A stretch of 62,845 nt of DNA from IMG/VR virus record IMGVR_UViG_3300032236_000207, positions 1-62,845 of that record; one strand, written 5' to 3'. A program made the position numbers and the translations under genes. Source of the stretch: a virus. Below the pieces are notes generated by a model. It was not told where the DNA came from. It saw nothing but the letters and a program-made list of their open reading frames with translations, and searched no databases. Shown here one piece after another: positions 1 to 62,845 of this stretch; position 1 is the stretch's first letter, and each line of letters starts with the position of its first letter.

Positions 1-120
1 GATACGGTGAGAGATGCAATTTCGGGGGAACTCAGAAGCGCTTTGACGGCTACCATACTTTACGACTATCAACTTGAAACCAGAATAAAAGACGTAGTCA
101 AAAACCAAATGAGCAAATAG
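1..120 (+). CDS. 3' end of an unidentified phage gene
   Basis: Frame 1 is open from the left edge to a TAG at 118-120, giving the last 39 residues of a protein whose start lies outside the window. The fragment has an alternating hydrophobic and charged pattern (DAISGELRSAL and LETRIKDVVKNQM) typical of a helical tail. The AGGAG ribosome binding site of the next gene overlaps this stop codon, so the two are probably co-transcribed. Function unknown. Confidence 0.5.
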   Translation, partial: DTVRDAISGELRSALTATILYDYQLETRIKDVVKNQMSK

Positions 121-129
121 GAGTTAACA

Positions 130-477
130 ATGGGAAAGATGAAAGAACATATGGAAAATGAACAACTAGACGCCGCCCTCATTCTCGAGGGAGAACTAAA
201 GCGACGATGCAACGAAATTGTTGAGCGGGTCGTGGTCAACATGGTGGGCTCAATCATCCATGAGGAACTAAATAAGTACAAAGCCGAGATGATGTTAGAA
301 ATCAGCATAGCAATTGGCAAAAGTCTTAAGGTGGTAGAAAATGAGGAGCGCAAACCACTTTGGGAGGCAACCCCCGAGGAGTTTGGTTTGACCCACGAAG
401 AACTTAACACTCACAACATTGAAAAGGTGACCCATGCCGTACGTGAACAAACCCCGCCCCTACAAAAAGGAATATAA
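130..477 (+). CDS. hypothetical protein, 115 aa
   Basis: I do not recognise this protein. The start is supported by AGGAG at 119-123 with a 6-nt spacer. The N-terminal two thirds is Glu/Lys-rich and looks helical, while the tail after about residue 75 (LWEATPEEFGLTHEEL) is less charged. It overlaps the start of the HNH-like gene by 44 nt, as is usual for compact phage operons. It has no membrane segment, Cys cluster or known catalytic motif. Confidence 0.6.
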   Translation: MGKMKEHMENEQLDAALILEGELKRRCNEIVERVVVNMVGSIIHEELNKYKAEMMLEISIAIGKSLKVVENEERKPLWEATPEEFGLTHEELNTHNIEKVTHAVREQTPPLQKGI

Positions 478-712
478 GCAACAAGTCGCCCGTGGCGAAC
501 ATGAAGCCCGCATGGACAGGCAACGTGCTCGAAACGAGATGGACAAGAAGGGAATTAACCGAGCCGGAAAAGACATCGACCACTCGATTCCCCTTAGCAA
601 AGGAGGCACAAACGCACCTAGTAACTTGAAGCTGAAAAGCCCAAGCGCTAACCGTTCGTTTAGCCGTAACTCAGACCACACCGTCAAGGTGAACAAACCG
701 AAGAAAAAATGA
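434..712 (+). CDS. HNH endonuclease-like protein
   Basis: A 92-residue basic protein. Near residues 48-66 it carries DIDHSIPLSKGGTN followed by SNLKL and then NRSF, which is the spacing of the beta-beta-alpha metal fold of small phage HNH proteins (DH, then N, then a third His/Asn). The first CxxC zinc knuckle present in many HNH proteins is absent, so this is a short variant. Small phage HNH proteins act as nicking or packaging-associated nucleases. Here it sits beside a helicase rather than the terminase, so a role in replication or recombination is as likely. The family call is firm; activity is inferred. Confidence 0.75.
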   Translation: MPYVNKPRPYKKEYKQQVARGEHEARMDRQRARNEMDKKGINRAGKDIDHSIPLSKGGTNAPSNLKLKSPSANRSFSRNSDHTVKVNKPKKK

Positions 713-918
713 GGCACGGTTTAAATTTAGAGCAAATGCAAACAGCTTGGATTGCTAGGTTTGGCACAGGTTGGGTAGATGGTTTGGATGTATGCGAGGA
801 TGATTTTTTCTTTTACCTTTTGGCCGATCTATCTCGACTTGATTCTCTAGATGTAAACCGACCAACCGAGCAATACAAAATTAAAGTAACACAATACAAA
901 ATTAAAGTACCACAATGA
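709..918 (+). CDS. hypothetical protein, 69 aa, with tandem C-terminal repeat
   Basis: The start ATG overlaps the stop of the HNH-like gene (ATGA), and its own stop overlaps the helicase start, so it is translationally coupled on both sides. The body is rich in aromatic and acidic residues (CEDDFFFYLLADLSRLD). The last 14 residues are two copies of QYKIKV-(T/P)-Q encoded by a 21-nt tandem repeat. Function is unknown. Confidence 0.55.
   Translation: MRHGLNLEQMQTAWIARFGTGWVDGLDVCEDDFFFYLLADLSRLDSLDVNRPTEQYKIKVTQYKIKVPQ
871..912 (+). repeat. 21-bp tandem duplication inside a coding end
   Basis: Two adjacent copies of CAATACAAAATTAAAGTA plus three bases (871-891 and 892-912) differ only in the final triplet. 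The unit is a multiple of three and keeps the reading frame, so it lengthens the upstream protein by seven residues. Confidence 0.85.
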
Positions 919-2303
919 AACTATCAGAGTATGAGTGGCCCCGTCCCCACGGGTTCACCCCGTTCGATCATCAGAAGACAACATCAGAGTTTTTAGTTAA
1001 TAACCGCAAAGCGTTCTGCTTCAACGAGCAGGGCACAGGTAAAACGGCATCAGTCATATGGGCAGTTGATTACCTCATGCAGTTAGGGTTAGTGAAGCGA
1101 GTGTTAGTGATTTGTCCGCTGTCAATCATGAAGTCCGCATGGCAACAAGACTTGTTCAAGTTCGCCATTCACCGCACGGTGTCCGTTGCTTACGGGGCGG
1201 CAAAGAAGCGCAAGGAAATCGTCAACGCAGGTTCTGAGTTTGTCATCATCAATTTCGATGGTGTTGGCATCGTCAAGAAGGAACTCATGGATGGGGGCTT
1301 TGACCTCATCGTGGTTGACGAGGCGTCCGCCTACAAGAACAACAAGACCGAGCGTTGGAAAGACCTGCGCGACTTGACTAGAGTTATCAAGGGCTTATGG
1401 ATGCTGACTGGAACACCAGCAGCTCAGTCTCCTGTGGATGCTTTCGGATTGGCAAGGTTGGTTAACCCTACCGCTGTCCCTCTGTATGTGTCGCACTTCA
1501 AAGACCAAGTCATGTACAAGGTGAGCGACTTCCGTTGGATACCACGCCCCGAGGCCAAGCACATTGTGCACAAGGCACTGCAACCCGCAATTAGGTTTGA
1601 GAAGAAAGACTGCTTAGACCTACCGCCCGTAACCTTTGTAGACCGTGATGCCCCGCTGACACCACAACAGTTGGCGTACTACAAGAAGCTAAAGCAAGAG
1701 ATGCTGATTGAGGCCGACGGTGAAGAAATCTCCGCAGTCAATGCCGCAGTGAAAATCAACAAGCTATTGCAGATATCCGGTGGTGCGGTTTATACCGACG
1801 CAGGTGAAGTCTTAGAGTTCGATGTGTCAAGCCGACTCAAGGTGGTGCACGAGGTAGTTGAGGAGACTAGCAATAAAGTATTGGTGTTCGTACCGTTCAC
1901 GCATACGATTGAATTGCTAGAGAAGTACTTGACCAAGCATGGCATAGCAAGCGAAGTCATCAACGGAAGCGTGAGCGTCAACAAGCGCACAGACATAGTT
2001 ACGCACTTCCAAAACAATCCGCAACCAAAAGTCCTAATCATTCAGCCTCAGGCCGCATCCCACGGACTTACCCTTACTGCCGCCGACACAATCATCTGGT
2101 ACGCTCCGTGTACTAGTGTAGAAACATACCTCCAAGCCAACGCTCGCATTGACAGGCCCGGCCAAGTTAATGCCATGACTATCGTCCACCTCAGTGGTAG
2201 TCAAGTTGAGCGCAGGATGTATTCCCTACTACGGGGTAACGTAGCAAACCACAGCGAGATTATTGACCTGTACAAACAAGAAATTATTTCTGAAGGTACT
2301 TGA
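915..2303 (+). CDS. SNF2-family / superfamily 2 DNA helicase-translocase
   Basis: A 462-residue protein with the ordered motifs of SF2 SNF2-like ATPases: Walker A EQGTGKT (38-44), motif Ia ICPLS (66-70), motif II DEAS (135-138), motif III LTGTP (164-168), motif V near ASHGLTLTAADT, and motif VI NARIDRPGQ near 408-416 with its arginine finger. Both RecA lobes are present, and the length matches compact phage SNF2 proteins that lack accessory domains. It likely translocates on double-stranded DNA during replication or recombination. The start overlaps the previous stop. The gene ends just before a strong promoter. Confidence 0.9.
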   Translation: MKLSEYEWPRPHGFTPFDHQKTTSEFLVNNRKAFCFNEQGTGKTASVIWAVDYLMQLGLVKRVLVICPLSIMKSAWQQDLFKFAIHRTVSVAYGAAKKRKEIVNAGSEFVIINFDGVGIVKKELMDGGFDLIVVDEASAYKNNKTERWKDLRDLTRVIKGLWMLTGTPAAQSPVDAFGLARLVNPTAVPLYVSHFKDQVMYKVSDFRWIPRPEAKHIVHKALQPAIRFEKKDCLDLPPVTFVDRDAPLTPQQLAYYKKLKQEMLIEADGEEISAVNAAVKINKLLQISGGAVYTDAGEVLEFDVSSRLKVVHEVVEETSNKVLVFVPFTHTIELLEKYLTKHGIASEVINGSVSVNKRTDIVTHFQNNPQPKVLIIQPQAASHGLTLTAADTIIWYAPCTSVETYLQANARIDRPGQVNAMTIVHLSGSQVERRMYSLLRGNVANHSEIIDLYKQEIISEGT

Positions 2304-2327
2304 CAATGTCAAATGTTGTGATACACT
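2300..2327 (+). promoter_or_regulatory. sigma-70 promoter with operator-like inverted repeat over the -35
   Basis: TTGACA at 2300-2305, a 16-nt spacer and TACACT at 2322-2327 with an extended TG before the -10. The -35 box lies inside the inverted repeat TTGAC-AAT-GTCAA (2300-2312). A near-identical promoter occurs at 61147-61174, which argues that this one is real and possibly regulated through the repeat. It would drive the genes from 2357 to 6948. Confidence 0.75.
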
Positions 2328-2356
2328 GACCAACCAAAAACAAAATGGAGCTAACG

Positions 2357-2794
2357 ATGGACGCAGAAGTTCAGGACGAAGTCACCCCCGTCCGACCCGA
2401 CATACCCCTAGACAAACTCACGATGATTTACATCAAGATTCGTGATGCGCGTGATGCACTCACCGCAAAATACAAAGCCGACCACGCAGAGTTAGAAGAA
2501 CAACTCACAGTGATTGAGCAACAGATGCTAGAGACCTGCAAAGAGCAAGGCGCTGATAGCATACGCACCCCACATGGCACGATCGTTCGTTCAGTTAAGT
2601 CACGGTACTGGACTAACGATTGGGATTCTATGTACGCCTTCATCGAAGAAGTTGGCGACTTTGGCCTGTTAGAGAAGAGACTTCATCAGACACACATGAA
2701 AGAGTTTCTTGCAGAGAATCCAGACATTTATCCGAAAGGACTCAATGTCGAAAATGAATTTACCGTGGTAGTTAGACGTTCAAAGGAAAAATGA
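2357..2794 (+). CDS. small acidic coiled-coil protein of the replication operon
   Basis: An ATG also exists at 2345, but GGAG at 2347-2350 is placed ideally (6 nt) for the ATG at 2357, so I prefer the 145-residue form. The first half is a predicted coiled coil (DARDALTAKYKADHAELEEQ and following). The second half carries a conserved-looking block with RTPHGTIVRSVKSRYWTNDW and LEKRLHQTHMKEFL. The arrangement resembles Gam-like host-nuclease inhibitors and other phage proteins encoded beside ssDNA-binding proteins, but I cannot assign it firmly. It is the first gene after the 2300 promoter. Confidence 0.65.
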   Translation: MDAEVQDEVTPVRPDIPLDKLTMIYIKIRDARDALTAKYKADHAELEEQLTVIEQQMLETCKEQGADSIRTPHGTIVRSVKSRYWTNDWDSMYAFIEEVGDFGLLEKRLHQTHMKEFLAENPDIYPKGLNVENEFTVVVRRSKEK

Positions 2795-2795
2795 G

Positions 2796-3695
2796 ATGAG
2801 TGACTTAACACTTTTAAACCAAGACCTCCCCGACTTTTTGCAAACAGCAGGAGTTAGCGAGCTTACAAAACAATTAGCTGGTCGTACTGGCGTCAAGCGC
2901 ATCGTGCCTAAAAACGGAATCTTCCGTAAGACGGTCGGTGGTGAGGAAATGGGCAAGGTCAAAGGTAACTTAAATGTTATCGTGGTCAGTGCATCTCCCA
3001 AAGTTGGACGTATCTTCTACGCTAAGCAGTGGACACCCGAAGCGGAGCCATCTGCACCCGATTGTTTTTCTAACGACGGCCAAGCGCCCGACGCAAGTTC
3101 AGCCAACCCACAAGCAGCCCGTTGCGATTCATGCGATCAGAACATCAAAGGTTCCGGTCAAGGTAACTCTAAGGCTTGCCGTTACTCACGTCGTATTGCC
3201 GTGGTGTTGGAAGAGGACTTTGGTTCTTCACTCGAGGGCGAGGTTTATCAAATGAACTTGGCATCTAAGTCTTTGTTTGGCGAAAGCGTTGGCGACAACA
3301 CCCACCCATTCGAGAGCTACACCAAGTATTTGGCTAACAACGGCAAGAGCTTGGACTATGTCGTTACACAGTTGAGCTTCAACGAAGACAACGACAACCA
3401 GTCTATTCTGTTTACGCCGACACGTTTCATCAACAAAGGTGAGTACGCAGTAACTAGCAAAGTTGCAGCTAAGCCCGAAGTGCAGAAGATGGTCATCATG
3501 ACTCCATACCAAGCCGACGCTGCTGGCAAACCTAAACTCGAGGCACCCAAGCCCGTAGTGAAGGCAACCCCTGTGACTGAGGATGATGCAGTCGAGGAGC
3601 CAAAGAAGCGTGAGTCTAAGAAGGCCGAAGCACCGACACCTACACCCAAGAAGAGCTTGGACTCCGTAGTTGCGGCTTGGACTGACGAGGAGTAA
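2796..3695 (+). CDS. putative ssDNA-binding / replication accessory protein
   Basis: A 299-residue protein. The N-terminal region has a basic core (KRIVPKNGIFRKTVGGEEM). Residues around 89-126 contain four cysteines, including CDSC and KAC, that could bind zinc. The next part looks beta-rich. The last 60 residues form a Pro/Lys/Glu-rich linker ending in the acidic AAWTDEE. A folded core plus a flexible acidic tail, encoded immediately before a primase-helicase, is the usual arrangement of phage single-stranded DNA-binding proteins. I infer that role from layout and composition. No OB-fold signature can be confirmed by eye. Confidence 0.5.
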   Translation: MSDLTLLNQDLPDFLQTAGVSELTKQLAGRTGVKRIVPKNGIFRKTVGGEEMGKVKGNLNVIVVSASPKVGRIFYAKQWTPEAEPSAPDCFSNDGQAPDASSANPQAARCDSCDQNIKGSGQGNSKACRYSRRIAVVLEEDFGSSLEGEVYQMNLASKSLFGESVGDNTHPFESYTKYLANNGKSLDYVVTQLSFNEDNDNQSILFTPTRFINKGEYAVTSKVAAKPEVQKMVIMTPYQADAAGKPKLEAPKPVVKATPVTEDDAVEEPKKRESKKAEAPTPTPKKSLDSVVAAWTDEE

Positions 3696-3697
3696 AC

Positions 3698-3946
3698 GTG
3701 GCAGGCTACAGCTTAAATTTGGTCTTGGCTAACAAAGCCGCAGATTCAAAACATGTGGGTGTAGCTTTAGGTCGTATTTGTATCAAAGCTGGCGTTGCAG
3801 TTTCCCTCGTAGCATGGAAATTCGGCGTCAGCCGTCAGACGGTTTACAACTGGTTCGAAGGGCGGGTAACTCCAAACAATCGAATGGTTGGACCTATCAA
3901 AGAATACACCGCGACCTTAAAGCAAGAATACAAAAATGGCATTTGA
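3698..3946 (+). CDS. small helix-turn-helix protein
   Basis: 82 residues from a GTG start two bases after the previous stop, with GAGGAG upstream. Residues about 33-56 (VSLVAWKFGVSRQTVYNWFEG) match a helix-turn-helix of the Cro/XRE or resolvase type: a small residue at the turn (FGVS) and a recognition helix SRQTVYNW. The C terminus is a short basic helix. It overlaps the primase-helicase start by 11 nt. It could be a transcriptional regulator of the early genes or an origin-binding factor; the sequence does not separate these. Confidence 0.7.
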   Translation: MAGYSLNLVLANKAADSKHVGVALGRICIKAGVAVSLVAWKFGVSRQTVYNWFEGRVTPNNRMVGPIKEYTATLKQEYKNGI

Positions 3947-6785
3947 TCTACTCGACACCGTGCTCCCACCGGAGGGACGGTACTGTGTAATCGGAATCGA
4001 GAATAAAGAACCCGATCAAAGATTTGCGGATACGAGAGAAGAAGCTGAAGAACTAATCCAAGACTTTGTTAGTCAAAAGATTGATGCCTACTTTGCCTGT
4101 GCCAAATTTGGTCCGGCGAACAATAGGACTCATGAAAACGCACTGTACTTCCGCGCATTGTGGATGGACATTGACTGCGGCCCTACCAAGGGTGTGCCTA
4201 ACGCTAAGGGAAAGATTGAGGGCTATCTAGATCAAGAGATCGGGATGGCAGAGTTTCAGAAGTTCTGCAAAACCGTTGGATTACATAGACCCATACTGGT
4301 GAACTCCGGCAACGGGATTCACGCTTACTGGTTGTTTGACCGCACGCTCACTCGTAAAGAGTGGACACCGCTGGCTAAGCGACTAAAAGCCCTGTGCAAA
4401 GAACACAACTTGATCGTTGATGGGTCGGTGTTTGAAGCATCGCGTGTGTTGCGCCCGATGAACTCGGCTAACTTTAAGAACAAGGATGACCCTAAACCCG
4501 TCACCATTCTTAACGAGCACACTAAGCCTCTGTCGTATGAAGCCTTCAAGGAACTACTCGGCGCCCCTGAGCCCGAGGAAGAACCAGATTTTGTGCCGAG
4601 AGCGATGAGCCCAATGATGGAAGCATTGATGGGCAACAAGGTCAAGAAGTTCAAGACCATCATGATGCTTGGCGAGAAAGGTTGCGCGCAGTTGAATTAC
4701 TGCTACGAGAACCAAGCCGAGTTGAGTGAACCACTGTGGATGTCGGCACTCTCCATACCTGCGTTCTGCGTAGATGGAGATAAAGCTGCCCACAAGATGT
4801 CAGAGAAGCACCCCGAGTATGACCCGTCAGAGGTCAACGGGAAATTAAGAAACATAAGAAAGAACGGTGGACCACACCACTGCGACACATTTGAGGAGCG
4901 AAATCCCGGAGGTTGTGAGGGTTGTCCTCACCGTGGCAAGTTCAAATCCCCCATCGTATTGGGCGTGGAGATTGAGCAAGCGACCGAAGAAGACAACGAA
5001 GTAGAAGTTGAAACCGACGAAGGTACCACCAAGTACCAAATACCCGAGTATCCGTTTCCGTTCTTCCGTGGGAAGAAAGGTGGCATCTATGTCAAGCCAC
5101 AGCAAGAGGATGAAGAAGGCGAGCCAAAGCTAGTCTATGAGCATGACCTCTACGTGATTAAGCGGATGCGGGACAAAGAGCTAGGAGAGATGGCGCTGTT
5201 TAGGCATCACCTACCGCACGACGGTATGAAAGAGTTTGCTATTACGACGGCATCCATATCTTCTAAAGACGAGCTGCGCAAGCAACTTGCACAACAGGGA
5301 GTGATGGCACACCACAAGCAGTATGAAAACCTTGCCACGTATGTCGTTACGTCAGTCAAAAATTTACAGTACACAAAGAAAGCAGAGCTAATGAGAACAC
5401 AATTCGGATGGGTAGATGGGGATAGTAAATTTATTATGGGTGACAAAGAGATCACCAAAGACGGCACGTTCTACAGCCCGCCGTCATCAACAACAGACTT
5501 CTTTGCCGAGAAGATTCATACCAAAGGCGACATGGAGAAGTGGAAAGAAGTATTTAATCTGTATGCAAAGCCCGGAATGGAGCCCCATGCATTTGCCGCT
5601 CTTACGGCATTCGGCGCCCCGTTGTTTAAGTTCACAGGCTTGAAGGGCGCAATCATCAACGTTATTTATGAGCAGGCCGGATCAGGAAAATCAACCATCC
5701 TGCGCATGTGTAACAGCGTCTACGGTATGCCTTATGAACTTATGGCTATCGAAAAAGATACGTTAAACGCCAAGATGCAACAACTGGGTGTGATGAACAA
5801 CCTGCCCAATACGATTGACGAAATCACCAACATGCTGCCCAAGGAGTTCTCCGACTTGGCATACGGTATCAGTCAAGGCCGAGGCAAACACCGCGTCAAG
5901 GGTTCAGAGAACGCACTGCGCGTTAACAATACTTCTTGGCAGAACATGACCTTGGCATCGGCTAACGCAGCCTTCCACGAAAAATTGCTCATGCTCAAGA
6001 GCTCGCCAGATGGTGAGTCCGTGCGTCTACTAGAGTACAAGATTGAGCCTAACGACTTAATCGGCATGGCTTATGGCAAGGAGATGTTTGACCATCAGCT
6101 CAACGAAAACTACGGCCACGCTGGTGAAATCTACCTCAGTTGGTTAGTCAACAATTTGGAGTCGGCTAAGTCTGACTACAAGATGATTCAAGCCAAGATC
6201 GACAAAGATGTGCAGTTCACATCACGTGAGCGGTTCTGGTCTGCTGTCTGCGCCACCATCATTACTGGCGGTCTGATTGCTAAGAACCTTGGTCTGCACG
6301 ACTACGACATGAAAGCCATCTACCAGTGGATGAAGAAGATGCTGTCTGAAATGCGTGTTGACATCAAGCCGCCGACCGACTCACCTGTCACGGCTCTTGG
6401 TGAGTTTGTAAATGCTCACTTAGCTTTGAACACACTGGTTGTCAACGGTGAGGTTGATGCACGTACGAGTATGCAGTCTATGCCTACTATGGAACCGCGA
6501 GGGGAGCTATTGATACGCTACGAGCCAGATACCAAACACCTCTACGTGTCTGCAAAGCACTTCAAAGAGTTCTGCGTCAAGCAACAAATTAACTACAAAG
6601 GGCTGCTTAAAGCCCTGACCGACCAGCAGATTCTGTTGGAGACCGTTAACAAGCGTATGTCTAAGGGCATGAAGCTGTCGTCACCAGTGGTGCGTACATT
6701 AAAGTTTGACGCTGGCAAATCTGAATTCCTACAACTTGACACAATGGCTGCAGATGAAGATCGAGACAGTGTCGTATCAGATTGA
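3936..6785 (+). CDS. primase-helicase (AEP-type primase domain fused to DUF927-like ATPase)
   Basis: 949 residues. The N-terminal part has archaeo-eukaryotic primase signatures: the metal-binding MDID (D78 and D80) and SGNGIHAYW (124-132) with its catalytic histidine. A Cys/His cluster near 313-335 (CDTF, then CEGCPHRGKF) resembles the Fe-S or zinc site beside such primases. The C-terminal half resembles DUF927 helicases, with Walker A AGSGKST near residue 580 and an acidic Walker B-like segment (TIDEIT). It would unwind DNA and prime it at the replication fork. It is the only clear replication enzyme here. Confidence 0.85.
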   Translation: MAFDLLDTVLPPEGRYCVIGIENKEPDQRFADTREEAEELIQDFVSQKIDAYFACAKFGPANNRTHENALYFRALWMDIDCGPTKGVPNAKGKIEGYLDQEIGMAEFQKFCKTVGLHRPILVNSGNGIHAYWLFDRTLTRKEWTPLAKRLKALCKEHNLIVDGSVFEASRVLRPMNSANFKNKDDPKPVTILNEHTKPLSYEAFKELLGAPEPEEEPDFVPRAMSPMMEALMGNKVKKFKTIMMLGEKGCAQLNYCYENQAELSEPLWMSALSIPAFCVDGDKAAHKMSEKHPEYDPSEVNGKLRNIRKNGGPHHCDTFEERNPGGCEGCPHRGKFKSPIVLGVEIEQATEEDNEVEVETDEGTTKYQIPEYPFPFFRGKKGGIYVKPQQEDEEGEPKLVYEHDLYVIKRMRDKELGEMALFRHHLPHDGMKEFAITTASISSKDELRKQLAQQGVMAHHKQYENLATYVVTSVKNLQYTKKAELMRTQFGWVDGDSKFIMGDKEITKDGTFYSPPSSTTDFFAEKIHTKGDMEKWKEVFNLYAKPGMEPHAFAALTAFGAPLFKFTGLKGAIINVIYEQAGSGKSTILRMCNSVYGMPYELMAIEKDTLNAKMQQLGVMNNLPNTIDEITNMLPKEFSDLAYGISQGRGKHRVKGSENALRVNNTSWQNMTLASANAAFHEKLLMLKSSPDGESVRLLEYKIEPNDLIGMAYGKEMFDHQLNENYGHAGEIYLSWLVNNLESAKSDYKMIQAKIDKDVQFTSRERFWSAVCATIITGGLIAKNLGLHDYDMKAIYQWMKKMLSEMRVDIKPPTDSPVTALGEFVNAHLALNTLVVNGEVDARTSMQSMPTMEPRGELLIRYEPDTKHLYVSAKHFKEFCVKQQINYKGLLKALTDQQILLETVNKRMSKGMKLSSPVVRTLKFDAGKSEFLQLDTMAADEDRDSVVSD

Positions 6786-6948
6786 GTGGAAAAAGTTCCG
6801 CAAGGGGTACAGCTTCTTTGTACCCTGCATAGATGAAAAAGCCGCACGGGAAGAGCTAAACCGTGTGGCTAAAAGATTAAAGATGGATATTGTTACAAAA
6901 GTAGTGTTGCTAGACGGCATCAAGGGACTGCGCGTTTGGCGTGTTTGA
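6754..6948 (+). CDS. hypothetical protein, 64 aa
   Basis: I chose the ATG at 6754 (protein MKIETVSYQIEWKKFRKGYS...), which overlaps the primase-helicase by 32 nt. A longer reading from 6706 would lie mostly inside the upstream gene. The product is basic with an alternating pattern (KGYSFFVPCIDEKAAREEL, then KMDIVTKVVL) suggesting a small alpha/beta fold. It is the last gene before the terminator. Function unknown. Confidence 0.6.
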   Translation: MKIETVSYQIEWKKFRKGYSFFVPCIDEKAAREELNRVAKRLKMDIVTKVVLLDGIKGLRVWRV

Positions 6949-6997
6949 TGTAGACTAGCGTTGATTTCTGTAGGATGTTAGCTCCATCCCTCCCTTA

Positions 6998-7020
6998 CCC
7001 CGCTTCGGCGGGGATTTTTT
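6998..7020 (+). terminator. rho-independent terminator of the left-arm operon
   Basis: CCCCGC (6998-7003), loop TTCG, GCGGGG (7008-7013), then A and six T (7015-7020). The UUCG tetraloop and T-run are on the plus strand, so it ends rightward transcription. The T-run overlaps the stop codon of the convergent giant gene. Confidence 0.95.
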
Positions 7021-10000
7021 ATTGCCGTTTCTTTTCCGCAGTTTCTTTTTGACGCTCGCGCATAGGTTTGCGGGATTCGACCAGAGCATCGCCAAAGATT
7101 GCCATGTTCTTTTCGGTCGGAATCACTCCAACGTAAGCCTTGCCACGTGCTTCTTGTTTTTTCTCTAAAGAATTTGCAAGGTCTTCGGGCTCAATACGGT
7201 ACGAAGGAAAGCCTCTATTGAAGTCCTTCATGTCATTGTGCGCTTCACGATACTTTGAAAAGTCTTTGTTGCGCAGGGCTACGTCCATACGTTTTAAGAT
7301 TTGAGAGCGCTCGTTGTCGATACGGTTTTCGATCGAAGCAAACCTAAAGTTCTTCTCTAAAACATCCGCACTTATGGCTGGACGGAAGCCAATCATCTGA
7401 CCAAACAGCTCCCCAGTTTTAATTGAGTCGGGATGCATAATCTGTGCGCCACGGTAATCTTTAATACCTTCTTCGCGCATACGATCAAATATAAGTTTGT
7501 TGCGCAGAATTGCTGGGGCTAATTTCTCTGTAGCTTTCCTAGTATCACCAAGTTTCCACGCGTCGTGTGCGTCGGCAAGACTTAAGATCATGCTTGCAGT
7601 TGGACCACCATGACTCATAGCCCAAGCAGTCACGCCTTCTCTAGTAGTCTTTGTTTCTTTAGTGTCTCGGCCCCAAGGGTTATCAAGACTTAACTTAGAA
7701 GCAAAGTCTAGTCCGGTCAGCTTGTTAAGTGGCCCATGTTCTACGAGAAGCGCTCCCCCAGTACCCAATTGCTCGGGTAAAAATTTAGTGCGGAACCACA
7801 GATCAAAGTTGATCGACTTAAGGTCTTCTGGCCAGTCTGGGTCTTTACCAAACTCTTTCCATGCCCAGCCAAGTAAACCCATAACTGCGCTATAGAAAGG
7901 TACGCCTGTTATGCCTGCAACAGAAGCTGAGGTACCTAAGATGCCAAAGAACTTAATTGCTGCTTCGCGTTTACCTTCTTTATTGAGGAATGGAATCATC
8001 CGCTTAAAGTTAGTCAGGAGCAAAAGATAGGTGTGCAGGGGGAACATTTGGAACTGCAACAGAATCTTTCCGCCAGACTTCTGCATGAGAAGGGGACGAT
8101 TAGCCATGTCATAGTTACCGAGACATTCGTTTGTATCTGCTACTGCCTGCTCTACCGCACGATCAAAATCGCCGTGCTTTTCCATACCCAAACGGAACGA
8201 AGCGAGATAGATTGCCTCACGAGATAGACGCTCCATGTTGTGCATCAAACCACCGACAAGCACAGCTCCAAGGCGTTTACCTTTGCCATACACCGCAGGG
8301 ATATTGTCGATTACGCCACGCTCGGGATCAATATACAAATCTTCGGTCGGCGTTGACTTATACCCAAACACTTCCGATGCGTAGCTAGATGTAGTGACGC
8401 CTCGTTGTAGCATCATCTTTATTGCCTTGCGTTCGTCTGGCGATAAATCTTGATTGTTAGCAATACTTGGGGCTACATAAGATTTAGAACCATCGGCGTT
8501 CTGACGCACGACACCGTATTGGTTCATATACGTAACCATCTTGGCTAACTCTTTCGCCGCACCAGCACCGTGGTTTGCCGTGAGGATAGGAAGTCCAGTA
8601 ATGTATACGCTAAAAGGCTGAATTAAACCAGATGATGCGCCCGATAAATAGAAGAAAAACGAAGCTTTGTTGGCGGCACCAGCAAGCCCATCTAGAACTT
8701 GATCTACGGTGTCACCCTTACGCCCTGCGGTCAATACTGCATTTACTCGATTCTTAGCCGACTGAACAAACGGGTCGTACTCTGGGGTTGCCCGTATAGA
8801 ACTTTTAGCTTGAGACAGCGATGTGCGCAGCAAGGGAGCATACTTAATACGCGCAAGCTGAATAGACATCTTTGCGCCCGTAGTGTTTATGTTGCGCAAC
8901 AGGTCGGTGCTAAAGCCCTCGATACCTTTACGATGGATAAACTGATTACGGAACGACTGCTCAGGCATAGCCTGCAGATAAATTTGATAGATGGCGTCTT
9001 TCAACTCTTCGCGCGCATCCACATCCGTCAGGTCAGATGAATCAATGGCATTAAAGATTTGGCGCAGTAACGTGCTTTGCTCTTTGGAAGCCTCACGCAA
9101 TTCTGTAATGTTGTCGCCTCTACGTATTGTCTTAGTATCTAATGCTTCTCTGAATGTTTGATTTTTTGAAGCTGCGATAGATTTAGCAACCCTATCGCGT
9201 TGGCGCTTAGTCTCAAACATGAAGAATTGTTTCTTCTTACCCTCACCGACAGACAGCCAGAAGTCACCACGACGCACCAACGGGAAGTACGGCGAAATCT
9301 TTTCTTCGCCTTCGTAAATGGTACGGATAACGCTGAGCAAGTTTTTCTTGTCCGCGTCGGCGATGTTTAGGTGCTCAACTTGTTTATCCAGTAGGTCAGA
9401 ATAATAGTCAGTCATATTCTGATAGTAGTACTTGAGCATTTTGTAGATACGTTGGCCGTCCGCACCTAGCTCGTTGTACATACGAGTTAACTCTGGGTCG
9501 CTCTTAGCTGCGTTGGGGTCGGACGGGTCTATCTCAGCTAGAGTAGAGGTATAAACCACATTCTCTAGTTTTCTTCTAAGCGTCCTATCTTTCTTGTACG
9601 CATCTAAGATGGTCTCAGACATTTCGCCGACTTTAGCCAGCAGGTTCTGAGACATACCACCCATTTCCCCTAACAACTTAGTAGTGTTTTTTAACTCGGG
9701 TACGGTATCTTTTGTCCACTCGGCAAGGAAATCGAACGTAGGTATGCCTGCAAGAGCAACCCTAGTTTTATCGTCTGCAAACTCAAATGCTTCCTTGACA
9801 ATAGGAATAATTTGCTTAGGGTCTTTTACAGCGTGCAATAGACCAATCGAATCACCGAGTTCTTGTGTAGTACGTGAGCGTTCCGTTTTGGCAAGCGCAT
9901 CGGCAACGGCTTTTCTAATTTGTTTTTGCGCTGCTTCGGCTTCTTTTTCCGCCTCAGTTTTGGGCATGACCGATAGCGAGCGTTTACCAGTCTCAGCAAA

Positions 10001-13000
10001 TTCACCCGTAGCTTTCAGTCCGCCAAGTCCGCCAAGAACCTTTTCGGAAATCAACATCAGGTCGCTCAGGGCGTTTATGTTCTCTGGCTTAATCTTGAAA
10101 AAGTCAGCAAATAGACGTATGAAGCTACTCCAAGCATTTGGCTTTTGCTCATTCTTTAGCTTGTATATACCCGGAATTGTTTGTAAAAACTCCTGCACTC
10201 CTTCATGCGACAAACCATAAGCAACCATTTCGGTCGGCGTAAAGAAGTCGTAGCTAGTTTCCCCAGTATCAGGGTCTACTGAGGTAGTGCTAAGAATCAG
10301 TTCTTTTATTTCTTGCGGTATAGCATCTGGGTGATCGGCGGGTAAAGACCAACGGTCATCAACAATGTCTTCTACGCGAGCAGTTAGCGCATTTAATTTG
10401 CGCACAAACGATGCAACTTGGGTATCTTTGTTGGCTAAACCAAAAGCTATACGCCTATCTGTAGCCGCATGAAGCATCTCATGTAGGATAGTTACGTTGT
10501 TTACGCCCTGAGCGCCTTCACCCCAGCTTGCGCCGCGAACATACACAGTGTTGGTGTCATGGTCAAACAGACCATACGCACGATCCATATCTTTTTGTAG
10601 ATCGGCAGGTAACTTGTCGCCTTTTTCATAGACCACAAATTTGACGTTAACTACAAAGTTGCGCAAAATGCCAGCGAGCATACGCTCGAACGGAGTACCG
10701 TCCTTGGCAATTACAGTTAGCGCTTGAACCGCGTTCTTTGCTTTGGCAAATTTAGGATTGCTCTTACCACCGCGCTTGCCAGCTTTACCCTTACTACTAG
10801 AGTACTTAGCTCCAGTTGTGTATGTACCTTCGCTTGGAGCGATGTAGTCATTAACGCCACCAATTAACTCTTTGGTGTTTGTCTTCTTGCGAACCTCTCG
10901 GCCTTTTTTAATCTTATCTAATTCTTCTTGAGAAATTTTAGAGCGATCATTGAGGACTTTTTTAACTTCCAAACCCAAAGCAGTGCCGCGATGGTTTTCC
11001 TCTATGTCAAGCAATTGGTTAACTACATACGCTTTTTTAGCGCGTCGATCTTCCTTAGCTTGTTCGAAAGCATCTTCGTTTTCAAACTCGCCTTCGTCGA
11101 GAGGTACGTTTGCCTCTTCGAGTTGAGTAAGTAAGTTTGTTTTATTTTTGTTAAAGCGGTTACTTGCGGTAGTATATTTTGTACCGTTTTCTCTACGCTC
11201 ACTTTGCTTAACTGCTTTTACTTCGGCAGGCTGCGCCTTACGACCACCACCCGCTGCCCGCTTGCGCTTAACTTTTTCAGCTCCGTTTTCGTCTACTGCA
11301 GTGGGCTCTCCAGCTTTTCCGCCATCAGGCTTTGGAGCATTCTTCCCAGCAGGAACCATTCCATCTCGTTGAGGTTCTGTAGTTCCTTCGGTGGTGGCTC
11401 CTTGATCGGTTGCACTAGGTACTGCATTGCTTGTTCTATCTGCGGTTGTGTCAGGTTGTCCAACATTTGTAGCTCCTTCGCGTTTTTGTAGCTCTGCCTC
11501 AATAGCTTCGATTAAAGGTAAATTTTTACCTGAGCGCTCTTGTAGCGGAGTTTCTTTATCGACTACTTCAGGGGAAGTTTCTGGTTTTTGCTGCTGATAC
11601 GCAAGGGTTTGTTCAAGTGCTGCATCAGTCCACTTGCTTACGTCGGGTAAATTTTGAGCGGCTGCGGTAGAAACTTCTTCTTTGATGCCAAGTTTTTTAC
11701 GCGCCATACGACGCGCATCATCTAAAGAAATGCTTGTGGTATCAGCGATTTGTTGCGCCAATGTATCTACATCGGAAGGTGTTTCGACTGCCGCAGGTGG
11801 GGCGGGAGGCTGTACGTTATCCTCGCCCGGACGTGCTTCCCCCACTGCGCCTAAGTCAGTATTGGCAGGAGGAGGTGGGACCTGTTGTTCCTGTTGCTTA
11901 GTCTGTTGCGTTTGCTCGGGAGCTAAGAAACCCTTTTGGCGAGCAATCAGGTCGGACAAACCTTCATAACTTGTATCGCGCTGATACGCACCTTCTCTTG
12001 GTGCGCCAATACTAGATAAAGCCTCGCCTACTTTTTGAGCACCCTTAGCAGCAACAATAGTTCCGCCAGCAGTAGCACCAGCCTGCAACACCGTTTGGCG
12101 CACCGTTTCTTCCATCTGTTTGTAGAAGTCGGCAAAGCTTGGATTTTTATTGAGGCCCAACTTAGGAGCCATATCAACAAGGTATTGCGTAGCGGTAGTA
12201 GCCAGCTCAGGTGGAAGTTCGGATGCAACGGCCTCGGCTAAATACTTTGGTACGCTGGCTACGCCATGCTGAGCGATGTGCGCTTTTAACCCCGCAAGAG
12301 CTTTAGTCATACCGAAACGCTCAAAGAACACTTCAGCGGTAGCCATAGCTACTGCTCGCGTAGCGGCAGCTTGACCAGATAAACCAGCAGCACGGGCTTC
12401 GCTATAAGAGTCACCAAATTGCTGTATGGCTGCTTGAGCTAACAAAGGTGCCGAGCCCCCAGTCATTGCTGTTAGGGCTATGAATGGTGCTTGTGTGGCT
12501 AAGCTAGTCATCGCTCCTTGAGCGGATTTTTCAAAAATACTTTTACCTTCGGGGATAGCACCTTCACGGGCTTCCTCGATACGGCGTGCACCAGCTAGGT
12601 CTTTACTAAACTGTTTATCGCCAGTTAAATCAGCGTAGGCATTCAGTAAACCTAATCCTGTTTTTGTAAATTGCGACCGAGCCCCAGCGCCAACTCTATC
12701 TATAAAATCAGCGTTTTCAAGTTCTTTTGCGCGAGCTGCGGCTTCTGCTGCGGCTTTTTCCCCAACCACATCGCGTGTCATTTGCTGGTAGTCTGGGCGC
12801 ATGTAACCAGTAGACTGACCCATAGCATCGCGTTCAGCGTCTTCCCTAGACCTACCCTGCGCCATAAAGCGCTCAACTTGTGCTTCGTATCGAGGGTCTA
12901 ATACTTTGGCTGCAGTAGGTGACGCCTGTAGCATCGCGCCTTTATCCATAGCTTGATACCGACCAGCCACTGCTCTAGCAGCACGACCATAAACGTCAGG

Positions 13001-13399
13001 ACGCTCGGCTAATTTTGCCACCGCCGCAGCACGTTCTTCCGCAGGCATTGCATTGAGATGCGCCTCAACCGCATTTGTAAACTGGGGGTTTAAAACTGCT
13101 CTATCTTCAGTAGGTGCAATAGGCGGAAGTTTCTGGCCTTGTAGAACGCTTTCTTTTTTCTCAGCATTCATGATTGCCGAACCTAAATCACCGCCCATAG
13201 GGTCGGTAGACGGAGGTATTTCATTTAGGTCGGGAGCTAGAGCGGCGGGCTTTGCTTTAGAAGGCGCAGCTTTCTCTGCGGCAGGAGCTTCCGCTCCTAC
13301 ACCCAATACTTTTTTAACCGTAGCTTGAACTACCGAAGGGTCTGTGCCATCAGGGAATTCTAGGATACGGCCATCGTGGAGTTCCGCTTTAATGGCCAT
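7019..13399 (-). CDS. giant internal virion / large polyvalent-type protein with HExxH motif
   Basis: 2126 residues, the largest gene. The N terminus (HDGRILEFPDGTDPSVVQAT) is the short opening domain often seen on phage internal or injected proteins. A disordered Pro/Ala/Gln-rich region lies around 480-760. Near residue 970 is ILHEMLHAATD, a zinc-metallopeptidase HExxH motif. The C-terminal half has hydrophobic helices (FFFYLSGASSGLIQPFSVYI, then GILGTSASVAGITG) like polyvalent-protein-associated domains that meet the membrane. It is distal in the late operon, where podoviruses place ejection proteins. I infer that it is injected and may cleave host proteins or peptidoglycan cross-bridges. 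Confidence 0.7.
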   Translation of the reverse strand: MAIKAELHDGRILEFPDGTDPSVVQATVKKVLGVGAEAPAAEKAAPSKAKPAALAPDLNEIPPSTDPMGGDLGSAIMNAEKKESVLQGQKLPPIAPTEDRAVLNPQFTNAVEAHLNAMPAEERAAAVAKLAERPDVYGRAARAVAGRYQAMDKGAMLQASPTAAKVLDPRYEAQVERFMAQGRSREDAERDAMGQSTGYMRPDYQQMTRDVVGEKAAAEAAARAKELENADFIDRVGAGARSQFTKTGLGLLNAYADLTGDKQFSKDLAGARRIEEAREGAIPEGKSIFEKSAQGAMTSLATQAPFIALTAMTGGSAPLLAQAAIQQFGDSYSEARAAGLSGQAAATRAVAMATAEVFFERFGMTKALAGLKAHIAQHGVASVPKYLAEAVASELPPELATTATQYLVDMAPKLGLNKNPSFADFYKQMEETVRQTVLQAGATAGGTIVAAKGAQKVGEALSSIGAPREGAYQRDTSYEGLSDLIARQKGFLAPEQTQQTKQQEQQVPPPPANTDLGAVGEARPGEDNVQPPAPPAAVETPSDVDTLAQQIADTTSISLDDARRMARKKLGIKEEVSTAAAQNLPDVSKWTDAALEQTLAYQQQKPETSPEVVDKETPLQERSGKNLPLIEAIEAELQKREGATNVGQPDTTADRTSNAVPSATDQGATTEGTTEPQRDGMVPAGKNAPKPDGGKAGEPTAVDENGAEKVKRKRAAGGGRKAQPAEVKAVKQSERRENGTKYTTASNRFNKNKTNLLTQLEEANVPLDEGEFENEDAFEQAKEDRRAKKAYVVNQLLDIEENHRGTALGLEVKKVLNDRSKISQEELDKIKKGREVRKKTNTKELIGGVNDYIAPSEGTYTTGAKYSSSKGKAGKRGGKSNPKFAKAKNAVQALTVIAKDGTPFERMLAGILRNFVVNVKFVVYEKGDKLPADLQKDMDRAYGLFDHDTNTVYVRGASWGEGAQGVNNVTILHEMLHAATDRRIAFGLANKDTQVASFVRKLNALTARVEDIVDDRWSLPADHPDAIPQEIKELILSTTSVDPDTGETSYDFFTPTEMVAYGLSHEGVQEFLQTIPGIYKLKNEQKPNAWSSFIRLFADFFKIKPENINALSDLMLISEKVLGGLGGLKATGEFAETGKRSLSVMPKTEAEKEAEAAQKQIRKAVADALAKTERSRTTQELGDSIGLLHAVKDPKQIIPIVKEAFEFADDKTRVALAGIPTFDFLAEWTKDTVPELKNTTKLLGEMGGMSQNLLAKVGEMSETILDAYKKDRTLRRKLENVVYTSTLAEIDPSDPNAAKSDPELTRMYNELGADGQRIYKMLKYYYQNMTDYYSDLLDKQVEHLNIADADKKNLLSVIRTIYEGEEKISPYFPLVRRGDFWLSVGEGKKKQFFMFETKRQRDRVAKSIAASKNQTFREALDTKTIRRGDNITELREASKEQSTLLRQIFNAIDSSDLTDVDAREELKDAIYQIYLQAMPEQSFRNQFIHRKGIEGFSTDLLRNINTTGAKMSIQLARIKYAPLLRTSLSQAKSSIRATPEYDPFVQSAKNRVNAVLTAGRKGDTVDQVLDGLAGAANKASFFFYLSGASSGLIQPFSVYITGLPILTANHGAGAAKELAKMVTYMNQYGVVRQNADGSKSYVAPSIANNQDLSPDERKAIKMMLQRGVTTSSYASEVFGYKSTPTEDLYIDPERGVIDNIPAVYGKGKRLGAVLVGGLMHNMERLSREAIYLASFRLGMEKHGDFDRAVEQAVADTNECLGNYDMANRPLLMQKSGGKILLQFQMFPLHTYLLLLTNFKRMIPFLNKEGKREAAIKFFGILGTSASVAGITGVPFYSAVMGLLGWAWKEFGKDPDWPEDLKSINFDLWFRTKFLPEQLGTGGALLVEHGPLNKLTGLDFASKLSLDNPWGRDTKETKTTREGVTAWAMSHGGPTASMILSLADAHDAWKLGDTRKATEKLAPAILRNKLIFDRMREEGIKDYRGAQIMHPDSIKTGELFGQMIGFRPAISADVLEKNFRFASIENRIDNERSQILKRMDVALRNKDFSKYREAHNDMKDFNRGFPSYRIEPEDLANSLEKKQEARGKAYVGVIPTEKNMAIFGDALVESRKPMRERQKETAEKKRQ

Positions 13400-13408
13400 T
13401 TGTACCCC

Positions 13409-15790
13409 TTATTGAATTGGTCGCCCTTGAGCATCGAATCTTAACGTAGTTCCACCACCGCCGCCACCAACTCGACCGGGGCTAGGAGCGCCATTAGGGT
13501 TCATGTTACGTTGACGTTCCAACTCTGCGTTCCAAAGCTGATCGGCTCTTTCTGGGTCAGCTCGACGAGCTTCCATATAGTCAGGATCGTACCTGAACCC
13601 TTTCATAGCTTCTCTAACCTTAGCGCTTTCTCCGGCTGCAATCTGCTCGCGTGTTAAGTCAGCTTTAGTAGCACCAACATCGGTAGTCCTAGCTTGAGAC
13701 ATAGCACGGCGTAGAGCAGTGACTGTTTTTGTGTTTGCTTCGCTTGGGTCTTTTTCAAACGCGATTTCAGCCGCAGCCAACTGCTCGGCCAATTTAGTTT
13801 TATTACCCGCACCAGCACCGCCAGCACCTGTACGCACGACGTTGGATTTTGCCAAGTTGTTGAGTATGTTTGCTGCGTTGGTTGTGCCAAGAATGTCGTT
13901 CTTCGCTGCGGCAATAAGGTTTTGCTGGATGCTGTTGTAGTCGGCACGAGCTTCTTTGCGCAATCCCATTTTTTCGTTGCGTTGCAAGCTGGTAAGGTTC
14001 ATCTTGGCCTGCATCATGTGGTCTTGTGCGACCTGCTGTGCCTGTTCAATTTCCGCTGCACTAGCACCTAAACTGCCTGCGGCAGCGCCGATTCCCCGCA
14101 TAGCGTTACCACCTTGCAGAATAGCTGGAATAGCTTTGAGTGCAGCAGCGCCGTACATCTTGTCTGTCATGCCCTGTAAACCAGCGGCTCGCTTATCGTA
14201 GTAAGCCTGCATAGGCGCGTATGGGTCTGGCCCCAAATCCTTTGTCATGCTGGTAACGTATTCATTTTCAAACTTTGAACGGTCTTCGGGTTTAGGGTTG
14301 TATGCTTGACGATCCATCAGCGATTCACTGAGACCATATACGCGTTTGTTAATCTTGTCTTGTAACACAGGGTCAAGTACGCGCTGACCGCCGATCAGTG
14401 AAGAAATATCAGTACCTTCAGAACCGCTAGTATCGACTGTTCCGGCATCTGGGTCTACTACGGCTCCGGCTTTTGCAAAAGCCAAAATGCCGCCCTTTGC
14501 AGCACGCACCATGTTATTTTGTGTCTCTGGAGGAAGCGAGTTAAAAGCACCGCCTAGTCCGCGATCTACTGATGCATCTTCAGCGCGTTTGATTGCGGTG
14601 TTCTCCGCCATTTGTTTTTGTAACGCGGCTTGAGCATCTAAATCATTGCGTGCTTGTGCCATTTGATAAGAAGCGGGAAGCTCCTTTGCAGGCATGTATT
14701 TGGCAATATTTCTGACGTTGTATTCGCTGGTTACATCTCCACCACCAGAGTACGAGTCCATCAAGCCGCCTTCTTTGGCGGCCATTTTGCTCAAACCGTA
14801 AGCACCCAAACCAAGAGCGCCCATGCTTTGTAGTGGTGAAGGAGGTGCTTGATACACCTGAGAAGCCGTGTTCATACCCATAGGAGTACCGCGAACCAAG
14901 TTCTGCATGTAACTGAGCTGTTGGTATGGGTAGTTCTTCTGTGTAAGGAAGTCTTGGTATGCAGTGTCCAAACCTCTTTGCGTCTGAGCTTGTTGCTGTT
15001 CGCCATACTGGTTTTGCAAGGCATTTATGCCCATTTGCTGACCGTATTGGTTTTGGCCTAACTGACCTAGTTGACCTGCGGCGCTACCTAACAACCCATA
15101 GCCTTGGAGTTGATTTCCTAAGTTTGCGTTGTATTGGTTCTGTGCATTTGTAAATGCGGTGTTCAAGCCCTGACCATAAATCTGGTTGAGCCCCATGTTA
15201 CGGTTGCGCTCGTTTTCAGCGGCCATGATTGCCTCGCGTGAGCCACCAAATGCACCTGCCTGAGTAGCAGCACTTTGCTGTCTAGTTCCGCTAATATCGT
15301 AGTTGCGGTTAGCCTCGGCTAACTGCGGAGCCAGAATCTGATCCATGTACGGGTTCATGTACCCGCCAATTTGATTTTGAAATCCGGTGGTGGTAGCTTG
15401 ATTGGCAACGCCTAAACCGCCAAGACCTGCGCCAGTAGCTGCAGCGGTAGCCTCGCTTGTTTGTGGGGCAACAGTCATGTTCTGCGCACCTTGTTGCGCT
15501 TGTTGCTGTAATGGAGTAAACCCAGCAATACGCTGACCGCCGTAAGGCTGATATGGGTTTTGAGAAATATCAGTTAGCGCTTTACCTTTAGACAGTATGT
15601 CTTGCGCATACGGCTTTGCCCACTCCGGTAAGTCTTGAGTCTGCGTAGTAGCAGATGTAGTGTTAGAAGGTGCCGCAGGTGCAGAAGAACCGCCACCCCC
15701 AAGGATTAAACCGCCGTCGGCTTTGCGATAAGTTGCGGAATCACCAAATGGTTCTCCGAGTGCTTCTAATTGGCGACGTGAATAACTCAT
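13409..15790 (-). CDS. Gln/Gly-rich internal virion protein
   Basis: 793 residues. After a Gly/Ala/Thr linker the region about 75-300 is very rich in Gln, Asn and Gly with a conserved QQQAQQGAQ-type opening (GFTPLQQQAQQGAQNM). The middle holds glycine motifs GGLMDSYSGG and KGGILAFAKAG, and the last third is helical. This composition and its place between the giant protein and another large protein match podoviral internal core or ejection proteins. Its start overlaps the stop of the acetyltransferase gene. No enzymatic motif was seen. Confidence 0.65.
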   Translation of the reverse strand: MSYSRRQLEALGEPFGDSATYRKADGGLILGGGGSSAPAAPSNTTSATTQTQDLPEWAKPYAQDILSKGKALTDISQNPYQPYGGQRIAGFTPLQQQAQQGAQNMTVAPQTSEATAAATGAGLGGLGVANQATTTGFQNQIGGYMNPYMDQILAPQLAEANRNYDISGTRQQSAATQAGAFGGSREAIMAAENERNRNMGLNQIYGQGLNTAFTNAQNQYNANLGNQLQGYGLLGSAAGQLGQLGQNQYGQQMGINALQNQYGEQQQAQTQRGLDTAYQDFLTQKNYPYQQLSYMQNLVRGTPMGMNTASQVYQAPPSPLQSMGALGLGAYGLSKMAAKEGGLMDSYSGGGDVTSEYNVRNIAKYMPAKELPASYQMAQARNDLDAQAALQKQMAENTAIKRAEDASVDRGLGGAFNSLPPETQNNMVRAAKGGILAFAKAGAVVDPDAGTVDTSGSEGTDISSLIGGQRVLDPVLQDKINKRVYGLSESLMDRQAYNPKPEDRSKFENEYVTSMTKDLGPDPYAPMQAYYDKRAAGLQGMTDKMYGAAALKAIPAILQGGNAMRGIGAAAGSLGASAAEIEQAQQVAQDHMMQAKMNLTSLQRNEKMGLRKEARADYNSIQQNLIAAAKNDILGTTNAANILNNLAKSNVVRTGAGGAGAGNKTKLAEQLAAAEIAFEKDPSEANTKTVTALRRAMSQARTTDVGATKADLTREQIAAGESAKVREAMKGFRYDPDYMEARRADPERADQLWNAELERQRNMNPNGAPSPGRVGGGGGGTTLRFDAQGRPIQ

Positions 15791-16245
15791 GACTGCTCCA
15801 AAATTTTTGTGAATAACTTGTCGGTCATCTTGTATCCAAGGTATTCAAATAAACGCGAATTGTCCATGTGAATCTTTGTGTGCATTATGATGCGATTCAC
15901 ACCTTCTTTTTTGAGCTCGTCTTCGGCAAACTGGAAAAGACGGATTCCTACACGACCCTTGCGGTATTCCTTCTTGAGAAAGTAAATATCCTCAAAAGCC
16001 GTTGTACATGTTTTGTAATGCAAATGAGGCTGCACGATAAATATCGCATAGCCAATAAGAGCATTATCCTCTCTAACCGTAACACAACGCAACATCTTGG
16101 CAACATGAAGCCGACCGTACGCTTCGTAGTCGGGCAGGAGGGGAAAGTCCTTGGTGACGCACAGTTCGTCGTAGTGCTCGGGTAGGATTTCCCTCAACGC
16201 CTCGATGAACTCGGCGGGGTCTTCAGATTGATACGTTGTCGTCAT
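15787..16245 (-). CDS. GNAT-family N-acetyltransferase
   Basis: 152 residues with the GNAT layout: a beta strand with NALIGYAIF, then YFLKKEYRKGRVGIRLFQFA containing the acetyl-CoA pyrophosphate-binding R-x-x-R-x-G/A signature (RKGRVG), and the final HMDNSRLFEYLGYKMTDKLF typical of motif B. GNAT genes are recurrent among the internal virion genes of environmental podoviruses; the substrate is unknown. It overlaps both neighbours by 4 nt, so it is translated with the late structural genes. Confidence 0.85.
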   Translation of the reverse strand: MTTTYQSEDPAEFIEALREILPEHYDELCVTKDFPLLPDYEAYGRLHVAKMLRCVTVREDNALIGYAIFIVQPHLHYKTCTTAFEDIYFLKKEYRKGRVGIRLFQFAEDELKKEGVNRIIMHTKIHMDNSRLFEYLGYKMTDKLFTKILEQS

Positions 16246-18212
16246 GCAGGCAAGTATCTGTCAGCGCGATTGTTTTTAGCAACCTTGCCCTTGCCCACTG
16301 TGTTTTTACGTGCCGCTTGAACTCTGTCCATCATGGCATAGAGCTTACGTGCACCAGCTTCAGTTGAGCCGTTGCCCAACTCAGAAACAATACGGGCTGG
16401 AACTACAAATTCACCGTCGGCTAAACGAGCAGGTTGCTTGTGTCCTATGGTTGCAGGAATCGAATCAGATACGCCATCCCCCGGCCCGCGAAGTAAGCGA
16501 CCGCCATCAGAATAACCACCCAAGTTATATCCCGCATCTGAGATACCTCCTGTAGCCATGCGCGGGCGCTGGTCAAAACGACCGCGAGACAAATATCCGC
16601 CACGAGCATCGGAAGAACTGCTTTCACCAGAAGTATCACTGCCCATACCGTTAGAACTTTCACCGGCAGGACCAGATGGAGCACCAATAGCGCCCAAAGA
16701 AGTTCCTGTAACACTACCCTGCGACACAGGAGCGGTGGTCGCTCCGTTAATTGCATCTGCTATAGCCATAGCAATACCAAAAGGCATCGCCAAAGACATC
16801 ATGCTATCTGTATTTTGCTGTGCCGTAGCTGCATCTACAGGAGAAGCATACCCACTATAACCCCCTGTACCTACCGCAGGACCTCCAGAAGTATTTGAAG
16901 TAGTAGAACCGGGCCCCCCACTGTACAAATCAGCAATACCTCCCGTAGCCAAACGAGTGCCTTGCATGTTGGGTTCACCAGACATAGCGTCTACCGTACC
17001 GCCGCCAGATGGTGCCATGCTTGACAGCATATTAGTAGATGTTGGAGATTGGTAAGGCGTAGCAAATGCAGATGTCACCATGTTGGACATCGGGTACATG
17101 GTGTTTTGCCCCGTTGTAGCGGCATTAGACATTTGTTCTACTGGACCGCCAGCAGCATAACCCATAAGCCCACCATTTGCCGCCTGTGCTGCGGGATAAC
17201 CCGGATACAAACTTGCAGCTTCGGCATCTGTTAGCGCTGTGTATTTAGGGTTAAAGTAGGTGTTTTCTGTACCCGTAGCACCTGCCACTGGAGTCGGCCT
17301 AACCATTCCGGGATCGAACCTATAGTGAGGCACAACTTGCTGTTGCTGTTGGGTTGTAGATACATTTAACCCCGCTGGTTTTGCAAGCGAAGGAGCCGCA
17401 GGAGCTAAAGCCGCCAAACCTGTTGAAGCCAATCCAGTCCAGCTTCCACCACCAACTTGTTTTAGCTTGGATGGATCTTCCATCACAGAGCCAATACCTT
17501 GCTTAATTGCCTCAAATCCAGTAGGAATTTTTGCTTCTGGAGCACCCAGTGCTGTATACCCACCACCCGGCTCTGCTACATATCCGCGTGTTGTTTGGTA
17601 TTCATTTAGCAAAGCAGCGCGATTTGCCGCAGTATCGGCGGCGCTATATGGTTGTGGAAGATTTTTAGTGAAATCTTGTTGCCCCGCATTAAACTCTTCA
17701 AAATTACCAACATTCCAACTAGCTGGGTTATATCCAGCCGCAAGTTTATCTTGTATAAGTTTAGTGCGATTTGCCTCAAGCTGTTTCATTTGTTCGTCAA
17801 CGGCAGCTTTTTCAGTATTTTGTACAGTTTGTCCAGCTTCCGAAGTACCTAGCTTCTCCAACCCAGCACCTAACTGAGCGCCACCATAACCGCCAAGACC
17901 TGCAGATAATGCACCCATTAAACCCGCTTTAGGGTTCAATAAATAACTACCAGCACCAACAGCAAGTCCCGCCTGCATAGCAGAAAGCTCAAGCCCGGCT
18001 GGACCTAACGCAGCACCTGCAACCATCGGCAAGATGGCGGAAAGAAATCCTGCTTCGGGTAGACCTGTCTGCGGGTTGATTGTTAGTTGGCCTCCATGCG
18101 CCATAGCCAAATCGTTGAGGCTTTTGACCTCATCACGGGACATGTGAACGAGCGTATCGTCAGGTCCGCGACCTTGATTAGATAGATGTTGGGCAGCAAG
18201 TTGTAGGCTCAT
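16242..18212 (-). CDS. large Gly/Ala-rich virion protein with conserved C-terminal domain
   Basis: An ATG at 18251 overlaps the previous stop, but GAGG at 18218-18221 lies 5 nt before the ATG at 18212, giving MSLQLAAQHLSNQGRG and 656 residues; I prefer that start. A hydrophobic Ala/Gly segment around 60-125 could insert in membranes. The middle is low complexity. The C-terminal block (SDSIPATIGHKQPARLADGE, then FVVPARIVSELGNGSTEAGA) is a domain I recognise from other phage structural proteins. GG(L/I)MxxYxxGG motifs recur and are shared with the 13409 protein. Probable internal or ejection protein. Confidence 0.65.
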   Translation of the reverse strand: MSLQLAAQHLSNQGRGPDDTLVHMSRDEVKSLNDLAMAHGGQLTINPQTGLPEAGFLSAILPMVAGAALGPAGLELSAMQAGLAVGAGSYLLNPKAGLMGALSAGLGGYGGAQLGAGLEKLGTSEAGQTVQNTEKAAVDEQMKQLEANRTKLIQDKLAAGYNPASWNVGNFEEFNAGQQDFTKNLPQPYSAADTAANRAALLNEYQTTRGYVAEPGGGYTALGAPEAKIPTGFEAIKQGIGSVMEDPSKLKQVGGGSWTGLASTGLAALAPAAPSLAKPAGLNVSTTQQQQQVVPHYRFDPGMVRPTPVAGATGTENTYFNPKYTALTDAEAASLYPGYPAAQAANGGLMGYAAGGPVEQMSNAATTGQNTMYPMSNMVTSAFATPYQSPTSTNMLSSMAPSGGGTVDAMSGEPNMQGTRLATGGIADLYSGGPGSTTSNTSGGPAVGTGGYSGYASPVDAATAQQNTDSMMSLAMPFGIAMAIADAINGATTAPVSQGSVTGTSLGAIGAPSGPAGESSNGMGSDTSGESSSSDARGGYLSRGRFDQRPRMATGGISDAGYNLGGYSDGGRLLRGPGDGVSDSIPATIGHKQPARLADGEFVVPARIVSELGNGSTEAGARKLYAMMDRVQAARKNTVGKGKVAKNNRADRYLPA

Positions 18213-18247
18213 TTTTGCCTCGTAGATGGGGGGGTTGATCGAGTTTA

Positions 18248-18931
18248 TCATGTCAAGGGCGCAGACACAAACGACATTGTGAGTACCACCGAATATGTAG
18301 CCGGTCTGGTTGGGCCAGTACCAGCGGCGTAGTTTTGAATAGTTACGGCAGCGTTATCTGTTGACCAGTACAACTGAATGTAGTCATTAGCCGCCATAGA
18401 TATAAAGTAGTTCCAGCCGTAGATGCCGTGACCTTCATTGCCAGCACCAGCGGACTTTCTGGCAGGAATAGATATATAACCAGTAGAGCCAACAATATCC
18501 GTAGCCGCACCGCCATCATTGCCCTGCTTTAGCCAGATGCTAATGTCATGCTGCGCGTTGTCTGTATTCTGAGCTTGGATACTGAACTGCAAGTTATATA
18601 TACCGGGGTAAGTAACAGTAATCTTTGACCCAGAAACAATAGACACACCATTTGTGCCCGTAGTGTCCGTACCACCAAGCAGTAGAACCGTAGCCGTATT
18701 AGCCGTAGTGGATTGCGTTGTGTTATCGTAAAAAGACCCGCAAACTGTGCGCAAAAACCTACCGCCAGTGTTGGTCAGCAGGGATTGAGTTAGGTTGTCT
18801 ACTTGGTTGAAGTACTGACGTAAGATGCCATTCAATACATCTAAATACATGCGGTCGTATTCGACCGGCGCCGAAGGCAAACGCGGCTGTTGAGAAGGCC
18901 GCAGTTGCGTGGTAATTTGAGAAACTGTCAT
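18248..18931 (-). CDS. C1q/jelly-roll-like virion protein
   Basis: 227 residues. The first 60 form a helical attachment region (YDRMYLDVLNGILRQYFNQ). From about residue 65 the protein is beta-rich with YPGIYNLQFSIQAQN, SIWLKQGND and DYIQLYWSTDN, which resemble strands of C1q/TNF-like jelly rolls found in phage fibres and baseplate appendages. It overlaps the gp10-like gene by 4 nt. Likely a trimeric surface or tail appendage; the fold is inferred from motifs. Confidence 0.65.
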   Translation of the reverse strand: MTVSQITTQLRPSQQPRLPSAPVEYDRMYLDVLNGILRQYFNQVDNLTQSLLTNTGGRFLRTVCGSFYDNTTQSTTANTATVLLLGGTDTTGTNGVSIVSGSKITVTYPGIYNLQFSIQAQNTDNAQHDISIWLKQGNDGGAATDIVGSTGYISIPARKSAGAGNEGHGIYGWNYFISMAANDYIQLYWSTDNAAVTIQNYAAGTGPTRPATYSVVLTMSFVSAPLT

Positions 18932-21273
18932 CTACGCCCATCCGGTCTGACGTCAATACGAGGAGCGCCTAACTGCCACTGTGTGCCGAGGTCTGTGGAA
19001 GAAATCTTAAATGCCATTTGACGACCACGAATCCGCACGTAAACCTGTTGGGTAAATTGCTGAACGTTGTACGTGGTTGTTGACGCATATGACTGAGCGC
19101 TGGTTACCGCTGGGTCGTCTGACTGCCCATAGTTTGCGCCGGGGTTTTGACGAGGACGAACCGTGAAGTAAGCGGCAGGCGCTGCTGAGGTAGAACCGTC
19201 AAAGGTAAGGTCTGGTATGAGACGCCATACAAAACCAAAGTTATGACCATCACCAATATCAAAGTCAGACGATTGAACATAAGAGTTAATGGCAACAGGA
19301 GTGCCAGTCTCGACGTTATCAACACCAACTTCATGATACACAGTTGAGCCGTTTGTGTATGCGTTATTTGAGTTGTACCCAATAGCAACAGTAGGTTCGG
19401 CGCGTAATGGGCTATCCAACCAAGCAGTGCGTGGGCGCACAGTCGTACCATTTAACGTACCGTAGTACCAAGTACGCTCAAGGTGGTTATAGATTACGTA
19501 GCGGTCAATCAAGGTGTTTGGGTTAGCCGCCGTTCCAGTGCTATTACCGCCATCCGCAGTAGTACCAGTCTGAGATGGGTAGAACCACCAAATCTCGTTG
19601 TAACCCTCGTTAGTGCCAGAGTGAATTTGAAACGCTTCGGTCAAGTTAATGTTGCCGTAGATGTACTGACGCAAAGCGCAGGGTAGGGTCTCAACCCGTC
19701 CAGAGTACATGTAGAACTTATCCGCGCCCATCCAGTAGGTGACGTTGTTCACCACAGACATAGCGTTAGGACTGACAATAGAAATGTTGTCGGCGAGTAG
19801 TTGATTACCCCAAACATATGGTGCGCCAAGGTATTGAAGCGCATAAATAGCTGCGTCGGTCAGTACCAAAATCTCTTGACGTGTTTGCAAAGCTGTAACG
19901 ATAGACGAGCCGTGGCTTAGACGTATACCACCCGCCTGATTAGTAATTGATGGTTGCCATGTAGCCAATGTGTTTTGGTCAGACCAACGAATTTGCATCG
20001 GGTCTTGCGCTGTTGTAGCGTATACACCAGTTGGGTCATTACAACCAAATGCAAAAGTAAACCGCGAAGAATCGGATACCAATACAAAGTTAGCAACAGA
20101 CGGGCAGGTTGAATCAGGTGTAAAGCTACCTAATTTTGTAGTTACAGAAGTGCTTGCTTTAATAACCTGTGCTCGGTCGTACACGTTTACGCTTGAGTTG
20201 TTAGCCCAGTAATACATCGCACCGCCGCGTGCATTAAATAGTAAGTCTTCGCCATAGTTAGTCTGGCTCCACAAACGCAACTGAATGCCCACACCTGTAG
20301 TAGCAGGAGAGCCGTAGCCAGTAGCAGTTGATGGATATTGAGACACTTGGTCGCCGTTAGAGTGTGCAGCCGCAGTGCTTTGATAGCCACGGGTAATACC
20401 GTTGAAAGATGGCGAACCGCCGCCAGTAACGCTTGTATATGTAATACCTTCGGTGCCAATCCAAATTGTGCCACTTGCAGCAAAACCAGTAGTAGAAGCT
20501 ACAGCTATGTTGGATGTAGAACTAGCGGAAATGCCAGCAGTCAATGTTGTTATGTAAGACGGACCTGTTGAACCGCCATACCCCCCAGCGCCATATCCAG
20601 TGCCATAGGTAAAGTTTGTGTTGCCAGTAGGAATTTGATAGTAGGCTACCGTAGCGCCGCCACCATTACCAGAGTCACTGCCATTTGCCGCTACAGAAGC
20701 AGTTATGGTGTACGTAGTAATGCTAGGGACAGTTTGTACTTGGTACTCACGATTAAGCACAGAAGCAGTAATGTTCCCGCCAAGAGAAACAGCCCCTGTA
20801 AAAATAACAAAGTCCCCTACCTGCACACCATTACTTGCGTTAGTAACCGTAATGGTTTTAGAACCGTTTGTAGCTGCAAAAGTTACCGACGTCCCTAAAG
20901 TGGTAGAGGTTGTTCGTATAGGCGTGACGTCGTTGTAAGCGCCCCCCAACGAGTTTTGGATATAGACTTTTAAGTTGGTGGCAACAGATAACAGGTTGTA
21001 TCCGGCTAAGTTAATCCAATTCCACATGGATTTAGCCACGCCCCAATATGAACCCGACGGTACAGTAGCAGACGTAGAAGTACCGCCAGAGGCAAACGTG
21101 TTTGTCGGCGCAGTGGAGTAAATAGTTCCACCGTCAACTTGCCATCCACCAATTTTCTCAGGGTAACCAGAACGCCACCGAACTTTGTCGCAGTCATACC
21201 AACCACCTTCGTTAGATAAGGTAGTGCCCTCGCGGTTAACTCCGGGTCTGAACTGTAGTTTCTGTAATGGCAT
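18928..21273 (-). CDS. neck protein resembling P22 gp10-type DNA stabilization proteins
   Basis: 781 residues, beginning with MPLQKLQFRPGVNREGT and then GGWYDCDKVRWRSGYPEKIG, a conserved opening I know from podoviral neck proteins. The body is a long series of beta repeats (segments such as DAAIYALQYLGAPYVWGNQL and YWMGADKFYMYSGRVETLP), as expected for a beta-propeller. In P22 the equivalent protein closes the portal channel after packaging and holds the tail needle. Gene order (after connector and fibre genes, before lysis genes) fits. The gp10 identity is inferred from layout and fold pattern, not close similarity. Confidence 0.6.
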   Translation of the reverse strand: MPLQKLQFRPGVNREGTTLSNEGGWYDCDKVRWRSGYPEKIGGWQVDGGTIYSTAPTNTFASGGTSTSATVPSGSYWGVAKSMWNWINLAGYNLLSVATNLKVYIQNSLGGAYNDVTPIRTTSTTLGTSVTFAATNGSKTITVTNASNGVQVGDFVIFTGAVSLGGNITASVLNREYQVQTVPSITTYTITASVAANGSDSGNGGGATVAYYQIPTGNTNFTYGTGYGAGGYGGSTGPSYITTLTAGISASSTSNIAVASTTGFAASGTIWIGTEGITYTSVTGGGSPSFNGITRGYQSTAAAHSNGDQVSQYPSTATGYGSPATTGVGIQLRLWSQTNYGEDLLFNARGGAMYYWANNSSVNVYDRAQVIKASTSVTTKLGSFTPDSTCPSVANFVLVSDSSRFTFAFGCNDPTGVYATTAQDPMQIRWSDQNTLATWQPSITNQAGGIRLSHGSSIVTALQTRQEILVLTDAAIYALQYLGAPYVWGNQLLADNISIVSPNAMSVVNNVTYWMGADKFYMYSGRVETLPCALRQYIYGNINLTEAFQIHSGTNEGYNEIWWFYPSQTGTTADGGNSTGTAANPNTLIDRYVIYNHLERTWYYGTLNGTTVRPRTAWLDSPLRAEPTVAIGYNSNNAYTNGSTVYHEVGVDNVETGTPVAINSYVQSSDFDIGDGHNFGFVWRLIPDLTFDGSTSAAPAAYFTVRPRQNPGANYGQSDDPAVTSAQSYASTTTYNVQQFTQQVYVRIRGRQMAFKISSTDLGTQWQLGAPRIDVRPDGRR

Positions 21274-21284
21274 TTCGCATCCTA

Positions 21285-21962
21285 TTAGGCGTTCATGGCG
21301 GCAAGAACTTTGTCGTATTTTGCCTTGCGCTCGGCATACCCAATTAGACCACCGTTGATCTTTTTAGTCATCCCCTCTAGGTCGCCTTTGTCTGCGTATG
21401 TTGAAAGCGCATTCGAGCGCCAAAACCATCCTGCACTTCTTGCGGCGTAAGTAGGTTCAAGCAACAGATCAGGATTACCCACAAGATCAATACCCAAATC
21501 ACGCCCGCATCTCGCATAGTTATCCTTGCCAGTTAATTGTTTTAGACCTCTACCCCGAAACTTCCAACCCTCACCAGACTCGGCGGGGCCGTTGCCCATA
21601 CGAGCCGAGTAAACCAAATTGGCGATCAACTCAGGCTTACCCGCTATGGCGTTAGCTACAGCCGTGGGGATGTTTTTACCCTTCTCATCCTTTTTAGCGC
21701 GTGTTTTGCCGGGGCGATTAGGGTCGGGTTCCTGCACTGCAAATCTGGGAGGCCAGCATCCTGCCAAAGTTGTTGCTCTGTAGTTGAGGTTTTCTGACAG
21801 CATGGTGTATCCACCAGACTCATGGCTGGTTTGCGCTAAGAAAGCAGCAACACGTTGTGGCGTGTTTATCTCAAACTCAGCACAAGTCTGTGTAACCGCA
21901 TCAATCCATTTGGCGGGGTCTTTAACGCCAGCCACCTCTAGTAAGTGGATGGTTGGTGTCAT
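21285..21962 (-). CDS. endolysin, glycoside hydrolase family 19
   Basis: 225 residues. FLAQTSHESGGYTMLSENLN contains the two catalytic glutamates expected for GH19 (E48 and E57). It is followed by GEGWKFRGRGLKQLTGKDNY and TKKINGGLIGY, the standard downstream signatures. No signal peptide or transmembrane segment is visible, so export should rely on the holin encoded just upstream, whose stop overlaps this start (ATGA). It cleaves peptidoglycan glycan strands at lysis. Confidence 0.95.
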   Translation of the reverse strand: MTPTIHLLEVAGVKDPAKWIDAVTQTCAEFEINTPQRVAAFLAQTSHESGGYTMLSENLNYRATTLAGCWPPRFAVQEPDPNRPGKTRAKKDEKGKNIPTAVANAIAGKPELIANLVYSARMGNGPAESGEGWKFRGRGLKQLTGKDNYARCGRDLGIDLVGNPDLLLEPTYAARSAGWFWRSNALSTYADKGDLEGMTKKINGGLIGYAERKAKYDKVLAAMNA

Positions 21963-22441
21963 TGCTGTTGTTCCTTTTGCTTTTGGTCAACGGCCTCTTG
22001 GCTCTTATTGCTAGAACCGTAGAAGAAGCGGATCAAACTATTGACGGCAGTACCAATAAGAAAGCCAAGAATAATGTTGATGAAGTCGCGGTTGTGGTTG
22101 TCGATTGGTATGAATGACACCAAGAAGAAATAAAGAAATGAAACAATGGTCAAAAACCAAGCATAGTGCTGGGTAAACGCACGAGTGCCGGGGTCTGCCA
22201 TATACATGTCTGTAGCCCGCTGGGTAGACTTCTCATCCAGTTCAGCCATGAACTCAGAGTGGCGATTGGCTTCTTCTTGGAGTTTGGCGTTGTACTCAGG
22301 AGTGGCTTGGCCTTGGGGTTTTAATTCCATACCGAGTTTGTCTTGAACGGCATCTACGCCCTTCTCAACGACTTGGTCGGCGACCTTGTGCATCCCGTTT
22401 TCAATCAGGTTTGCTACGATTCCTGCGACGATTGGTAACAT
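21959..22441 (-). CDS. holin of the 3TM / GTA-holin type
   Basis: 160 residues. The N terminus is amphipathic (PIVAGIVANLIENGMHKVAD). Two clear membrane spans lie at about 94-111 (WFLTIVSFLYFFLVSF) and 120-140 (FINIILGFLIGTAVNSLIRF), followed by a polar Gln/Lys-rich tail. This matches holin_3TM proteins, where the amphipathic N terminus counts as the third helix. Position directly before the endolysin supports the role. Its start overlaps the stop of a 30-residue gene (TAATG). Confidence 0.85.
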   Translation of the reverse strand: MLPIVAGIVANLIENGMHKVADQVVEKGVDAVQDKLGMELKPQGQATPEYNAKLQEEANRHSEFMAELDEKSTQRATDMYMADPGTRAFTQHYAWFLTIVSFLYFFLVSFIPIDNHNRDFINIILGFLIGTAVNSLIRFFYGSSNKSQEAVDQKQKEQQQ

Positions 22442-22533
22442 TACTTTTCCTTTAGTTCCTGTTTCAACTTACGCAGCTCTTTGATTTCTCGCTTGAGCTG
22501 CGCTTTCATATATAGGGTTTCTACGTATGCCAT
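22441..22533 (-). CDS. 30-residue charged helical peptide in the lysis cassette
   Basis: The ATG at 22533 is preceded by GGAG with a good spacer. The peptide MAYVETLYMKAQLKREIKEL followed by RKLKQELKEK is one amphipathic, highly charged helix, and its TAA overlaps the holin ATG. Its strong ribosome binding site and coupling suggest it is translated. It might act as an antiholin-like or assembly peptide, but that is only positional inference. Confidence 0.55.
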   Translation of the reverse strand: MAYVETLYMKAQLKREIKELRKLKQELKEK

Positions 22534-22571
22534 TGATGTAACTCCTACAACAATACATAACGCAACCGAAG

Positions 22572-23300
22572 TTAAAACCCACCCGACAAGTTTCGCAGTT
22601 GCCACATTAGCCACCCAAAAAACATTGATATGAACATCACGGCAATCACCCCACTTGTTATTTCAATAAACCTAACCTCTTCCAACTCCCGCCGCTGCCT
22701 TGCCAGCCTAGCCTTGCGGATAGTTTCTGACCTTGCCCACTCTTGCTCTTGCTCAATTTTCTTGTACATCCGCAAAAAGCGTGAGTACAAATCCTTCAAC
22801 TCTGGCGGTGCGTAGACCATAGCTTCCCGCACCTGCTCCAACAGTTTCTCCAACTGCAACTCAATCAGCGCACGCTCAATAGCCTTTTTGCTGGTGTTTT
22901 GGGTTGGGTCGTAGTTGGTCTTTGATGTCTCCTCTAGTTCAAGGTAGTAGTTTGTGATCTGTTGTTGCGTGTCAAAGAGGACACCAATGTTGTCCCCAAT
23001 GTCTTTGATGAGTTTGAGTTCAAGTTCTTCGTAGGACTGCTGTTTGGCTGCGACTTTGGCTTTCGCTTTCGCCACAGGCTTGGGCGCATCGGCTGGCTTG
23101 TCGGCTTTGGCTGATTTACCAACGAATAGACCAATGAACCAATCAAAAATGCCTTTGATTGCCTTGACATCTCCAATGACTTGATCGACTGTCTTCTTAG
23201 CCCCCTCAAGCTCCATGCGGCCTTCATGCAGGAGAGCGCACCCCTGCTTGATAAAGCCAACGGCAGTTTGGGCTGCCATGAGGAGAGTGAAGGGGTCCAC
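22572..23300 (-). CDS. membrane-anchored coiled-coil protein near the lysis genes
   Basis: 242 residues from a GTG start. The protein has a hydrophobic helix near 48-62 (IFDWFIGLFVG), an Ala/Lys/Pro linker (about 63-88), then a long charged coiled coil (about 90-210), and a C-terminal transmembrane segment (ITSGVIAVMFISMFFGWLMW). It is encoded just upstream of the lysis genes and could be a spanin-like or membrane-bound accessory protein, but it has no lipobox or signal peptide. Function unknown. Confidence 0.6.
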   Translation of the reverse strand: MDPFTLLMAAQTAVGFIKQGCALLHEGRMELEGAKKTVDQVIGDVKAIKGIFDWFIGLFVGKSAKADKPADAPKPVAKAKAKVAAKQQSYEELELKLIKDIGDNIGVLFDTQQQITNYYLELEETSKTNYDPTQNTSKKAIERALIELQLEKLLEQVREAMVYAPPELKDLYSRFLRMYKKIEQEQEWARSETIRKARLARQRRELEEVRFIEITSGVIAVMFISMFFGWLMWQLRNLSGGF

Positions 23301-23312
23301 ACGTTGTTAGTC

Positions 23313-23450
23313 CTATTCTTTCACAACAGGCACATCTTGCCACTTACCTGTGTAGCCCGCAACTGAATTTATATACCGCAACTGAAATACTTGCGTACCA
23401 TCAGCTTTGATTAGGACGCGAAACTCAGGTGTTGAATCCGGATAGACCAT
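23313..23450 (-). CDS. small hypothetical protein, 45 aa
   Basis: The ATG at 23450 follows a GGGGGG run that can serve as ribosome binding site. The product begins MVYPDSTPEFRVLIKADGTQ and ends in TGKWQDVPVVKE, a compact beta-rich peptide of a type I have seen in other phage genomes. It overlaps the end of the oxygenase gene by 26 nt in another frame. Function unknown. Confidence 0.6.
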   Translation of the reverse strand: MVYPDSTPEFRVLIKADGTQVFQLRYINSVAGYTGKWQDVPVVKE

Positions 23451-23994
23451 AGTCCCCCCAATTTTCTTTTGGTATATACGCACCAAACATCCACAAAATT
23501 CTTGGTGTGTTGCCCTCAACTTTGGTTACTTTATGTAACAATTCAGATGCAAAATAACAATGTAAGTCTCCAGCTCCAACATCTATTTTATTTCTATGCA
23601 CATAAAGTTCAGCGCCTTTTTCTGGCACTTGAGACAGAATATTACAACGATAAGCAGAGTGTCCTAGTTTGCTTCTTGGGTCATTGTGTTCATACACATC
23701 GCCATCGTTGTAAATAATAGAAACAACAATCCCGTCCGAGCCGTGGTCATCAATTATTGGGTATTTATCTACTCCAGCTTGTTTTCTTACACGGTTAGAT
23801 ATTTCAATAACTTCGGGTGGAAATAATCCACTTTGCCCATTCATTACGGTTCTTGTAGTGATTCTAGATTTTATCCTTGCGCCGCCCGTACTCCACCCAT
23901 CGTCAAACCATCTGTCGACGTTATCTAACGCAACTTTATTTAATAAAGCGCACTCCTCCGCCGAAAGAAAGTTTTTGTGTACTTTTACAAACAT
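23425..23994 (-). CDS. 2-oxoglutarate/Fe(II)-dependent oxygenase
   Basis: 189 residues from the ATG at 23994, which overlaps the cupin stop (TGATG). The iron-binding facial triad is visible: H103 and D105 in VYEHNDPRS and H154 in SELLHKVTKV, with R165 in GNTPRILWMFG as the 2-oxoglutarate anchor. The layout fits prolyl-4-hydroxylase-like enzymes. Phage members may hydroxylate virion proteins, host proteins or nucleobases. Being embedded in the tail-fibre gene block, it may modify fibre proteins or alter host metabolism; that is an inference. Confidence 0.85.
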   Translation of the reverse strand: MFVKVHKNFLSAEECALLNKVALDNVDRWFDDGWSTGGARIKSRITTRTVMNGQSGLFPPEVIEISNRVRKQAGVDKYPIIDDHGSDGIVVSIIYNDGDVYEHNDPRSKLGHSAYRCNILSQVPEKGAELYVHRNKIDVGAGDLHCYFASELLHKVTKVEGNTPRILWMFGAYIPKENWGDYGLSGFNT

Positions 23995-24383
23995 CACTCA
24001 AGATATTCTTTGGGAGTTGGTTTTATTGAATCTGTACCTTCTTTGACAAATTGATATTCCATACCAGCTTCGGGTATTGCATCGGGATCAATAATGTCTT
24101 CTATACGTTCCCCGTCACGTATTGCATGAATGCAATAACAAACAGTGTCATCTTCAAGTGCTTCTAGTTTGTGTTCAAAACCAGCGCGGATGTAGATGAT
24201 TGTTGGAGCCGTAAATTCGGTTTCTTTACCATTAACCGTAACTTTTACCTTACCTTTACCAAGCAGGGTTTGGTGGTCAAACACATGGGTATGCCCCTCA
24301 TTGACATCGCCAGCTTTGACAAAGTGCATTTGTTTAACCCATGTATTTGCTACAAGGCTAATTTTTGGAATTGGTTGCGACAT
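23994..24383 (-). CDS. cupin-fold protein
   Basis: 129 residues with the two cupin motifs: EGHTHVFDHQTLLGKGKVKV (histidines near 30-36 and a G-x-G-x-V-x-V strand), and IYIRAGFEHKLEALEDDTV (second histidine). It probably binds a metal. It is translationally coupled to the 2OG oxygenase, so the pair may act on the same substrate, but no substrate can be read from sequence. Cupins of this size occur singly in several phage structural operons. Confidence 0.8.
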   Translation of the reverse strand: MSQPIPKISLVANTWVKQMHFVKAGDVNEGHTHVFDHQTLLGKGKVKVTVNGKETEFTAPTIIYIRAGFEHKLEALEDDTVCYCIHAIRDGERIEDIIDPDAIPEAGMEYQFVKEGTDSIKPTPKEYLE

Positions 24384-24386
24384 ATA

Positions 24387-24632
24387 TTATGGGTTTGGTG
24401 AAACATCAACAACAGGAATTGGCGTTGGGTATGGGTTAACATACTCCGCAATAGGACCATATTCGCCCGCAATACCTTTAGTCCAAATTTCGTTAATATG
24501 AGCATAAGGGTCATTTGCATGGATTCCAGATGGGTGTTCGTCATCAAATTCCACATATTTAACAACACACTCAAATACAGTATGCTCTGGATCAAACCAT
24601 TTAAGATTTTTTACATATTCAATAGTAAACAT
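24387..24632 (-). CDS. hypothetical protein, 81 aa
   Basis: I placed the start at the ATG at 24632 because AAAGGAAAAAT lies directly upstream; a longer reading would overlap the fibre gene. The product starts MFTIEYVKNLKWFDPEHTVF and is acidic with a Pro-rich tail (NPYPTPIPVVDVSPNP). It lies between a fibre-like gene and the cupin gene. Its function is unknown. Confidence 0.65.
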   Translation of the reverse strand: MFTIEYVKNLKWFDPEHTVFECVVKYVEFDDEHPSGIHANDPYAHINEIWTKGIAGEYGPIAEYVNPYPTPIPVVDVSPNP

Positions 24633-24643
24633 ATTTTTCCTTT

Positions 24644-25048
24644 TTAAGATATGCGGACCCATAAATTGATATAACAACCATAAACTCCATTTTTAGGAGA
24701 CGCTGGATTATTTTTCATTTGATTCATTGATCGCCATGTACCTGATAAACCCAAACTAAAACCATTGTTAGCGCTACTATTTACATTCGAGATTGCAAGT
24801 GGTCCATAATAAGTTCCACTACCTTGATAAAGACTTGATCCACTTACAGTAGTTCCAGCACCAATTGTAGAACTTCCGCCACCGCCAAGATATGCGCCTA
24901 TTACATAACTTCCAATAGCACCTACACTTGTATTAGTAATTGCACCAGTTTGCCCATTTAAAGACGATACACCACCCGTAGATGCGGCTGTAGATTGCGT
25001 GGTCGAGTCAGAAAAAGTTATGACGGAACCAGATACTGAAATAGTCAT
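24644..25048 (-). CDS. short tail-fibre-like protein
   Basis: 134 residues. The opening TISVSGSVITFSDSTTQSTA is the standard N terminus of phage fibre or receptor-binding proteins, followed by Gly/Ser-rich beta material (LNGQTGAITN, YLGGGGSSTIGAGTTVSGSS). The final 40 residues (GTWRSMNQMKNNPASPKNGV) form a small distal domain. Short length suggests it is one piece of a multi-gene fibre array. Confidence 0.7.
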   Translation of the reverse strand: MTISVSGSVITFSDSTTQSTAASTGGVSSLNGQTGAITNTSVGAIGSYVIGAYLGGGGSSTIGAGTTVSGSSLYQGSGTYYGPLAISNVNSSANNGFSLGLSGTWRSMNQMKNNPASPKNGVYGCYINLWVRIS

Positions 25049-25059
25049 GTTTTACTCCT

Positions 25060-25785
25060 TTAAGGTGTGCCACCGGCACTGACTGCGCCAGATATGATTA
25101 AGTTACCAGATGAATCTAATGATGCCACATTAGTTCCGTTGTAGTTAAAGTACAACTTTGTACCAGATGGAGTTACGTTCCACCCACCTGAGTTAGTGAT
25201 GTTAGTGGCGTTTGTTGCGTTTGTAGCGTTTGTAACCGCCGTGGTGTTAATTACCGCTACTACTTGTGCTGCGGTAGCCGCAGTAAACGAGCTTGTTCCG
25301 TTGCCATAAGCCAGACCTGTAAGAGTAGAAACCCCTGTACCGCCACCGCTTACTGGAAGGGCGCCCGAAATAGCAACAGCATAAGAAGTTGCGTTAACAA
25401 TATCCGTGCCGTTGGAGACTAAAACAACTTTAGTACCGTTAGCAACAGAAATACCAGTCTGTCCCGATACTTTGACTGTGACTTGCCCAGCCGAGGTGTT
25501 GTTATAAATAAAGTACAGTTTCTTATTGGACGGCACGATTAAGTTAGTGCTTGCTCCGCCTGTACCAGTCAACTCAATGAACATGTTACGGGCTGTAGCT
25601 GATGCCCCTTGGGACATTAACAGCGTGGTGTCCGTACCAGTAGAAACCGCTTGGGTTACATAGCCGGAAATGGCTTGCTCAAGGAGCGTGCCAATATTGA
25701 GGTTGTTGGTCGCGCCCCAGTTACCGGCTTGTTCGCCAGTGCCAGTAAGCTCTAAGGCTAGGTTGGTTGAATAGGTACTGCTCAT
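25060..25785 (-). CDS. tail-fibre-like protein
   Basis: 241 residues. It starts STYSTNLALELTGTGEQAGN followed by WGATNNLNIGTLLEQAISGY, a widespread fibre-stem opening. The middle is beta-rich. Around 180-195 it has an Asn-Ala-Thr triplet repeat (NATNATNATNIT), and the end (LDSSGNLIISGAVSAG) is like the stem just before an S74 domain. Its stop overlaps the start of the S74 gene, so the two may together replace one longer fibre. Confidence 0.7.
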   Translation of the reverse strand: MSSTYSTNLALELTGTGEQAGNWGATNNLNIGTLLEQAISGYVTQAVSTGTDTTLLMSQGASATARNMFIELTGTGGASTNLIVPSNKKLYFIYNNTSAGQVTVKVSGQTGISVANGTKVVLVSNGTDIVNATSYAVAISGALPVSGGGTGVSTLTGLAYGNGTSSFTAATAAQVVAVINTTAVTNATNATNATNITNSGGWNVTPSGTKLYFNYNGTNVASLDSSGNLIISGAVSAGGTP

Positions 25786-26168
25786 GTGTTACCTTTTGAA
25801 AGTTGGTCAAGTTTGGCTTCCAACTCCAACACCCGTTTGGACAACTGGATACAGGCCACCAAAGCCGCGCCGCCATAGTTTACAGAAAGTTTGCCGTCTT
25901 CACCAGTAATAACTGCTTGCTCCAACGCATTAAGTAAAGACTGAGCTGAGACACCAACCTCGGTGTTGCCATTTTCAATACGATCAAACACACCGTTTTT
26001 AACTTCCGCCAAACGCTCAACAAAGTCGGGTTTAACGTCACGCCAGTTTGTTTTTGTTCTTTCGTCAGAACTTGCTGAGAAAGAAGTTGCAGAAGCGGCA
26101 CCACTTACGGTCAACGTACCGCCAGATGGGGTAAACGTGTCTGATGCGTGGTTGGTCTGGATAGTCAT
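25782..26168 (-). CDS. near-standalone S74 intramolecular chaperone domain
   Basis: 128 residues. After about 30 residues of fibre stem comes SASSDERTKTNWRDV with the conserved Ser34-Asp35 cleavage site and the catalytic-dyad lysine (K39). It continues with EVGVSAQSLLNALEQAV, LSVNYGGAALVACIQL and a terminal coiled coil (RVLELEAKLDQL). S74 domains normally sit at the C terminus of long fibres, trimerise them and then cleave themselves off. Here the stem is very short, so it either acts in trans or tips a short fibre. Confidence 0.85.
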   Translation of the reverse strand: MTIQTNHASDTFTPSGGTLTVSGAASATSFSASSDERTKTNWRDVKPDFVERLAEVKNGVFDRIENGNTEVGVSAQSLLNALEQAVITGEDGKLSVNYGGAALVACIQLSKRVLELEAKLDQLSKGNT

Positions 26169-26170
26169 GT

Positions 26171-26440
26171 TTAAACGTCCGTTGCGCCAGCGTAGTCGGT
26201 GTAGGTTTTCAAAACCGCATAGATAGCAGGAATCAAGTCGCCCTTGAGGTCTTCTACACTGATGTAGTGTGCATTCTCTTTGATGGTTTGCATGTTGCCG
26301 TGACGGGCATCTGAATTTGCGTGGATAGCCACTTGGACTTGGATTTGGTCTTTAGTGCCAAAGTAGTTGGTTATACGGGCGTATGCCGTAGATGTAGCTT
26401 GCCCTGTGGTTGGGTTCACTGCGGTTATTTGTAAAGCCAT
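26171..26440 (-). CDS. hypothetical fibre-associated protein, 89 aa
   Basis: The product (MALQITAVNPTTGQATSTAY and following) is beta-rich in its first half and helical toward the end (LIPAIYAVLKTYTDYAGATD). Similar short proteins occur beside fibre genes in other phages, possibly as connectors or chaperones. No catalytic motif is seen. It sits 10 nt after the repeat-fibre gene. Confidence 0.6.
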   Translation of the reverse strand: MALQITAVNPTTGQATSTAYARITNYFGTKDQIQVQVAIHANSDARHGNMQTIKENAHYISVEDLKGDLIPAIYAVLKTYTDYAGATDV

Positions 26441-26450
26441 TTTTAACTCC

Positions 26451-28121
26451 TTAATAAGTCATTTCGGTTGATTCTGCCCTGCAGACCCAACGTATTGTTG
26501 TGGAAGCCTGCCCCGTAACTGTCACTGATAATCCGCCGTTTGTGGTGTCGGCAGATAGTGCGATTGTCCATGCGCTTGCGCCTGAGTCCTGTGCAATTGT
26601 ATTTACTACCGCAGTTCCCACAATAGCCGTTGTTCCTACGCCAGAACCGCGTTTAATAGCACATTCAAATGTCCATGCCTTTGTGTTACCCGCGCCCGTC
26701 ACGCCAGCAATAACAGAACCCCTAATGTAATAAGCAGAATTGTTGGGTAGGATTACTTGGTTTGTACCGCTTGCGGCAGATGAGTTACTTGTTAAAACAG
26801 TAGCAGTTGCGTCTGTTGTTTGTTTGGCAAGAACAAGTAAGCCAGCCTGAGAATATCCTAAAGTACCGCCCAAAGGTGAGAAGCAAGCCGCAAATATTGC
26901 GTTTCCTTCAACACTTCTGTCTGTTCCATATCTACCAGAAACAGTAGACATTGAAGCATTAGCATAGTTATATGTGCCACCAACAACAGTAGATGCAATT
27001 CCGTTTGCTTGATTACCAATACCGCCAGCAATAGTTGAATATGTATTACTAACAGTATTTGCATTTCCACCGCCAATAGTGGAGTAATTGCCTGTTGCTT
27101 GATTTTTATATCCAGCACTTACTGTTGACCAATCCCCACTAGCCACATTCCTGTTAGCCGCAGTACCAGCATCTCCACCACCACCGATAAAAGAATAAGA
27201 ACCCGTGGCTTGGTTGTTTCCTCCTCCTACTACTACTCCGTGAGGTGTGTAGAAAGATAGAGTGTTTGTAGATGAACCACTAGCGTTTTGGGATAGGGTT
27301 AGGGAAGTACCAGAAATTGCGGCAACATAAGTACCACTAGAAATAGAAGTACCTGAAATTAACTGCCCAACTTTTATAGATGCATTAGAACCGCTTAGAG
27401 TTACTGCGGTAGTAGCATTCATTGTTCCTGATTGCGTGGTTACCGCAGAACCAGAAGTTGCAGAATTTCCATACCCACCACCAATTAAGTTATAAAAACC
27501 AGCCGCAGTATTTAAATAACCAGCACCAATAAAAGAAAAATCATTATTTATTATGTTTTGTGTGCCACCACCAATAGATGCGTAAGCACCAGAGACAGTA
27601 CATCCATTGCCACCGCTTACAGAAGAATAAAATCCATTAGTTCTATTGTTTACGCCACCAGCAATTACAGCCCCACCACCACTTGCAACTTGGTTTGCAT
27701 TTCCCCTAGCAGTCTGCCAATCAACAGCATTAGCACCCCTAGCATTACCACCCGTAGCAGTAGAGTCTGTAGGCTGGGCTTGCAGGTTAATTGTTGAACC
27801 AGAGCGGGTTATATAAAGCCCGGTTACGGCTGAATAGTCACAGAATACGTTCTTTGTACCTGCGCCAAAGTTAACCAGCGAACCAGAATTGGACGAAGAA
27901 AGTACCGTATCTCTGGAAAGCGTTGTACCAGATGAGGTGTACGTACCGATACCGACTTCCCAGTTAGTGCCAGATTGGTCAGCAATTGTGTAATACGTTG
28001 TATTGGCGTTGCCAATAGCAGCAAAAGATTGATAGCCAGATACCGCGCCAGCAAGCGTGACTGTGCCAGTACCAGTTGTAGTGGTCGTTTCCTGTACGCG
28101 ATCTGCTAAAACAAGTGCCAT
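26451..28121 (-). CDS. tail fibre with YadA-head-like repeats
   Basis: 556 residues. The N terminus (LADRVQETTTTTGTGTVTLA) is a common fibre attachment region. From about residue 140 to 390 there are many 14-17-residue repeats of the form (V/I)(S/A)GGxxN.A.G.YS(S/T)(V/I), such as AVIAGGVNNRTNGFYSSVSG and STIAGGIGNQANGIASTVVG. This is the left-handed beta-roll pattern of trimeric adhesin heads. A typical beta region interrupts the repeats at about 230-290. The C-terminal 150 residues (NNSAYYIRGSVIAGVTGAGN) form a different beta domain. Likely a receptor-binding fibre. Confidence 0.8.
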   Translation of the reverse strand: MALVLADRVQETTTTTGTGTVTLAGAVSGYQSFAAIGNANTTYYTIADQSGTNWEVGIGTYTSSGTTLSRDTVLSSSNSGSLVNFGAGTKNVFCDYSAVTGLYITRSGSTINLQAQPTDSTATGGNARGANAVDWQTARGNANQVASGGGAVIAGGVNNRTNGFYSSVSGGNGCTVSGAYASIGGGTQNIINNDFSFIGAGYLNTAAGFYNLIGGGYGNSATSGSAVTTQSGTMNATTAVTLSGSNASIKVGQLISGTSISSGTYVAAISGTSLTLSQNASGSSTNTLSFYTPHGVVVGGGNNQATGSYSFIGGGGDAGTAANRNVASGDWSTVSAGYKNQATGNYSTIGGGNANTVSNTYSTIAGGIGNQANGIASTVVGGTYNYANASMSTVSGRYGTDRSVEGNAIFAACFSPLGGTLGYSQAGLLVLAKQTTDATATVLTSNSSAASGTNQVILPNNSAYYIRGSVIAGVTGAGNTKAWTFECAIKRGSGVGTTAIVGTAVVNTIAQDSGASAWTIALSADTTNGGLSVTVTGQASTTIRWVCRAESTEMTY

Positions 28122-28132
28122 AATTTATTCCT

Positions 28133-28930
28133 TTAGGGCGTCTGGATTGTAGTCCAGTTGGGTGTTTGTGTGGTAGAAATTGAAGCCCAGCTTGGTGTCT
28201 GTACGGTCGGTATTGGATTCCAATACGCGGGGTAAACGCTTCCAACAGAACCCGTGGCGTACACACTGATTAGAGCCGGGCTATTTTTAATTGTCACCGA
28301 GCCCACTGATCCAGTGGCATAGACCCCAGATAAGGTAATCAAACGATCCGCTGAAACTGTACCAACCGCGCCAGTACCTGTAACGCCTGTTTTTAGAACA
28401 CCCGCAGAACCTGTAGCAAAATTACCGGTCAGGGCAGGGGAATTCCTTGGAGATACTGTACCAATTCCAGCAGTAGAAGAAACTCCAGTGAGTGCTTCCG
28501 TCGAGTTGGGGGTATCTGTACCAACAGAACCTGTGGCGCTAACGCCTGTTAAATTGACGTTAACACTAGCAATACTAGTAACCGTACCAACCGCTCCTGT
28601 GGCTGATACTCCAGTCAATCCTTGGGACGCTATAACAGAACCTACAGCTCCAGTAGAAAAAACTCCCGTAAGTGCGACGGATATTGCTTGAGAGCTAGTT
28701 ACATTCCCTACTGCGCCTGTGGCTGTATTACCTGTTATAGCTAAATTTATAGAGGCAGTTGCAGACCCAACTGAACCCGTTGCGGATACCCCAGACAGCG
28801 TTTGACTGCTGTCCCCCATAACCACATTTCCAACTGCCCCGGTCGCGGCATTGCCTGTTAGCCCAACACTAACAACTAACGCCCCCGTATCAGAAAACGG
28901 GGCGCCGCTAAACGGGACAAGACCGAACAT
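28133..28930 (-). CDS. fibre/appendage protein built of about eleven LTGVxATGxVG repeats
   Basis: 265 residues. Residues about 22-235 are eleven copies of a 16-22-residue unit whose core is (A/G)LTG(V/N)xATG(A/S)VGxV, ending in SVYATGSVGSVY. The last 30 residues are Trp/Pro/Thr-rich (WNPIPTVQTPSWASIS). Regular Gly-Val spacing suggests a beta-solenoid or collagen-like extended stalk. The start codon sits at the foot of a hairpin that exposes the ribosome binding site. Confidence 0.7.
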   Translation of the reverse strand: MFGLVPFSGAPFSDTGALVVSVGLTGNAATGAVGNVVMGDSSQTLSGVSATGSVGSATASINLAITGNTATGAVGNVTSSQAISVALTGVFSTGAVGSVIASQGLTGVSATGAVGTVTSIASVNVNLTGVSATGSVGTDTPNSTEALTGVSSTAGIGTVSPRNSPALTGNFATGSAGVLKTGVTGTGAVGTVSADRLITLSGVYATGSVGSVTIKNSPALISVYATGSVGSVYPAYWNPIPTVQTPSWASISTTQTPNWTTIQTP

Positions 28931-28949
28931 TAGCTACCTCCGTAGCTAA
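28930..28949 (-). promoter_or_regulatory. ribosome-binding-site hairpin
   Basis: On the minus strand TTAGCTAC (28949-28942), loop GGAG (28941-28938), GTAGCTAA (28937-28930) form a perfect 8-bp stem whose loop is the Shine-Dalgarno core. The last A of the stem is the first base of the ATG of the repeat-fibre gene. It may tune translation of this gene. Confidence 0.7.
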
Positions 28950-28952
28950 GTT

Positions 28953-29414
28953 TTATGCCAAACGAAGCAACGCGTTGGTTGAGTCGTTAGTAGGCATTGT
29001 CAGGGTAAAAGTACCTGCGGTAATGGTTTGTGAACCGAACGTGTGAACGCTAACAGCCTTGTTTGACTGAGTAGAGTTATAGATCAATACAGCGTTAAAA
29101 GCTGTAGAAAGGGTCACGTTGGTGTAAACGATTGAAGCAGATGGTGTGATGAATGCAGTAGTGCTGCTCGATGATGGAGCAGTACCAAACGTAACAGTAA
29201 CGCCACCAGCAGTGTAGTTAGTACCTGTAACTTCGTTAGTTGAAGAATACGCAGTGGTAGTCGAGTCAACAGTCGCGGTAGTTACATACAAAGCTGCTTT
29301 AAATGTGTCCGCAGTACCTGCTGTGTGGGCAGGGATACCGGTTGCGTTGAACGCGTGGACAGCATTGAACAAGTCAACCTTGAACGATGTGCACATTGCT
29401 TGGGTATTAGCCAT
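28953..29414 (-). CDS. structural protein, paralogue of the 29619 gene
   Basis: 153 residues. Shared features with the 29619-30044 product include TFKAALYVTTATVDSTTTAY versus TFKIALYTNSATLDATTTAY, then a conserved GxNYxAGGxTxT, a Tyr/Phe-rich middle, and endings NDSTNALLRLA versus TNSSAIIRIA. Beta-rich, with no catalytic motif. Its position among fibre and connector genes suggests a minor tail or head-surface component. Confidence 0.7.
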   Translation of the reverse strand: MANTQAMCTSFKVDLFNAVHAFNATGIPAHTAGTADTFKAALYVTTATVDSTTTAYSSTNEVTGTNYTAGGVTVTFGTAPSSSSTTAFITPSASIVYTNVTLSTAFNAVLIYNSTQSNKAVSVHTFGSQTITAGTFTLTMPTNDSTNALLRLA

Positions 29415-29424
29415 GATATTTCCT

Positions 29425-29619
29425 TTAAGCCAAAGATGCCGCCACTGGCGTGCCGATTACGGAACGCTTAAGTTCCATGTGAACTGAGCGATGAACAAGT
29501 TCACCGTTTAACCAATACTCTACCCATGAGGTAGTTTCGTTTTCGTTGTCGAGTGAACCTTCCTTCTTTTCCAGAAGAGAGTCATCCATTTCGCCGTGAA
29601 TTGTGTTAATAAGTGCCAT
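29425..29619 (-). CDS. hypothetical protein, 64 aa, between two paralogues
   Basis: An acidic small protein (HGEMDDSLLEKKEGSLDNEN, then WVEYWLNGELVHRSVHMELK). It lies between the two paralogous structural genes and its start overlaps the stop of the upstream one by 1 nt. Function is unknown. Confidence 0.6.
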   Translation of the reverse strand: MALINTIHGEMDDSLLEKKEGSLDNENETTSWVEYWLNGELVHRSVHMELKRSVIGTPVAASLA

Positions 29620-30044
29620 TACGCTATCCTTATGATTGCTGAAGAGTTTGTAATTGCTGGGAATTGTACGGTGAACGTGCTAGTACTTGACTTGTCATTT
29701 CCAAAATCAAGCACGCAAACTGCTGGGTTGCCACCGCCGCTTTGATAAATCAATGCACCCCGTGCAGTTATCGCACCAGTCCATGCCACATTGTTAAACG
29801 AAATGTAGGCTGTAGTTCCAGTTGCCCCCACAGTCGGCACTTGCGTGATTGTCAAAGTTTGTCCACCAGCAGCATAGTTTCCTCCAGACGCTTCTCCTGT
29901 AGCGGTGTAAGCCGTTGTGGTTGCATCTAGGGTTGCTGAGTTTGTGTAGAGCGCGATCTTGAATGTGCCAGACGTAAAGTTAAACGTGCCATTCATCAAG
30001 CCCGTTTTAAACACATTACATGCGTAGTTGCCTGTAAAAGCCAT
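29619..30044 (-). CDS. structural protein, paralogue of the 28953 gene
   Basis: 141 residues with the same fold pattern as the 28953-29414 product: opening ACNVFKTGLMNGTFNF, the TFKIALYTNSATLDATTTAY block and the aliphatic, positively charged end. Overlaps the stop of the adaptor gene by 1 nt and the next small gene by 1 nt. The two copies arose by duplication and have diverged strongly, so they may form a heteromeric structure. Confidence 0.7.
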   Translation of the reverse strand: MAFTGNYACNVFKTGLMNGTFNFTSGTFKIALYTNSATLDATTTAYTATGEASGGNYAAGGQTLTITQVPTVGATGTTAYISFNNVAWTGAITARGALIYQSGGGNPAVCVLDFGNDKSSTSTFTVQFPAITNSSAIIRIA

Positions 30045-30730
30045 CAGGTCACCGCCTGTCTATATTGACCAGAACGATACGCATCCTGACGCTCCAGACC
30101 ATCTCCAAGGCGTTTAGCCAAGGCTAATGCTTCTTTGTACTTTGTATCGTACAGAGTAATGATGTCTTGTTCGCCCTTCATGTATGTATAGGCTTCAACC
30201 AGTGAGCCATACAAAAGGACAGTATCAAAGTTATCGCCCAGCCATGTTGTTGTAGCTGTAGTGATTGACTCTGGGTAGTAGTAATAGTGCAACTCTACGT
30301 TATAGGACGCATCGGGAGTTGGACCAAGAATAAATGTTAACTCTGCGGCGTTGCTTGATTGGGGGCCAAACAATGCGTAATATTTTGGTGCGCCCAAATC
30401 CGTTGGGTTTGGATACGCTTCACGCATGAAGTTAACGTCTTTGTTTAGCAAGTAGGTATATGAACCATCGGTGCCAACGTAGGCGAGTGAATACGTAGCT
30501 AAGAAATCTGCAGGGCAGTTTAGGTATTTGTTGTTATACGCTAAAACCCCAGTCACGTTTTTACGTAACGAAGGAAATTGAATCGTGTTGTAAATACGCT
30601 GTTCAGCTTGTTGGATAAAGCGATTCAACTGGGTCGTTGAAGACACAGTAGTGCCGTCCGCCAAAGTGGTAGACGGAAACGTATTCTCGGTATACGTCTG
30701 AATCGCTGTTATCAACTCGCTGTAGTTCAC
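30044..30730 (-). CDS. phage adaptor-like protein
   Basis: 228 residues from a GTG that overlaps the previous TGA. It contains TQLNRFIQQAEQRIYNTIQF, YLNCPADFLATYSLAYVG, AELTFILGPTPDASYNVEL and a helical end with KYKEALALAKRLGDGLERQD. This series is characteristic of the DUF6682-type phage adaptor proteins that join portal and tail. It is the second connector-like gene here, with the gp4-like protein at 31622. Confidence 0.7.
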   Translation of the reverse strand: MNYSELITAIQTYTENTFPSTTLADGTTVSSTTQLNRFIQQAEQRIYNTIQFPSLRKNVTGVLAYNNKYLNCPADFLATYSLAYVGTDGSYTYLLNKDVNFMREAYPNPTDLGAPKYYALFGPQSSNAAELTFILGPTPDASYNVELHYYYYPESITTATTTWLGDNFDTVLLYGSLVEAYTYMKGEQDIITLYDTKYKEALALAKRLGDGLERQDAYRSGQYRQAVT

Positions 30731-30981
30731 GCCATCGGTCCTCTAGACATAGTGCCTTTAGTGGCGCAACCGGTACCACGCATTTTGATACCGTCGGTCT
30801 TGATGGGTTCGTTACCAGCAGATTTGCTGATGTACCCAATGGTCATATCAACATCGTTGCCTTTGCTCAAGTTGTCACCAAAGCCGGGGTTAGTACCATC
30901 TTTGTAGCCAAGTTCAACTTGACCACCAGACATAGTGTGGGGCTTTGCGTACTTAGACGCAGGCAAATTATTTTTAGCCAT
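30727..30981 (-). CDS. small virion-associated protein with C-terminal Gly/Lys tag
   Basis: 84 residues (KYAKPHTMSGGQVELGYKDG, then TDGIKMRGTGCATKGTMSRG at the end). The C-terminal MRGTGxATKGTxxRGPMA segment is a motif I know from many small phage structural proteins and is related to the DG(I/V)AxKGKTKG tag in the 33.5-35.2 kb cluster. Role unknown; presumably packaged with or bound to the head or connector. Confidence 0.65.
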   Translation of the reverse strand: MAKNNLPASKYAKPHTMSGGQVELGYKDGTNPGFGDNLSKGNDVDMTIGYISKSAGNEPIKTDGIKMRGTGCATKGTMSRGPMA

Positions 30982-31181
30982 TACTTGCTCCCTTGGTTTT
31001 TGACGCGAGCCATATTGCGACCCATAGCTTTCATCATGTCGGTTGTTACGCCGCCCTTTTTGAGTGTGAGCTTAGTGCCCTTGCCACCCTTGTGTTCTTG
31101 CTTATCATGCTGCTTGAAAGCCTTTTTGATGAGGGCTTTGTCTTGCGCCATGTCAGCTTTGCTAGATTCCATTTTTGCCAT
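30981..31181 (-). CDS. small basic virion-associated protein, 66 aa
   Basis: I use the ATG at 31181, 6 nt after GGAG; a TTG two codons earlier is less likely. The product is Lys-rich (KALIKKAFKQHDKQEHKGGK, then TLKKGGVTTDMMKAMGRNMA) with a charged N-terminal helix and a Gly-Lys middle. Its stop overlaps the next start (TAATG). Probably a nucleic-acid-binding or head-bound protein, by composition only. Confidence 0.6.
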   Translation of the reverse strand: MAKMESSKADMAQDKALIKKAFKQHDKQEHKGGKGTKLTLKKGGVTTDMMKAMGRNMARVKNQGSK

Positions 31182-31190
31182 TTTCAACTC

Positions 31191-31619
31191 CTACGTTGTT
31201 GCTATCGTAACTGTACCAAGTTGCACCACTAAAGCCAAGTTATTTGGCGTCAACGCTGCATCAAAACCTGCCGCCCCGCCAACAGGGTTCCAACCCCATT
31301 GAAAGATTCGGCTACCACCTTCATTCGTTCCAACCCCAGTCGGCCCTGTGCCGCCATTAGGATTTGTCTGCACTCCGCTTGTTCCAGAAAGAACATAGCT
31401 TCTATCTGGCCGTGGACTGCGCAATGCTTGCGGATCATCCACTGGGTACATACCCAACTGCAACTGCGGATGGTCTGGGTCCCAACATTCAGGGCACACC
31501 AGCAAGTCATAGTTCTTAGTCTTGATGATCTCTCGCTTAAGAACCTTTAACTTAAACCGCTGACCACAGCGGTCACACTCCGAAATCGCATATTTGCCAG
31601 AAGCAAAACGATTACCCAC
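31191..31619 (-). CDS. zinc-ribbon virion-associated protein
   Basis: 142 residues from a GTG preceded by GGGAGG. The N-terminal half is a zinc ribbon with CDRC (residues 15-18) and CPEC (42-45), followed by the motif HPQLQLGMYPVDDPQALRSP found in other environmental phages. The tail is Gly/Thr-rich. It is encoded beside the connector and could bind DNA or a head-tail joint protein. Confidence 0.75.
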   Translation of the reverse strand: MGNRFASGKYAISECDRCGQRFKLKVLKREIIKTKNYDLLVCPECWDPDHPQLQLGMYPVDDPQALRSPRPDRSYVLSGTSGVQTNPNGGTGPTGVGTNEGGSRIFQWGWNPVGGAAGFDAALTPNNLALVVQLGTVTIATT

Positions 31620-31621
31620 GA

Positions 31622-32566
31622 CTACCTCCCAATGTAGGTTTGTCTAGGAACCAAACGCAAAGCCGCCTTTTCGTGATCTTCGTACGCTGCCAGTTCCCAA
31701 GCCTCGTCGTATTGTTGTTTCAATAAACCAATTCGCTCCATGCCCTGCGGAATTTTGCCCGCGATGTAGTACGACAGACCGGCTGCCATGCAAGGAATAA
31801 ATCTAAATGGAACGTCCATGATGTTCACACCGCCACCAGCATCCTGTGTGCGGCGTAGACGCCAATAGGCAAATGTGTATTGTTGCGCGCTATCAGGCGT
31901 AGGCCAAACAGTTATGGCTGGTACTTGTTGCCAGTACACGGTATCACCAGAAGTATGCGCCACAGCTATTGTATTTTGTTGTCCACGGAAACAGTTGTAC
32001 AAAGTGCCTGTAACTGCGTTGTCGTCCTGCGTGATATAGCCGTAGTTAATCACTTCTGAACCAATCTTTACGAAGCCAGATGCGGGTAAACCCGTAACAT
32101 CGCTCAACGAAATAGATGCAGAAGAACTTGTAATTGTTGCGGTTAGCGTAGAAGCAATAGGGCTGGTCTGCCCGTTATAACGCTGAATCCAGACTTGAAT
32201 AGGTCTGGCTTGTTGAATTTTGTTAGGAATCGTAGCGTAGGTAGAGACACTGATACGCGTAATGGTCAAGTCGGCCTGAGTCGCAGTGTTGTTTGCGCCC
32301 GTGCGTATGACATGCTCAAGCAAGTCAATAGTGTCGTTCGGCAAAGCATAAGTGTTCTGCCCCTGCACCAGATCAATAGTTCCCGGCTCAATCGTCCATA
32401 GATTGATGCCTCGGTTTGCCCAATCAGCAAACATGATGTTAAGACTACGACGAGCTGTGCGCAGGTCGTAGCCAGTGCGAAGTTCACTACCGGCGCGTTC
32501 AAACGCCTCCTCGACCAACTCAGAGAGGTCGAGGTTAAACGATACTGCGCCGGATGTGTTTGCCAT
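31622..32566 (-). CDS. gp4-like head-tail connector / tail accessory protein
   Basis: 314 residues. The helical N terminus SELVEEAFERAGSELRTGYD, then RTARRSLNIMFADWANRGIN and LWTIEPGTIDLVQGQNTYAL, matches P22 gp4 and T7 gp11-type connector proteins that bind beneath the portal ring. The middle has an inserted beta region with SEVINYGYI and LYNCFRGQQ (a fibre-like insertion seen in several phages). The end is helical. The call fits its position between adaptor and head-associated genes. Confidence 0.75.
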   Translation of the reverse strand: MANTSGAVSFNLDLSELVEEAFERAGSELRTGYDLRTARRSLNIMFADWANRGINLWTIEPGTIDLVQGQNTYALPNDTIDLLEHVIRTGANNTATQADLTITRISVSTYATIPNKIQQARPIQVWIQRYNGQTSPIASTLTATITSSSASISLSDVTGLPASGFVKIGSEVINYGYITQDDNAVTGTLYNCFRGQQNTIAVAHTSGDTVYWQQVPAITVWPTPDSAQQYTFAYWRLRRTQDAGGGVNIMDVPFRFIPCMAAGLSYYIAGKIPQGMERIGLLKQQYDEAWELAAYEDHEKAALRLVPRQTYIGR

Positions 32567-32841
32567 TATTTGGCTTTCTTCTTACGGGTTGAGGTTTCTT
32601 CAACAACTTCTTCTGCAGCGAAATGAGCTTCGACTTCCTCAGGAGTTGGTTCAACTACATCAGGGGGAGTTTCAGCTACAACTTCTTCAACCACAGGGGC
32701 TGGGGTAGGTGCCAACTTAGCAAGCAGAGCCTCTACATCGGCTGGCATTACGCCAGATGCGTTCACATGCACAGTTGCATACATGTTCAAACTTGCCAAT
32801 AGCAAATCGGCTTCGGCTTGGGTTACGTTAAGTGCTGACAT
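32566..32841 (-). CDS. hypothetical acidic protein, 91 aa
   Basis: The first 45 residues (NVTQAEADLLLASLNMYATV) are helical. The next part is a Pro/Glu/Val-rich low-complexity region (PTPAPVVEEVVAETPPDVVE), and the end is a basic RKKKAK. It could be a flexible linker or decoration tether. A good ribosome binding site (AAAGGA) precedes the ATG. Function unknown. Confidence 0.6.
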   Translation of the reverse strand: MSALNVTQAEADLLLASLNMYATVHVNASGVMPADVEALLAKLAPTPAPVVEEVVAETPPDVVEPTPEEVEAHFAAEEVVEETSTRKKKAK

Positions 32842-32850
32842 GATTTTCCT

Positions 32851-33027
32851 TTACTTTTTTAAACCTTTGAGAGTCTCGGCTAGACGAGCTCGTTGACCCA
32901 TCTTGCCGGGGGCTTTGGCTGCTTTTGCCAATTTCGCGGCGGGAATCGCTTTCCCTTTTTTCACACCAAGCTGTGAGCGCAGAGCGCCGGGTTTCTTGAT
33001 TGCGTTTTGAATCCATTTTTCAGCCAT
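32851..33027 (-). CDS. small basic virion-associated protein, 58 aa
   Basis: Starts at the ATG at 33027, which overlaps the stop of the upstream gene (TAATG). The protein begins MAEKWIQNAIKKPGALRSQL, continues with Lys/Ala repeats and ends QRARLAETLKGLKK. Such Lys/Ala-rich peptides are common among head genes of environmental phages. The frame is preferred over an overlapping one with the same length because of the coupling and composition. Confidence 0.7.
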   Translation of the reverse strand: MAEKWIQNAIKKPGALRSQLGVKKGKAIPAAKLAKAAKAPGKMGQRARLAETLKGLKK

Positions 33028-33260
33028 TATCTAAACCTCGCTGTTTTTTGGGCTATGCCCTTGGGTTGTGCTACGAATTGCTTTCCGGCTTTTTTGCCAG
33101 CGCGCTTCGCACGCGTTGTTGCAGCATACTCAGCAGGGCTAAGACTTTTGATCGCAGCTTCTGGAAGGTATCGCTCACCTGTTTTACTAGACGGTTTTCC
33201 ACTTTTGGTTCTCCATTTTTGGTCACCCCAGTTTTTCAATGACTGCTGTGGCGCTTTCAA
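33027..33260 (-). CDS. DUF5872-like basic protein
   Basis: 77 residues from a TTG start that overlaps the previous TGA. It contains LKNWGDQKWRTKSGKPSSKT followed by GERYLPEAAIKSL and the basic end, which match the DUF5872 pattern (W-x-x-x-x-W-x-T-x-x-G and RYLP). These proteins occur in many virions; composition suggests contact with DNA or with acidic head proteins. Confidence 0.65.
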   Translation of the reverse strand: MKAPQQSLKNWGDQKWRTKSGKPSSKTGERYLPEAAIKSLSPAEYAATTRAKRAGKKAGKQFVAQPKGIAQKTARFR

Positions 33261-33529
33261 TCTTTGTAGCCCCCACCTGCTGCCTTGTACTTCTTAGCGA
33301 CTAATTGTGCCTTACGCGCTGACCACTGGCCTGCACCTGTGCCTTGAGTCGCTGCGGCCTTTACCTGCGCCACAATCCTCTTACGAAGACTTGGTTTTGT
33401 GTAATTACCAGCGGCATTTACATGCCCACCTTCAGCGTACTGAGTGAAGTCGGTGTCATCCCTTCGGGCTTTTCTTTTTCCCTTGGGCATTTTGGATGGG
33501 CTGATAGCGCCCATACCGCGACTCGCCAT
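33257..33529 (-). CDS. DUF6321-like small basic protein
   Basis: The preferred ATG at 33529 overlaps the stop of the upstream gene (TGATG), giving 90 residues. The C-terminal part (GTGAGQWSARKAQLVAKKYK, then AAGGGYKD) matches the DUF6321 signature GQWSARKAQL. The N terminus is Lys/Arg-rich. It belongs to the run of small virion genes between the structural protein at 35224 and the connector. Confidence 0.7.
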   Translation of the reverse strand: MASRGMGAISPSKMPKGKRKARRDDTDFTQYAEGGHVNAAGNYTKPSLRKRIVAQVKAAATQGTGAGQWSARKAQLVAKKYKAAGGGYKD

Positions 33530-33759
33530 CACTTGTACATACCTCCGCCGCACATGATGATAGTGCCACGGGTTTTACCCTTGGTAGCAATACCGTCGGC
33601 GCGACTAGAAGCGGAACCACCAGCAGCTTTTTTAACCGTTTTTGGAGCGGGTAAAGGCTTACCGTCAACCCTGATACCGCTACCGGGTTCTTGGGTCTTA
33701 GTGCCTGTACGAACAGGCTCATCCACTGGAGTTGAATCTGGGTATTTAATATCAGCCAT
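33529..33759 (-). CDS. small virion-associated protein with C-terminal ADGIAxKGKTxG tag
   Basis: 76 residues. The N-terminal half is a Pro/Thr-rich flexible segment (YPDSTPVDEPVRTGTKTQEP). The C terminus SSRADGIATKGKTRGTIIMC is one of four copies of a shared tag in consecutive genes. No catalytic motif is seen. Likely a small structural or cargo protein. Confidence 0.65.
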   Translation of the reverse strand: MADIKYPDSTPVDEPVRTGTKTQEPGSGIRVDGKPLPAPKTVKKAAGGSASSRADGIATKGKTRGTIIMCGGGMYK

Positions 33760-33761
33760 GA

Positions 33762-34226
33762 TTACTTCTTGGCCTTAGCCATGCCGCCTTTTTTGAGGCC
33801 TTTGTTACCGGCCATGACGATTTGTGTACCTTTGGTTTTGCCTTTAGAAGCAACGCCATCTTTGCTAGGAGCAGCGTGACGAACTTTGCCCATTGATGTG
33901 CTCATACCGGTATCAACTGAACCGCCTGTAGCCATCTTTTTTGCTCCGGCTTTTTTCTTAGCCATCATTGCCATAAATCCGGGATTCATCTTAGTAGCCA
34001 TACGGCCTCCTTCTTTAAAAAGTTCGGTCTTGCCCTGAAGAGTTTCGGGCTTGTTTACCTTCTGCAAATCAGGACGCATACGCGGCCCACCTTTAAAACT
34101 GATGCCTTTATCAGCCGTGGCAAATTCTTTACCAACAGACTGAGGGACACCAGCTTTCTTGGCAAACGATGGATTGTTAGCCACCGCTTCCATAAAATTG
34201 TGTTGTTTCTTGCTTGTGCTTGGCAT
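33762..34226 (-). CDS. DUF3008-like protein with C-terminal tag
   Basis: 154 residues. It opens MPSTSKKQHNFMEAVANNPS followed by FAKKAGVPQSVGKEFATADK, the DUF3008 signature. The middle is Met/Lys/Gly-rich (FMAMMAKKKAGAKKMATGGS). The end has KDGVASKGKTKGTQIVMAGN, a variant of the shared tag. DUF3008 proteins are widespread small phage proteins; their role is not established. Confidence 0.75.
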   Translation of the reverse strand: MPSTSKKQHNFMEAVANNPSFAKKAGVPQSVGKEFATADKGISFKGGPRMRPDLQKVNKPETLQGKTELFKEGGRMATKMNPGFMAMMAKKKAGAKKMATGGSVDTGMSTSMGKVRHAAPSKDGVASKGKTKGTQIVMAGNKGLKKGGMAKAKK

Positions 34227-34227
34227 A

Positions 34228-34416
34228 TTAGACCTTGATAGGTAAACCTTTACCAGCGAGATAACCCGCAGCTAAAAGGCCAATCCAAATCAGCACTTTC
34301 TCGACCACGGTCTTACCAACTTTTTTATAGAACTCGGACGACAGCTCTTCAAGGGCAAGCTTTGCAGCTTCCTTGGCAATCAGTCTTTCGCGTTCAGTTA
34401 GTTCGATTTCAGCCAT
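34228..34416 (-). CDS. small membrane-anchored protein, 62 aa
   Basis: The start at 34416 lies 1 nt after the upstream stop; a longer reading would lie inside that gene. The product (MAEIELTERERLIAKEAAKL and so on) has a charged helix followed by a C-terminal hydrophobic segment VLIWIGLLAAGYLAGKGLPI, probably membrane-spanning. Unusual within a run of basic head proteins; it might act at DNA ejection. Confidence 0.65.
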   Translation of the reverse strand: MAEIELTERERLIAKEAAKLALEELSSEFYKKVGKTVVEKVLIWIGLLAAGYLAGKGLPIKV

Positions 34417-34417
34417 A

Positions 34418-34900
34418 TCAGCACACTTTCCCACGTGTCTTACCACGCATAGCAATACCGTCTGCACGACGTGAAGCGGATGTTTTACCACCAGACTTAT
34501 AGTGCGTTGACATTTCGCCCGCTTCTGGGCTTTCTTCTTTCACTTCTCTGAAACGAGCTTCAATGGGCTCAGACTTTTTATCGGTATCTTTTGCGGATGC
34601 ATTATCACCCACCATAGCTTTTGCGCCTTCATAGGCAGCGTCTGCACCAGCAACTCTGACAGCGGTTCTTTTAGCTGCTCTACCTCTAGCTTCTTCAACC
34701 GCTTTTCTAGCGCCACCTTTTAGATGCTCTGATTCAGACAAGATTTTTTTGATGTCGCCAAGAGTGCTGGAGTTACCTTTAAACGAAGGCATACCGCTCC
34801 ACTTAGTGCCGCTAACACTTGAACCGCGACCCATACCGCCGCCACCGCCACCACCTTCTAGCAGTTGCTCGTCTAGGCCTTTAATCTTTGACGTTGCCAT
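34418..34900 (-). CDS. virion-associated protein with Gly-rich N terminus and C-terminal tag
   Basis: 160 residues: a short N-terminal helix, seven consecutive glycines, an Ala/Arg/Lys-rich helical middle (KAVEEARGRAAKRTAVRVAG) and the end SRRADGIAMRGKTRGKVC. The tag is the same as in the neighbouring genes. No enzymatic signature. Confidence 0.65.
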   Translation of the reverse strand: MATSKIKGLDEQLLEGGGGGGGMGRGSSVSGTKWSGMPSFKGNSSTLGDIKKILSESEHLKGGARKAVEEARGRAAKRTAVRVAGADAAYEGAKAMVGDNASAKDTDKKSEPIEARFREVKEESPEAGEMSTHYKSGGKTSASRRADGIAMRGKTRGKVC

Positions 34901-34901
34901 A

Positions 34902-35213
34902 TCAGCACATCCTTCCTTTGGTTTTGCCCTTTTGGGCTACACCGTCTGCGGCTTTAATATATCCACCATCAGCGCAGTTCCACGCTCTAAGACTTTTGTT
35001 AATCCTAGAGTTCGGGTCGTTCGCTGTTTTTGAGGATGTTAACTTCTTTTTCATCCCACTCATTCTTGCGCAGAAAGAGTCGCGCCTTGAGCCGCCCTCG
35101 GGTTGAGGTGGTTTCAAGTTGTGCCCTTCTCTCTTCGCAGAGGCTCGCCCCTTGGCGTTCAAGCCGCCGTTGGGGTTCTTGCCTTCCTTGCGTTGCCATG
35201 CCGGTGTTGCCAT
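34902..35213 (-). CDS. basic virion-associated protein (DUF6321-type N terminus) with C-terminal tag
   Basis: 103 residues. The opening WQRKEGKNPNGGLNAKGRAS, then RRDSFCARMSGM, is a conserved start of small head-associated phage proteins. The protein ends ADGVAQKGKTKGRMC, the first of the tag series in transcription order. Probably binds the capsid or DNA. Confidence 0.65.
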   Translation of the reverse strand: MATPAWQRKEGKNPNGGLNAKGRASAKREGHNLKPPQPEGGSRRDSFCARMSGMKKKLTSSKTANDPNSRINKSLRAWNCADGGYIKAADGVAQKGKTKGRMC

Positions 35214-35223
35214 ACATAGCTCC

Positions 35224-37875
35224 TTAAGCCTGAGCTTCTTTCCAAGATAAACGAGCGTAAACGTCGGTTGCAGTCGCCGTCAAAGGAGTTACACAAACAT
35301 ACAAGATGTCTGGGCCATCTGGATAGAAACCTGCTTGTGATGCTGGAATGGTATTTGTTGTACCGCCACCCAAGATTGAATTACCCAAGTCACGCACTTG
35401 AGACAAGTCCAAAGTGGTTTGACCGTTTGTGTTGGTAAACGCAGCCGCCACAGACTCGCCGCCAATTACGGTTACGCTGTTTGTAGTGTTTGCTGCAACT
35501 TGAGACAGTGAAGATGTAAACGCTCCAGTTGCCGTAGTAACAGGAGATGTAAAAGTACCGCTGAAAGTACCTGTGGTAACACCGTTCAACACCAAGTTAA
35601 CCAACAACGGGCCAGATGCGTAAACACCCAACTCGACGAGTTGCAATTGCATACGGTTGATAATTTCTTTTTTACCTAACAAATCAACTGTACCGTTATC
35701 AACTGCTGGTGCAACACGAATAGCCAATACTGGAGTCAGTGCAGTAGTAGATGTTGTGGTTGTTAATTTGCTTGTACCGTAGTTAAAGATCAATGACTTA
35801 TCGTCATCGAAACGTCCGTCCATAATGACTGATGAACCCCAGTGTGATAGGGACGCAGCAGTGTCAGGAGCAGCGTATTCAACGCTGATTGGCGCTGTAG
35901 CAGAGTAGGTAAATGTCTGAGCAGTGCCCGCACCACCAGACTGTGCACGCGCCGTAATAGTCAACGTGTTTGCAGTCTTAGCAGAGTAAGTGATGTACTC
36001 AATATTGCCGGTTTGACCAGAGTCTTGAATCTTTACTGTTCCAGTAGGGGCAAATCCAGAAGTATCCGCCACGCTAATTGTTCCACCAGTAGTCGTACCA
36101 GAAGCCAATGTAGCAGTCAGGAAAGAAACTGGAGTGACACCATTTGACTCATAGTGCGCTGACATGTTGCCAGAGCGCATGTAGGCTTCATACCGCTGGT
36201 TATTGTTAGTCTGTTGATACACATAAGTGATCTGCCCTTTTGCAGTACGCAGGCCCCAACGCATGAAACCAGCGCCATACCAAGAATAGTCGATGTACCA
36301 CATTTGCATCTTGGTCAAGTCAAGCACGTAGCCTGATGGACCTGTTCCGTCTAACGGATCAAGCCACTGTGAACGTGGGACACGAATATCAATAGTCTTT
36401 GAAGCTAGAGCACCAGCAAGCGTTGCGCCACGATACTCAGAAGTTAAATACAAAGATGTGTCGCTGGCAATGTTGTTTACGCGGTATGTTTGACCACGAA
36501 GAACAATAAAGCTACCGGGCTGCAACTGAGTACTAAACTGAGTTCCTGTGCCTGTAACAACAGAAGACCCAGAAGTCACTGACACCGTACCACTGATCTG
36601 GTTAATACTATTGCGCCAAACAGCATAGAGAGTCTGCCCGTCGTACTCAAAGAAAATACCGTTTTGCTGGTCAAAGAAACCAACGCGGTTGCTAGAGCCG
36701 TACCAGTTGATTGGGCTTACCTTGATGAGCAAACCAGTAGCAGTGGTAATTGATGGCGCACCTGACGTCATTGTGTACGTGAAGGTGCTTGGTGTTGGGA
36801 CAGTAGCAACAGTAAATGTACCGTTGTATTGACCTTGGTCACAACCAGCAACAATCACAGTACAGCCAACAGCCAAGTTGTGGTTGAAGCGTGTAGTTAC
36901 GGTAGCAGTTGTGCTTGATGCAGTAATGCTAGTAACAAACAGTGGTGGGCAAACTGAAGTACCTGTTGAGAACTGAATGCCTTTACCAGACTGGTAACGG
37001 AAATAACGGCGAGTCTGACGAATCAACTGGCTGTTTGGCACGCCAGAAGTAGCAGAAAACGCTACGCCGCCATCAAAAGCGCGAGATTCAACATAACCCG
37101 CTGGGCGGGCAAAAATGTTTGTCTGTCCAGCCGCAGTAGTCACAGTTCCAGAAGCCGCCGCCGCAGTTACAGTGAATGTATTTGCAGTCGGCACTGTTGC
37201 AACAATGTAAGCACCGTTGACGTTTGTACCGCCAGTAGTTCCTACGATGTAGGCGAAGCTACCTTTGCTCAGTCCGTGTGGGTTTACTGTGGTTACAGTA
37301 ATAACGGTTGAACTAGTCACTACAACTGCTGTAGTGCCAGACGCTACTTGAATACCTGCGCCAGAGTAAAAATACCCTGTGTAGACATAAGTCAAAGCGG
37401 CGTTGTAGTACGCGGCAGCGTTGGTAGTAGTTGAAGAGCCGGGAGCTAACAACACGGTGATTGTGGTGTTTGTTCCGCCTGTAACGACATAACCCCAGCC
37501 ATTGATGGTGGAGTTTGTAGAGTTCTGAATGTAGATCGGTGTGTTATTAGCAATAGTGCCAGTAAACGTGATCGTAATTTGGTCGGCTGTCGAAGTTCCA
37601 GTAATTGCTGAAACAGCAACAGGCAGCTGAGGAATGTAATAACAACTTGGTCTATTGTTTTGCAGGGCAATAGATTCCCACTTTGTAGGCTGCTGACCAT
37701 ACTCAAAGTCGGTATCAATCAACGCTTGCGGTTGTGACACCCGCATTTTGCCTACGGGGTCTTGGGCACCGGGAGCAGGGGTTACATAAGGCGATACAGC
37801 GCCTGAGTCACTTTTACCAGTGATAGGTTGCGATTTGTTTGTGTTCGCGTCAACTACGGTCCATCCACCAGACAT
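35224..37875 (-). CDS. large beta-rich structural protein
   Basis: 883 residues. Near residue 45 is PQALIDTDFEYGQQPTKWES, a conserved block I know from large head or baseplate-like structural proteins of environmental phages. It is followed by many Thr/Gly/Ser-rich Ig-like repeats (FTVTAAAASGTVTTAAGQTN, FKYTMTSG-like strands, SVTSGSSVVTGTGTQFSTQL) and a Trp/Tyr-rich receptor-like region around 540-600. It is likely an outer head or tail appendage. It starts just after a terminator, so it may have read-through or separate expression. Confidence 0.65.
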   Translation of the reverse strand: MSGGWTVVDANTNKSQPITGKSDSGAVSPYVTPAPGAQDPVGKMRVSQPQALIDTDFEYGQQPTKWESIALQNNRPSCYYIPQLPVAVSAITGTSTADQITITFTGTIANNTPIYIQNSTNSTINGWGYVVTGGTNTTITVLLAPGSSTTTNAAAYYNAALTYVYTGYFYSGAGIQVASGTTAVVVTSSTVITVTTVNPHGLSKGSFAYIVGTTGGTNVNGAYIVATVPTANTFTVTAAAASGTVTTAAGQTNIFARPAGYVESRAFDGGVAFSATSGVPNSQLIRQTRRYFRYQSGKGIQFSTGTSVCPPLFVTSITASSTTATVTTRFNHNLAVGCTVIVAGCDQGQYNGTFTVATVPTPSTFTYTMTSGAPSITTATGLLIKVSPINWYGSSNRVGFFDQQNGIFFEYDGQTLYAVWRNSINQISGTVSVTSGSSVVTGTGTQFSTQLQPGSFIVLRGQTYRVNNIASDTSLYLTSEYRGATLAGALASKTIDIRVPRSQWLDPLDGTGPSGYVLDLTKMQMWYIDYSWYGAGFMRWGLRTAKGQITYVYQQTNNNQRYEAYMRSGNMSAHYESNGVTPVSFLTATLASGTTTGGTISVADTSGFAPTGTVKIQDSGQTGNIEYITYSAKTANTLTITARAQSGGAGTAQTFTYSATAPISVEYAAPDTAASLSHWGSSVIMDGRFDDDKSLIFNYGTSKLTTTTSTTALTPVLAIRVAPAVDNGTVDLLGKKEIINRMQLQLVELGVYASGPLLVNLVLNGVTTGTFSGTFTSPVTTATGAFTSSLSQVAANTTNSVTVIGGESVAAAFTNTNGQTTLDLSQVRDLGNSILGGGTTNTIPASQAGFYPDGPDILYVCVTPLTATATDVYARLSWKEAQA

Positions 37876-37890
37876 GATAACTCCTTAAGT

Positions 37891-37914
37891 TTAAAGAAAG
37901 GGGCCGAAGCCCCT
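37891..37914 (-). terminator. rho-independent terminator, minus strand
   Basis: On the minus strand AGGGGC (37914-37909), UUCG loop, GCCCCT (37904-37899), then a T-rich run (complement of 37891-37898). It lies between the 37924 gene and the large structural gene at 35224, so it would reduce expression of downstream genes. Confidence 0.85.
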
Positions 37915-37923
37915 GTTGCTTAA

Positions 37924-38937
37924 TTAGTCGAAGTTACCGTATGGGTACACAGTCTGTGAACCAATGTTTCCATCAAGCTGTGTGTAGCGTGCGGTCATGT
38001 AGAAACGACCAGACAAGGCAGAACTAATTGTGTAGGTTAAGCCTGTGGGTGTACCAGTAGTGGTGGTAATTGCAGAACCGTCCAAGTTAACCAAGGAGAA
38101 GCCCGTGATAGTACCAGCGCCACCAGTAGCAGTTGCTACCAAATAGCTAGTTGGGTTTGAGTAACCGCTAATTGAGCCTGTGCCGCCCAATGTGCCAGAA
38201 ATTGTCACTGTTTGACCAACAGCCAAGAAAGCGTTAGATGTACAAGTGAAAGTACCAGCTGTGTCGGAGATTGCCGCACCTGCAATGGTTGCAGTAGCAG
38301 TACGTGTATCCAAGTTAGTACCAACAATCGCTACAGTAAACACAACTTGTGAGAGCAAAGAACCGTATGGGTCAGTGTTTTGACCACCGCCGTTAGCAGA
38401 AGGTGGGTTGGTGATGTCACCACTGGTTTGACCGTGGTTGTAGAGTTGCTGGTAAGTGAAGGTAGACAACGCTTGACGACCAACAGAACTGATTGCACCA
38501 GTCTTGTAGTAGCGTGCAGTACCGCCAGCGGCTGTGTAGTTGTTAGAGATGTACACAGTGGTAGAACTGATAGCAGCAGAACCACCAGAAACAGCGGGGA
38601 CAATACCAACGTCAACAAAGACGTCGTCTAAGTTACTACCATAAGGCAAATACATAACGCAGCCACGATAGACGTTGGTTGCTGTATCTGCGGGGATTGT
38701 TTGTGCTACAGGTGGGTACACCGTGGCAGAAGGCTGATAAACAGTCGCATTCTGGTTAGGAAGGTTATTGCTGTTTACGAACTGACCAGAACCACCACCA
38801 TAGGGGTATGTTCCATTAGTTGTGTTAGTAAAGTCTAAGTCGCAATACTGAACGAGGTCGGTATAACCTACGTTGCGTAATGGACCGAATTTGTTGTTGC
38901 CCTGTAGAACTGGGCCATCGAATGTGGAACGTGCCAT
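37924..38937 (-). CDS. capsid-associated structural protein
   Basis: 337 residues. Begins ARSTFDGPVLQGNNKFGPLR, a start typical of phage head surface or decoration proteins. The rest is beta-rich, with an Ig-like insertion near 205-300 (ATIAGAAISDTAGTFTCTSN and GSISGYSNPTSYLVATATGG) and an end with FYMTARYTQLDGN. It has its own promoter (39027-39054) and terminator, which implies high or independent expression, as expected for an abundant virion protein. Confidence 0.65.
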   Translation of the reverse strand: MARSTFDGPVLQGNNKFGPLRNVGYTDLVQYCDLDFTNTTNGTYPYGGGSGQFVNSNNLPNQNATVYQPSATVYPPVAQTIPADTATNVYRGCVMYLPYGSNLDDVFVDVGIVPAVSGGSAAISSTTVYISNNYTAAGGTARYYKTGAISSVGRQALSTFTYQQLYNHGQTSGDITNPPSANGGGQNTDPYGSLLSQVVFTVAIVGTNLDTRTATATIAGAAISDTAGTFTCTSNAFLAVGQTVTISGTLGGTGSISGYSNPTSYLVATATGGAGTITGFSLVNLDGSAITTTTGTPTGLTYTISSALSGRFYMTARYTQLDGNIGSQTVYPYGNFD

Positions 38938-39026
38938 GATTAAAAATCCTTATGCAAAAGTGTCTTACCGGTCGTTGCATCGTCTGCTGGGGCAGTGGGG
39001 GTAAGACGGATCACCCAGATGTTTGG

Positions 39027-39054
39027 AATATACACCATATTTCTATGGTGTCAA
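39027..39054 (-). promoter_or_regulatory. minus-strand sigma-70 promoter with palindrome between -35 and -10
   Basis: On the minus strand TTGACA (39054-39049), a 16-nt spacer and TATATT (39032-39027). The spacer is filled by the inverted repeat ACACCAT-AGAAAT-ATGGTGT (39051-39032), an ideal place for a regulator. It lies directly after the capsid gene terminator and would drive the gene at 37924-38937. Confidence 0.75.
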
Positions 39055-39056
39055 CA

Positions 39057-39083
39057 AAAAAGGGGGCTTGTGACCCCCTTTTT
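39057..39083 (-). terminator. terminator of the major capsid gene
   Basis: A 10-bp stem AAAAAGGGGG / CCCCCTTTTT (39057-39066 and 39074-39083) with a 7-nt loop. On the minus strand it starts one base after the capsid stop and ends in six U. The flanking A and T runs would also let it work from the plus strand. Confidence 0.9.
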
Positions 39084-39084
39084 C

Positions 39085-39996
39085 TTAGAATGAACCAGAT
39101 GAGCCGTAAACGCCCAAAGGATCAGACCAGCCGAAGCTATAACGCTCACGAGCCTTGTAACGGACGTTACCAGTATCGAAGTCGCCGTCCATGCTGTTTT
39201 GCAGCGGTGTACGAACGAAGTGCTTCAAACCGTTAGGCACGTCTGTAGTCAAGAACCAAGCATTGTTGTCAGTCAGATAGTGGTTAATTGTGTAACCTTC
39301 TGGAATGGCACCGTTGTTCTTCAATGCGTTGATGTCGTTGTTGTTAGTTCCAACGCGGAGGCTGGTTTCCAACAAACGAGTAGCAACGAATTGCAATGCT
39401 GGTGGGATGATGAGCTTCTTAGGCTTAGCAGCGATCAAGAGGCCACGCTCGTCTGTCCAAGCGGCGATACCGATAACAGCGGCTTCCAAAGAAGTCTCGT
39501 TAAGGTCTGCTTGAGTAGTAGGAGTGTTAGCGTTGGTACCGCCGTTAACCAAAGGATGTGCAGAGGAGAACAAAGGTACGCCGTCACCGCCAGTAACCTG
39601 AGCAGAGAAGCCATTGTTCAAAACTGCAGCAGCTTTGATTTGCTTGGTGTAAGCCATAGCGCGAGCCAAACCTTTGGTGTAGCGAGCTGACAAAGAATCG
39701 TAGAGGTTATCTTCGATAGCTTCTTCAGTGATCGCAAAGCCCAAGGCAATGGTTTCGTGGTTATAGCGAGTAGTCCATGCCTCTTGTGCATTGTCATAGG
39801 CGATGGCAGAACCTTCAGCCTTGACAGGAGCAGCAGAGAAGCCAGACAGCTTGGTTTCCTCTTCGAAAGAACGCTCAGAAGTCTCTGTTTCGTAGATCTC
39901 TTTGTGCTCTTCGCCGTAGCGAGCGTACTCGAGACCGAACAATGCGTTCAAGCCGGGAAGGAGTTCTTTAAGTAGTTGTGCGCGTGAAATAGCCAT
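39085..39996 (-). CDS. major capsid protein
   Basis: 303 residues. It opens LLKELLPGLNALFGLEYARY followed by YETETSERSFEEETKLSGFS and APVKAEGSAIAYDNAQEAWT, which is a well-known HK97-fold / Mu gpT-like capsid pattern. The central part has KKLIIPPALQFVATRLLETS, and the end WSDPLGVYGSSGSF is the usual C-terminal strand. Position after scaffold and before a strong terminator fits the most abundant late product. Confidence 0.9.
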   Translation of the reverse strand: MAISRAQLLKELLPGLNALFGLEYARYGEEHKEIYETETSERSFEEETKLSGFSAAPVKAEGSAIAYDNAQEAWTTRYNHETIALGFAITEEAIEDNLYDSLSARYTKGLARAMAYTKQIKAAAVLNNGFSAQVTGGDGVPLFSSAHPLVNGGTNANTPTTQADLNETSLEAAVIGIAAWTDERGLLIAAKPKKLIIPPALQFVATRLLETSLRVGTNNNDINALKNNGAIPEGYTINHYLTDNNAWFLTTDVPNGLKHFVRTPLQNSMDGDFDTGNVRYKARERYSFGWSDPLGVYGSSGSF

Positions 39997-40009
39997 GTTA
40001 AATTACTCC

Positions 40010-40852
40010 TTAAACGGCAGTAGCTGTGTAGTACTCATGGATACCAAAGTTGATCTTAACGAGCATCTCTGGGATTTGAGTAAACACAATGGTTGAACCG
40101 GACGGGATGGTCGTTGCCGATAATCCCAACGAAGTGGTTGCCACGTTGATGGTTACGCTTGTAGAACCAGCAGAAGCTGCGGTTGTTACAAAAGAACCAG
40201 TGCGAACGATTTGACCGTTAGAAGCTACATAAGACACGTCAGTACCTGCAACGATAGCGCTAGGCAAGCCAGAGCCAGTCAAGGTAATAGTAGTGCTGCT
40301 AGAGCTACCTGTTGCAGACACAGCAGAAGCTGTATCAGGCACAACGCCAACGACACGCATTGGGAAGGTGCTAGTAGTCAAAGTTGCAGAGTACAACAAA
40401 GCATTTGACGAGTTACCTGTTGAAGCGCTACCAACAGTGTTAATCATTTGGTAGTTCTGACCCACCATAGCATAGCTGCCAGATGCGACGGTTGTACCAG
40501 ATGAGCAAACAACTGCTTTGAACACAGTATCAGGATCATCACAAACAATAGCCACTGCGTCGCCAGACAGCGTACCGCCGGGCCAGTATTGTGCAAATGT
40601 CTTTTGTTTTGTCAATGGATTGGTGTAAGAGCATCCTAAGAAAACTCCGACCATTCCAGAGGCGCCACCACCAGTAGAAACTGCGAGACGCTGAGCAAAA
40701 CCTTGAGCCACTTTGACGAAATCGCCATAGTAAATGCTCGTAGCTTCACCGTACTGAATAGGTACTTCACGAGTAGAACCCGCGAATACCTGACCTCCGA
40801 TCAGATTGATCGGTTTTAGACCGTAGGGGGCCGAAACCGTTGGGTAAGCCAT
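40010..40852 (-). CDS. capsid decoration-like protein
   Basis: 280 residues. Begins MAYPTVSAPYGLKPINLIGG with PIQYGEATSIYYGDFVK, a conserved start of head decoration or stabilisation proteins located before the capsid gene. The second half has an inserted Ser/Thr-rich Ig-like domain (about 180-260). The end returns to the core fold (LVKINFGIHEYY). Confidence 0.7.
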   Translation of the reverse strand: MAYPTVSAPYGLKPINLIGGQVFAGSTREVPIQYGEATSIYYGDFVKVAQGFAQRLAVSTGGGASGMVGVFLGCSYTNPLTKQKTFAQYWPGGTLSGDAVAIVCDDPDTVFKAVVCSSGTTVASGSYAMVGQNYQMINTVGSASTGNSSNALLYSATLTTSTFPMRVVGVVPDTASAVSATGSSSSTTITLTGSGLPSAIVAGTDVSYVASNGQIVRTGSFVTTAASAGSTSVTINVATTSLGLSATTIPSGSTIVFTQIPEMLVKINFGIHEYYTATAV

Positions 40853-40871
40853 TTAAGACTCCTTGAAAAAG

Positions 40872-41351
40872 TTAAGTACCAGAACCGAACGTCACTTTTG
40901 TCGATTTTTCAGAGAACTTCGACATCCGTGGGTCGCTATCTTTCATGAAATTGTTATCTACAGATTCCATCGTCTGCTTGTTAAGCTTCGAGAAGTGTGC
41001 TTCGCGTTGCTTCAAGAATTCCGAAGGAATGCTACAGAGAACTAAACCTCCTACTTCAATGTTGCCTTTAAAGCGACCTTCAGTAGAAGCGTGCATCATC
41101 ATTTCAGGATAGTCTTCCGCTTTCACGGGTTCATATCCTTCTCTCAACTTGCCAGAGATATTTTGCACATCAGGCACACCTAGCATACTGACTCGTACCC
41201 AGCGGTGTGTAATTCCTTCGCGTGGAAAAGGTGAAGGTAGAGCTTCGGGAGCTTGCCATGATGTAGGACGCTGCATTGCTGCACGCGTTACTACGGGGTC
41301 TAACTCGCGGGCTAAACGATTTTGTGCTTTTTCAGCTTTTGCCTGTTCCAT
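40872..41351 (-). CDS. head-associated hypothetical protein, 159 aa
   Basis: Located between scaffold and decoration genes. The N terminus is a charged helix; the centre (THRWVRVSMLGVPDVQNISG, then LREGYEPVKAEDYPEM) is a pattern I associate with head-assembly proteins of similar phages. The C-terminal third is basic and helical. Its role is not known; assembly accessory is an inference. Confidence 0.6.
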   Translation of the reverse strand: MEQAKAEKAQNRLARELDPVVTRAAMQRPTSWQAPEALPSPFPREGITHRWVRVSMLGVPDVQNISGKLREGYEPVKAEDYPEMMMHASTEGRFKGNIEVGGLVLCSIPSEFLKQREAHFSKLNKQTMESVDNNFMKDSDPRMSKFSEKSTKVTFGSGT

Positions 41352-41353
41352 TT

Positions 41354-42337
41354 TTATCCTCTTTTAAGTTGTGCAACCTGTTTCGCATATTCTTCAATCG
41401 GCACCCCAAGACGACGCGCGATGGCGGCTTCGGATGCCTTTAGCTTTATGCGGTTAGGCGGAGTACTACGTGAGGCAGAGCCTACAACCGTAGTGATTTT
41501 TTGTGCACGGCGTGGGGGTTCATCATCCTCATCAACCGGTTCTGACACTCTTTTCTTTGGAGGCGGCGTGTCATCCTCATCGCTCTGAACATCTTCAAAA
41601 TGCTCAGGAAATCTTTTGCGCATTGTTTTATCAATGGTTTCGAAGTACTTTTCAGTACCTACATAGTCAGGACCATACAACTTTTGTAACTTCCTGTCAA
41701 TACCCATTGCAGCCATAGTCATCTCATCATCAACTCCCCACCAATCATTGTTGGAATTTATCCACTTTTGAGTGCGGGGGTTAATCTGAGGTGCTTCTGA
41801 TTTTGCTGGAGTGTACTCCTTTTCCTCTACTTCTATTGGACGCAACCCTTGGGCTTTATCCAATTTCAAAGTAGCCCTAGCAATTTCTGCTTGGGCATCG
41901 GCAATAGCGTCCACGTCACCGTTCTCGTAGGCTTCCTTGTACTTCTTCTTGGCAGTTGCCAATTCCAAGTCCGCAGAAGTTTGAGACTGTTCAATGAATG
42001 CTTTACTACCAGTAGATAGCTGCTGTTGAAGACGTTTGTTTTCTTCAAACACTTGTTTAGCAAAGGCTTCTGCCGCTTCGCGTTCGCGTTGGGCTTCTTC
42101 TTTTGCTCGGCGTTCATCGTGATAACCACGGGTGAACTTCTTGATACGCGCCTGTACCTTCTCGTCGTACGAAGCTAACTCGTCTTCGGTTGGGTCTTCA
42201 GGTGGGCCTTCGGGGTCTGGACGGCGACGTCTATCTTCCTTGGGGGTATCGTCTTCAATTTCTACTTCAAACTTGTCGTCTTCAGCAGCAATATCGTCCT
42301 TATCAGGATCGGGTAACTCAAAGTTAGGTAATGCCAT
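41354..42337 (-). CDS. scaffolding protein
   Basis: 327 residues with the composition of phage head scaffolds: very acidic N terminus (DPDKDDIAAEDDKFEVEIED), a long coiled coil at about 80-180 (RRAKEEAQREREAAEAFAKQ), and a basic C terminus (SRSTPPNRIKLKASEAAIAR) as in scaffold helix-turn-helix capsid-binding ends. Its position before the capsid gene agrees. No protease motif is present. Confidence 0.85.
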   Translation of the reverse strand: MALPNFELPDPDKDDIAAEDDKFEVEIEDDTPKEDRRRRPDPEGPPEDPTEDELASYDEKVQARIKKFTRGYHDERRAKEEAQREREAAEAFAKQVFEENKRLQQQLSTGSKAFIEQSQTSADLELATAKKKYKEAYENGDVDAIADAQAEIARATLKLDKAQGLRPIEVEEKEYTPAKSEAPQINPRTQKWINSNNDWWGVDDEMTMAAMGIDRKLQKLYGPDYVGTEKYFETIDKTMRKRFPEHFEDVQSDEDDTPPPKKRVSEPVDEDDEPPRRAQKITTVVGSASRSTPPNRIKLKASEAAIARRLGVPIEEYAKQVAQLKRG

Positions 42338-42347
42338 TTGTTACTCC

Positions 42348-42758
42348 TTAGGCAGCACGGGTAATACCGCGCGGGTCTTGCACAACGGCCTCGACTGAGG
42401 TATCCGCAATGATGCGGAACTCACGACCGTGAATCTTCAAGCGGGTGCCTGAATTGGGGCGAACGATGACAAAGTCACCAACTTGGCAGCTAGGTCCGTT
42501 TGGAAAACGGGTAGCGTCTTTATAGCAATCAGGTCCCATCTTCACCACAAATAGCACTGGGGTCAGTACTTCTTCATAGTGCATAGATTGACTGGACTTG
42601 ACGATACCAGCTTCACTATCAGCAAACTCTTCCATCGCTTCGGGAACGACAGTCAGTAAGTAATAGGTAGATGGATCGGGCAACTGCTTCGCTTTGTCCT
42701 CATCACTCCTGTTAAGAATGCCGGACAAGTCCACAGCGGAAACATCAAACTCACTCAT
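42348..42758 (-). CDS. GroES-like co-chaperonin
   Basis: 136 residues from the ATG at 42758, which overlaps the upstream stop by 8 nt. The pattern YYLLTVVPEAMEEFADSEAG (strand plus mobile-loop region), LFVVKMGPDCYKDATRFPNG, CQVGDFVIVRPNSGTRLKIH and GREFRIIADTSVEAVVQDPR matches Cpn10-fold proteins. The GDFV...RxxxGT block is most diagnostic. Phage co-chaperonins such as T4 gp31 replace GroES so that GroEL can fold a capsid protein. It is encoded beside head genes, which supports that function. Confidence 0.8.
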   Translation of the reverse strand: MSEFDVSAVDLSGILNRSDEDKAKQLPDPSTYYLLTVVPEAMEEFADSEAGIVKSSQSMHYEEVLTPVLFVVKMGPDCYKDATRFPNGPSCQVGDFVIVRPNSGTRLKIHGREFRIIADTSVEAVVQDPRGITRAA

Positions 42759-42945
42759 CGGAATACTCCATTTTTTGCACGAGGTCTTTGACAAGTTGTT
42801 CTGCATGAGTCAGACCCCGGATGACCCCGCAGACATGCCGATACTCGGCAAAGTCTTTAGCACCTCCTCCTGCGAGGAAGGTAATTTGATCGCCTCGAAG
42901 CTTGTCAACTTCTTTGGCTAAATACTGAAACGCTTGTGTGCTCAT
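42751..42945 (-). CDS. small conserved head-region protein, 64 aa
   Basis: A helical protein (AFQYLAKEVDKLRGDQITFL, then GGGAKDFAEYRHVCGVIRGL) of a type repeatedly found between portal and head genes in similar phages. It overlaps both neighbours by 4-8 nt. Function is unknown; an assembly factor is possible. Confidence 0.7.
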   Translation of the reverse strand: MSTQAFQYLAKEVDKLRGDQITFLAGGGAKDFAEYRHVCGVIRGLTHAEQLVKDLVQKMEYSDE

Positions 42946-43067
42946 TTGCTTTTCCAGCCAATTTCTTTATTGAGCCAACCAATCCCAATCCAAAATCCAT
43001 CTTCGAATCCAAATGCAAGCACAGGCCATACGAGATAGTGTGGTTGGTCTTTTTCAACGTAGATCAT
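42942..43067 (-). CDS. small aromatic-rich peptide, 41 aa
   Basis: The ATG at 43067 overlaps the portal TGA and follows GGAG; the TGA at 42942 overlaps the next ATG. The product (MIYVEKDQPHYLVWPVLAFG, then FEDGFWIGIGWLNKEIGWKS) is rich in Trp, Phe and Gly. Coupling on both sides supports translation. Role unknown. Confidence 0.65.
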   Translation of the reverse strand: MIYVEKDQPHYLVWPVLAFGFEDGFWIGIGWLNKEIGWKSK

Positions 43068-45520
43068 TTTTTCTCCTTCTTAGGGGGTTGTTGTTTTTGG
43101 TGCAACTGCACAGCCATACGCATACCTTCGGCCTGCTGTTGCTTCTCCAACTGGTCGCGCTTAGCAGCGGACTGTGCGCCAACCTGCATAGCTGCAATCT
43201 GCATCTGCGTTTTGATTCGCTCTTCTTCGATACGGATCTGGTCGGCTTTTGCTGCGGCATCTGCGGCTTGCTTCTGTGCCTTGAGCTGGAGGTCTTGCTG
43301 CTTGAGCTGCAACTCTTGCATCTGCATTTGAACCACAGGGTCTTGCATCTGTTGTTGCGCTTGCTGCTGTGCGGCTTGTTGTTTGTCGCGTTGCAGTAAC
43401 TGCTGTGATGCTTGGGCTGTAGCCATAGCAATTTGATCTGCCATCTCTGGAGGCATGTGTTTGTTTTGCTCTTCGCCGGGAAGCGGATGACCAATCGCCA
43501 TCTCAACCTGCTTGCGATACTCAAACGCAATGTGCTCGTTAATGTGCGCCATAGCCGCTGCTTGGATAGCTTGGGCTTGTGGGTTCATCGCCATTAACTG
43601 TTGAATTTTCGGATTCTGTATAGCAGCCATGTGCACTTGGATATGCGCCTCGTGGTTCTGCTCAATAAACGCTTTGACAGGTTTGCCAGTCAACAAGTTC
43701 TGATTCTCCTGCACTGGGTCTGTCGGCACTTGGTCGTCTTCAACAGGCACAAGTTTGTTGGCATTCTTGATACCCAACACCTCAATCATCTGGCGATGCA
43801 AGAGTGGCAAGTTGTACAACTGTGGGGCTGACTGAGCAAGCTGGAGAACCGCTTGATACTGCACAATCTTTTGCGCCATTGTTGCGGCGTTTGGATCGCT
43901 AACAGGAATCACATCTGTTGAGTCGTAGTCAGACTTCTTAGCCTTGCGACCTGCGTCTTCTGGCTCATAGTCGTACTCTTCTGGTGTGTAGTCTGCGATG
44001 ATTATTTTGAGTAGTTTGAACTCTTGTTTCATCGCATAGTGCAAGCGAGCCTGCACTGCTGTCATCACTTTTAGTGTGCGCTCTAGTAGGGCTAGTGTCG
44101 TACCCACTGGAGCGTTTGCGCTCATGTCGCTGACGTTCATGTCCCCACTCGATGCAAAGGCGCGGCCTTCTTGCACGATTTGCTGAAACAAGCTCATCAA
44201 TACTTGGCTTGGCTCCTTGTATGGAAGCGGTAAGATGTTGTCACGGATACTTCCGGAAGGGACATCTACGTCCCTGAATTCCCCGGGCTGAATCGGCGTG
44301 TCATCACCTTTAATCCGAAGTCCTCTTGATTTAAGTCCTCCGGGGAGATTTGATAGAGTGCCCGCGTCAACAAGTTGGCGGATGAGCATCGTTGCTGATT
44401 TAGCATATCCTCCGATGAGGTGGATGAGGCCGTATCCGTAGAAGCCAAATCCGGGGATGTATTGGTAGTGGACAAAGTGTTGTCGCTTGGTGTGGAGGAT
44501 GTCGTCTTCATACCAATTTCTCCTAATGGCAAGAACAGTGCGGGAAGTTTTCTCTACTGTAACAACATACGGCAGGGCGATACCTGTCTCACGACCTTTT
44601 TTATCTTTGTGCTCAAACCCTTTCAAGTCCAAGTTGACGTGCATCTCGAGGATACGATAGCGGTCATCCTGAGTGGCAGACATACCTGTCTCTTCAGCTT
44701 TTTGCTTCTCAACATCATCTAGCTCATAGCCGGGCTCACCTAAATCTACATCACAGTAGAAGCCTGCTTCTTGTAGCTTGACAACTTCATTCTCAGTCTT
44801 ACGCATGACGTGCGTAACGCGGTCGGCATCCTCAATACTTGACGCGCCATATGGCACAACAATGTCTTCCGCTGGAATGAACACCGCTACTTGACGACCC
44901 TTGCTTGGATCGTAGTAGACCTTTTTGAACGCAGAGCCTGCAAGTGGTAACGACCACAAGAGCTTTTCATGCTCAGGTCTGTACTCAGTCATCACATCTG
45001 TGAGCTGATAGTTCATGTCCTCGCGTACGCGCGCGGCAGCTTCTTCACGAAGTAAATCAATCGCACCAACGATCTGCGTCTTAACTGGACCCATCGCTGG
45101 GAACGTCTCCATCATGGCTTCTGACTGGAAACGCACAACAGACTCTGTGAGCATTGGGTGGAACACACCGCACGCACCCTGCCAAGGTTCAGTTCTTTCT
45201 TCGTAGTTCAAACCCAGCAACTTCAGGCCATCAACATATGTCTTGATCCAATCTTTGCGGTCCATCGAATCTTTATCGAAGTCAGCAACTAACTCTTCCG
45301 CAAGGCCAGACAACTCTCCGTCGTCCATGTACTCGGCAAGGTTGGCATCAAACGTCTCTGCCGTTTCTTTCTCGGGCTTGAGCTGGACTTCTATATCACC
45401 TGCGTGAATATCCACAGCTTCTGGGTCTTCAATCTCAATCTCCAAATCTGGCTGCTCTGCTAGTTGAGAGAGACCCATAGGAGCCTGATACAAACCTTTG
45501 TCCATCATGCCTGTTGCCAT
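43064..45520 (-). CDS. portal protein
   Basis: 818 residues, within the size range of P22-type portals plus a tail. After an acidic N terminus, the part with WIKTYVDGLKLLGLNYEERT, WQGACGVFHPMLTESVVRFQ, EAMMETFPAMGPVKTQIVG and the stem-like helices matches large podoviral portals. PAEDIVVPYGASSIEDADRV is also diagnostic. The last 140 residues are Gln/Ala-rich coiled coil (LQRDKQQAAQQQAQQQMQDP), which could form the long barrel that runs inside the head in P22-type portals. Encoded directly after the large terminase. Confidence 0.9.
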   Translation of the reverse strand: MATGMMDKGLYQAPMGLSQLAEQPDLEIEIEDPEAVDIHAGDIEVQLKPEKETAETFDANLAEYMDDGELSGLAEELVADFDKDSMDRKDWIKTYVDGLKLLGLNYEERTEPWQGACGVFHPMLTESVVRFQSEAMMETFPAMGPVKTQIVGAIDLLREEAAARVREDMNYQLTDVMTEYRPEHEKLLWSLPLAGSAFKKVYYDPSKGRQVAVFIPAEDIVVPYGASSIEDADRVTHVMRKTENEVVKLQEAGFYCDVDLGEPGYELDDVEKQKAEETGMSATQDDRYRILEMHVNLDLKGFEHKDKKGRETGIALPYVVTVEKTSRTVLAIRRNWYEDDILHTKRQHFVHYQYIPGFGFYGYGLIHLIGGYAKSATMLIRQLVDAGTLSNLPGGLKSRGLRIKGDDTPIQPGEFRDVDVPSGSIRDNILPLPYKEPSQVLMSLFQQIVQEGRAFASSGDMNVSDMSANAPVGTTLALLERTLKVMTAVQARLHYAMKQEFKLLKIIIADYTPEEYDYEPEDAGRKAKKSDYDSTDVIPVSDPNAATMAQKIVQYQAVLQLAQSAPQLYNLPLLHRQMIEVLGIKNANKLVPVEDDQVPTDPVQENQNLLTGKPVKAFIEQNHEAHIQVHMAAIQNPKIQQLMAMNPQAQAIQAAAMAHINEHIAFEYRKQVEMAIGHPLPGEEQNKHMPPEMADQIAMATAQASQQLLQRDKQQAAQQQAQQQMQDPVVQMQMQELQLKQQDLQLKAQKQAADAAAKADQIRIEEERIKTQMQIAAMQVGAQSAAKRDQLEKQQQAEGMRMAVQLHQKQQPPKKEKK

Positions 45521-45528
45521 ATCAATCC

Positions 45529-47055
45529 TTAAACGGTGTAGTACTTGTCACGGTGGTATCCCTTGAACCACTTAATATCTTCAGGCTCATCGCTTGGTAA
45601 GCGTAAGAACCCACCCTGTCTAAACCTCATCAGTGCTAATGTAGTCGCGTCAACCAAGTCATCATGAGCGCCTGAGGGAAACTCGGCGATCTCATCCACT
45701 AACTCTTCCGCCCAACGCGTCTCAGGCACCCACACTTTTCCAGACGCGATTATGTCCGATACTGCGTTAAGTCTGGCAATTTTGTCTTGGCCTTTACCCG
45801 GCGTGAACTCCTGCACGGGTATGCCCATAGACCTGAGCTCATATATTAGTGGCGCTCCGGTAGCTTTCTTCTCAATCAACACGCCATCAGGTTCGAACTG
45901 TTCGTATTCTGCCAACACGTCGCGTTTCAAGTCAGGCCACTCAACCCGTTTGCGGTATGTGTTTAACAAGATAATGTTTGGCATCCCGTGGTCTTCATGC
46001 AGGTAAAAAATCCCCCACGTTGTCCCAGCGGAATAGTCAGCCCGATTGTTTTTCTCAAACGCCGTATCCCACGTCTGCAAAATAAACTCGCATGGTGGTG
46101 GCGTCGGCTTGTCCCAAATCTGCCACCAGTCTCGCTTAACGATAGCACTCTCATTACCTACAGGGTTTTGCTGGTACTGCGCCTGCCACTTACTATTAGG
46201 CAGTTCTTCCTTGAGCGCGGCCAATTCTTCTAGTGACCAAAACTGAGGCCATAGGGGATTACCCGAAGGCAAGATGGCAGGAAACTCGATGACTTCCCAC
46301 TCTTCTCCGTTACGTGCAGCGGATGCTTTCAGCACCTGACCGGTCAAATCCCTCTGCGACCAGCGCGTCATAACTATAACAATAGCTCCCCCCGGCTGGA
46401 GACGCTGACGCGGACCGGACGTATACCACTCGTACACCTTGTCGTAAACATCTGGGTTGCTCGCTGCCATAGCAGCTTCTTGTTCTGAATGCGGGTCGTC
46501 TATTATTAGTACGTCAGCACCCTTACCTGTAACCGCACCGCCCACACCGATCGCAAAATAGTCACCGCCTTTGGATGTGTTCCACCGGCCAGCCGCTTTC
46601 GAGTCCACCTGCAGGTGCAAGTCGGGAAAGATATTGTTATAAATATCAGAGTCCACCAAGTTACGGACTTTACGACCGAAACCTACCGCAAGCTCAGCAG
46701 TATGTGATGCTTGAATAACCTTTTTGTGCGGAAACTTTCCCAGAAACCACGCTGGAAGTAGATATGAAGCGAACTCAGACTTAGTGTGACGAGGGGGCAT
46801 GTTGATAATAAGGCGCTTACATTTTCCACTTGCTACCCTCTCAAAAGCTTCAGCCATACGCTTGTGGTGTGCGCCTGAGATGAAGGTAGGCCACACTTTT
46901 TCCACAAATTTAATGAATCTTTGCTGCGAAAGTTCCCTATCTTTGAGCTTTTCGAGCTTTGTAAGCTGCGCTTCGAGCACCCGCAGGTCTGTATCGGACA
47001 GTTTGCCGCTATTTATTAGGGCTTCAACGTCTTTGAGCGAGATATTTGTGCTCAT
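45529..47055 (-). CDS. terL: terminase large subunit
   Basis: 508 residues. The ATPase domain has a deviant Walker A PPRHTKS (87-93), Walker B VLIIDDPH (183-190) and the coupling motif VMTRWSQRDL (229-238). The nuclease domain has QTWDTAF with D331, LIEKKATG with E396, and the terminal HDDLVDATTL with D466, D467 and D470, giving the RNase H-like active site. It packages DNA into the prohead through the portal. The start overlaps the small-subunit stop. Confidence 0.95.
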   Translation of the reverse strand: MSTNISLKDVEALINSGKLSDTDLRVLEAQLTKLEKLKDRELSQQRFIKFVEKVWPTFISGAHHKRMAEAFERVASGKCKRLIINMPPRHTKSEFASYLLPAWFLGKFPHKKVIQASHTAELAVGFGRKVRNLVDSDIYNNIFPDLHLQVDSKAAGRWNTSKGGDYFAIGVGGAVTGKGADVLIIDDPHSEQEAAMAASNPDVYDKVYEWYTSGPRQRLQPGGAIVIVMTRWSQRDLTGQVLKASAARNGEEWEVIEFPAILPSGNPLWPQFWSLEELAALKEELPNSKWQAQYQQNPVGNESAIVKRDWWQIWDKPTPPPCEFILQTWDTAFEKNNRADYSAGTTWGIFYLHEDHGMPNIILLNTYRKRVEWPDLKRDVLAEYEQFEPDGVLIEKKATGAPLIYELRSMGIPVQEFTPGKGQDKIARLNAVSDIIASGKVWVPETRWAEELVDEIAEFPSGAHDDLVDATTLALMRFRQGGFLRLPSDEPEDIKWFKGYHRDKYYTV

Positions 47056-47663
47056 TCTTGCTCTTTTGTAGACACGTCGTCGTCCACATGTTCATTTTCT
47101 GGCGTTTTCTGTACATATTCGTCCAGTTCGTCCAGCTCATCGACCAAATTTGGCTTGATATCTGTAACATCCGCGTTCATCAGGCGTTTTATGCGCTCCT
47201 TGATGCTGTTTTCTAGCGAACTAGACGTGGTGTGGTGGATTGTTATCTCGCTGCGCTCAGTAAAGAGGCCAATATCTGAATGTTTTCCAAGCAGCTCGAG
47301 CGCCTTGAGCTCAATTTTTGGGTCGCCGCTGTCTGCTAATGTTATAAGTTTGTTCGTTATGAAATTACGAGCTTGTAATTGGTCACTGAACGCCTGAAAG
47401 TCAAATTGTTTTATTAGTACAGACGCGGCTTTTGCCTGCGCTGATACAGATACTGTCTTAGGGGTGGAGGACTTTTCCGCTCCTGTTATTAACTTACCCG
47501 CTTGCTCGAGCGATTTGTCGTCGTAATCTAATGAACCATCGAGTTGCTCAATGAAATCTGCAGTGTTGACAGCAATAGCTACGCTATCCGCATGAGTCTT
47601 AGGTTGCTCATCGGACAGGTCAAACGGAATTGGATGCTCCGCAGTTGGCTCAATATTTAACAT
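47052..47663 (-). CDS. terminase small subunit-like protein
   Basis: 203 residues from the ATG at 47663, which has GGAAG 6-7 nt upstream; an ATG four codons earlier lacks this. The protein has a central helical region (ASVLIKQFDFQAFSDQLQAR, then ELKALELLGKHSDIGLF), typical of the oligomerisation core of small terminases, and an acidic C-terminal tail. It is assigned mainly by its position and coupling to terL. It recognises the packaging site, which may lie in the structured region just upstream. Confidence 0.75.
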   Translation of the reverse strand: MLNIEPTAEHPIPFDLSDEQPKTHADSVAIAVNTADFIEQLDGSLDYDDKSLEQAGKLITGAEKSSTPKTVSVSAQAKAASVLIKQFDFQAFSDQLQARNFITNKLITLADSGDPKIELKALELLGKHSDIGLFTERSEITIHHTTSSSLENSIKERIKRLMNADVTDIKPNLVDELDELDEYVQKTPENEHVDDDVSTKEQE

Positions 47664-47687
47664 GTGCACTTCCAAAAAAGAAGGGAT

Positions 47688-47785
47688 GTTGGTGACGGTC
47701 TATTTGCACTTATGGGTTTCCCCAGAGTAATCCGGTGTACCAACCCTGATCCCGACCTTGCGGTCTTGTAGAGATTTTCACCAAC
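47688..47785 (-). ncRNA. structured 5' leader or packaging-site candidate before the terminase operon
   Basis: Minus-strand folding by eye: closing stem GTTGGTGA (47785-47778) with TCACCAAC (47695-47688), 8 bp. Inside are hairpin GACC-GCAA-GGTC (47765-47754, a GNRA loop) and a second arm closed by GGGTT/AACCC (47746-47742 with 47718-47714), which holds CCGGA-UUAC-UCUGG (47735-47722) containing a G-U pair. The GNRA loop and G-U pair favour the minus-strand RNA. It ends 25 nt before the small terminase start, so it may control that operon, or the DNA may be the pac/cos region. Confidence 0.5.
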
Positions 47786-48077
47786 GGGCCCGACTATATC
47801 AGAAAAATATATAGGGGTGGGGGGGGTAGCAAAATAAAAAGTGACGGGGGGTGTTTCCTAGACTTGATACTTAAACTTGCCGATTGGATACTTAAAGGGG
47901 GTGGGGGGTTAACTCTGCGTTTTTTGGAAAAACGAAATCGAACGACATATTCCCGTAAATATACTACGGTGTTATATAAATCTTGGGACTCCTAATCGGG
48001 TGTGCAACACATAGTGTAGCGGGCCCCACCTCCCTTTGCTGGGTTTTCGGGGGCATGGGGGTCAATCGTGCTCGAAT
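47786..48077. other. divergent intergenic region with G-runs and paired repeats
   Basis: No gene is seen here. It separates the leftward late operon from the rightward early genes. It has plus-strand G-runs (GGGG-T-GGGGGGGG near 47814-47826, GGGGGG near 47846, GGGGG-T-GGGGGG near 47897-47908), a GC palindrome CGGGCCCG (47785-47792) and an A+T-rich stretch around 47950-47990. I could not find a convincing minus-strand late promoter here; it may need a phage factor. Confidence 0.5.
47866..47896. repeat. two GATACTTAAA direct repeats 21 bp apart
   Basis: GATACTTAAA occurs at 47866-47875 and 47887-47896, each preceded by TTG or TTG plus one base. The 21-bp period equals two helical turns, so both sites face the same side of DNA, as for a dimeric or cooperative regulator. 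Confidence 0.6.
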
Positions 48078-48126
48078 CTAACAAATGTTATGCCATCCCC
48101 CTACTTTATTTTTGTTCAAAGAACGC

Positions 48127-48155
48127 TTGCATTTTGTGGTGCGATTAGATATAAT
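48127..48155 (+). promoter_or_regulatory. sigma-70 promoter of the first rightward gene
   Basis: TTGCAT (48127-48132), 17-nt spacer, TATAAT (48150-48155). It lies 80 nt before the 48235 gene; the leader contains the palindrome CCTAAC-ATAA-GTTAGG at 48187-48202. Confidence 0.8.
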
Positions 48156-48186
48156 GAGAACATGCCAAGCAACAATGCTTTGCATA

Positions 48187-48202
48187 CCTAACATAAGTTA
48201 GG
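48187..48202 (+). promoter_or_regulatory. leader palindrome CCTAACATAAGTTAGG
   Basis: Perfect 6-bp arms around ATAA, about 25-40 nt downstream of the expected transcription start of the 48127 promoter and 32 nt before the start codon. It is a member of the dispersed palindrome family and could be an operator or an RNA hairpin. Confidence 0.7.
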
Positions 48203-48234
48203 TTTCATGTTAGTTCTTTTTACAGAGGTTTATT

Positions 48235-48756
48235 ATGGATACAGTTCACGTCGTTAGTCCCGCTTTCCCTATGACTGCAGTGGCGGGTGCAGTTGCTAAC
48301 TTGACCGAGTCTCGCACTCAACTGGTTAAGGGTATCGGCAAAATCGGTGCTTTGATATCGGGATATTCCCTAGCGTTAGACCAAGCGTTTGACTTGGTAG
48401 ATAACCAAGGGCAAACCACTACCAAGTGGTTCGACTTGAAGGGTGCACTAAAGAAGGGCATCAAGGGTGAGCGTGCTAACTTTGTGGCAGATATGACACA
48501 AGCGGGTTATGGTAAGTCTACCATTGACGTCTACTGGCAACGAGTCAAGGAAGCCTCGGGTTATGTGACTGCGGGTAACCGAGTCAAGGCTGGCGCTACT
48601 GATGTTGACGCGAAGACACTCGCTGAATTGAAGACTATGGTAAACCGTATCTTCAAAGCCGAAGAGGAAGGCGTGACATGTGACGCTAGCGATATCAAGC
48701 ACTTGCTGATTGACGCTTACACAGCACTGGGTGGCAACGATAGCGACTTAGGCTAA
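48235..48756 (+). CDS. first early protein, candidate DNA-binding regulator
   Basis: 173 residues with AGAGG upstream of the ATG. The N-terminal region is hydrophobic and helical (MTAVAGAVANLTESRTQLVK, then IGKIGALISGYSLALDQAFD). Around 90-106 is QAGYGKSTIDVYWQRVKEAS, which could form a helix-turn-helix. I do not recognise the family. It is the first gene of the rightward region, has its own near-consensus promoter, and its leader carries the palindrome found throughout this arm, so an autoregulator is a reasonable guess but unproven. Confidence 0.6.
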   Translation: MDTVHVVSPAFPMTAVAGAVANLTESRTQLVKGIGKIGALISGYSLALDQAFDLVDNQGQTTTKWFDLKGALKKGIKGERANFVADMTQAGYGKSTIDVYWQRVKEASGYVTAGNRVKAGATDVDAKTLAELKTMVNRIFKAEEEGVTCDASDIKHLLIDAYTALGGNDSDLG

Positions 48757-48815
48757 TCAACGGACGGGGGGAAACCCCCGTTCTAACAAATGTTAGTTTT
48801 TAATCGGAGAATGTT

Positions 48816-49019
48816 ATGAAACCCTCTTACAAGCATGATTGTGAAAAGTGCAAATTTGTCGGCAAAATCTTTCGTGCTATGAATTTGGAAGGCACAAAGA
48901 AAAAAGCGACTGATGTTTATCAGTCTTGCGAAGTAGGTGGAAGTCGTTATATCCTCCGTTGTTCTAGTCAAGGCTCGGACTACATCACTACCAATAATTT
49001 GGAGATGTATATCTGCTAA
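48816..49019 (+). CDS. small Cys-rich protein, 67 aa
   Basis: A GGAG site 6-7 nt upstream supports the ATG. The product has CEKC at residues 9-12 and further cysteines near 38, 49 and at the very C terminus, so it may bind zinc. It ends with a terminator 20 nt downstream, making it the last gene of the short 48.2-49.0 kb unit. Function is unknown. Confidence 0.65.
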   Translation: MKPSYKHDCEKCKFVGKIFRAMNLEGTKKKATDVYQSCEVGGSRYILRCSSQGSDYITTNNLEMYIC

Positions 49020-49038
49020 CCCCTACTGACTTATCCAC

Positions 49039-49062
49039 AGCCCGCCTTGAGCGGGCTTTTTT
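49039..49062 (+). terminator. rho-independent terminator
   Basis: AGCCCGC (49039-49045), loop CTTGA, GCGGGCT (49051-49057) and a run of six T (49057-49062). It ends the transcript from the 48127 promoter. Confidence 0.95.
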
Positions 49063-49076
49063 GCGTCTGATGACAC

Positions 49077-49120
49077 CTAACAAATGTTAGCGTACCACTA
49101 AGTTATTTTTGTTCAAAGAA
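49077..49120. repeat. second copy of a composite palindrome-plus-box element
   Basis: CTAACAAATGTTAG (49077-49090) followed after 12 nt by TTATTTTTGTTCAAAGAA (49103-49120). The same pair occurs at 48078-48090 and 48106-48123 immediately before the 48127 promoter. Here no good promoter follows, so it may be a decayed copy or a protein-binding site. Confidence 0.7.
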
Positions 49121-49133
49121 ATTTAGCCCGAAT

Positions 49134-49251
49134 TTTTAGAATGCCAGTTCTCTGGGCGGCGTTAGGGTTGAAGTTTGAGATTGTCATCGCAGGGCATAGT
49201 TTGGCGACAATCTTTTAGGATGCCAGTTCTCTGGGCGGGTTTAGGCTCGAA
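49134..49251 (+). repeat. 39-bp direct repeats flanking a hairpin; possible small RNA
   Basis: Copies at 49134-49172 and 49213-49251 are identical at 34 of 39 positions. Both contain TGCCAGTTCTCTGGGCGG with a small CCAG-TTCT-CTGG hairpin. Between them GATTGTC (49179-49185) and GACAATC (49206-49212) form a 7-bp stem. There is no open frame, so a non-coding RNA or a protein-binding array is more likely. Confidence 0.55.
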
Positions 49252-49614
49252 CTAACAAATGTTATGCTTTGGGCAGGTAATGTTACGCAATGTTACGTGA
49301 CCCCTCCCCGCAAACCCGCATGAAACCTAGATTGTTATATGTTATATTGTTACACGACATATATAGCAGTCCACCAAAATGGATTTGGTCATCAAGGTCA
49401 GCAAGTGCAATTCATACCACTCAAACTCATTTTGGTGGGATATATATATATTCTCATAACATTATAACTTTATAACAATTAGTCATTTTTTGGCGTGGTT
49501 AAGCCATTTCCTTTGTTACACTTTATTTCCAAAACCCGTAACAATACCCTATTTTCATAACATCCCACTAACAAAGAAACATAACAATCCTCACTCATGC
49601 TCCGTCCTAAAAAT
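49252..49614. other. A+T-rich non-coding stretch
   Basis: No convincing gene. It includes a long imperfect inverted repeat: ATATATA (49359-49365) and CCACCAAAATG (49371-49381) pair with CATTTTGGTGG (49428-49438) and TATATATATA (49441-49450), enclosing about 46 nt. Short GTTA/TAAC words are frequent. The role is unknown; an origin or a structured RNA is possible. Confidence 0.5.
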
Positions 49615-49643
49615 TTGACAAATCTGTAAAATTGTGGTATAAT
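49615..49643 (+). promoter_or_regulatory. consensus sigma-70 promoter, cassette copy 1
   Basis: TTGACA (49615-49620), 17-nt spacer and TATAAT (49638-49643), both boxes perfect. The leader has CCTAACAACTGTTAGG at 49675-49690, 30 nt after the -10. It is nearly identical to the promoter at 49745. Confidence 0.95.
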
Positions 49644-49719
49644 AAGGTATGGAAATCAAAATAAAACCACAAAACCTAACAACTGTTAGGAAATGTAACA
49701 ACCCGAAGGAGAGCACATC

Positions 49720-49740
49720 ATGCGCCCAAGCACGCCCTAA
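49720..49740 (+). CDS. possible six-residue leader peptide
   Basis: ATG at 49720 preceded by AAGGAG (49706-49711, 8-nt spacer) opens MRPSTP and stops at TAA 49738-49740, just before the second promoter. It lies on the transcript from the 49615 promoter. A strong ribosome binding site before so short a frame suggests a leader peptide, or a remnant of a gene start displaced by the promoter duplication. Confidence 0.35.
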   Translation: MRPSTP

Positions 49741-49744
49741 ATAT

Positions 49745-49773
49745 TTGACAAATCTGTAAAATTGTGGTATAAT
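49745..49773 (+). promoter_or_regulatory. consensus sigma-70 promoter, cassette copy 2
   Basis: TTGACA (49745-49750), 17-nt spacer, TATAAT (49768-49773). The transcript start region can form a hairpin ATGGGT...GCCCAT (49779-49784 with 49801-49806), followed by the palindrome at 49814-49827. It should drive the gene series from 49860 on. Confidence 0.95.
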
Positions 49774-49859
49774 ATAACATGGGTTCGGGAGTTTTTCTCA
49801 GCCCATTCCAAATCTAACAAATGTTAGTTTTTCAACCCTTCAACCATACAAAGGTTTTT

Positions 49860-50057
49860 ATGTCCTCAGATTCACGCATCTACTTCATGCTTATGACAAT
49901 AATCGCAACTGCCTTTATTGTGTTCGGTTTTACTGGCGATGGTTACATCCACAACATTGCGCTAATCCTTGGTGGTCTCTACTTTGGTCACTTGATTACC
50001 GAAGCCCTCAACTATGACGAGTCAGACAAACTCGCAGACAGCCACTTGGAGGTATAA
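49860..50057 (+). CDS. small membrane protein, 65 aa
   Basis: An ATG at 49821 lies inside a palindrome copy, but AAAGG 5 nt before 49860 favours this start (MSSDSRIYFMLMTIIATAFI). Two hydrophobic segments, at about 8-25 and 32-48 (NIALILGGLYFGHLI), predict two membrane spans, followed by an acidic tail. First gene after the 49745 promoter. Its function is unknown. Confidence 0.65.
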   Translation: MSSDSRIYFMLMTIIATAFIVFGFTGDGYIHNIALILGGLYFGHLITEALNYDESDKLADSHLEV

Positions 50058-50060
50058 CAA

Positions 50061-50291
50061 ATGTTAGATAACGACTGGAAAGAATGTATCGACTGCGGTG
50101 ATGATGTTCACATCTCCCGTTGGTCTCTTGGCTACCGAGTGTGCCTCTTCTGCGGTGAAGACCGAGCCGTCGCAGAGCGTAGTTCATGGTGCATTGTGCA
50201 AGAGTACGGCAAGGGTAACTATCAGTATATTACCCCTACTAGCGCAACCACAACACTCAAGCAGACTAACCAAAAAGAACTGAGAGGGTAA
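50061..50291 (+). CDS. zinc-ribbon-like protein, 76 aa
   Basis: Contains CIDC (residues 9-12) and CLFC (28-31), a four-Cys ribbon, followed by YGKGNYQYITPTSATTTLKQ, a tail recurrent in similar small phage proteins. GGAGG at 50048-50052 and the ATG embedded in the palindrome set the start. It may bind nucleic acid or a host transcription component, but this is not shown. Confidence 0.75.
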   Translation: MLDNDWKECIDCGDDVHISRWSLGYRVCLFCGEDRAVAERSSWCIVQEYGKGNYQYITPTSATTTLKQTNQKELRG

Positions 50292-50295
50292 GGGT

Positions 50296-50457
50296 ATGAA
50301 AAAATTTAATGTGACTGTGGTGTTTTCTTACATCGACACCATCGAGGTGGAGGCTGAGAACAGAGAGGATGCCAAGGCTATGGCGTTTGACTTGTTCGAC
50401 GAGGAGCGCATGGTGCGCTGTGATGGTGAAGTGTTAGAAGTTGAAGAGGAGGCATAA
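50296..50457 (+). CDS. small acidic protein, 53 aa
   Basis: ATG at 50296, preceded by AAGGG in the end of the upstream gene. The product (MKKFNVTVVFSYIDTIEVEA, then ENREDAKAMAFDLFDEERMV) has the beta-beta-alpha pattern of small proteins with a (V/I)EVEAENxEDAKxxA motif, very common in phages. Its stop lies within the next palindrome copy. Confidence 0.75.
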   Translation: MKKFNVTVVFSYIDTIEVEAENREDAKAMAFDLFDEERMVRCDGEVLEVEEEA

Positions 50458-50460
50458 CAA

Positions 50461-50643
50461 ATGTTAGAAATTACATACACCGATATGTTCTTGTTCGCAT
50501 GGGCAAGCGTGATGACTGCCCTGTATTTCAAGGCACGACACGAGGAGCGCATGGTCAAAGTTGTGTTCATGCACCTTATAGAGAACCCCGAAGCCCGAGA
50601 GCAGATGATTGCCCAGTATGAAAAGACAAGGAGCGAAGCATGA
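50461..50643 (+). CDS. small membrane-associated protein, 60 aa
   Basis: Starts MLEITYTDMFLFAWASVMTA, with one hydrophobic segment at about 8-24 and a charged helical C terminus. The ATG is inside a palindrome copy with GAGGAGG upstream. Overlaps the next gene by 4 nt. Its function is unknown. Confidence 0.65.
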   Translation: MLEITYTDMFLFAWASVMTALYFKARHEERMVKVVFMHLIENPEAREQMIAQYEKTRSEA

Positions 50644-50831
50644 ACGACAAAGATATCCAAGACGCAACCCGCCTAGTTCAGTATGCGGAGTTAGACATAG
50701 CGAAATACCTACAAAGCCCTGCCGACTTCATGGTTGTGGAGTGGCTTGAGGGTGTGCAACAAGCCCTGACCGACGCATTACAAATGTTAGGTTCGAACCC
50801 AATCCCTTTGTTGGAGAGCGATGATGAGTAA
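50640..50831 (+). CDS. hypothetical protein, 63 aa
   Basis: Helical and acidic (DIQDATRLVQYAELDIAKYL, then VVEWLEGVQQALTDALQMLG). The ATGA overlap with the upstream gene supports the start. A degenerate palindrome copy lies within codons for LQMLG, where it encodes protein, so these sites are tolerated inside genes. Function is unknown. Confidence 0.6.
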   Translation: MNDKDIQDATRLVQYAELDIAKYLQSPADFMVVEWLEGVQQALTDALQMLGSNPIPLLESDDE

Positions 50832-51009
50832 AGACCGAAAGATAGCAGAGTTGGAGGCCACGATTAGGTCACTGCTCAAAGCCATCGACGGGTACAAGCG
50901 AGACCTCACATACGAAACAAACTGGAGGCTCATGTCCGCATGTATAAGTGCGAAGGAAGTTTTAAACAAACGAGAGGTAACAAATGTTAGAAATCGTAGT
51001 ACGAATTAA
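50824..51009 (+). CDS. hypothetical coiled-coil protein, 61 aa
   Basis: The ATG codons at 50821 and 50824 are adjacent; GGAG at 50813-50816 is better spaced for 50824. The product (MSKDRKIAELEATIRSLLKA) is basic with a coiled-coil N terminus. It overlaps both neighbours. Function is unknown. Confidence 0.55.
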   Translation: MSKDRKIAELEATIRSLLKAIDGYKRDLTYETNWRLMSACISAKEVLNKREVTNVRNRSTN

Positions 51010-51175
51010 GAATGTATACGGAGTGGACAAGGTTTACCCAGTCTCTCCCAATGCTCACCTATTTGCCGACATTGCAGGCACAACCACGCTCAGACCATCC
51101 GACCTCAAGGCAATCCAAGAACTAGGGTATCGGGTAATCGTAGAGCAACCCGTATGGCAATCGGTGGAGGTATAA
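50984..51175 (+). CDS. hypothetical protein, 63 aa
   Basis: Start ATG lies in a palindrome copy after GAGAGG. The product (MLEIVVRIKNVYGVDKVYPV, then ALxELGYRVIVEQP-like end) resembles small phage proteins with the pattern IxVxNVYGxxxxYPxxxxA and a C-terminal ALG(Y/F)xVxV segment. The sequence suggests an alpha/beta fold; function unknown. Confidence 0.7.
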   Translation: MLEIVVRIKNVYGVDKVYPVSPNAHLFADIAGTTTLRPSDLKAIQELGYRVIVEQPVWQSVEV

Positions 51176-51177
51176 CA

Positions 51178-51669
51178 ATGTTAGATGACACAACCAACCT
51201 CACACCTGAGCAGAAACTAAAACTGCTCATTGCCAACCGACCTTGGGAAACCGAGCCCAACAGCGCAAAGTGGGAAGACAAACTCACGGGATACAAGTGC
51301 CGAATTATGCGACACGGCGACCTCGGTCACCTCTGTGGGTATGTGGGAATACCTAAGACGCACACGCTATACGGCAAGCACTACTCAGATGACGAGGTGG
51401 CAGACATTCGAATTCACGGTGGGCTGACGTTCTCAGAGGCAGATGAAGATGACAAAGACACATGGTGGTTCGGGTTCGACTGCTCACACATGGGAGACCT
51501 GAGCCCAAAACTACTCATGGTGCTCGTGGAGAAGGACAGATACAGGTTCGACCGAACCGAGCAATACCGCACATGGGACTATGTGGAGAACGAAGTCCGT
51601 GAGTTGGTGCGCCAACTGCGAGACGAGGATTCCCTAGCAAATCAAATACCAAACTTTAGGAGACCCTAA
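51178..51669 (+). CDS. conserved phage protein with GYVGIP...WWFGFDCSH motif
   Basis: 163 residues; GGAGG and the palindrome-embedded ATG at 51178 set the start. After a helical N terminus come GHLCGYVGIPKTHTLYGKHY, HGGLTFSEADEDDKDTWWFG and FDCSHMGDLSP, a signature I know from many tailed phages. The conserved His, Cys and Trp residues hint at a metal site, but no activity is established. Confidence 0.75.
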   Translation: MLDDTTNLTPEQKLKLLIANRPWETEPNSAKWEDKLTGYKCRIMRHGDLGHLCGYVGIPKTHTLYGKHYSDDEVADIRIHGGLTFSEADEDDKDTWWFGFDCSHMGDLSPKLLMVLVEKDRYRFDRTEQYRTWDYVENEVRELVRQLRDEDSLANQIPNFRRP

Positions 51670-51672
51670 CAA

Positions 51673-51915
51673 ATGTTAGATAAAGAAGCACAGCAAGCCT
51701 TGGTTGCATTGATGCAGACCAAGCAGAACTTGGAAGACCAAGTATTGAAGTCAATGCGTAGCCCTGACCTGACAACCGAGCAACTCATAAAACTACGCAA
51801 GAAGTATCTAGGGTTCTTAGAGAAGTTGCAAGAGGTTGAGGATGAACTCCAAGCACACGAGCGGGGCACACCCGAGGAATGGATAGCCATGTGGAAGGGG
51901 CAGAAAGATGAGTGA
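51673..51915 (+). CDS. coiled-coil protein, 80 aa
   Basis: Strongly helical and charged (MLDKEAQQALVALMQTKQNL, then LRKKYLGFLEKLQEVEDELQ). Its ATG sits in a perfect palindrome copy (51666-51679). Overlaps the next gene by 8 nt. Its function is unknown. Confidence 0.65.
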   Translation: MLDKEAQQALVALMQTKQNLEDQVLKSMRSPDLTTEQLIKLRKKYLGFLEKLQEVEDELQAHERGTPEEWIAMWKGQKDE

Positions 51916-52123
51916 AGAAGCAGAGAAGCAAGAGCCTGAGTCTGGATTTTTTAGTCGTGAAGCAATGAAAGCCCATAGCGATTTTCATCCACAACAACGC
52001 CCTTGGGTTGGGCTGACGGATGAGGAAATGCTTGAGTGCAATATGGATGGTGACATCATGATTGACCGAGAAACAGCCAAACGAAATGTCGAAGCCAAGT
52101 TGAAGGAGAAAAATTATGACTAG
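51908..52123 (+). CDS. hypothetical acidic protein, 71 aa
   Basis: An acidic protein (SEEAEKQEPESGFFSREAMK, then LTDEEMLECNMDGDIMIDRE). The short segment WVGLTDEEM is shared with other small phage proteins that end in a charged helix. It overlaps both neighbours by 8 nt. Function is unknown. Confidence 0.65.
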   Translation: MSEEAEKQEPESGFFSREAMKAHSDFHPQQRPWVGLTDEEMLECNMDGDIMIDRETAKRNVEAKLKEKNYD

Positions 52124-52271
52124 GTATTACGTCACAGGATGGAGTGCCCGATTCGGGAATTGGCACGCCGAGGTATTCGAGTGCAAGAGTATGGAGTTTG
52201 CGAAGAAGCGATTCTTGGCGAGTTACCCCACGCTCAAGCAGATAAAAGTCTACCCGCTACGGGACAACTAA
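52116..52271 (+). CDS. hypothetical protein, 51 aa
   Basis: ATG at 52116 with AAGGAG 52103-52108 upstream. The product begins MTRYYVTGWSARFGNWHAEV and continues FECKSMEFAKKRFLASYPTL, a compact basic alpha/beta pattern. It overlaps the previous gene by 8 nt and ends just before a palindrome copy. Its function is unknown. Confidence 0.65.
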   Translation: MTRYYVTGWSARFGNWHAEVFECKSMEFAKKRFLASYPTLKQIKVYPLRDN

Positions 52272-52299
52272 AACCTAACAAATGTTAGAAAGGTAAATT

Positions 52300-53319
52300 A
52301 TGGGATACGCAACAGTAATGAATGTGCCACGGGTAACAACCTACACCGAGGCAAAGAACCTACACGACAGCATCAAGCCGATTCGTGGGCGAGACCCCGA
52401 GGTGCGACCCTTGGGTAACCGACGCGATGCCGACTCGTATTGGGTACGCATGGATGGGGACGACGTAGTGTTCATGCTCTACAAATCCCCCGTGATTACA
52501 TACAAGCCTGACGGGGCGGTGGTACTCACACCTGATACATATAGCACAGTATCTACACACCAATTCTTTCACAGGGTTCTTGGGGTGGGGGCAAATGCGT
52601 CTAGACAGCACTCCGTAATCACGCTCGGGGACAAACGCTACACGATTCGTGGCAAGGACAAACTCACGCTCAGACAAGTGGATGGGAACTGGTCTTGCGT
52701 CGAGGGGGCGAAGGCGCAGTTCGCGTGGCATTTGGACAGGCGAGAAGCAACAAATGTTAGGTCTCGCTACAAAGAATTTGTCACCTACTTCAAAGGCATG
52801 GTGGCTTTACGCACCGAGGACTTCACGCACCACTACGGTAATACGCACTACAAGGGAATTGCCGTGTCTCTGAATGAGTTACAAAATGCGTTTGGTGTGG
52901 AGACTATCGAAAACGAGAACCCATTCTTGCACTCACGAAATGACCCTGATTCAATCATTGGCAACATGCGGTGGATACAAGACTTGCCACAACGCCATTA
53001 CAACTATGGCACGCAGAGAGCGGATGAGTATGGGGCGGGCATAGTGAATTTTCTAGACCTGATTAGGAGCGACCAACCTGAGGACACCAAGACCACGAAC
53101 TTCTACAAGGGTGCGTTGGCGGTGCTGATGAGCGGTGACCGCCTATATCTACGAGGACAAGACGATAACACCTACATCGTTAAGGCTACGCCGATAGTGA
53201 AAGCCTTGGACACCGTGTTACTCAAAGCCCATGCGAGTCAGGTATTGGTGCGCAAAGAGTTACCGATTGGTTCGGTGTCCAAAGGGGCATACGACAGGTG
53301 GTTACCTGAGAACACCTAA
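52300..53319 (+). CDS. conserved hypothetical phage protein, 339 aa
   Basis: The N-terminal region contains RGRDPEVRPLGNRRDADSYW, VRMDGDDVVFMLYKSPVITY and KPDGAVVLTPDTYSTVSTHQ, a block seen in other phages with MoxR/VWA genes. The rest is alpha/beta with no catalytic motif I can name. Its stop TAA falls inside a 20-bp palindrome. As it precedes the AAA+ gene, it may belong to the same system, but it is separated from it by a promoter. Confidence 0.65.
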   Translation: MGYATVMNVPRVTTYTEAKNLHDSIKPIRGRDPEVRPLGNRRDADSYWVRMDGDDVVFMLYKSPVITYKPDGAVVLTPDTYSTVSTHQFFHRVLGVGANASRQHSVITLGDKRYTIRGKDKLTLRQVDGNWSCVEGAKAQFAWHLDRREATNVRSRYKEFVTYFKGMVALRTEDFTHHYGNTHYKGIAVSLNELQNAFGVETIENENPFLHSRNDPDSIIGNMRWIQDLPQRHYNYGTQRADEYGAGIVNFLDLIRSDQPEDTKTTNFYKGALAVLMSGDRLYLRGQDDNTYIVKATPIVKALDTVLLKAHASQVLVRKELPIGSVSKGAYDRWLPENT

Positions 53320-53332
53320 CAAATGTTAGGTG
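53313..53332 (+). promoter_or_regulatory. extended palindrome CACCTAAC-AAAT-GTTAGGTG
   Basis: Longest copy of the family: 8-bp arms around AAAT. It lies at the end of the 52300 gene and 24 nt upstream of the third promoter cassette, so it could be an upstream operator or a weak terminator hairpin (no T-run follows). Confidence 0.75.
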
Positions 53333-53356
53333 TAGGAGATGAGTGTGCCTAAATAT

Positions 53357-53385
53357 TTGACAAATACCTTATTTTGTGGTATAAT
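53357..53385 (+). promoter_or_regulatory. consensus sigma-70 promoter, cassette copy 3
   Basis: TTGACA (53357-53362), 17-nt spacer ending TTTTGTGG, TATAAT (53380-53385). The upstream CCTAAATA and spacer end match the 49615 and 49745 copies. The leader carries CCTAACAACTGTTAGG at 53433-53448. It drives the AAA+/VWA gene group. Confidence 0.95.
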
Positions 53386-53467
53386 TAAATGGTAGGCAAA
53401 AAAGTATTTTGTGTTAGTTTTTTCAACCAAATCCTAACAACTGTTAGGTATATCAGAGGAGTTAGAT

Positions 53468-54532
53468 ATGTCAGAAGTTAATTTCGGTAAGACCATTACC
53501 TTGAAGCAAGCATCCAATTTGATTCGCACGAACCCCACAACTCGGTTCTTATTGCGAGGTGAACCCGGAATTGGAAAGTCTTCCCTGTTGGAGAGTATTG
53601 CTAACGCATTGGGTTATGACCACGCATACATTGACGTGCCTAACCTAGACCTTGGCGATATTGCGATGCCCGTGATTGACCACGAGACCAAGACAACTAG
53701 GTATTACCCTAATGCTCGGTTCAAATTGCATGAGAAGAAACCCATCGTCATCATGCTAGACGAGTATACGAAGGGCGCAGACCCAGTTAAGAACATGCTC
53801 CATCCCATGCTCGAGAAGGCGAACCCACGACTCGGTGACATCTCTTTGCATGAGCAGAACATTGTGTTCATGACGGGTAATCTATCGACAGACGGGGTGG
53901 GTGACTCACTCAAGGCGCACTCTATGAATCGTGTGGTATCTGTAACTATCCAAAAGCCTGATGCAGAACAGTGGATTGAATGGGCTATCGGCAAGAGTAT
54001 CGAGCCTGAGGTGATTGCTTGGGTGAATCGTTTCCCACAAGTCTTGGCAAGTTACACGGACGGTGGACAGGCGGATAACCCGTATATCTTTAATCCTAAG
54101 AAGCCTATGACTGCGTTCGTATCTCCACGCTCACTCGAGACGGCCTCTAACATTGTTAGGTCTCGCAAAGAGAATGATGCCGACTCAGTAATCGCGGCTT
54201 TGACTGGTGCTATTGGCGAGTCAGGTGCAAGAGATATGCAAGCGTATATCGAATTCTCAGACCAACTGCCAACATGGGAAGCGACCATCAAAGACCCTAA
54301 GAATACCAAGATACCTACAAGTGCAGGTGCTTGTGCGATTGTGGTGTTCGGTGCGATTGCCCGTGTGGAGAAGGACACCATTGATGCGTTCATGGAATAT
54401 CTCGAGCGATTCGATGCCGAGTGGCAAGCCGTGTTCGCTATCAACATAGCGAAGTCACAAGCCAAGCAGAGCATTGCGTTTAGTGCGAAAGCCTTTACTG
54501 CATGGGTTGCTAAGAACCAAGACTTACTCTAA
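53468..54532 (+). CDS. MoxR-type AAA+ ATPase
   Basis: 354 residues. Walker A GEPGIGKSS (31-39), Walker B IVIMLDEY (93-100) and sensor 1 FMTGN (134-138) are clear; MNRVV near 160 carries a likely arginine finger. The small helical domain follows, with PKKPMTAFVSPRSLE typical of MoxR proteins. MoxR ATPases work with VWA proteins to remodel or load metal into target complexes. The VWA partner is encoded two genes downstream. AGAGGAG lies upstream of the ATG. Confidence 0.85.
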   Translation: MSEVNFGKTITLKQASNLIRTNPTTRFLLRGEPGIGKSSLLESIANALGYDHAYIDVPNLDLGDIAMPVIDHETKTTRYYPNARFKLHEKKPIVIMLDEYTKGADPVKNMLHPMLEKANPRLGDISLHEQNIVFMTGNLSTDGVGDSLKAHSMNRVVSVTIQKPDAEQWIEWAIGKSIEPEVIAWVNRFPQVLASYTDGGQADNPYIFNPKKPMTAFVSPRSLETASNIVRSRKENDADSVIAALTGAIGESGARDMQAYIEFSDQLPTWEATIKDPKNTKIPTSAGACAIVVFGAIARVEKDTIDAFMEYLERFDAEWQAVFAINIAKSQAKQSIAFSAKAFTAWVAKNQDLL

Positions 54533-54542
54533 GAATTCTTAG

Positions 54543-54758
54543 ATGCTAACTACATCACAGAGTAATGGCACTCGTGCCCACCTTGGGCACAGGTATTGGG
54601 TGCAATGGGTAACCGCCACCAACCGAGACAAGGAGATGGTGGTGCTTGGCTACTGCGTTCGTGATATGGACAAGTTCGACAAGAACATTGTGTTCGAGCA
54701 CGAGAGCAAGATTGTGTGCGACAAGATTGCAGGTTTACTTAACGAAGGAGAGAGGTAA
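54543..54758 (+). CDS. hypothetical protein, 71 aa
   Basis: Lies between the AAA+ and VWA genes. The ATG follows the perfect palindrome CTAAGAATTCTTAG (54529-54542), with no clear Shine-Dalgarno. The product (GHRYWVQWVTATNRDKEMVV, then FDKNIVFEHESKIVCDKIAG) appears alpha/beta. A small adaptor of the AAA+/VWA pair is possible by position only. Confidence 0.6.
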   Translation: MLTTSQSNGTRAHLGHRYWVQWVTATNRDKEMVVLGYCVRDMDKFDKNIVFEHESKIVCDKIAGLLNEGER

Positions 54759-54761
54759 CAA

Positions 54762-55982
54762 ATGTTAGAAGAAAGACGTGTTCAGAAGTCGAAGATTAGT
54801 TTGATGCGTAACCCTAAGTTCGCATTGCTATCAGGTATCTTGATGGTTGGTCGTACTAAGGTAGTGGATAACTTACCTACTGCGTGCACCAATGGTAGAG
54901 ATGAATCGTATGGTCGCAAGTTCGTCAAAGAACTGCGTGACCAAGAGTTGAACTTTGTGGTGGCGCATGAGAACTATCACAAGATGTATCGACACTTGAC
55001 TACATGGCGCAAGTTGCACGAGATTGACCACAGGTTAGCGAACAGCGCATGTGACTATGTAATCAACATCCAGTTGAAAGACCTAGACCCTAACGAGACA
55101 CTCATAGCCATGCCCCGATACAAAGACGGCAAGGTGATGGGCTTAGTTGATGAGCGATTCCGTGGCATGAACGCCAAGGAGGTGTTCGACATACTAAGAG
55201 AGGAGAAAGAGGAAAGAGGTTCTGGCGGTGAGGGCGAGGGTGGTAGCGGTGCGGGTGATGGTGACCCTGAGTTCGATGACCACGACTGGGATGGTGCTCA
55301 GGAGATGACAGCCGAGGAGAAGAAAGACTTGGCACGAGAGATTGACCAAGCGATTCGTCAGGGCATCATGGCACAGCAGAAGATTGCGGGTAGCGGAGCA
55401 GGTGGACTAGACCGTGAGTTGCAAGGACTACTTGAGCCCAAGGTTAACTGGCGTGAGGTATTGCGTGAGTTCGTTAAGTCAACATGCAGTTCTAAAGATG
55501 CATCGTCATGGCGCAGAGTTAATCGTAGGTTCTTATCCACAGGTGTTTACATGCCGAGCCTTATCGGTGAGAAGGTAGGTCACTTGGTTATTGCTATCGA
55601 CACATCGGGTTCGATTGGCGGTGATGAGTTGGCAGACTTCTTATCTGAGGTTAAGGGTATCGCAGAAGAGGTAAACCCTGAGTGCGTGGACTTACTGTAT
55701 TGGGATAGCGAGGTAGCGGGGCACGAGACTTACTCGGGTTCTACTGCGTCAGATATTCCTAACTCTACCAAGCCCAAGGGTGGCGGTGGCACAAGCCCGT
55801 CTTGTGTATCAGCGTATCTGAAAGAGAAGAACATCCAGCCCGAGTGCGTGATTGTTCTAACCGACGGGTATGTTGGTGGTGATTGGGGTAGCGAGTGGAC
55901 TGCGCCCGTGATGTGGTGCATCGTGGGTGGGTATGACGGCGATGCCGACAACGGCAAGACTATTCACATCGACAGCAACTAA
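54762..55982 (+). CDS. VWA-domain protein with HExxH metallopeptidase-like N terminus
   Basis: 406 residues. The N-terminal part matches DUF2201-type proteins: TNGRDESYG and VVAHENYHKMYRH, with HENYH at 69-73 as a zinc-binding motif. A low-complexity Gly/Glu/Asp linker spans about 152-180. The C-terminal VWA-like domain has IAIDTSGS (MIDAS DxSxS, 280-284), GGTSPS and VLTDGYVGG. With the MoxR gene it forms the usual ATPase/VWA pair. The start ATG is in a palindrome copy, with GGAGAGAGG upstream. Confidence 0.85.
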   Translation: MLEERRVQKSKISLMRNPKFALLSGILMVGRTKVVDNLPTACTNGRDESYGRKFVKELRDQELNFVVAHENYHKMYRHLTTWRKLHEIDHRLANSACDYVINIQLKDLDPNETLIAMPRYKDGKVMGLVDERFRGMNAKEVFDILREEKEERGSGGEGEGGSGAGDGDPEFDDHDWDGAQEMTAEEKKDLAREIDQAIRQGIMAQQKIAGSGAGGLDRELQGLLEPKVNWREVLREFVKSTCSSKDASSWRRVNRRFLSTGVYMPSLIGEKVGHLVIAIDTSGSIGGDELADFLSEVKGIAEEVNPECVDLLYWDSEVAGHETYSGSTASDIPNSTKPKGGGGTSPSCVSAYLKEKNIQPECVIVLTDGYVGGDWGSEWTAPVMWCIVGGYDGDADNGKTIHIDSN

Positions 55983-56000
55983 CAAATGTTAGGAGTGAGT

Positions 56001-56219
56001 ATGGCAGTAATAGACCCAGTGGAATGGTTTCAGATACGACACCCCACGCAGTATTGGGGAGACCCTTTCACTCATGGGATTGTCGAGGACAAGGGGACAG
56101 GTGAGTGGGTAGTGGTGAAGAAAGAAATGCTTGGCGATTCACTGACAAAGATATCAGAGATAGCCCGAGCACCGACCCGTGAAGGGGCGATTGGATTTTT
56201 AAAACTTATAAGGGGATGA
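56001..56219 (+). CDS. hypothetical protein, 72 aa
   Basis: An ATG at 55986 lies inside the palindrome copy, but AGGAG 5 nt upstream of 56001 is better. The product begins MAVIDPVEWFQIRHPTQYWG and ends in a helical KISEIARAPTREGAIGFLKL. It overlaps the next small gene region. Its function is unknown. Confidence 0.6.
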   Translation: MAVIDPVEWFQIRHPTQYWGDPFTHGIVEDKGTGEWVVVKKEMLGDSLTKISEIARAPTREGAIGFLKLIRG

Positions 56220-56221
56220 TG

Positions 56222-56347
56222 ATGAGTTCAGATTTATTAGATGAGTACTGCATGCAAGAGTACGGGCACACCGATTGGGAAATGTCGTGGGATGAGGACG
56301 GCAACTTGATTGTGAAGTTTTATGAAAACCAAAGGGAGGAAGTATGA
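56222..56347 (+). CDS. hypothetical acidic protein, 41 aa
   Basis: Three consecutive ATG codons (56216, 56219, 56222) exist; I list the last, directly after the previous stop. The product (MSSDLLDEYCMQEYGHTDWE, then MSWDEDGNLIVKFYENQREE) is acidic, and its stop overlaps the next start (ATGA). AAGGGG precedes it. Function is unknown. Confidence 0.6.
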   Translation: MSSDLLDEYCMQEYGHTDWEMSWDEDGNLIVKFYENQREEV

Positions 56348-57198
56348 GTATTAGTTCATCAGCGTTGTTAGTGGAGTTGAATATCAGCGTATGGCCTGCG
56401 TCTAAGTTAGACAGAGAAATAACGGACAAGGTCAATACAGATGCGTCAGCAGTCAGAGGTGCGAGTCAGACCAAGAAGAATCTATTTGCGGGGACTAGCC
56501 TACGCAAAGACATATCAGACTTCGCCGCGCGTGTTCGTCTGTATCACAACAAGCACACATTACCTTGGGCAGACAAGGGTGAGCGCATGTTGCCGACCAA
56601 GTTATTCATGGAATACAAGCAGACCATGAACGGGTTCGAGCAGACATTCAACATGATGTGCAACAACTTCTTTGTGGAGTATCCGCGTCTTGTCGCAGAA
56701 GCACCTACTAACCTAGGCACTATGTATAAGGCAGAGGACTATCCCGACCTAACAGATGTTAGGTTGAAGTTCGGTTTCAAGCGAACAGTAAAGCCCGTGC
56801 CTGAGGCGGGCGACTTCCGACTGGACATACCTGCGTATGACTTGGATGAGATGCGAGCCGAGTTCGAGAAGCAACACGAGACTAAGTTAGCCGAGGCTAT
56901 GCGTGAGCCGTGGGAGCGTCTGCATAAGATGTTAGTAGGAATGTCGGAGAAGTTGACTGATGTTGAGGGTGATGATTCCAAGAAGCGTTACCACGACACA
57001 CTTATCTCTAACCCCATAGAGTTGTGTGGACTGCTAACCAAACTGAATGTGACCAACGACCCCAAGTTGGAGGAAGCACGACGTCAGTTGGAGTTGACCA
57101 TGCTTGGCGCAGACATTGAGAGTATTAAAGAAGATGCACAGTCTCGCAGTGCACTCAAGTCCAAGGTAGATGCTATCTTGGGTAAGTTCGATTGGTAA
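56344..57198 (+). CDS. DUF3150-like protein linked to MoxR/VWA
   Basis: 284 residues. The N terminus LLVELNISVWPASKLDREIT resembles the LNISxWxGxKKL start of DUF3150 proteins, which are encoded beside MoxR and VWA genes. The middle (FAARVRLYHNKHTLPWADKG, then RMLPTKLFMEYKQTMNGFEQ) and the end are helical. A palindrome copy (56749-56762) lies within the coding region. GGGAGGAAGT precedes the ATG. The family assignment is a moderate-confidence recognition; it is likely a partner or substrate adaptor. Confidence 0.6.
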   Translation: MSISSSALLVELNISVWPASKLDREITDKVNTDASAVRGASQTKKNLFAGTSLRKDISDFAARVRLYHNKHTLPWADKGERMLPTKLFMEYKQTMNGFEQTFNMMCNNFFVEYPRLVAEAPTNLGTMYKAEDYPDLTDVRLKFGFKRTVKPVPEAGDFRLDIPAYDLDEMRAEFEKQHETKLAEAMREPWERLHKMLVGMSEKLTDVEGDDSKKRYHDTLISNPIELCGLLTKLNVTNDPKLEEARRQLELTMLGADIESIKEDAQSRSALKSKVDAILGKFDW

Positions 57199-57224
57199 CT
57201 AAGAAATCTTAGAAAGGGAATGAT

Positions 57225-58091
57225 ATGAGTGAATCACAGGCAGTAAGTATGAATTTGTTTGCGTTGAGCAATGTTGAGTTGCACCCCGATGTATCCAAGA
57301 AATTGGGTAATGAGACGATAGGCGACCCGCCTAACGATATGTGCAGATTGGTAATGCACTTGGCTATGGCAAACCCATTGTGGCGGTTTGTCGTTACCGA
57401 TACTATGGGAGACCATAGACCCGTAGGGTTCGGTGTGATTGATAGTGGCGAGGTGATTGGCAAGATTGGTAGGCAGTATTACCGAGGGGACTACAAACTC
57501 TCGCTAACCAACGACCGCATTAGCAATGCTAGAGAACGCACATCCTCATACCGCACGTCAGATGTGGACAAGGCTATCCTCATGGCGAAGAAGATGTTCT
57601 TTCGTCTCAAGCCCAACGAGCGTATCGAGAAGGCGTATGAGCAAGCCCACAAGGTGATGACTAACCAACTCTACGATAAGCAGAGGGAGCATCGCTATGC
57701 CGAGCGGGAGACCGAGAGTCTTGCGGTTAAGTTCATCATGGGAACTGGCTTTCCTTTGTTCTTGGGGTATGTAAACGGCCTGCCTGAACATGAGAAGAAG
57801 CCCATACTAGCGAAGATGGAGCAGGCCAAGAAGTTCAAGCAAGACATGATGACCATTGAAGCAATCAAGGATAGGTTCGGTGGTGAACACACAGCCCTAA
57901 TCATCAAAGATGAGGGTAAATACATGGTGAAGATTGGACAAGATGTTCAGATTTACGATGATAATACGCTCCCCGAATCCATGCGGGGTAAGTTGGGTAT
58001 GTTGAAGTTGGTTGAAGCCGAGCACTTCATATCTAGCGTGGGGTGTCGTATCAATGATGAGATATTCGTAGTATTAACAGAGGAGACCTAA
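57225..58091 (+). CDS. conserved hypothetical protein, 288 aa
   Basis: AAAGGGA precedes the ATG. The leader has the palindrome variant CTAAGAAATCTTAG at 57199-57212. Segments FVVTDTMGDHRPVGFGVIDS and NDRISNARERTSSYRTSDVD suggest a beta-rich N-terminal domain followed by helices (ILMAKKMFFRLKPNERIEKA). I do not recognise a family. Encoded with the MoxR/VWA group, so it may be a target or accessory. Confidence 0.6.
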   Translation: MSESQAVSMNLFALSNVELHPDVSKKLGNETIGDPPNDMCRLVMHLAMANPLWRFVVTDTMGDHRPVGFGVIDSGEVIGKIGRQYYRGDYKLSLTNDRISNARERTSSYRTSDVDKAILMAKKMFFRLKPNERIEKAYEQAHKVMTNQLYDKQREHRYAERETESLAVKFIMGTGFPLFLGYVNGLPEHEKKPILAKMEQAKKFKQDMMTIEAIKDRFGGEHTALIIKDEGKYMVKIGQDVQIYDDNTLPESMRGKLGMLKLVEAEHFISSVGCRINDEIFVVLTEET

Positions 58092-58094
58092 CAA

Positions 58095-58295
58095 ATGTTA
58101 GAAGTAAAACTAGACAACCATCCGACCACAAGAATGTTTCCACGCACATTAGAAGAAGCGTATCCCAAAGATTACGTCAACAATTTCTTTGAGGGCCCGT
58201 TTTACAGTGCTCCACATATCAGCGAATACTCAGTCTTGCTTGCATTGATAGCAGTGTTCAGTATGTTGGGCTATGCAATGTGGAGGTATTTCTGA
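58095..58295 (+). CDS. small protein with C-terminal membrane anchor, 66 aa
   Basis: Starts MLEVKLDNHPTTRMFPRTLE with its ATG in a perfect palindrome copy (58088-58101). The C-terminal VLLALIAVFSMLGYAMWRYF is a membrane segment. Part of three consecutive membrane-peptide genes. The stop TGA overlaps the next ATG. Confidence 0.65.
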   Translation: MLEVKLDNHPTTRMFPRTLEEAYPKDYVNNFFEGPFYSAPHISEYSVLLALIAVFSMLGYAMWRYF

Positions 58296-58399
58296 TGTTA
58301 GAAACAATCGCATGGATAGTATTTCTAATGGGGCTAGGCGCAGTCGTAGTGGTTGCCGTAGGACTAGCAATAGTTTATATAAGTAGGGAGGACATATGA
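58295..58399 (+). CDS. single-span membrane peptide, 34 aa
   Basis: ATG at 58295 overlaps the previous TGA (TGATG), with GGAGG 8 nt upstream; its stop overlaps the next start. The product MLETIAWIVFLMGLGAVVVV continues AVGLAIVYISREDI and is essentially one transmembrane helix. It keeps the ATGTTAGA start seen in the palindrome-linked genes but lacks the left arm. Its function is unknown. Confidence 0.65.
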   Translation: MLETIAWIVFLMGLGAVVVVAVGLAIVYISREDI

Positions 58400-58755
58400 A
58401 TGACTTTTTTTGGGGCGCAGGTATAAGCGCAGTAATTTGGACATTGATTAGTTTTGTTTGGGGGTTCGTGGAGGAACATAAGAAAGACAAGGCTAACAAA
58501 GTTAGGGAGAAGTTGGCGTACCACGGCACTGCACTGGTATCCCCACAAATATCCCCCAGTTTTGGCAAGGTAGAGCCACAAGTGCGGATTGGGATGATGA
58601 ACGCAATGAACGGCAGACTGCTAGAGGTTGCATCTACTACGCTAAACAGACACGGGGATAGAGACTATGTAGTCGAGCACTACATCATTGATGAGACCAA
58701 GCCATTGTCGGAGGAGATAGCGGTGGTGATGCTTATGAAGGGGATGAGTAAATGA
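58396..58755 (+). CDS. membrane-anchored protein, 119 aa
   Basis: The N-terminal segment FFWGAGISAVIWTLISFVWG spans the membrane, followed by a charged linker and a soluble alpha/beta domain (LLEVASTTLNRHGDRDYVVE, then EIAVVMLMKGMSK). A palindrome variant lies at 58493-58505 in the coding region. GGGAGG precedes the ATG. Function is unknown. Confidence 0.65.
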   Translation: MNDFFWGAGISAVIWTLISFVWGFVEEHKKDKANKVREKLAYHGTALVSPQISPSFGKVEPQVRIGMMNAMNGRLLEVASTTLNRHGDRDYVVEHYIIDETKPLSEEIAVVMLMKGMSK

Positions 58756-58931
58756 AAGAGCACGAAATGATTTCTGCGATTACTCTGCGTGACTTCTTTG
58801 CGTCTCAGGCTATGCAGGGTGCTTTAGCAGGTATCGCTACTAGAGCGGAGGTTATTCGCTACTCAGAGTTAGCGGGACTAGCGTACGAAGTAGCGGACGC
58901 AATGATGGAAGCGAGAGATGAGGAAGCGTAG
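58752..58931 (+). CDS. hypothetical protein, 59 aa
   Basis: The ATG at 58752 overlaps the previous stop (ATGA). The product has ITLRDFFASQAMQGALAGIA and YSELAGLAYEVADAMMEARD, the common phage pattern TLRDYFAAxAMQGxLA...AYxxADAMLxAR. Overlaps the next gene by 14 nt. It is often annotated as a small conserved phage protein; role unknown. Confidence 0.8.
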   Translation: MKEHEMISAITLRDFFASQAMQGALAGIATRAEVIRYSELAGLAYEVADAMMEARDEEA

Positions 58932-59391
58932 CAAATACAGACCCAAGGGAGTTCTGCCCGACCCGATGACTTGGTTGTTGGCGGGTATGAAACCTTTCAA
59001 AGAAGTGCCTTTTAGCGTAGACCTACGTATCAAGAACCACGGTGCTATGGATGCGCTACGCAGAGGCATTGCTACCAAGGATGACATGGATGTTCTGATT
59101 GGTGCGTTCAACATGACCGAGGCATGTATCCGACTGCGACCTGAGTTGGGTGCGGACTGGGCAGATGAAATCAAGGCGGGGCAAGATGCGCTCTATGCAG
59201 TTTCTAAGCGAGGTGCAAATAGTATGCGGTTCATTCTCAAGGCGAGTGAACTTGTGGCTATGAACCTAGTCATGGAACTACATGATGTGCAACTAGACCA
59301 AACAACAGTAAGCGACTTGGAGAAGGCTATGGATATTGTGAAAGAAGAACATAGATTGAAGAAGATGCGACCAGTCAAGGAGAAGGTATGA
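58918..59391 (+). CDS. conserved phage protein, 157 aa
   Basis: The basic start MRKRSKYRPKGVLPDPMTWL, then GALRRG-type motif AMDALRRGIATKDDMDVLIG and the helical remainder (ALYAVSKRGANSMRFILKAS), match a family recurrent in phages of proteobacteria near the TQDEIIEMA-type genes. All-helical; function not established. It overlaps both neighbours. Confidence 0.7.
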   Translation: MRKRSKYRPKGVLPDPMTWLLAGMKPFKEVPFSVDLRIKNHGAMDALRRGIATKDDMDVLIGAFNMTEACIRLRPELGADWADEIKAGQDALYAVSKRGANSMRFILKASELVAMNLVMELHDVQLDQTTVSDLEKAMDIVKEEHRLKKMRPVKEKV

Positions 59392-59651
59392 CACAAGATG
59401 AAATCATTGAGATGGCTAGAGAGTCTGGGTTAGAAACACAAGATGGGTTTTCTGAATCTGTTTTTTACTTTGCCAAACTGGTAGCAGACAAAAGAGTTGA
59501 AGGCATGGTAGTAATGACCCCTGACGAATTCAAAAGCGTATGGGATAAAGCGCAAGCAGAAGAGCGTGAGGCGTGTGCGCTTATTGGCGATGGCTATCAC
59601 GATGAAGAAGCAAACTGTGGTGATTTAATCAGAGCAAGGGGACAAGCATGA
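59388..59651 (+). CDS. TQDEIIEMA-family protein, copy 1
   Basis: 87 residues: start MTQDEIIEMARESGLE, a middle FAKLVADKRVEGMV and an end REACALIGDG...LIRARGQA. The family is very common in phages, with helices that suggest a small coiled-coil scaffold. It overlaps the second copy by 4 nt. Function is unknown. Confidence 0.75.
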   Translation: MTQDEIIEMARESGLETQDGFSESVFYFAKLVADKRVEGMVVMTPDEFKSVWDKAQAEEREACALIGDGYHDEEANCGDLIRARGQA

Positions 59652-59923
59652 CACAAGATGAAATCATTGAGATGGCTAGACAGGCTGGTTTTGATGTCAA
59701 AGAATGGGGTGATGAAACATTGGTTCGTACCGTACACAGCAAGGGTTACTTTGTTGTCATCAATCAAAAACTTGAAGCCTTTGCCAAACTGGTAGCAGAG
59801 AAAGAGCGTGAGGAATGTGCCAAGATTATTTATGACTCTTGGGAATCAACAACAGCGGGTGAAGGCATACCCGAAGATTGGCTTTTGACTTTGGCAGAAC
59901 TAATCAAAGCAAGGGGAAACTAA
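59648..59923 (+). CDS. TQDEIIEMA-family protein, copy 2
   Basis: 91 residues. The first ten residues are identical to copy 1 and the DNA of the first 33 nt is identical too, so one is a recent partial duplicate. It keeps the canonical LEAFAKLVAEKEREECAKII and LAELIKARGN. The stop TAA overlaps the next ATG (TAATG). Confidence 0.8.
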   Translation: MTQDEIIEMARQAGFDVKEWGDETLVRTVHSKGYFVVINQKLEAFAKLVAEKEREECAKIIYDSWESTTAGEGIPEDWLLTLAELIKARGN

Positions 59924-60204
59924 TGCAGTCAGTTCATTCAACAGGCTACATGGTGCGTAGCATATACAAAGGAACATATGAAAAAACAGGAAGAGATGAT
60001 GGAACAGGATACGTCTTGTATCGAACAAGAACCCTTGCACAACAACACATCGACAAGTATTGCGAAGGCAAAGCGTTCGTCGTCAAAGTCAGGGTTGCGA
60101 TTACGCCGACTGAGTCAAGCCGAAATGAACGCGCATTGGCCATTCACAAGGCTAGACCCAAAACTATTTCCGAAAAACTTAAAAACAACTTCTTTCCCTA
60201 CTGA
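59923..60204 (+). CDS. hypothetical protein, 93 aa (frame may be shifted near its end)
   Basis: ATG at 59923 follows AAGGGG and overlaps the previous stop. The first 60 residues (MVRSIYKGTYEKTGRDDGTG, then YVLYRTRTLAQQHIDKYCEG) look like a genuine alpha/beta protein. The last 30 (ERALAIHKARPKTISEKLKN) may be out of frame, because the overlapping frame there encodes a more protein-like segment. Confidence 0.55.
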   Translation: MQSVHSTGYMVRSIYKGTYEKTGRDDGTGYVLYRTRTLAQQHIDKYCEGKAFVVKVRVAITPTESSRNERALAIHKARPKTISEKLKNNFFPY

Positions 60205-60226
60205 AGAAGAGGAAGCACTACTATGA
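59978..60226 (+). CDS. overlapping frame, alternative or second half of the preceding gene
   Basis: 82 residues from an ATG with AAAGGA upstream, fully overlapping the 59923 gene in another frame. The first half (Ser/Lys/Gln-rich) looks like a shadow. The last 35 residues (SQAEMNAHWPFTRLDPKLFP, then LKTTSFPTEEEEALL) look conserved, and its stop overlaps the next ATG. It may be a true overlapping gene, or the C terminus reached by a frameshift. Confidence 0.35.
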   Translation: MKKQEEMMEQDTSCIEQEPLHNNTSTSIAKAKRSSSKSGLRLRRLSQAEMNAHWPFTRLDPKLFPKNLKTTSFPTEEEEALL

Positions 60227-60423
60227 CAACAGGAATTGAAGAACTTAAACCAATAACAAAACGCAAGGGGCGAGGCCTTGGTAAGAAACCTGCGCTTTTT
60301 TGCACGAGTTTGCGTCTACCAAAGGAGGTGATGGATTACTTCAACACTAACTTTCCGTATACAAAGCAAGCCAAGATGAGAGAAATTCTTACTGAATACA
60401 TTAACCAACAAACAAGGAGTTAA
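60223..60423 (+). CDS. ribbon-helix-helix-like small protein, 66 aa
   Basis: After a basic N terminus comes SLRLPKEVMDYFNTNFPYTK followed by QAKMREILTEYI, the strand-helix-helix pattern of ribbon-helix-helix DNA-binding proteins (here TSLRLPKEV as the strand). It could be a transcriptional regulator. Starts by ATGA overlap; ends one base before the DUF3310 gene. Confidence 0.7.
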   Translation: MTTGIEELKPITKRKGRGLGKKPALFCTSLRLPKEVMDYFNTNFPYTKQAKMREILTEYINQQTRS

Positions 60424-60424
60424 C

Positions 60425-60949
60425 ATGGTTACTAAAAAGAAACGCACAAGCAGAACTAAGACCGCACAGATTCGTGCTTACATAGCAGAGAATCCCGAAG
60501 CGACACCGAAGACCATTTCGGGGCTATACGGCATCCCGCTCAAGTCCGTGTATCAGATTACATATCAGATACGCAAAGAGAAGAAGCCCGTCATCGTCAC
60601 TGCAACACAGGCAGCCATCGCTAATAGGCTAGGGGTATCAACGCAGGAGTATGTCAAGAGAGTTTACGAATTGACGAGAGGGCGTGACCGACGCCACCCC
60701 GTTACAGGTAAGCGTCTCATGCAAGGCGCAGATATTGTGGCAACACATCACACCGACATGGTCAACCATCCTCCGCACTACAAGCAAGGGGGCATCGAGA
60801 CTATCGACTTCATCGAGGCGAAAGAGTTGGACTACAACCTTGGCAATGTTGTGAAATACATAACACGAGCCGACCACAAGGGCAACAAGTTGGAAGACTT
60901 GAAGAAGGCACAGTGGTATCTCAACCGAGCCATTGAAAAGTTAAACTGA
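60425..60949 (+). CDS. DUF3310 protein with N-terminal helix-turn-helix
   Basis: 174 residues. The C-terminal domain NHPPHYKQGGIETIDFIEAK, then LGNVVKYITRADHKGNKLED and LKKAQWYLNRAI, is DUF3310, a phage domain sometimes annotated as nucleotide kinase. The N-terminal 85 residues have TPKTISGLYGIPLKSVYQIT, a possible winged or homeodomain-like helix-turn-helix. AAGGAG precedes the ATG. Its transcript continues into a structured intergenic region. Confidence 0.85.
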   Translation: MVTKKKRTSRTKTAQIRAYIAENPEATPKTISGLYGIPLKSVYQITYQIRKEKKPVIVTATQAAIANRLGVSTQEYVKRVYELTRGRDRRHPVTGKRLMQGADIVATHHTDMVNHPPHYKQGGIETIDFIEAKELDYNLGNVVKYITRADHKGNKLEDLKKAQWYLNRAIEKLN

Positions 60950-61104
60950 TACTAGGGGGTAACATAATTGGAGGATGACCTAGCCGATAGATGTGACGGT
61001 GTCTTTCTCAAGCAGAGTCCCCCTTAGTTGATTTGCTCTGCTTGAACCTTAAGCGTGACGGGGGGCACGCAATCTATCAGCCCCCCAACCTAACATTTGT
61101 TAGG
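60946..61104 (+). ncRNA. structured RNA candidate with three-way junction
   Basis: No gene in 60950-61207. Plus-strand pairing by eye: P1 GATAGAT (60986-60992) with ATCTATC (61072-61078); P2 TCAAGCAGAG (61008-61017) with CTCTGCTTGA (61036-61045), a perfect 10 bp; P3 GCGTG (61053-61057) with CACGC (61066-61070). The P2 loop has five C (61019-61023) and the P3 loop six G (61060-61065), which could kiss. Outer GGGGG (60955-60959) and CCCCCC (61081-61086) offer an alternative fold. A family palindrome (61090-61103) and a terminator follow. Confidence 0.55.
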
Positions 61105-61113
61105 GTAAGTCCT

Positions 61114-61136
61114 AGCCACCTTCGGGTGGCTTTTTT
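61114..61136 (+). terminator. rho-independent terminator
   Basis: AGCCACC (61114-61120), loop TTCG, GGTGGCT (61125-61131) and six T (61131-61136). It ends the transcript that includes the DUF3310 gene and the structured region. Confidence 0.95.
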
Positions 61137-61146
61137 ACGTCCGTAG

Positions 61147-61174
61147 TTGACAAAGTCAAATGCTGTGCTATACT
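61147..61174 (+). promoter_or_regulatory. sigma-70 promoter with operator-like inverted repeat, twin of the 2300 promoter
   Basis: TTGACA (61147-61152), 16-nt spacer, TATACT (61169-61174) with an extended TG. TTGAC-AAA-GTCAA overlaps the -35. From TTGACAA through the -10 it matches the 2300 promoter at most positions. It starts the module that runs off the right end. Confidence 0.85.
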
Positions 61175-61207
61175 GCCCTTCTGAAAATAAATTGGAGGGT
61201 TAGTGGT

Positions 61208-61561
61208 ATGACTTTTAATTTGCGCCCTATCGTTATACATGACGAAGATTGGCTTAACGAATGCCCCGACTGCGGTGGCAACAACATGCATCAGGCTGAT
61301 GTATCTGTTTATAACAGTGACGGGTTTGACATAGAGTTTGTCCAAAAAACCCAAGGAACGAAAAACGTGGGGAAGACTCGCGTTACTCACGTAATGGCAG
61401 ATGGAACTGTCACAACCACTCGCGTGCTACGTGAACATGCAAACAACCCAAGCCAAGACCGTGAAGGGTTACGCCTAAGTTTTTGGTGCGAGCATTGCGA
61501 CAGCAAACCCAACTTAGTCATATTCCAACATAAGGGCACAACCTTTATAGGTTGGGAATAA
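61208..61561 (+). CDS. zinc-binding hypothetical protein, 117 aa
   Basis: The start at 61208 follows TTGGAGGG; an earlier ATG at 61160 would lie within the promoter. CPDC (residues 18-21) and CEHC (about 97-100) may bind zinc. Between them is a beta-rich domain (HVMADGTVTTTRVLREHANN). First gene after the 61147 promoter. I recognise it only as a phage-type protein with paired CxxC. Confidence 0.7.
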   Translation: MTFNLRPIVIHDEDWLNECPDCGGNNMHQADVSVYNSDGFDIEFVQKTQGTKNVGKTRVTHVMADGTVTTTRVLREHANNPSQDREGLRLSFWCEHCDSKPNLVIFQHKGTTFIGWE

Positions 61562-61564
61562 CGC

Positions 61565-61870
61565 ATGGCACAAACTCCTGAGGCTAAGGTCAAGGCCAAA
61601 ATCAAAGCAATCCTTAAAACACATGGTGTCTACTACGCTATGCCGATTGGCACAGGGTTGGGCAATAGTGGTGTGCCCGACTTTCTATGTTGCGTGCATG
61701 GATTTTTTGTGGCTATCGAAGCCAAGGCGGGTAAGGGCGAACCTACCGCACTGCAATACAAAAATCTCGGTGACGTAATCAAAGCGGGGGGCTACTCTTG
61801 CGTCATCAAAGAAAACAACCTTCACTTCCTTGAGCAGGTGATTGCTGAGTGCAAAGAAAGGGCAGAATGA
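61565..61870 (+). CDS. VRR-NUC domain nuclease
   Basis: 101 residues matching the phage VRR-NUC family: GLGNSGVPDFLCCVHGFFVA, then IEAKAGKGEPTALQ, giving the PD-(D/E)xK-like core D39, E52, K54 with Q64. Such small phage nucleases probably act on branched or replicating DNA. It is coupled to the genes on both sides. Confidence 0.9.
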   Translation: MAQTPEAKVKAKIKAILKTHGVYYAMPIGTGLGNSGVPDFLCCVHGFFVAIEAKAGKGEPTALQYKNLGDVIKAGGYSCVIKENNLHFLEQVIAECKERAE

Positions 61871-61871
61871 A

Positions 61872-62114
61872 ATGCCCCTGACCCCGCAACAGATTCAAAA
61901 TCAAGTAATGAACGCACTGAATGATTCGTTCGCCAAGGTGTATGCAGACGTATACCAAACAAGGTATCACATGAAATACAACTACGGCAAATACAAAATT
62001 TACAAAAGCGAATACGACGAATACCTACAACGAAGAAGCACTACGACCCTAGCAAGCGGGCTAGACAAAGTGACAGCAGAAGGCATGATGAAACTACTGG
62101 AGGAACCAAAATGA
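61872..62114 (+). CDS. hypothetical protein, 80 aa
   Basis: I place the start at 61872, one base after the nuclease stop (MPLTPQQIQNQVMNALNDSF). The product is helical and Tyr-rich (ADVYQTRYHMKYNYGKYKIY). It overlaps the next gene by 4 nt. Its function is unknown. Confidence 0.6.
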   Translation: MPLTPQQIQNQVMNALNDSFAKVYADVYQTRYHMKYNYGKYKIYKSEYDEYLQRRSTTTLASGLDKVTAEGMMKLLEEPK

Positions 62115-62446
62115 ACGAAGACTTTAACGAAGGCGTGAAGATAGCCATAGCACGGATGGAGAGCAACCCCGAGGAATTTTTTGAGCCCACACCTGACGGC
62201 AAGTGGAGTTGGATATATAAAGCAGAAGTGCGTGAGGTGCTAACCGAGGAAGAGAAGGTAGCCGTGCACAGCGCACTCAAGAAGGTGCGTCGCTTGGAAA
62301 TTACACATAGGGCTATGAAAGCAGTGCTACCTGAGTTGGAAGAGTCATACACCCCACAACTATTGCAACCCTCAACAGGCAAGGACGGTAAATACAAATA
62401 CAGCACGCAGAACAGATACATCCCACCTTGGAAGGAACCAAAATGA
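62111..62446 (+). CDS. small paralogous protein, copy 1
   Basis: 111 residues. FNEGVKIAIARMESNPEEFF, then WSWIYKAEVREVLTEEEKVA, matches the opening of the next gene (NEGVKVLIERMKTNPEDF and YWVKQAVESYLTGEQTS). The rest diverges, with a Pro/Gln tail. The family is seen near early genes in other phages; function unknown. Confidence 0.7.
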   Translation: MNEDFNEGVKIAIARMESNPEEFFEPTPDGKWSWIYKAEVREVLTEEEKVAVHSALKKVRRLEITHRAMKAVLPELEESYTPQLLQPSTGKDGKYKYSTQNRYIPPWKEPK

Positions 62447-62845
62447 ACGAAGGCGTAAAAGTTTTAATCGAGCGGATGAAGACCAACCCCGAAGACTTTC
62501 AGTTGGTGCAAGACAAGAAGTCGAAGTATGACTTGAAAGAGGGTAAGTTCTACTGGGTAAAACAAGCGGTGGAAAGTTATCTGACGGGCGAACAAACAAG
62601 TTTACATTTAATGCTACTTAAGCAACAAGATTTGGATGCACTAGTAGACGCATATAGAGATATGCACCAACAGCAATTTACCAACAAAGTGATGAACCAT
62701 TTATTTAAGGAAGAAGAGGTTGCACCCGAAGTAGCAGGCGGTTGGTTACCGCAAGGGGCGAGGACGCTACAAAACACAAATTGGACAGACCCACGGATAG
62801 CGTATCTAAGCCAACAACAGCAAGCACAAAACGCGTTATCAGGCC
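62443..62845 (+). CDS. paralogous protein, copy 2, truncated by the window edge
   Basis: At least 134 residues, still open at the right edge. It begins MNEGVKVLIERMKTNPEDFQ and ends in a Gln-rich segment (YLSQQQQAQNALSG). It overlaps copy 1 by 4 nt. If the window were a complete circle, the frame would continue 25 codons from the left edge and stop at TGA 75-77; that is untested. Confidence 0.6.
   Translation, partial: MNEGVKVLIERMKTNPEDFQLVQDKKSKYDLKEGKFYWVKQAVESYLTGEQTSLHLMLLKQQDLDALVDAYRDMHQQQFTNKVMNHLFKEEEVAPEVAGGWLPQGARTLQNTNWTDPRIAYLSQQQQAQNALSG

What the first reader, a model, noticed from the sequence alone, without database searches (positions are those of the whole stretch)
47688..47785. 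Highly structured minus-strand leader upstream of the terminase genes
An 8-bp closing stem encloses a GNRA hairpin (GACC-GCAA-GGTC) and a two-storey arm (GGGTT/AACCC around CCGGA-TTAC-TCTGG). The G-U pair and GNRA loop only make sense on the minus strand, the strand of the late operon. It ends 25 nt from the small-terminase start. I know no riboswitch with this layout. It may be a cis-regulatory RNA for late genes or the DNA packaging site.
Basis: partly seen in the sequence, partly recalled or inferred. Interest (0 to 1): 0.65.

Follow-up and report, generated by a model that had tools for sequence, protein, structure and literature searches.

The report
Swappable RNA module at late promoter
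At the very start of this freshwater phage's late transcript, just before the DNA-packaging genes, sits a folded RNA of an uncatalogued family; related phages carry a different folded RNA, a tRNA gene or nothing in the same slot, so it looks like interchangeable RNA cargo whose job is still unknown.

Summary
The structure is real, on the minus strand, at 47688-47785. It begins at the predicted start (+1) of the late transcript. Five homologues of its core, one on an unrelated outer stem, show compensatory changes and a GCAA-to-UUCG tetraloop swap.

It is an insertion: 87 of 101 distinct related terminase leaders lack it. The other 14, including this one, carry an element in the same slot, mostly unrelated RNAs with the same GUUGG...CCAAC ends; one holds a complete tRNA-Asn. 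The same kind of module occurs singly or in arrays in many other phages (399 modules, 209 clusters, 147 singletons), often beside terminase or tRNA genes. A sister class lies unannotated in the late leader of phage HK620 and in 107 of 5,426 complete E. coli genomes. The elements scanned match nothing in Rfam except ordinary tRNAs and one unrelated RNA.

Best reading: an accessory, exchangeable noncoding-RNA gene driven by the late promoter. Its target is unknown. A cis 5'-end stabiliser or put-like antiterminator is not excluded; a riboswitch, a packaging site or an integron cassette is disfavoured.

The parts
47793..47801 (-). Extended -10 element TGATATAGT of the late promoter; predicted +1 at 47785/47786
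   Evidence: TGnTAnAnT lies at the same place in the related TerS leaders. In non-coding cases the GTTGG start follows the hexamer by 6, 7 or 8 nt (16, 8 and 1 cases). No transcript mapping.
47688..47785 (-). Class C RNA module (98 nt), flush with predicted +1
   Evidence: Covariance model R1: window 112.7 bits; homologues L211, L212, L431, L425. Covariation exceeds all 500 shuffles.
47778..47785 (-). Outer stem P1, 5' strand GTTGGTGA
   Evidence: Pairs with 47688-47695. In L425 the same core sits on an unrelated long stem; four P1 pairs change on both sides.
47688..47695 (-). Outer stem P1, 3' strand TCACCAAC
   Evidence: As above.
47744..47773 (-). Arm 1: CUCU/AGGG enclosing GACC-GCAA-GGUC
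   Evidence: The tetraloop is GCAA, GCAG or UUCG (with C-G to U-G) in homologues. CUCU/AGGG is invariant; the alternative UCUA/UAGA (47769-47772 with 47699-47702) cannot be excluded.
47732..47743 (-). Arm 2: UUGG-UACA-CCGG hairpin
   Evidence: One-sided changes only (CUGG/CCGG, CUGG/CCAG) and one mismatch in L212: moderate support.
47707..47729 (-). Arm 3: UACU-c-UGGG-GAAA-CCCA-ua-AGUG
   Evidence: UGGG/CCCA, UCCA/UGGA and UAGU/ACUA around an invariant GAAA loop: two-sided compensation at three of four pairs.
47669..47683 (-). Small hairpin (CTTC..GAAG) over the TerS ribosome-binding site
   Evidence: A stem of at least 3 bp in 73 of 96 related leaders; partner-shuffled control mean 29, maximum 43 of 1000. 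Present with or without an insert.
47052..47663 (-). Small terminase subunit (TerS), first late gene
   Evidence: 203 aa, immediately before TerL; relatives in 130 IMG/VR stretches; no Pfam or PHROG match.
45529..47055 (-). Large terminase subunit (TerL)
   Evidence: PHROG 38, E = 1.6e-106; 48-58% identical to phages DSL-LC04, HTVC027P and HTVC023P.

Best explanation
The 98-nt element is an accessory, exchangeable noncoding-RNA gene loaded into a slot at the start of the late transcript. Shown by sequence: it is a compact cloverleaf RNA core; it is an insertion relative to most relatives; the same slot in related phages holds unrelated RNA cores, a tRNA gene, small arrays of such modules, or nothing; the same cores occur on different outer stems and before different genes. 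Inferred: RNA polymerase starts at the first G of the outer stem, so the late promoter makes the RNA with a ready-formed 5' end; the RNA is cut from the mRNA or stays as a folded 5' head, and works as a structured RNA ligand of some host or phage factor, for example a decoy or inhibitor in host takeover or counter-defence. Its target is unknown. I put the identity (exchangeable structured RNA module) at about 0.9 and action in trans as a separate RNA at about 0.5.
For: Core covariation and tetraloop swap, 0 of 500 shuffles. The core is grafted: L425 has it on an unrelated long outer stem, L431 on a changed one. Insert present or absent at one site: 14 of 101 distinct TerS leaders carry it, and the closest relatives (TerS 94% and 87% identical) lack it. 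The same slot holds classes A, B, C, E, F-like and tRNA-like, and in L045 a complete tRNA-Asn plus further modules. Arrays of the same modules in many phages: 212 units, 399 modules, 209 clusters, some ending in terminator-like hairpins or beside tRNA genes. Class A: kissing-loop pair A-U in 40 and G-C in 8 with no exception, and 122 distinct cores on many outer stems. Terminase neighbourhood: TerS is the downstream gene in 24 of 82 array loci; in a control of 82 more distant genes it is not among the families matched by two or more. Class D RNA in the late leader of HK620, HK633 and an E. coli HS prophage.
Against: No transcript, processing or binding data exist; promoter and +1 are predictions. 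Class C has only five known members, so its covariation rests on few independent changes. Invariant single-stranded residues could equally serve a cis function on the nascent RNA. No target or partner gene was found: Ro60/TROVE absent in 31 of 31 records and tyrosine integrase absent in 33 of 33.
Confidence: 0.5

Rival explanations
1. Cis-acting 5'-end stabiliser: a stem flush with +1 leaves no unpaired 5' nucleotides, which would block RppH-type pyrophosphohydrolysis and 5'-sensing RNases, so the late mRNA lives longer. Any compact fold would do, hence the interchangeable interiors.
For: Non-coding elements begin 6-8 nt after the -10 hexamer, i.e. at +1. B. subtilis RppH is reported to need at least two unpaired 5' nucleotides (PMC4227774). 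Insert-less leaders also have a short hairpin near the 5' end.
Against: Interiors are strongly conserved within a class and show loop-loop covariation, which a mere stabiliser would not need. Many modules lie in mid-transcript arrays or beside tRNAs. Most relatives do without one.
Confidence: 0.22
2. Cis-acting control of the late operon from its 5' leader: a put-like RNA that binds RNA polymerase and makes it resist terminators, or a leader that responds to a ligand or protein.
For: HK022 putL is a ~70-nt RNA whose base-paired part starts at nucleotide 3 of the transcript (PMC9378689), similar in place and size. Modules precede long operons.
Against: More than 200 unrelated module clusters do not fit one RNA polymerase contact; the modules are not tied to one downstream gene; class C is a cloverleaf, not two stem-loops; no Rfam match.
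Confidence: 0.15
3. DNA packaging or maturation site (cos/pac) beside the small terminase gene.
For: Position directly upstream of TerS, and the recurrence of arrays next to terminase and HNH genes.
Against: Absent from 87 of 101 related leaders; conservation is of base pairing and tetraloops, with core and outer stem exchanged independently; the same modules occur in late leaders and other places away from terminase genes.
Confidence: 0.04

Closest known systems
GOLLD and ROOL RNAs
   Same: Structured phage or prophage RNAs of unknown function, often near tRNA islands; tRNAs sometimes lie within the GOLLD linker (PMC12286853).
   Different: Those are large single families (many GOLLD exceed 800 nt) that build RNA cages. 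Here ~55-140 nt modules of many unrelated folds share short outer stems; no Rfam hit to either family.
Prophage late-region sRNAs (Pas sRNAs, STnc100)
   Same: Accessory RNAs of lambdoid prophages; PasD genes lie near antiterminator Q and next to holin/lysozyme genes (PMC13192938), like the class D element in HK620.
   Different: Those are base-pairing sRNAs. The modules here are compact folds with long-range loop pairing and no Rfam match.
Phage tRNA genes and tRNA arrays
   Same: Same slots; arrays lie beside tRNA genes, L045 carries a complete tRNA-Asn in the +1 slot, and some modules keep tRNA arms.
   Different: The window element is not a tRNA: no ARAGORN or Rfam tRNA call, no T-loop.
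HK022 put RNA
   Same: Short structured RNA at the very start of a phage operon transcript (PMC9378689).
   Different: put has two stem-loops, one conserved design and acts on RNA polymerase; here a cloverleaf from one of very many unrelated classes.
Integron attC cassettes
   Same: Array hairpins have two paired blocks around a small internal loop with a variable tip and a GTTGG core; modules are swapped.
   Different: No tyrosine integrase in 33 of 33 records; pairing is kept at RNA level and the outer stem varies.

Membership tests
Known Rfam family (riboswitch, ribozyme, sRNA, pRNA) | Match to the family covariance model | tested here: not met
   No match at gathering score for the whole window, none up to E = 5 for 47600-47900; array and other-class loci gave only tRNA and one int-alpA.
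tRNA | ARAGORN or Rfam RF00005 call | tested here: not met
   Zero tRNA in the window.
tRNA | Cloverleaf with T-loop and 3' CCA | tested here: not met
   Cloverleaf-like, but the three loops are GCAA, UACA and GAAA; no T-loop and no CCA end.
GOLLD / ROOL | Match to the Rfam models and large size | tested here: not met
   98 nt; no Rfam hit.
Bacterial Y RNA / Ro60 system | Ro60/TROVE protein encoded with the RNA | tested here: not met
   PF05731 in 0 of 31 records; a DUF2828/DUF7788 protein only beside the L425 copy.
Integron gene cassette (attC) | Integron-type tyrosine integrase in the same genome | tested here: not met
   PF00589 in 0 of 33 records, found in 14 of 14 control genomes.
HK022 put-type antiterminator | Placed at the start of the transcript | tested here: met
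   Begins 7 nt after the -10 hexamer; prediction only.
HK022 put-type antiterminator | Two stem-loops contacting the RNA polymerase beta' zinc-binding domain | tested here: not met
   Consensus is a cloverleaf of three arms; the polymerase contact could not be tested.
Accessory phage noncoding RNA | Gained or lost independently of the core genome | tested here: met
   14 of 101 distinct leaders carry an insert; near relatives lack it.
Accessory phage noncoding RNA | Discrete RNA accumulates and acts in trans | not testable with these tools
   No transcriptome of this phage or of any module carrier was available.
cos/pac packaging site | DNA ends or terminase cleavage at the site | not testable with these tools
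   No virion DNA ends available.

The most novel reading that the evidence does not exclude
Phages carry an unrecognised modular RNA system: dozens to hundreds of unrelated compact RNA folds, kept as interchangeable cores on a few standard outer stems, strung in arrays or placed singly at the +1 of late or terminase operons, moved between phages like anti-defence or tRNA cargo, and expressed as a diverse set of trans-acting RNAs.
Probability: 0.4. Interest if true: 0.9.

Novelty: new variant of a known kind. Interest (0 to 1): 0.78.

Why it matters
If right, a whole class of phage RNA genes has gone unannotated: gene callers and Rfam miss them, yet they fill the space before the packaging genes in many environmental phages and the late leader of a classical phage such as HK620. 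Because members sit in E. coli prophages, including strain HS, function can be tested in ordinary laboratory systems. The diversity is far from saturated (147 singletons among 209 clusters), as expected if phages and hosts drive each other's change, so these RNAs may be a source of new inhibitors, decoys or RNA parts.

Tried and rejected
Rfam at gathering and relaxed thresholds: nothing. Plain minimum-energy folding: too weak to decide, and its arm differs from the comparative consensus. Integron cassettes: suggested by the arrays, not supported because integrases are absent. Ro60/Y RNA: suggested by the DUF2828/DUF7788 gene next to the L425 copy, not supported in other records. Mobile element with terminal inverted repeats: no target duplication seen by eye, and outer stems change while cores stay. 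Cultured phages: no hit for the class C or class A element, one short chance-level hit for class B; the marine and lake relatives by TerL gave no further insight. More class C members: only four beyond the window after a dedicated scan and model searches of 198 loci. Chance matches of the search pattern inside coding regions and a true tRNA-Leu (L179, L190, L193) were set aside. Bacterial genomes: the array arm CAGTCCCCAGCCGTGTTGG gave one hit, against at least 120 in viral contigs.

Full report
Observation. Folding alone gives z = -1.94, weak evidence. The homologous start of the small terminase gene is the ATG at 47663, 24 nt away.

It is an insertion. I collected IMG/VR relatives of TerL and TerS and compared the DNA before TerS. 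Most leaders run directly from an extended -10 box through about 7 nt to a 20-30-nt leader and the ATG. Fourteen of 101 distinct leaders, the window's among them, contain a GTTGG...CCAAC element instead; the closest relatives, with TerS 94% and 87% identical, do not. By eye, the inserted DNA starts 6-8 nt after the -10 hexamer, at the expected +1; over all non-coding cases in the held loci the spacing was 6 nt (16), 7 nt (8) or 8 nt (1), with a few chance hits at 9-10. The window's gap is 7 nt.

The inserts are not one family. Window: class C. L113, L148, L168, L197: class A. L087 and L093: class B. L137 and L187: tRNA-like with a good T-arm. L174, L178, L204: class E. L068: resembles class F. 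L156: a short hairpin. L072: a different stem, GUCGG/CUGAC. L084 and L045 carry several modules, and the L045 slot contains a complete tRNA-Asn between the promoter and the next module. A slot that accepts a tRNA gene and unrelated RNA folds behaves like a cargo slot for RNA genes. Class letters are my own working names.

Class C as an RNA. Pattern scans found the core in L211, L212, L425 and L431. L425 carries it on an unrelated long outer stem next to a tRNA-Leu gene and a DUF2828/DUF7788 protein gene; L212 has it in an array just before a gene for a Cro-like protein. The alignment gives 97.5% paired cells, 7 pairs with changes on both sides and 0 of 500 shuffles as good. Arm 3 is UGGG/CCCA, UCCA/UGGA or UAGU/ACUA around a fixed GAAA loop; the arm 1 tetraloop is GCAA, GCAG or UUCG. 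Swapping a GNRA for a UNCG loop is hard to explain except as RNA. Whether 47769-47773 pairs within arm 1 or with 47699-47702 is unresolved, since both are invariant.

The wider family. A search for the outer stem behind a -10 box, then for a motif seen between modules, uncovered arrays. Two kinds of frame alternate: GTTGGTG-Y-CACCAAC, and ACG-CA-TGGGGATTG-X-CAGTCCCCA-GC-CGTGTTGG, whose stem also varies by compensation (GAAGATTG/CAGTCTTC in L045). In the loci held at that point there were 212 units; the modules X and Y, with 20 single elements added by hand, form 399 modules in 209 clusters, 147 of them singletons. Class A was examined in depth: over 48 members one stem pair occurs as A-U, C-G, U-A and G-C without exception, and a loop-loop pair as A-U (40) or G-C (8) without exception. 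In 122 distinct class A cores the outer stem is GTTGG-type in 56, another perfect stem in 59, the second frame in 3, and none of 5 bp or more in 4. So the core is the conserved unit and the outer stem a standard mount.

Where the modules sit. Among 82 genes downstream of arrays, 24 match one TerS family and 11 a TerL family; among 82 genes more than 1.5 kb away in the same loci, TerS is not among the families with two or more members. Upstream genes include TerL and HNH nucleases. Some arrays adjoin tRNA genes or end in terminator-like hairpins. Related modules also precede ParB-like, replication and regulator genes. The array arm was found in at least 120 viral contigs but once in the bacterial genome collection.

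Link to classical phages. Class D (GCGC-AGGCUGAU-GCGC ... CCGG-AGAUCAGCA-CCGG, with GCUGAU/AUCAGC loop complementarity) matches 200 cultured phage records, 29 of them over at least 80% of the query. In HK620 and HK633 it lies unannotated in the late leader between pR' and the holin gene, in HK620 before the terminator tQ; in ST4, swi2 and KlebP_265 it lies within about half a kilobase of tRNA genes. It is present in 107 of 5,426 complete E. coli genomes, in strain HS between an antitermination gene and a holin gene. Rfam does not recognise it.

Mechanism. Being flush with +1 suits either a 5'-end function or direct production of an RNA with a ready 5' end; it is not expected of a generic riboswitch or a packaging site. 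The tRNA in the same slot, the arrays beside tRNA genes, the strict conservation of cores, the lack of a fixed downstream gene and the patchy presence favour accessory trans-acting RNA genes. This is inference: no transcript, partner or phenotype is known. Rivals are a 5' stabiliser (precedent: B. subtilis RppH needs unpaired 5' nucleotides, PMC4227774) and a put-like antiterminator (PMC9378689).

Novelty. The module is an unlisted RNA family, and the array architecture has no precedent that I found in Rfam or in the open-access library; subscription papers could not be searched. Accessory phage RNAs are a known kind, hence 'new variant of a known kind'; the novel case is that this is a distinct modular system.

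Limits. The pattern scans favour GTTGG-type stems; the TerS leader set and the class A and class C core scans do not depend on that stem.

Noticed in passing
47669-47683 (-): A small hairpin over the TerS ribosome-binding site with covarying stems across relatives (73 of 96 leaders against a shuffled mean of 29): a possible translational control of TerS, independent of the insert.
   Followed up: partly
about 47800-47960 (-): C-rich block upstream of the late promoter (AACACCCCCCGTCACTTTTTATTTTGC...CCCCCCACCCC); similar blocks recur in most related TerS leaders. Possible regulator site or origin element.
   Followed up: no
48078-48123, 49077-49120, 49245-49267: Short direct repeats in the non-coding DNA between the late and early regions (83% and 96% identical pieces).
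   Followed up: no
L535 2501-2586 (HK620 16098-16183), L536 2501-2586 (HK633), L541 2001-2106 (E. coli HS): Class D structured RNA, unannotated, in lambdoid late leaders; 107 of 5,426 complete E. coli genomes carry the HK620 version.
   Followed up: partly
L425 1194-2645 and 2678-2775: A DUF2828/DUF7788 protein gene (possibly Ro60-like, from memory) lies directly before a class C RNA and a tRNA cluster.
   Followed up: partly
L045 1083-1158: A complete tRNA-Asn gene lies between the late promoter and the terminase leader module, in the same +1 slot.
   Followed up: yes
L228, L260, L274, L388, L392 array ends: Arrays end in terminator-like hairpins with T-runs (GGGGGG...CCCCCCTCTTTTTT), suggesting separate noncoding transcripts.
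   Followed up: no
window 53468-55982 (+): Early-side pair of a MoxR-like AAA ATPase and a DUF2201 metallopeptidase/VWA protein.
   Followed up: no

Follow-up and report, generated by a model that had tools for sequence, protein, structure and literature searches.

A palindrome array across the early arm of an uncultured phage, with a centre length that follows a putative regulator gene

The DNA analysed here, referred to as the window, is a 62,845-nucleotide stretch of an uncultured phage (IMG/VR record IMGVR_UViG_3300032236_000207), in which two dozen or so copies of a short palindrome lie across the early genes. The first gene of the rightward arm (48235..48756, plus strand) diverges from terS and encodes a putative regulator of 173 aa, assigned to family F4. 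Its promoter, read by eye as TTGCAT-N17-TATAAT (48127..48155, plus strand), lies between site 1 (CTAACAAATGTTAT, 48078..48091), which precedes the -35 element by about 35 bp and is off the rightward transcript, and site 2 (CTAACATAAGTTAG, 48188..48201) in the leader of the gene. Three more plus-strand promoters match the TTGACA-17-TATAAT consensus at 12/12 positions, and each has a site in its leader: 49615..49643 with CTAACAACTGTTAG at 49676..49689; 49745..49773 with CTAACAAATGTTAG at 49814..49827, also covering a possible start codon at 49821; and the promoter of an AAA ATPase gene (53357..53385) with CTAACAACTGTTAG at 53434..53447. For all four of these σ70-like promoters, the site lies 26–42 bases past the estimated transcription start.

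The remaining sites are found between, at the edges of, and inside genes. CTAACAAATGTTAG recurs between genes 48235 and 48816 (48783..48796), soon past a terminator at 49039-49057 (49077..49090), and between genes ahead of 52300 (52275..52288), while CTAACAAATGTTAT recurs in an intergenic position at 49252..49265. Stop/start junctions are occupied at 50054..50067, 50454..50467, 51666..51679 and 58088..58101 (gene starts 50061, 50461, 51673 and 58095), and gene starts are covered at 50977..50990 (start 50984), 54755..54768 (start 54762) and 51172..51184 (start 51178), the last by ATAACAATGTTAG, which has the minority spacing of centre 3. Two sites mark gene ends, at 53316..53329 (gene 52300-53319) and 55979..55992 (gene 54762-55982). 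Inside genes lie CTAACATTGTTAG (centre 3; 54147..54159, codons 226-232 of the AAA gene), CTAACAGATGTTAG (56749..56762, codons 135-140 of gene 56344) and CTAACAAAGTTAG (centre 3; 58493..58505, gene 58396). Two variants with CTAAG/CTTAG arms, already described in the original prediction, are real: CTAAGAATTCTTAG at 54529..54542, where relatives carry TAACN3-4GTTA, and CTAAGAAATCTTAG at 57199..57212, which has the start 57202 on its stop-codon side and is a normal site in relatives L008 and L010-L012. The last site (CTAACATTTGTTAG, 61090..61103), whose place is kept in relatives, directly precedes an intrinsic terminator (61114..61136, plus strand) that closes the domain.

The palindromes of the window are real. 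Exact CTAACN4GTTAG occurs 13 times against 0.04 expected, and exact CTAACN3GTTAG twice against 0.05. Between 48.0 and 61.2 kb there are 23 copies of the core TAACN3-4GTTA, against a Markov expectation of 0.36 (maximum 3 in 300); one of them, at 60421, is probably a chance match. The structural block at 7.0-47.7 kb holds four cores against 1.5 expected and no exact copy, and cores are absent from 1-7 kb and beyond 61.2 kb. This strong excess over composition bears out the original prediction, which had counted more than 20 copies at 48.0-61.1 kb and none at 7-47.7 kb, and had placed them in promoter leaders, at gene starts and inside genes; gene ends can be added. Its description of the control as phage-wide is wrong. 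The array covers a single transcription domain, some 13 kb long, which opens in the divergent region between terS and 48235 and stops at the terminator at 61114-61131; the replication genes (915-6785) and all sequence past 61.2 kb lie outside it. The array starts adjoining terS, and its outermost sites flank the domain.

The comparison set comprised more than 150 related phage contigs, with arrays in about 165 contigs and up to 23 palindrome copies in each; full-length records carry one compact array each. The closest isolate by TerL identity, phage DSL-LC04 (58%), has a different gene layout. Loss of the sites in close relatives, which the original prediction had named as counting against it, was not seen: site positions are orthologous and conserved across phages. 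The AAA ATPase leader site (53434) has an ortholog in nearly all relatives, and its spacing there is that of the lineage concerned. Of the 18 phages shown, 17 have a core site ahead of the promoter of the regulator (in L036 as TGACATTTGTTA), and in relatives a promoter similar to 48127-48155 lies downstream of site 1. Among 1294 sites, 64% are intergenic or at gene starts or ends, as against 16% of random positions, and 21% overlap start codons, so that placement is not confined to starts.

The length of the palindrome centre, N, is essentially single within a contig, at 2, 3, 4 or 5, with some N3 sites retained in several class-4 phages, including the window. The regulator occupies the same locus in all phages compared, and N follows this first-gene protein (48235-48756) and not the rest of the genome. 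Scans returned 56 N4 and 8 N3 contigs for family F4, and 69 N3, 2 N4 and 1 N2 for families F3/F5. With close relatives left out, the nearest neighbour of the regulator predicted N correctly in 48 of 50 cases, that of the AAA ATPase in 33 of 78 and that of TerS in 11 of 42; the 11 genes other than the regulator ranged from 8/57 to 48/75. The regulator tree has two changes of N (with 3 classes), and over 97 distinct regulators N changes 6 times versus 33.9 when shuffled. The backbone tree shows five changes of regulator family and six of N, although only four independent family switches are supported (sign test p=0.125). One pair makes the pattern concrete: the window and L006 have AAA proteins that are 94% identical, unlike regulators, and N4 versus N3. 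In L037, the first gene is unrelated and the array is absent. Where the regulator type changes, nearly all palindromes of that phage change centre length too, and the comparison shows one trans-acting specificity per phage, linked to the 48235 gene.

Sites inside genes follow the same rule. The centre-3 site at 54147 is kept in 32 of 34 class-3 phages but in only 14 of 41 class-4 phages (p=5e-8), with near-identical amino acids; it is a site in class-3 phages and probably a relic in the window. Conversely, the 56749 site is present in 32 of 40 class-4 phages and in none of 31 class-3 phages (p=5e-13); both p-values ignore relatedness. Comparison shows selection on in-gene sites, which are kept mainly where they match the N of the phage.

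The putative regulator belongs to a previously undescribed protein family. It is distantly homologous to the class-3 protein (97% in hhalign) and has a predicted pI of 5.7. No match was found in Pfam, PHROGs, PDB or BFVD, and no DNA-binding domain, HTH included, was recognisable in Pfam, PHROG, PDB-sequence or Foldseek searches; Foldseek of the predicted model against PDB and BFVD gave chance matches only. Neither the 48235 product nor the class-3 protein of L060 had a homologue in searches of isolated phages, and searches of bacterial genomes found no member of the 48235 family. The AAA ATPase was likewise searched in bacterial genomes without result and gave no host.

The reading that best accounts for these observations, to which we give a probability of roughly 70%, is that an autoregulated 48235 product binds the palindromes as a dimer and represses or roadblocks the early and accessory arm. 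The protein itself would bind symmetrically, as a dimer or dimeric unit in which each CTAACA half-site is occupied by one subunit. Its gene, which opens the rightward arm, is probably autoregulated, since sites flank its own promoter. As the protein accumulates, it would come to fill about twenty sites, located in leaders, over start codons, at gene ends and in gene interiors, repressing promoters and blocking elongating RNA polymerase across 48.0-61.1 kb. Repression, as opposed to activation, is suggested by the position of the sites. Points against this reading are the lack of a recognisable domain or fold match, the pI of 5.7, the N3 sites retained in several class-4 phages and the small number of supported family switches. 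The purpose would probably be early-gene shut-off, possibly directed against co-infecting relatives as well. The original prediction, that the 48235 product binds these sites to control early and accessory genes, thus gains strong comparative support. In this reading the system resembles mycobacteriophage stoperators, except that its sites are palindromes and that spacer length would be the main code for specificity. More tentatively, operator centre length (0 to 3 bp between CTAACA-type half-sites) may largely set specificity and define discrete regulatory types among aquatic, maybe strictly lytic phages; replacing the regulator would then force all 10-20 sites to be rewritten, between genes where they stand and within genes at other positions, and the system would serve immunity or early shut-off in the manner of stoperators, but without lysogeny.

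Other readings of the same data are conceivable. The protein and its sites could form a nucleoprotein or partition-like domain serving condensation, looping, or the control of replication or packaging, with transcription not the main target. A single compact array in full-length records, outermost sites that flank the domain, sites within genes, and a start beside terS would all suit such a structure. It is nevertheless rather unlikely, given the strong enrichment at gene boundaries, the fixed sites in the leaders of three strong promoters, and a small protein to which no known partition protein was matched in Pfam or PHROGs.

Slightly less probable again is a role at the RNA level, in which the palindromes would fold into hairpins within leaders and over start codons, and the 48235 product or some other factor would bind them to control translation. 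Most sites are transcribed, nearly all on rightward transcripts, and 5-bp hairpins can be drawn for them; the overlap with start codons would fit, and an RNA-binding phage protein would covary with its sites equally well. The 14-mers of the window fold to -2.4 kcal/mol, but N3 sites reach only -1.1 kcal/mol and the 12-nt N2 core alone forms no stem. At the two CTAAG/CTTAG variants both arms are changed together, where close relatives have an ordinary site, and pairing would account for this more easily. Template-switch correction within a palindrome could copy a change from arm to arm without selection for pairing. Compensatory changes, for which the original prediction proposed aligning relatives, did not emerge at the outer pair (551 Watson-Crick combinations versus 553 expected, n=765), and the hybrid half-sites of L144 break a pair. 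Dyad symmetry extends into bases too close together to pair in a hairpin, with A...T at the dyad in 632 of 668 N3 and 608 of 718 N4 sites. Sites deep within genes are also maintained. A DNA-binding dimer is favoured over RNA hairpins because the outer pair does not covary, dyad symmetry reaches beyond pairable bases, and site 1 precedes the promoter of the regulator; of the two explanations in the original prediction, dimer binding is strongly supported by comparison and pairing is not. Two promoter-spacer copies in L038 (7386 and 9913), considered as proof of DNA binding on untranscribed sequence, were dropped because the string TAACANNNTGTTATAAT also occurs in class-4 promoters (L016, L026) and may be mere promoter sequence.

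That another protein reads the sites is improbable. In favour of the 60425 product (HTH-DUF3310) are a weak N-terminal match to HTH_23 and the position of the last site behind its gene, and the ribbon-helix-helix-like 60223 product resembles a small DNA-binding protein by eye. Both were rejected, as they do not track spacing class (29/58 for 60223 and 8/57 for 60425), and the 60223 product is almost unchanged in L082 although the sites there differ; a factor from the host would not change in step with a phage gene. A functionless, spreading or mutation-driven repeat would be short, many-copy and variable in its centre, as here, but is practically untenable beside orthologous positions, class-dependent conservation within genes and confinement to one domain.

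An old question is how a regulon of many sites can switch specificity when each site has to change with it. One backbone tree here has about five switches of regulator family, four of them well supported; together with some 165 array contigs, these offer natural snapshots of the process, including sites left over from the other spacing and sites in coding sequence that arise at new places rather than shifting the frame. They also point to a likely DNA-binding role for a protein family without annotation in any library searched, and each regulator should favour its own centre length.

Known systems offer partial parallels. The stoperators of cluster A mycobacteriophages such as L5 and Bxb1 number 20-30 and are dispersed, a few at promoters but the majority elsewhere; each phage has a single motif type, which changes together with its small phage-encoded repressor, and the bound repressor blocks transcription elongation (PMC6550527, PMC9283540). 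The window agrees in copy number (23 cores in 13 kb) and in a motif that changes with the putative regulator. Stoperators belong, however, to temperate phages and are asymmetric, 13 bp long and all in one orientation, with a monomeric HTH protein as their binder (PMC6550527, PMC9283540), whereas the sites here are palindromic, with AAT and ATT loops equal; specificity would lie mainly in centre length, the protein has no recognisable HTH and is of an unrelated family by the tests run, and the contig, which may be incomplete, has no integrase match to PF00589 or PF00239. SPBRE of Bacillus phage SPbeta is likewise one element at many promoters under one phage master regulator, MrpR, but is a 15-bp motif at about ten promoters of a prophage, and MrpR has a tyrosine-recombinase fold (PMC10516654); the window has no PF00589 match and the regulator model no fold match. 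Finally, the SAS/ESAS of cluster K mycobacteriophages are 11-19 repeats confined to the non-structural half, many of them at gene starts, whose function and reader are not established (PMC3203893). SAS is an asymmetric 13-bp element placed 3-7 bp before starts (PMC3203893), while the core here is symmetric and is found in leaders, in gene interiors and at gene ends as well, and its covariation indicates a reader.

The CTAACN4GTTAG palindromes of the window, a viral record of 62,845 bases, form a real regulon that covers one domain. Thirteen exact copies occur against 0.04 expected, all within 48188–61103, and two more have a 3-base centre. The shorter core TAACN3-4GTTA is found 23 times at 48.0–61.2 kb (0.36 expected) and 4 times at 7.0–47.7 kb (1.5 expected), and a scan of the window found none at 1–7 kb or beyond 61.2 kb. 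The enrichment at ~48–61 kb claimed in the original prediction is thus borne out, and the phage-wide control proposed with it narrows to a single domain.

Conservation in related phages is also clear. The same palindrome is arrayed, usually in 5 to 20 copies, in nearly all of the 80 contigs (L005–L084) gathered by a search with the AAA ATPase (53468–54532). Centre length is essentially uniform within a contig, at three bases (N3, CTAACAwTGTTAG), four (N4, as in the window) or five (N5; contigs L038, L040 and L061). Several N4 phages have minority N3 sites; those of the window lie at 54147, 51172 and 58493, and the first, within the AAA gene, appears to be a remnant of an earlier N3 state. In full-length records with listed coordinates, exact copies form a single block of roughly 8–13 kb, the sole exception being one outlying copy in contig G012. 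The half-site is CTTATA in L082, and later scanning revealed mixed CTGAC and CTAAC half-sites in L144 and 12 perfect copies of CTAACGCGTTAG, with a 2-base centre (N2), in L235, which encodes a distant regulator relative.

The window's 48235–48756 product, from an undescribed family (F4), is well supported as the candidate regulator: it is predicted to bind the palindromes, with operator spacing defining the specificity types. Searches of Pfam, PHROGs, PDB sequences, PDB folds and BFVD gave no match to it, and its AlphaFold2 models are nearly all-helical at moderate confidence (pLDDT 77 and 79). In N4 phages its homologue is the first gene past the first site(s). N3 phages encode another protein at this position, the N5 phage L038 has a third type, and L037, which lacks an array, has an unrelated protein there. 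Remote homology links the two main regulator families (hhalign probability 97%, E 1e-10), which have conserved segments (YWQRVK in F4, NPSTVWARVR in F3) that, judging from their conservation, may contact DNA. Searching with F4 returned 56 N4 and 8 N3 contigs, and with the counterpart F3/F5 69 N3, 2 N4 and 1 N2, while 15 remaining contigs had too few sites for a class.

Because shared ancestry alone might explain this link, centre length was predicted from the phage with the most similar protein, excluding those with AAA identity of at least 90%. The regulator was right in 48/50 cases, as against 33/78 for AAA, 48/75 for VWA, 11/42 for TerS and 8/57 for HTH-DUF3310. Centre length changes 6 times on the backbone tree (regulator family, 5) and twice on the regulator tree; no more than four switches have support as independent events, so the paired test on the tree is not significant by itself. 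Among 97 distinct regulators, centre length changes 6 times versus 33.9 after shuffling. The window and L006 differ in both regulator and spacing, yet their AAA proteins are 94% identical; the window and L084 share both, yet AAA identity is 78%.

Sites within coding sequence show selection as well. At AAA codons 226–232 (ASNIVR), an N3 site is present in 32/34 N3, 14/41 N4, 0/3 N5 and 0/3 array-less phages, with amino acids almost unchanged across classes. Codons 135–140 of gene 56344 carry an N4 site in 32/40 N4 versus 0/31 N3 phages, and here the amino acids also differ somewhat; in N3 phages the site within this gene has another position, as expected if the reading frame forbids a 1-base change. 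Fisher tests, which ignore relatedness, give p values of 5e-8 (AAA) and 5e-13 (56344).

The original prediction had offered pairing or dimer binding as the reason for arm conservation, and the evidence favours, without proving, DNA binding. Action as RNA would suit the fact that most sites are transcribed and that both arms change together at two window sites, but the pair outside the core shows no covariation (551 Watson-Crick observed versus 553 expected at 765 sites). Moreover, A...T symmetry continues at the centre in 632/668 N3 and 608/718 N4 sites, where bases just 1 or 2 apart could not pair in a hairpin; hybrid sites of L144 break a pair; and 17/18 phages examined have a site upstream of their regulator promoter, the remaining one having a one-base variant there. 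These two are 54529 and 57199, both with CTAAG/CTTAG arms; sites of this form did not turn up in any other contig, and close relatives have normal sites at the same places.

The positions of the sites would be easier to reconcile with repression and roadblock than with activation. Among 1294 distinct sites at 169 partly overlapping loci, with crude gene calls, 33% are intergenic, 21% at gene starts, 10% at gene ends and 36% in genes (random positions: 9%, 6%, 1% and 84%). Perfect extended -10 promoters at 49615, 49745 and 53357 have sites 26, 34 and 42 bases past the estimated start, and terminators adjoin sites 49077 and 61090. Sites flanking the regulator promoter suggest autoregulation. The contig, which may be incomplete, gave no match to an integrase or resolvase domain, and this makes lysogenic immunity less likely than early shut-off.

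Other features of the window stand out. Between terS and the regulator, 47780–48060 is a long non-coding stretch with G-rich runs and a motif common to many relatives (e.g., CGGGTGTGCAACACA...GTGTA), possibly serving as a late promoter, an origin or a signal for packaging. At 48093–48126, which separates site 1 from the regulator promoter, TTTAATTATTGTTCACG or a similar sequence is shared by relatives and may be a further binding site or leftward promoter. The arm's best conserved pair (53468–55982) is the MoxR-like AAA ATPase and an adjoining VWA-like protein (PHROG label HNH endonuclease). At 60425–60949, an HTH-like N-terminus that varies strongly between phages is fused to a conserved DUF3310 domain, and 60223–60423 encodes a very conserved 66-aa protein of ribbon-helix-helix appearance with no tie to spacing class. 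The gene starts of 59388–59923 and 62111–62499 are duplicated (47 nt at 91% and 54 nt at 74% identity).

Among known systems, the closest functional analogy is with the stoperators of cluster A (PMC6550527, PMC9283540), while SPBRE/MrpR (PMC10516654) and SAS (PMC3203893) are more distant. The window's sites differ in symmetry from those of cluster A, and its protein family and probable lifestyle differ too, so by analogy the window's regulon would work like a stoperator system and not be a member of it.
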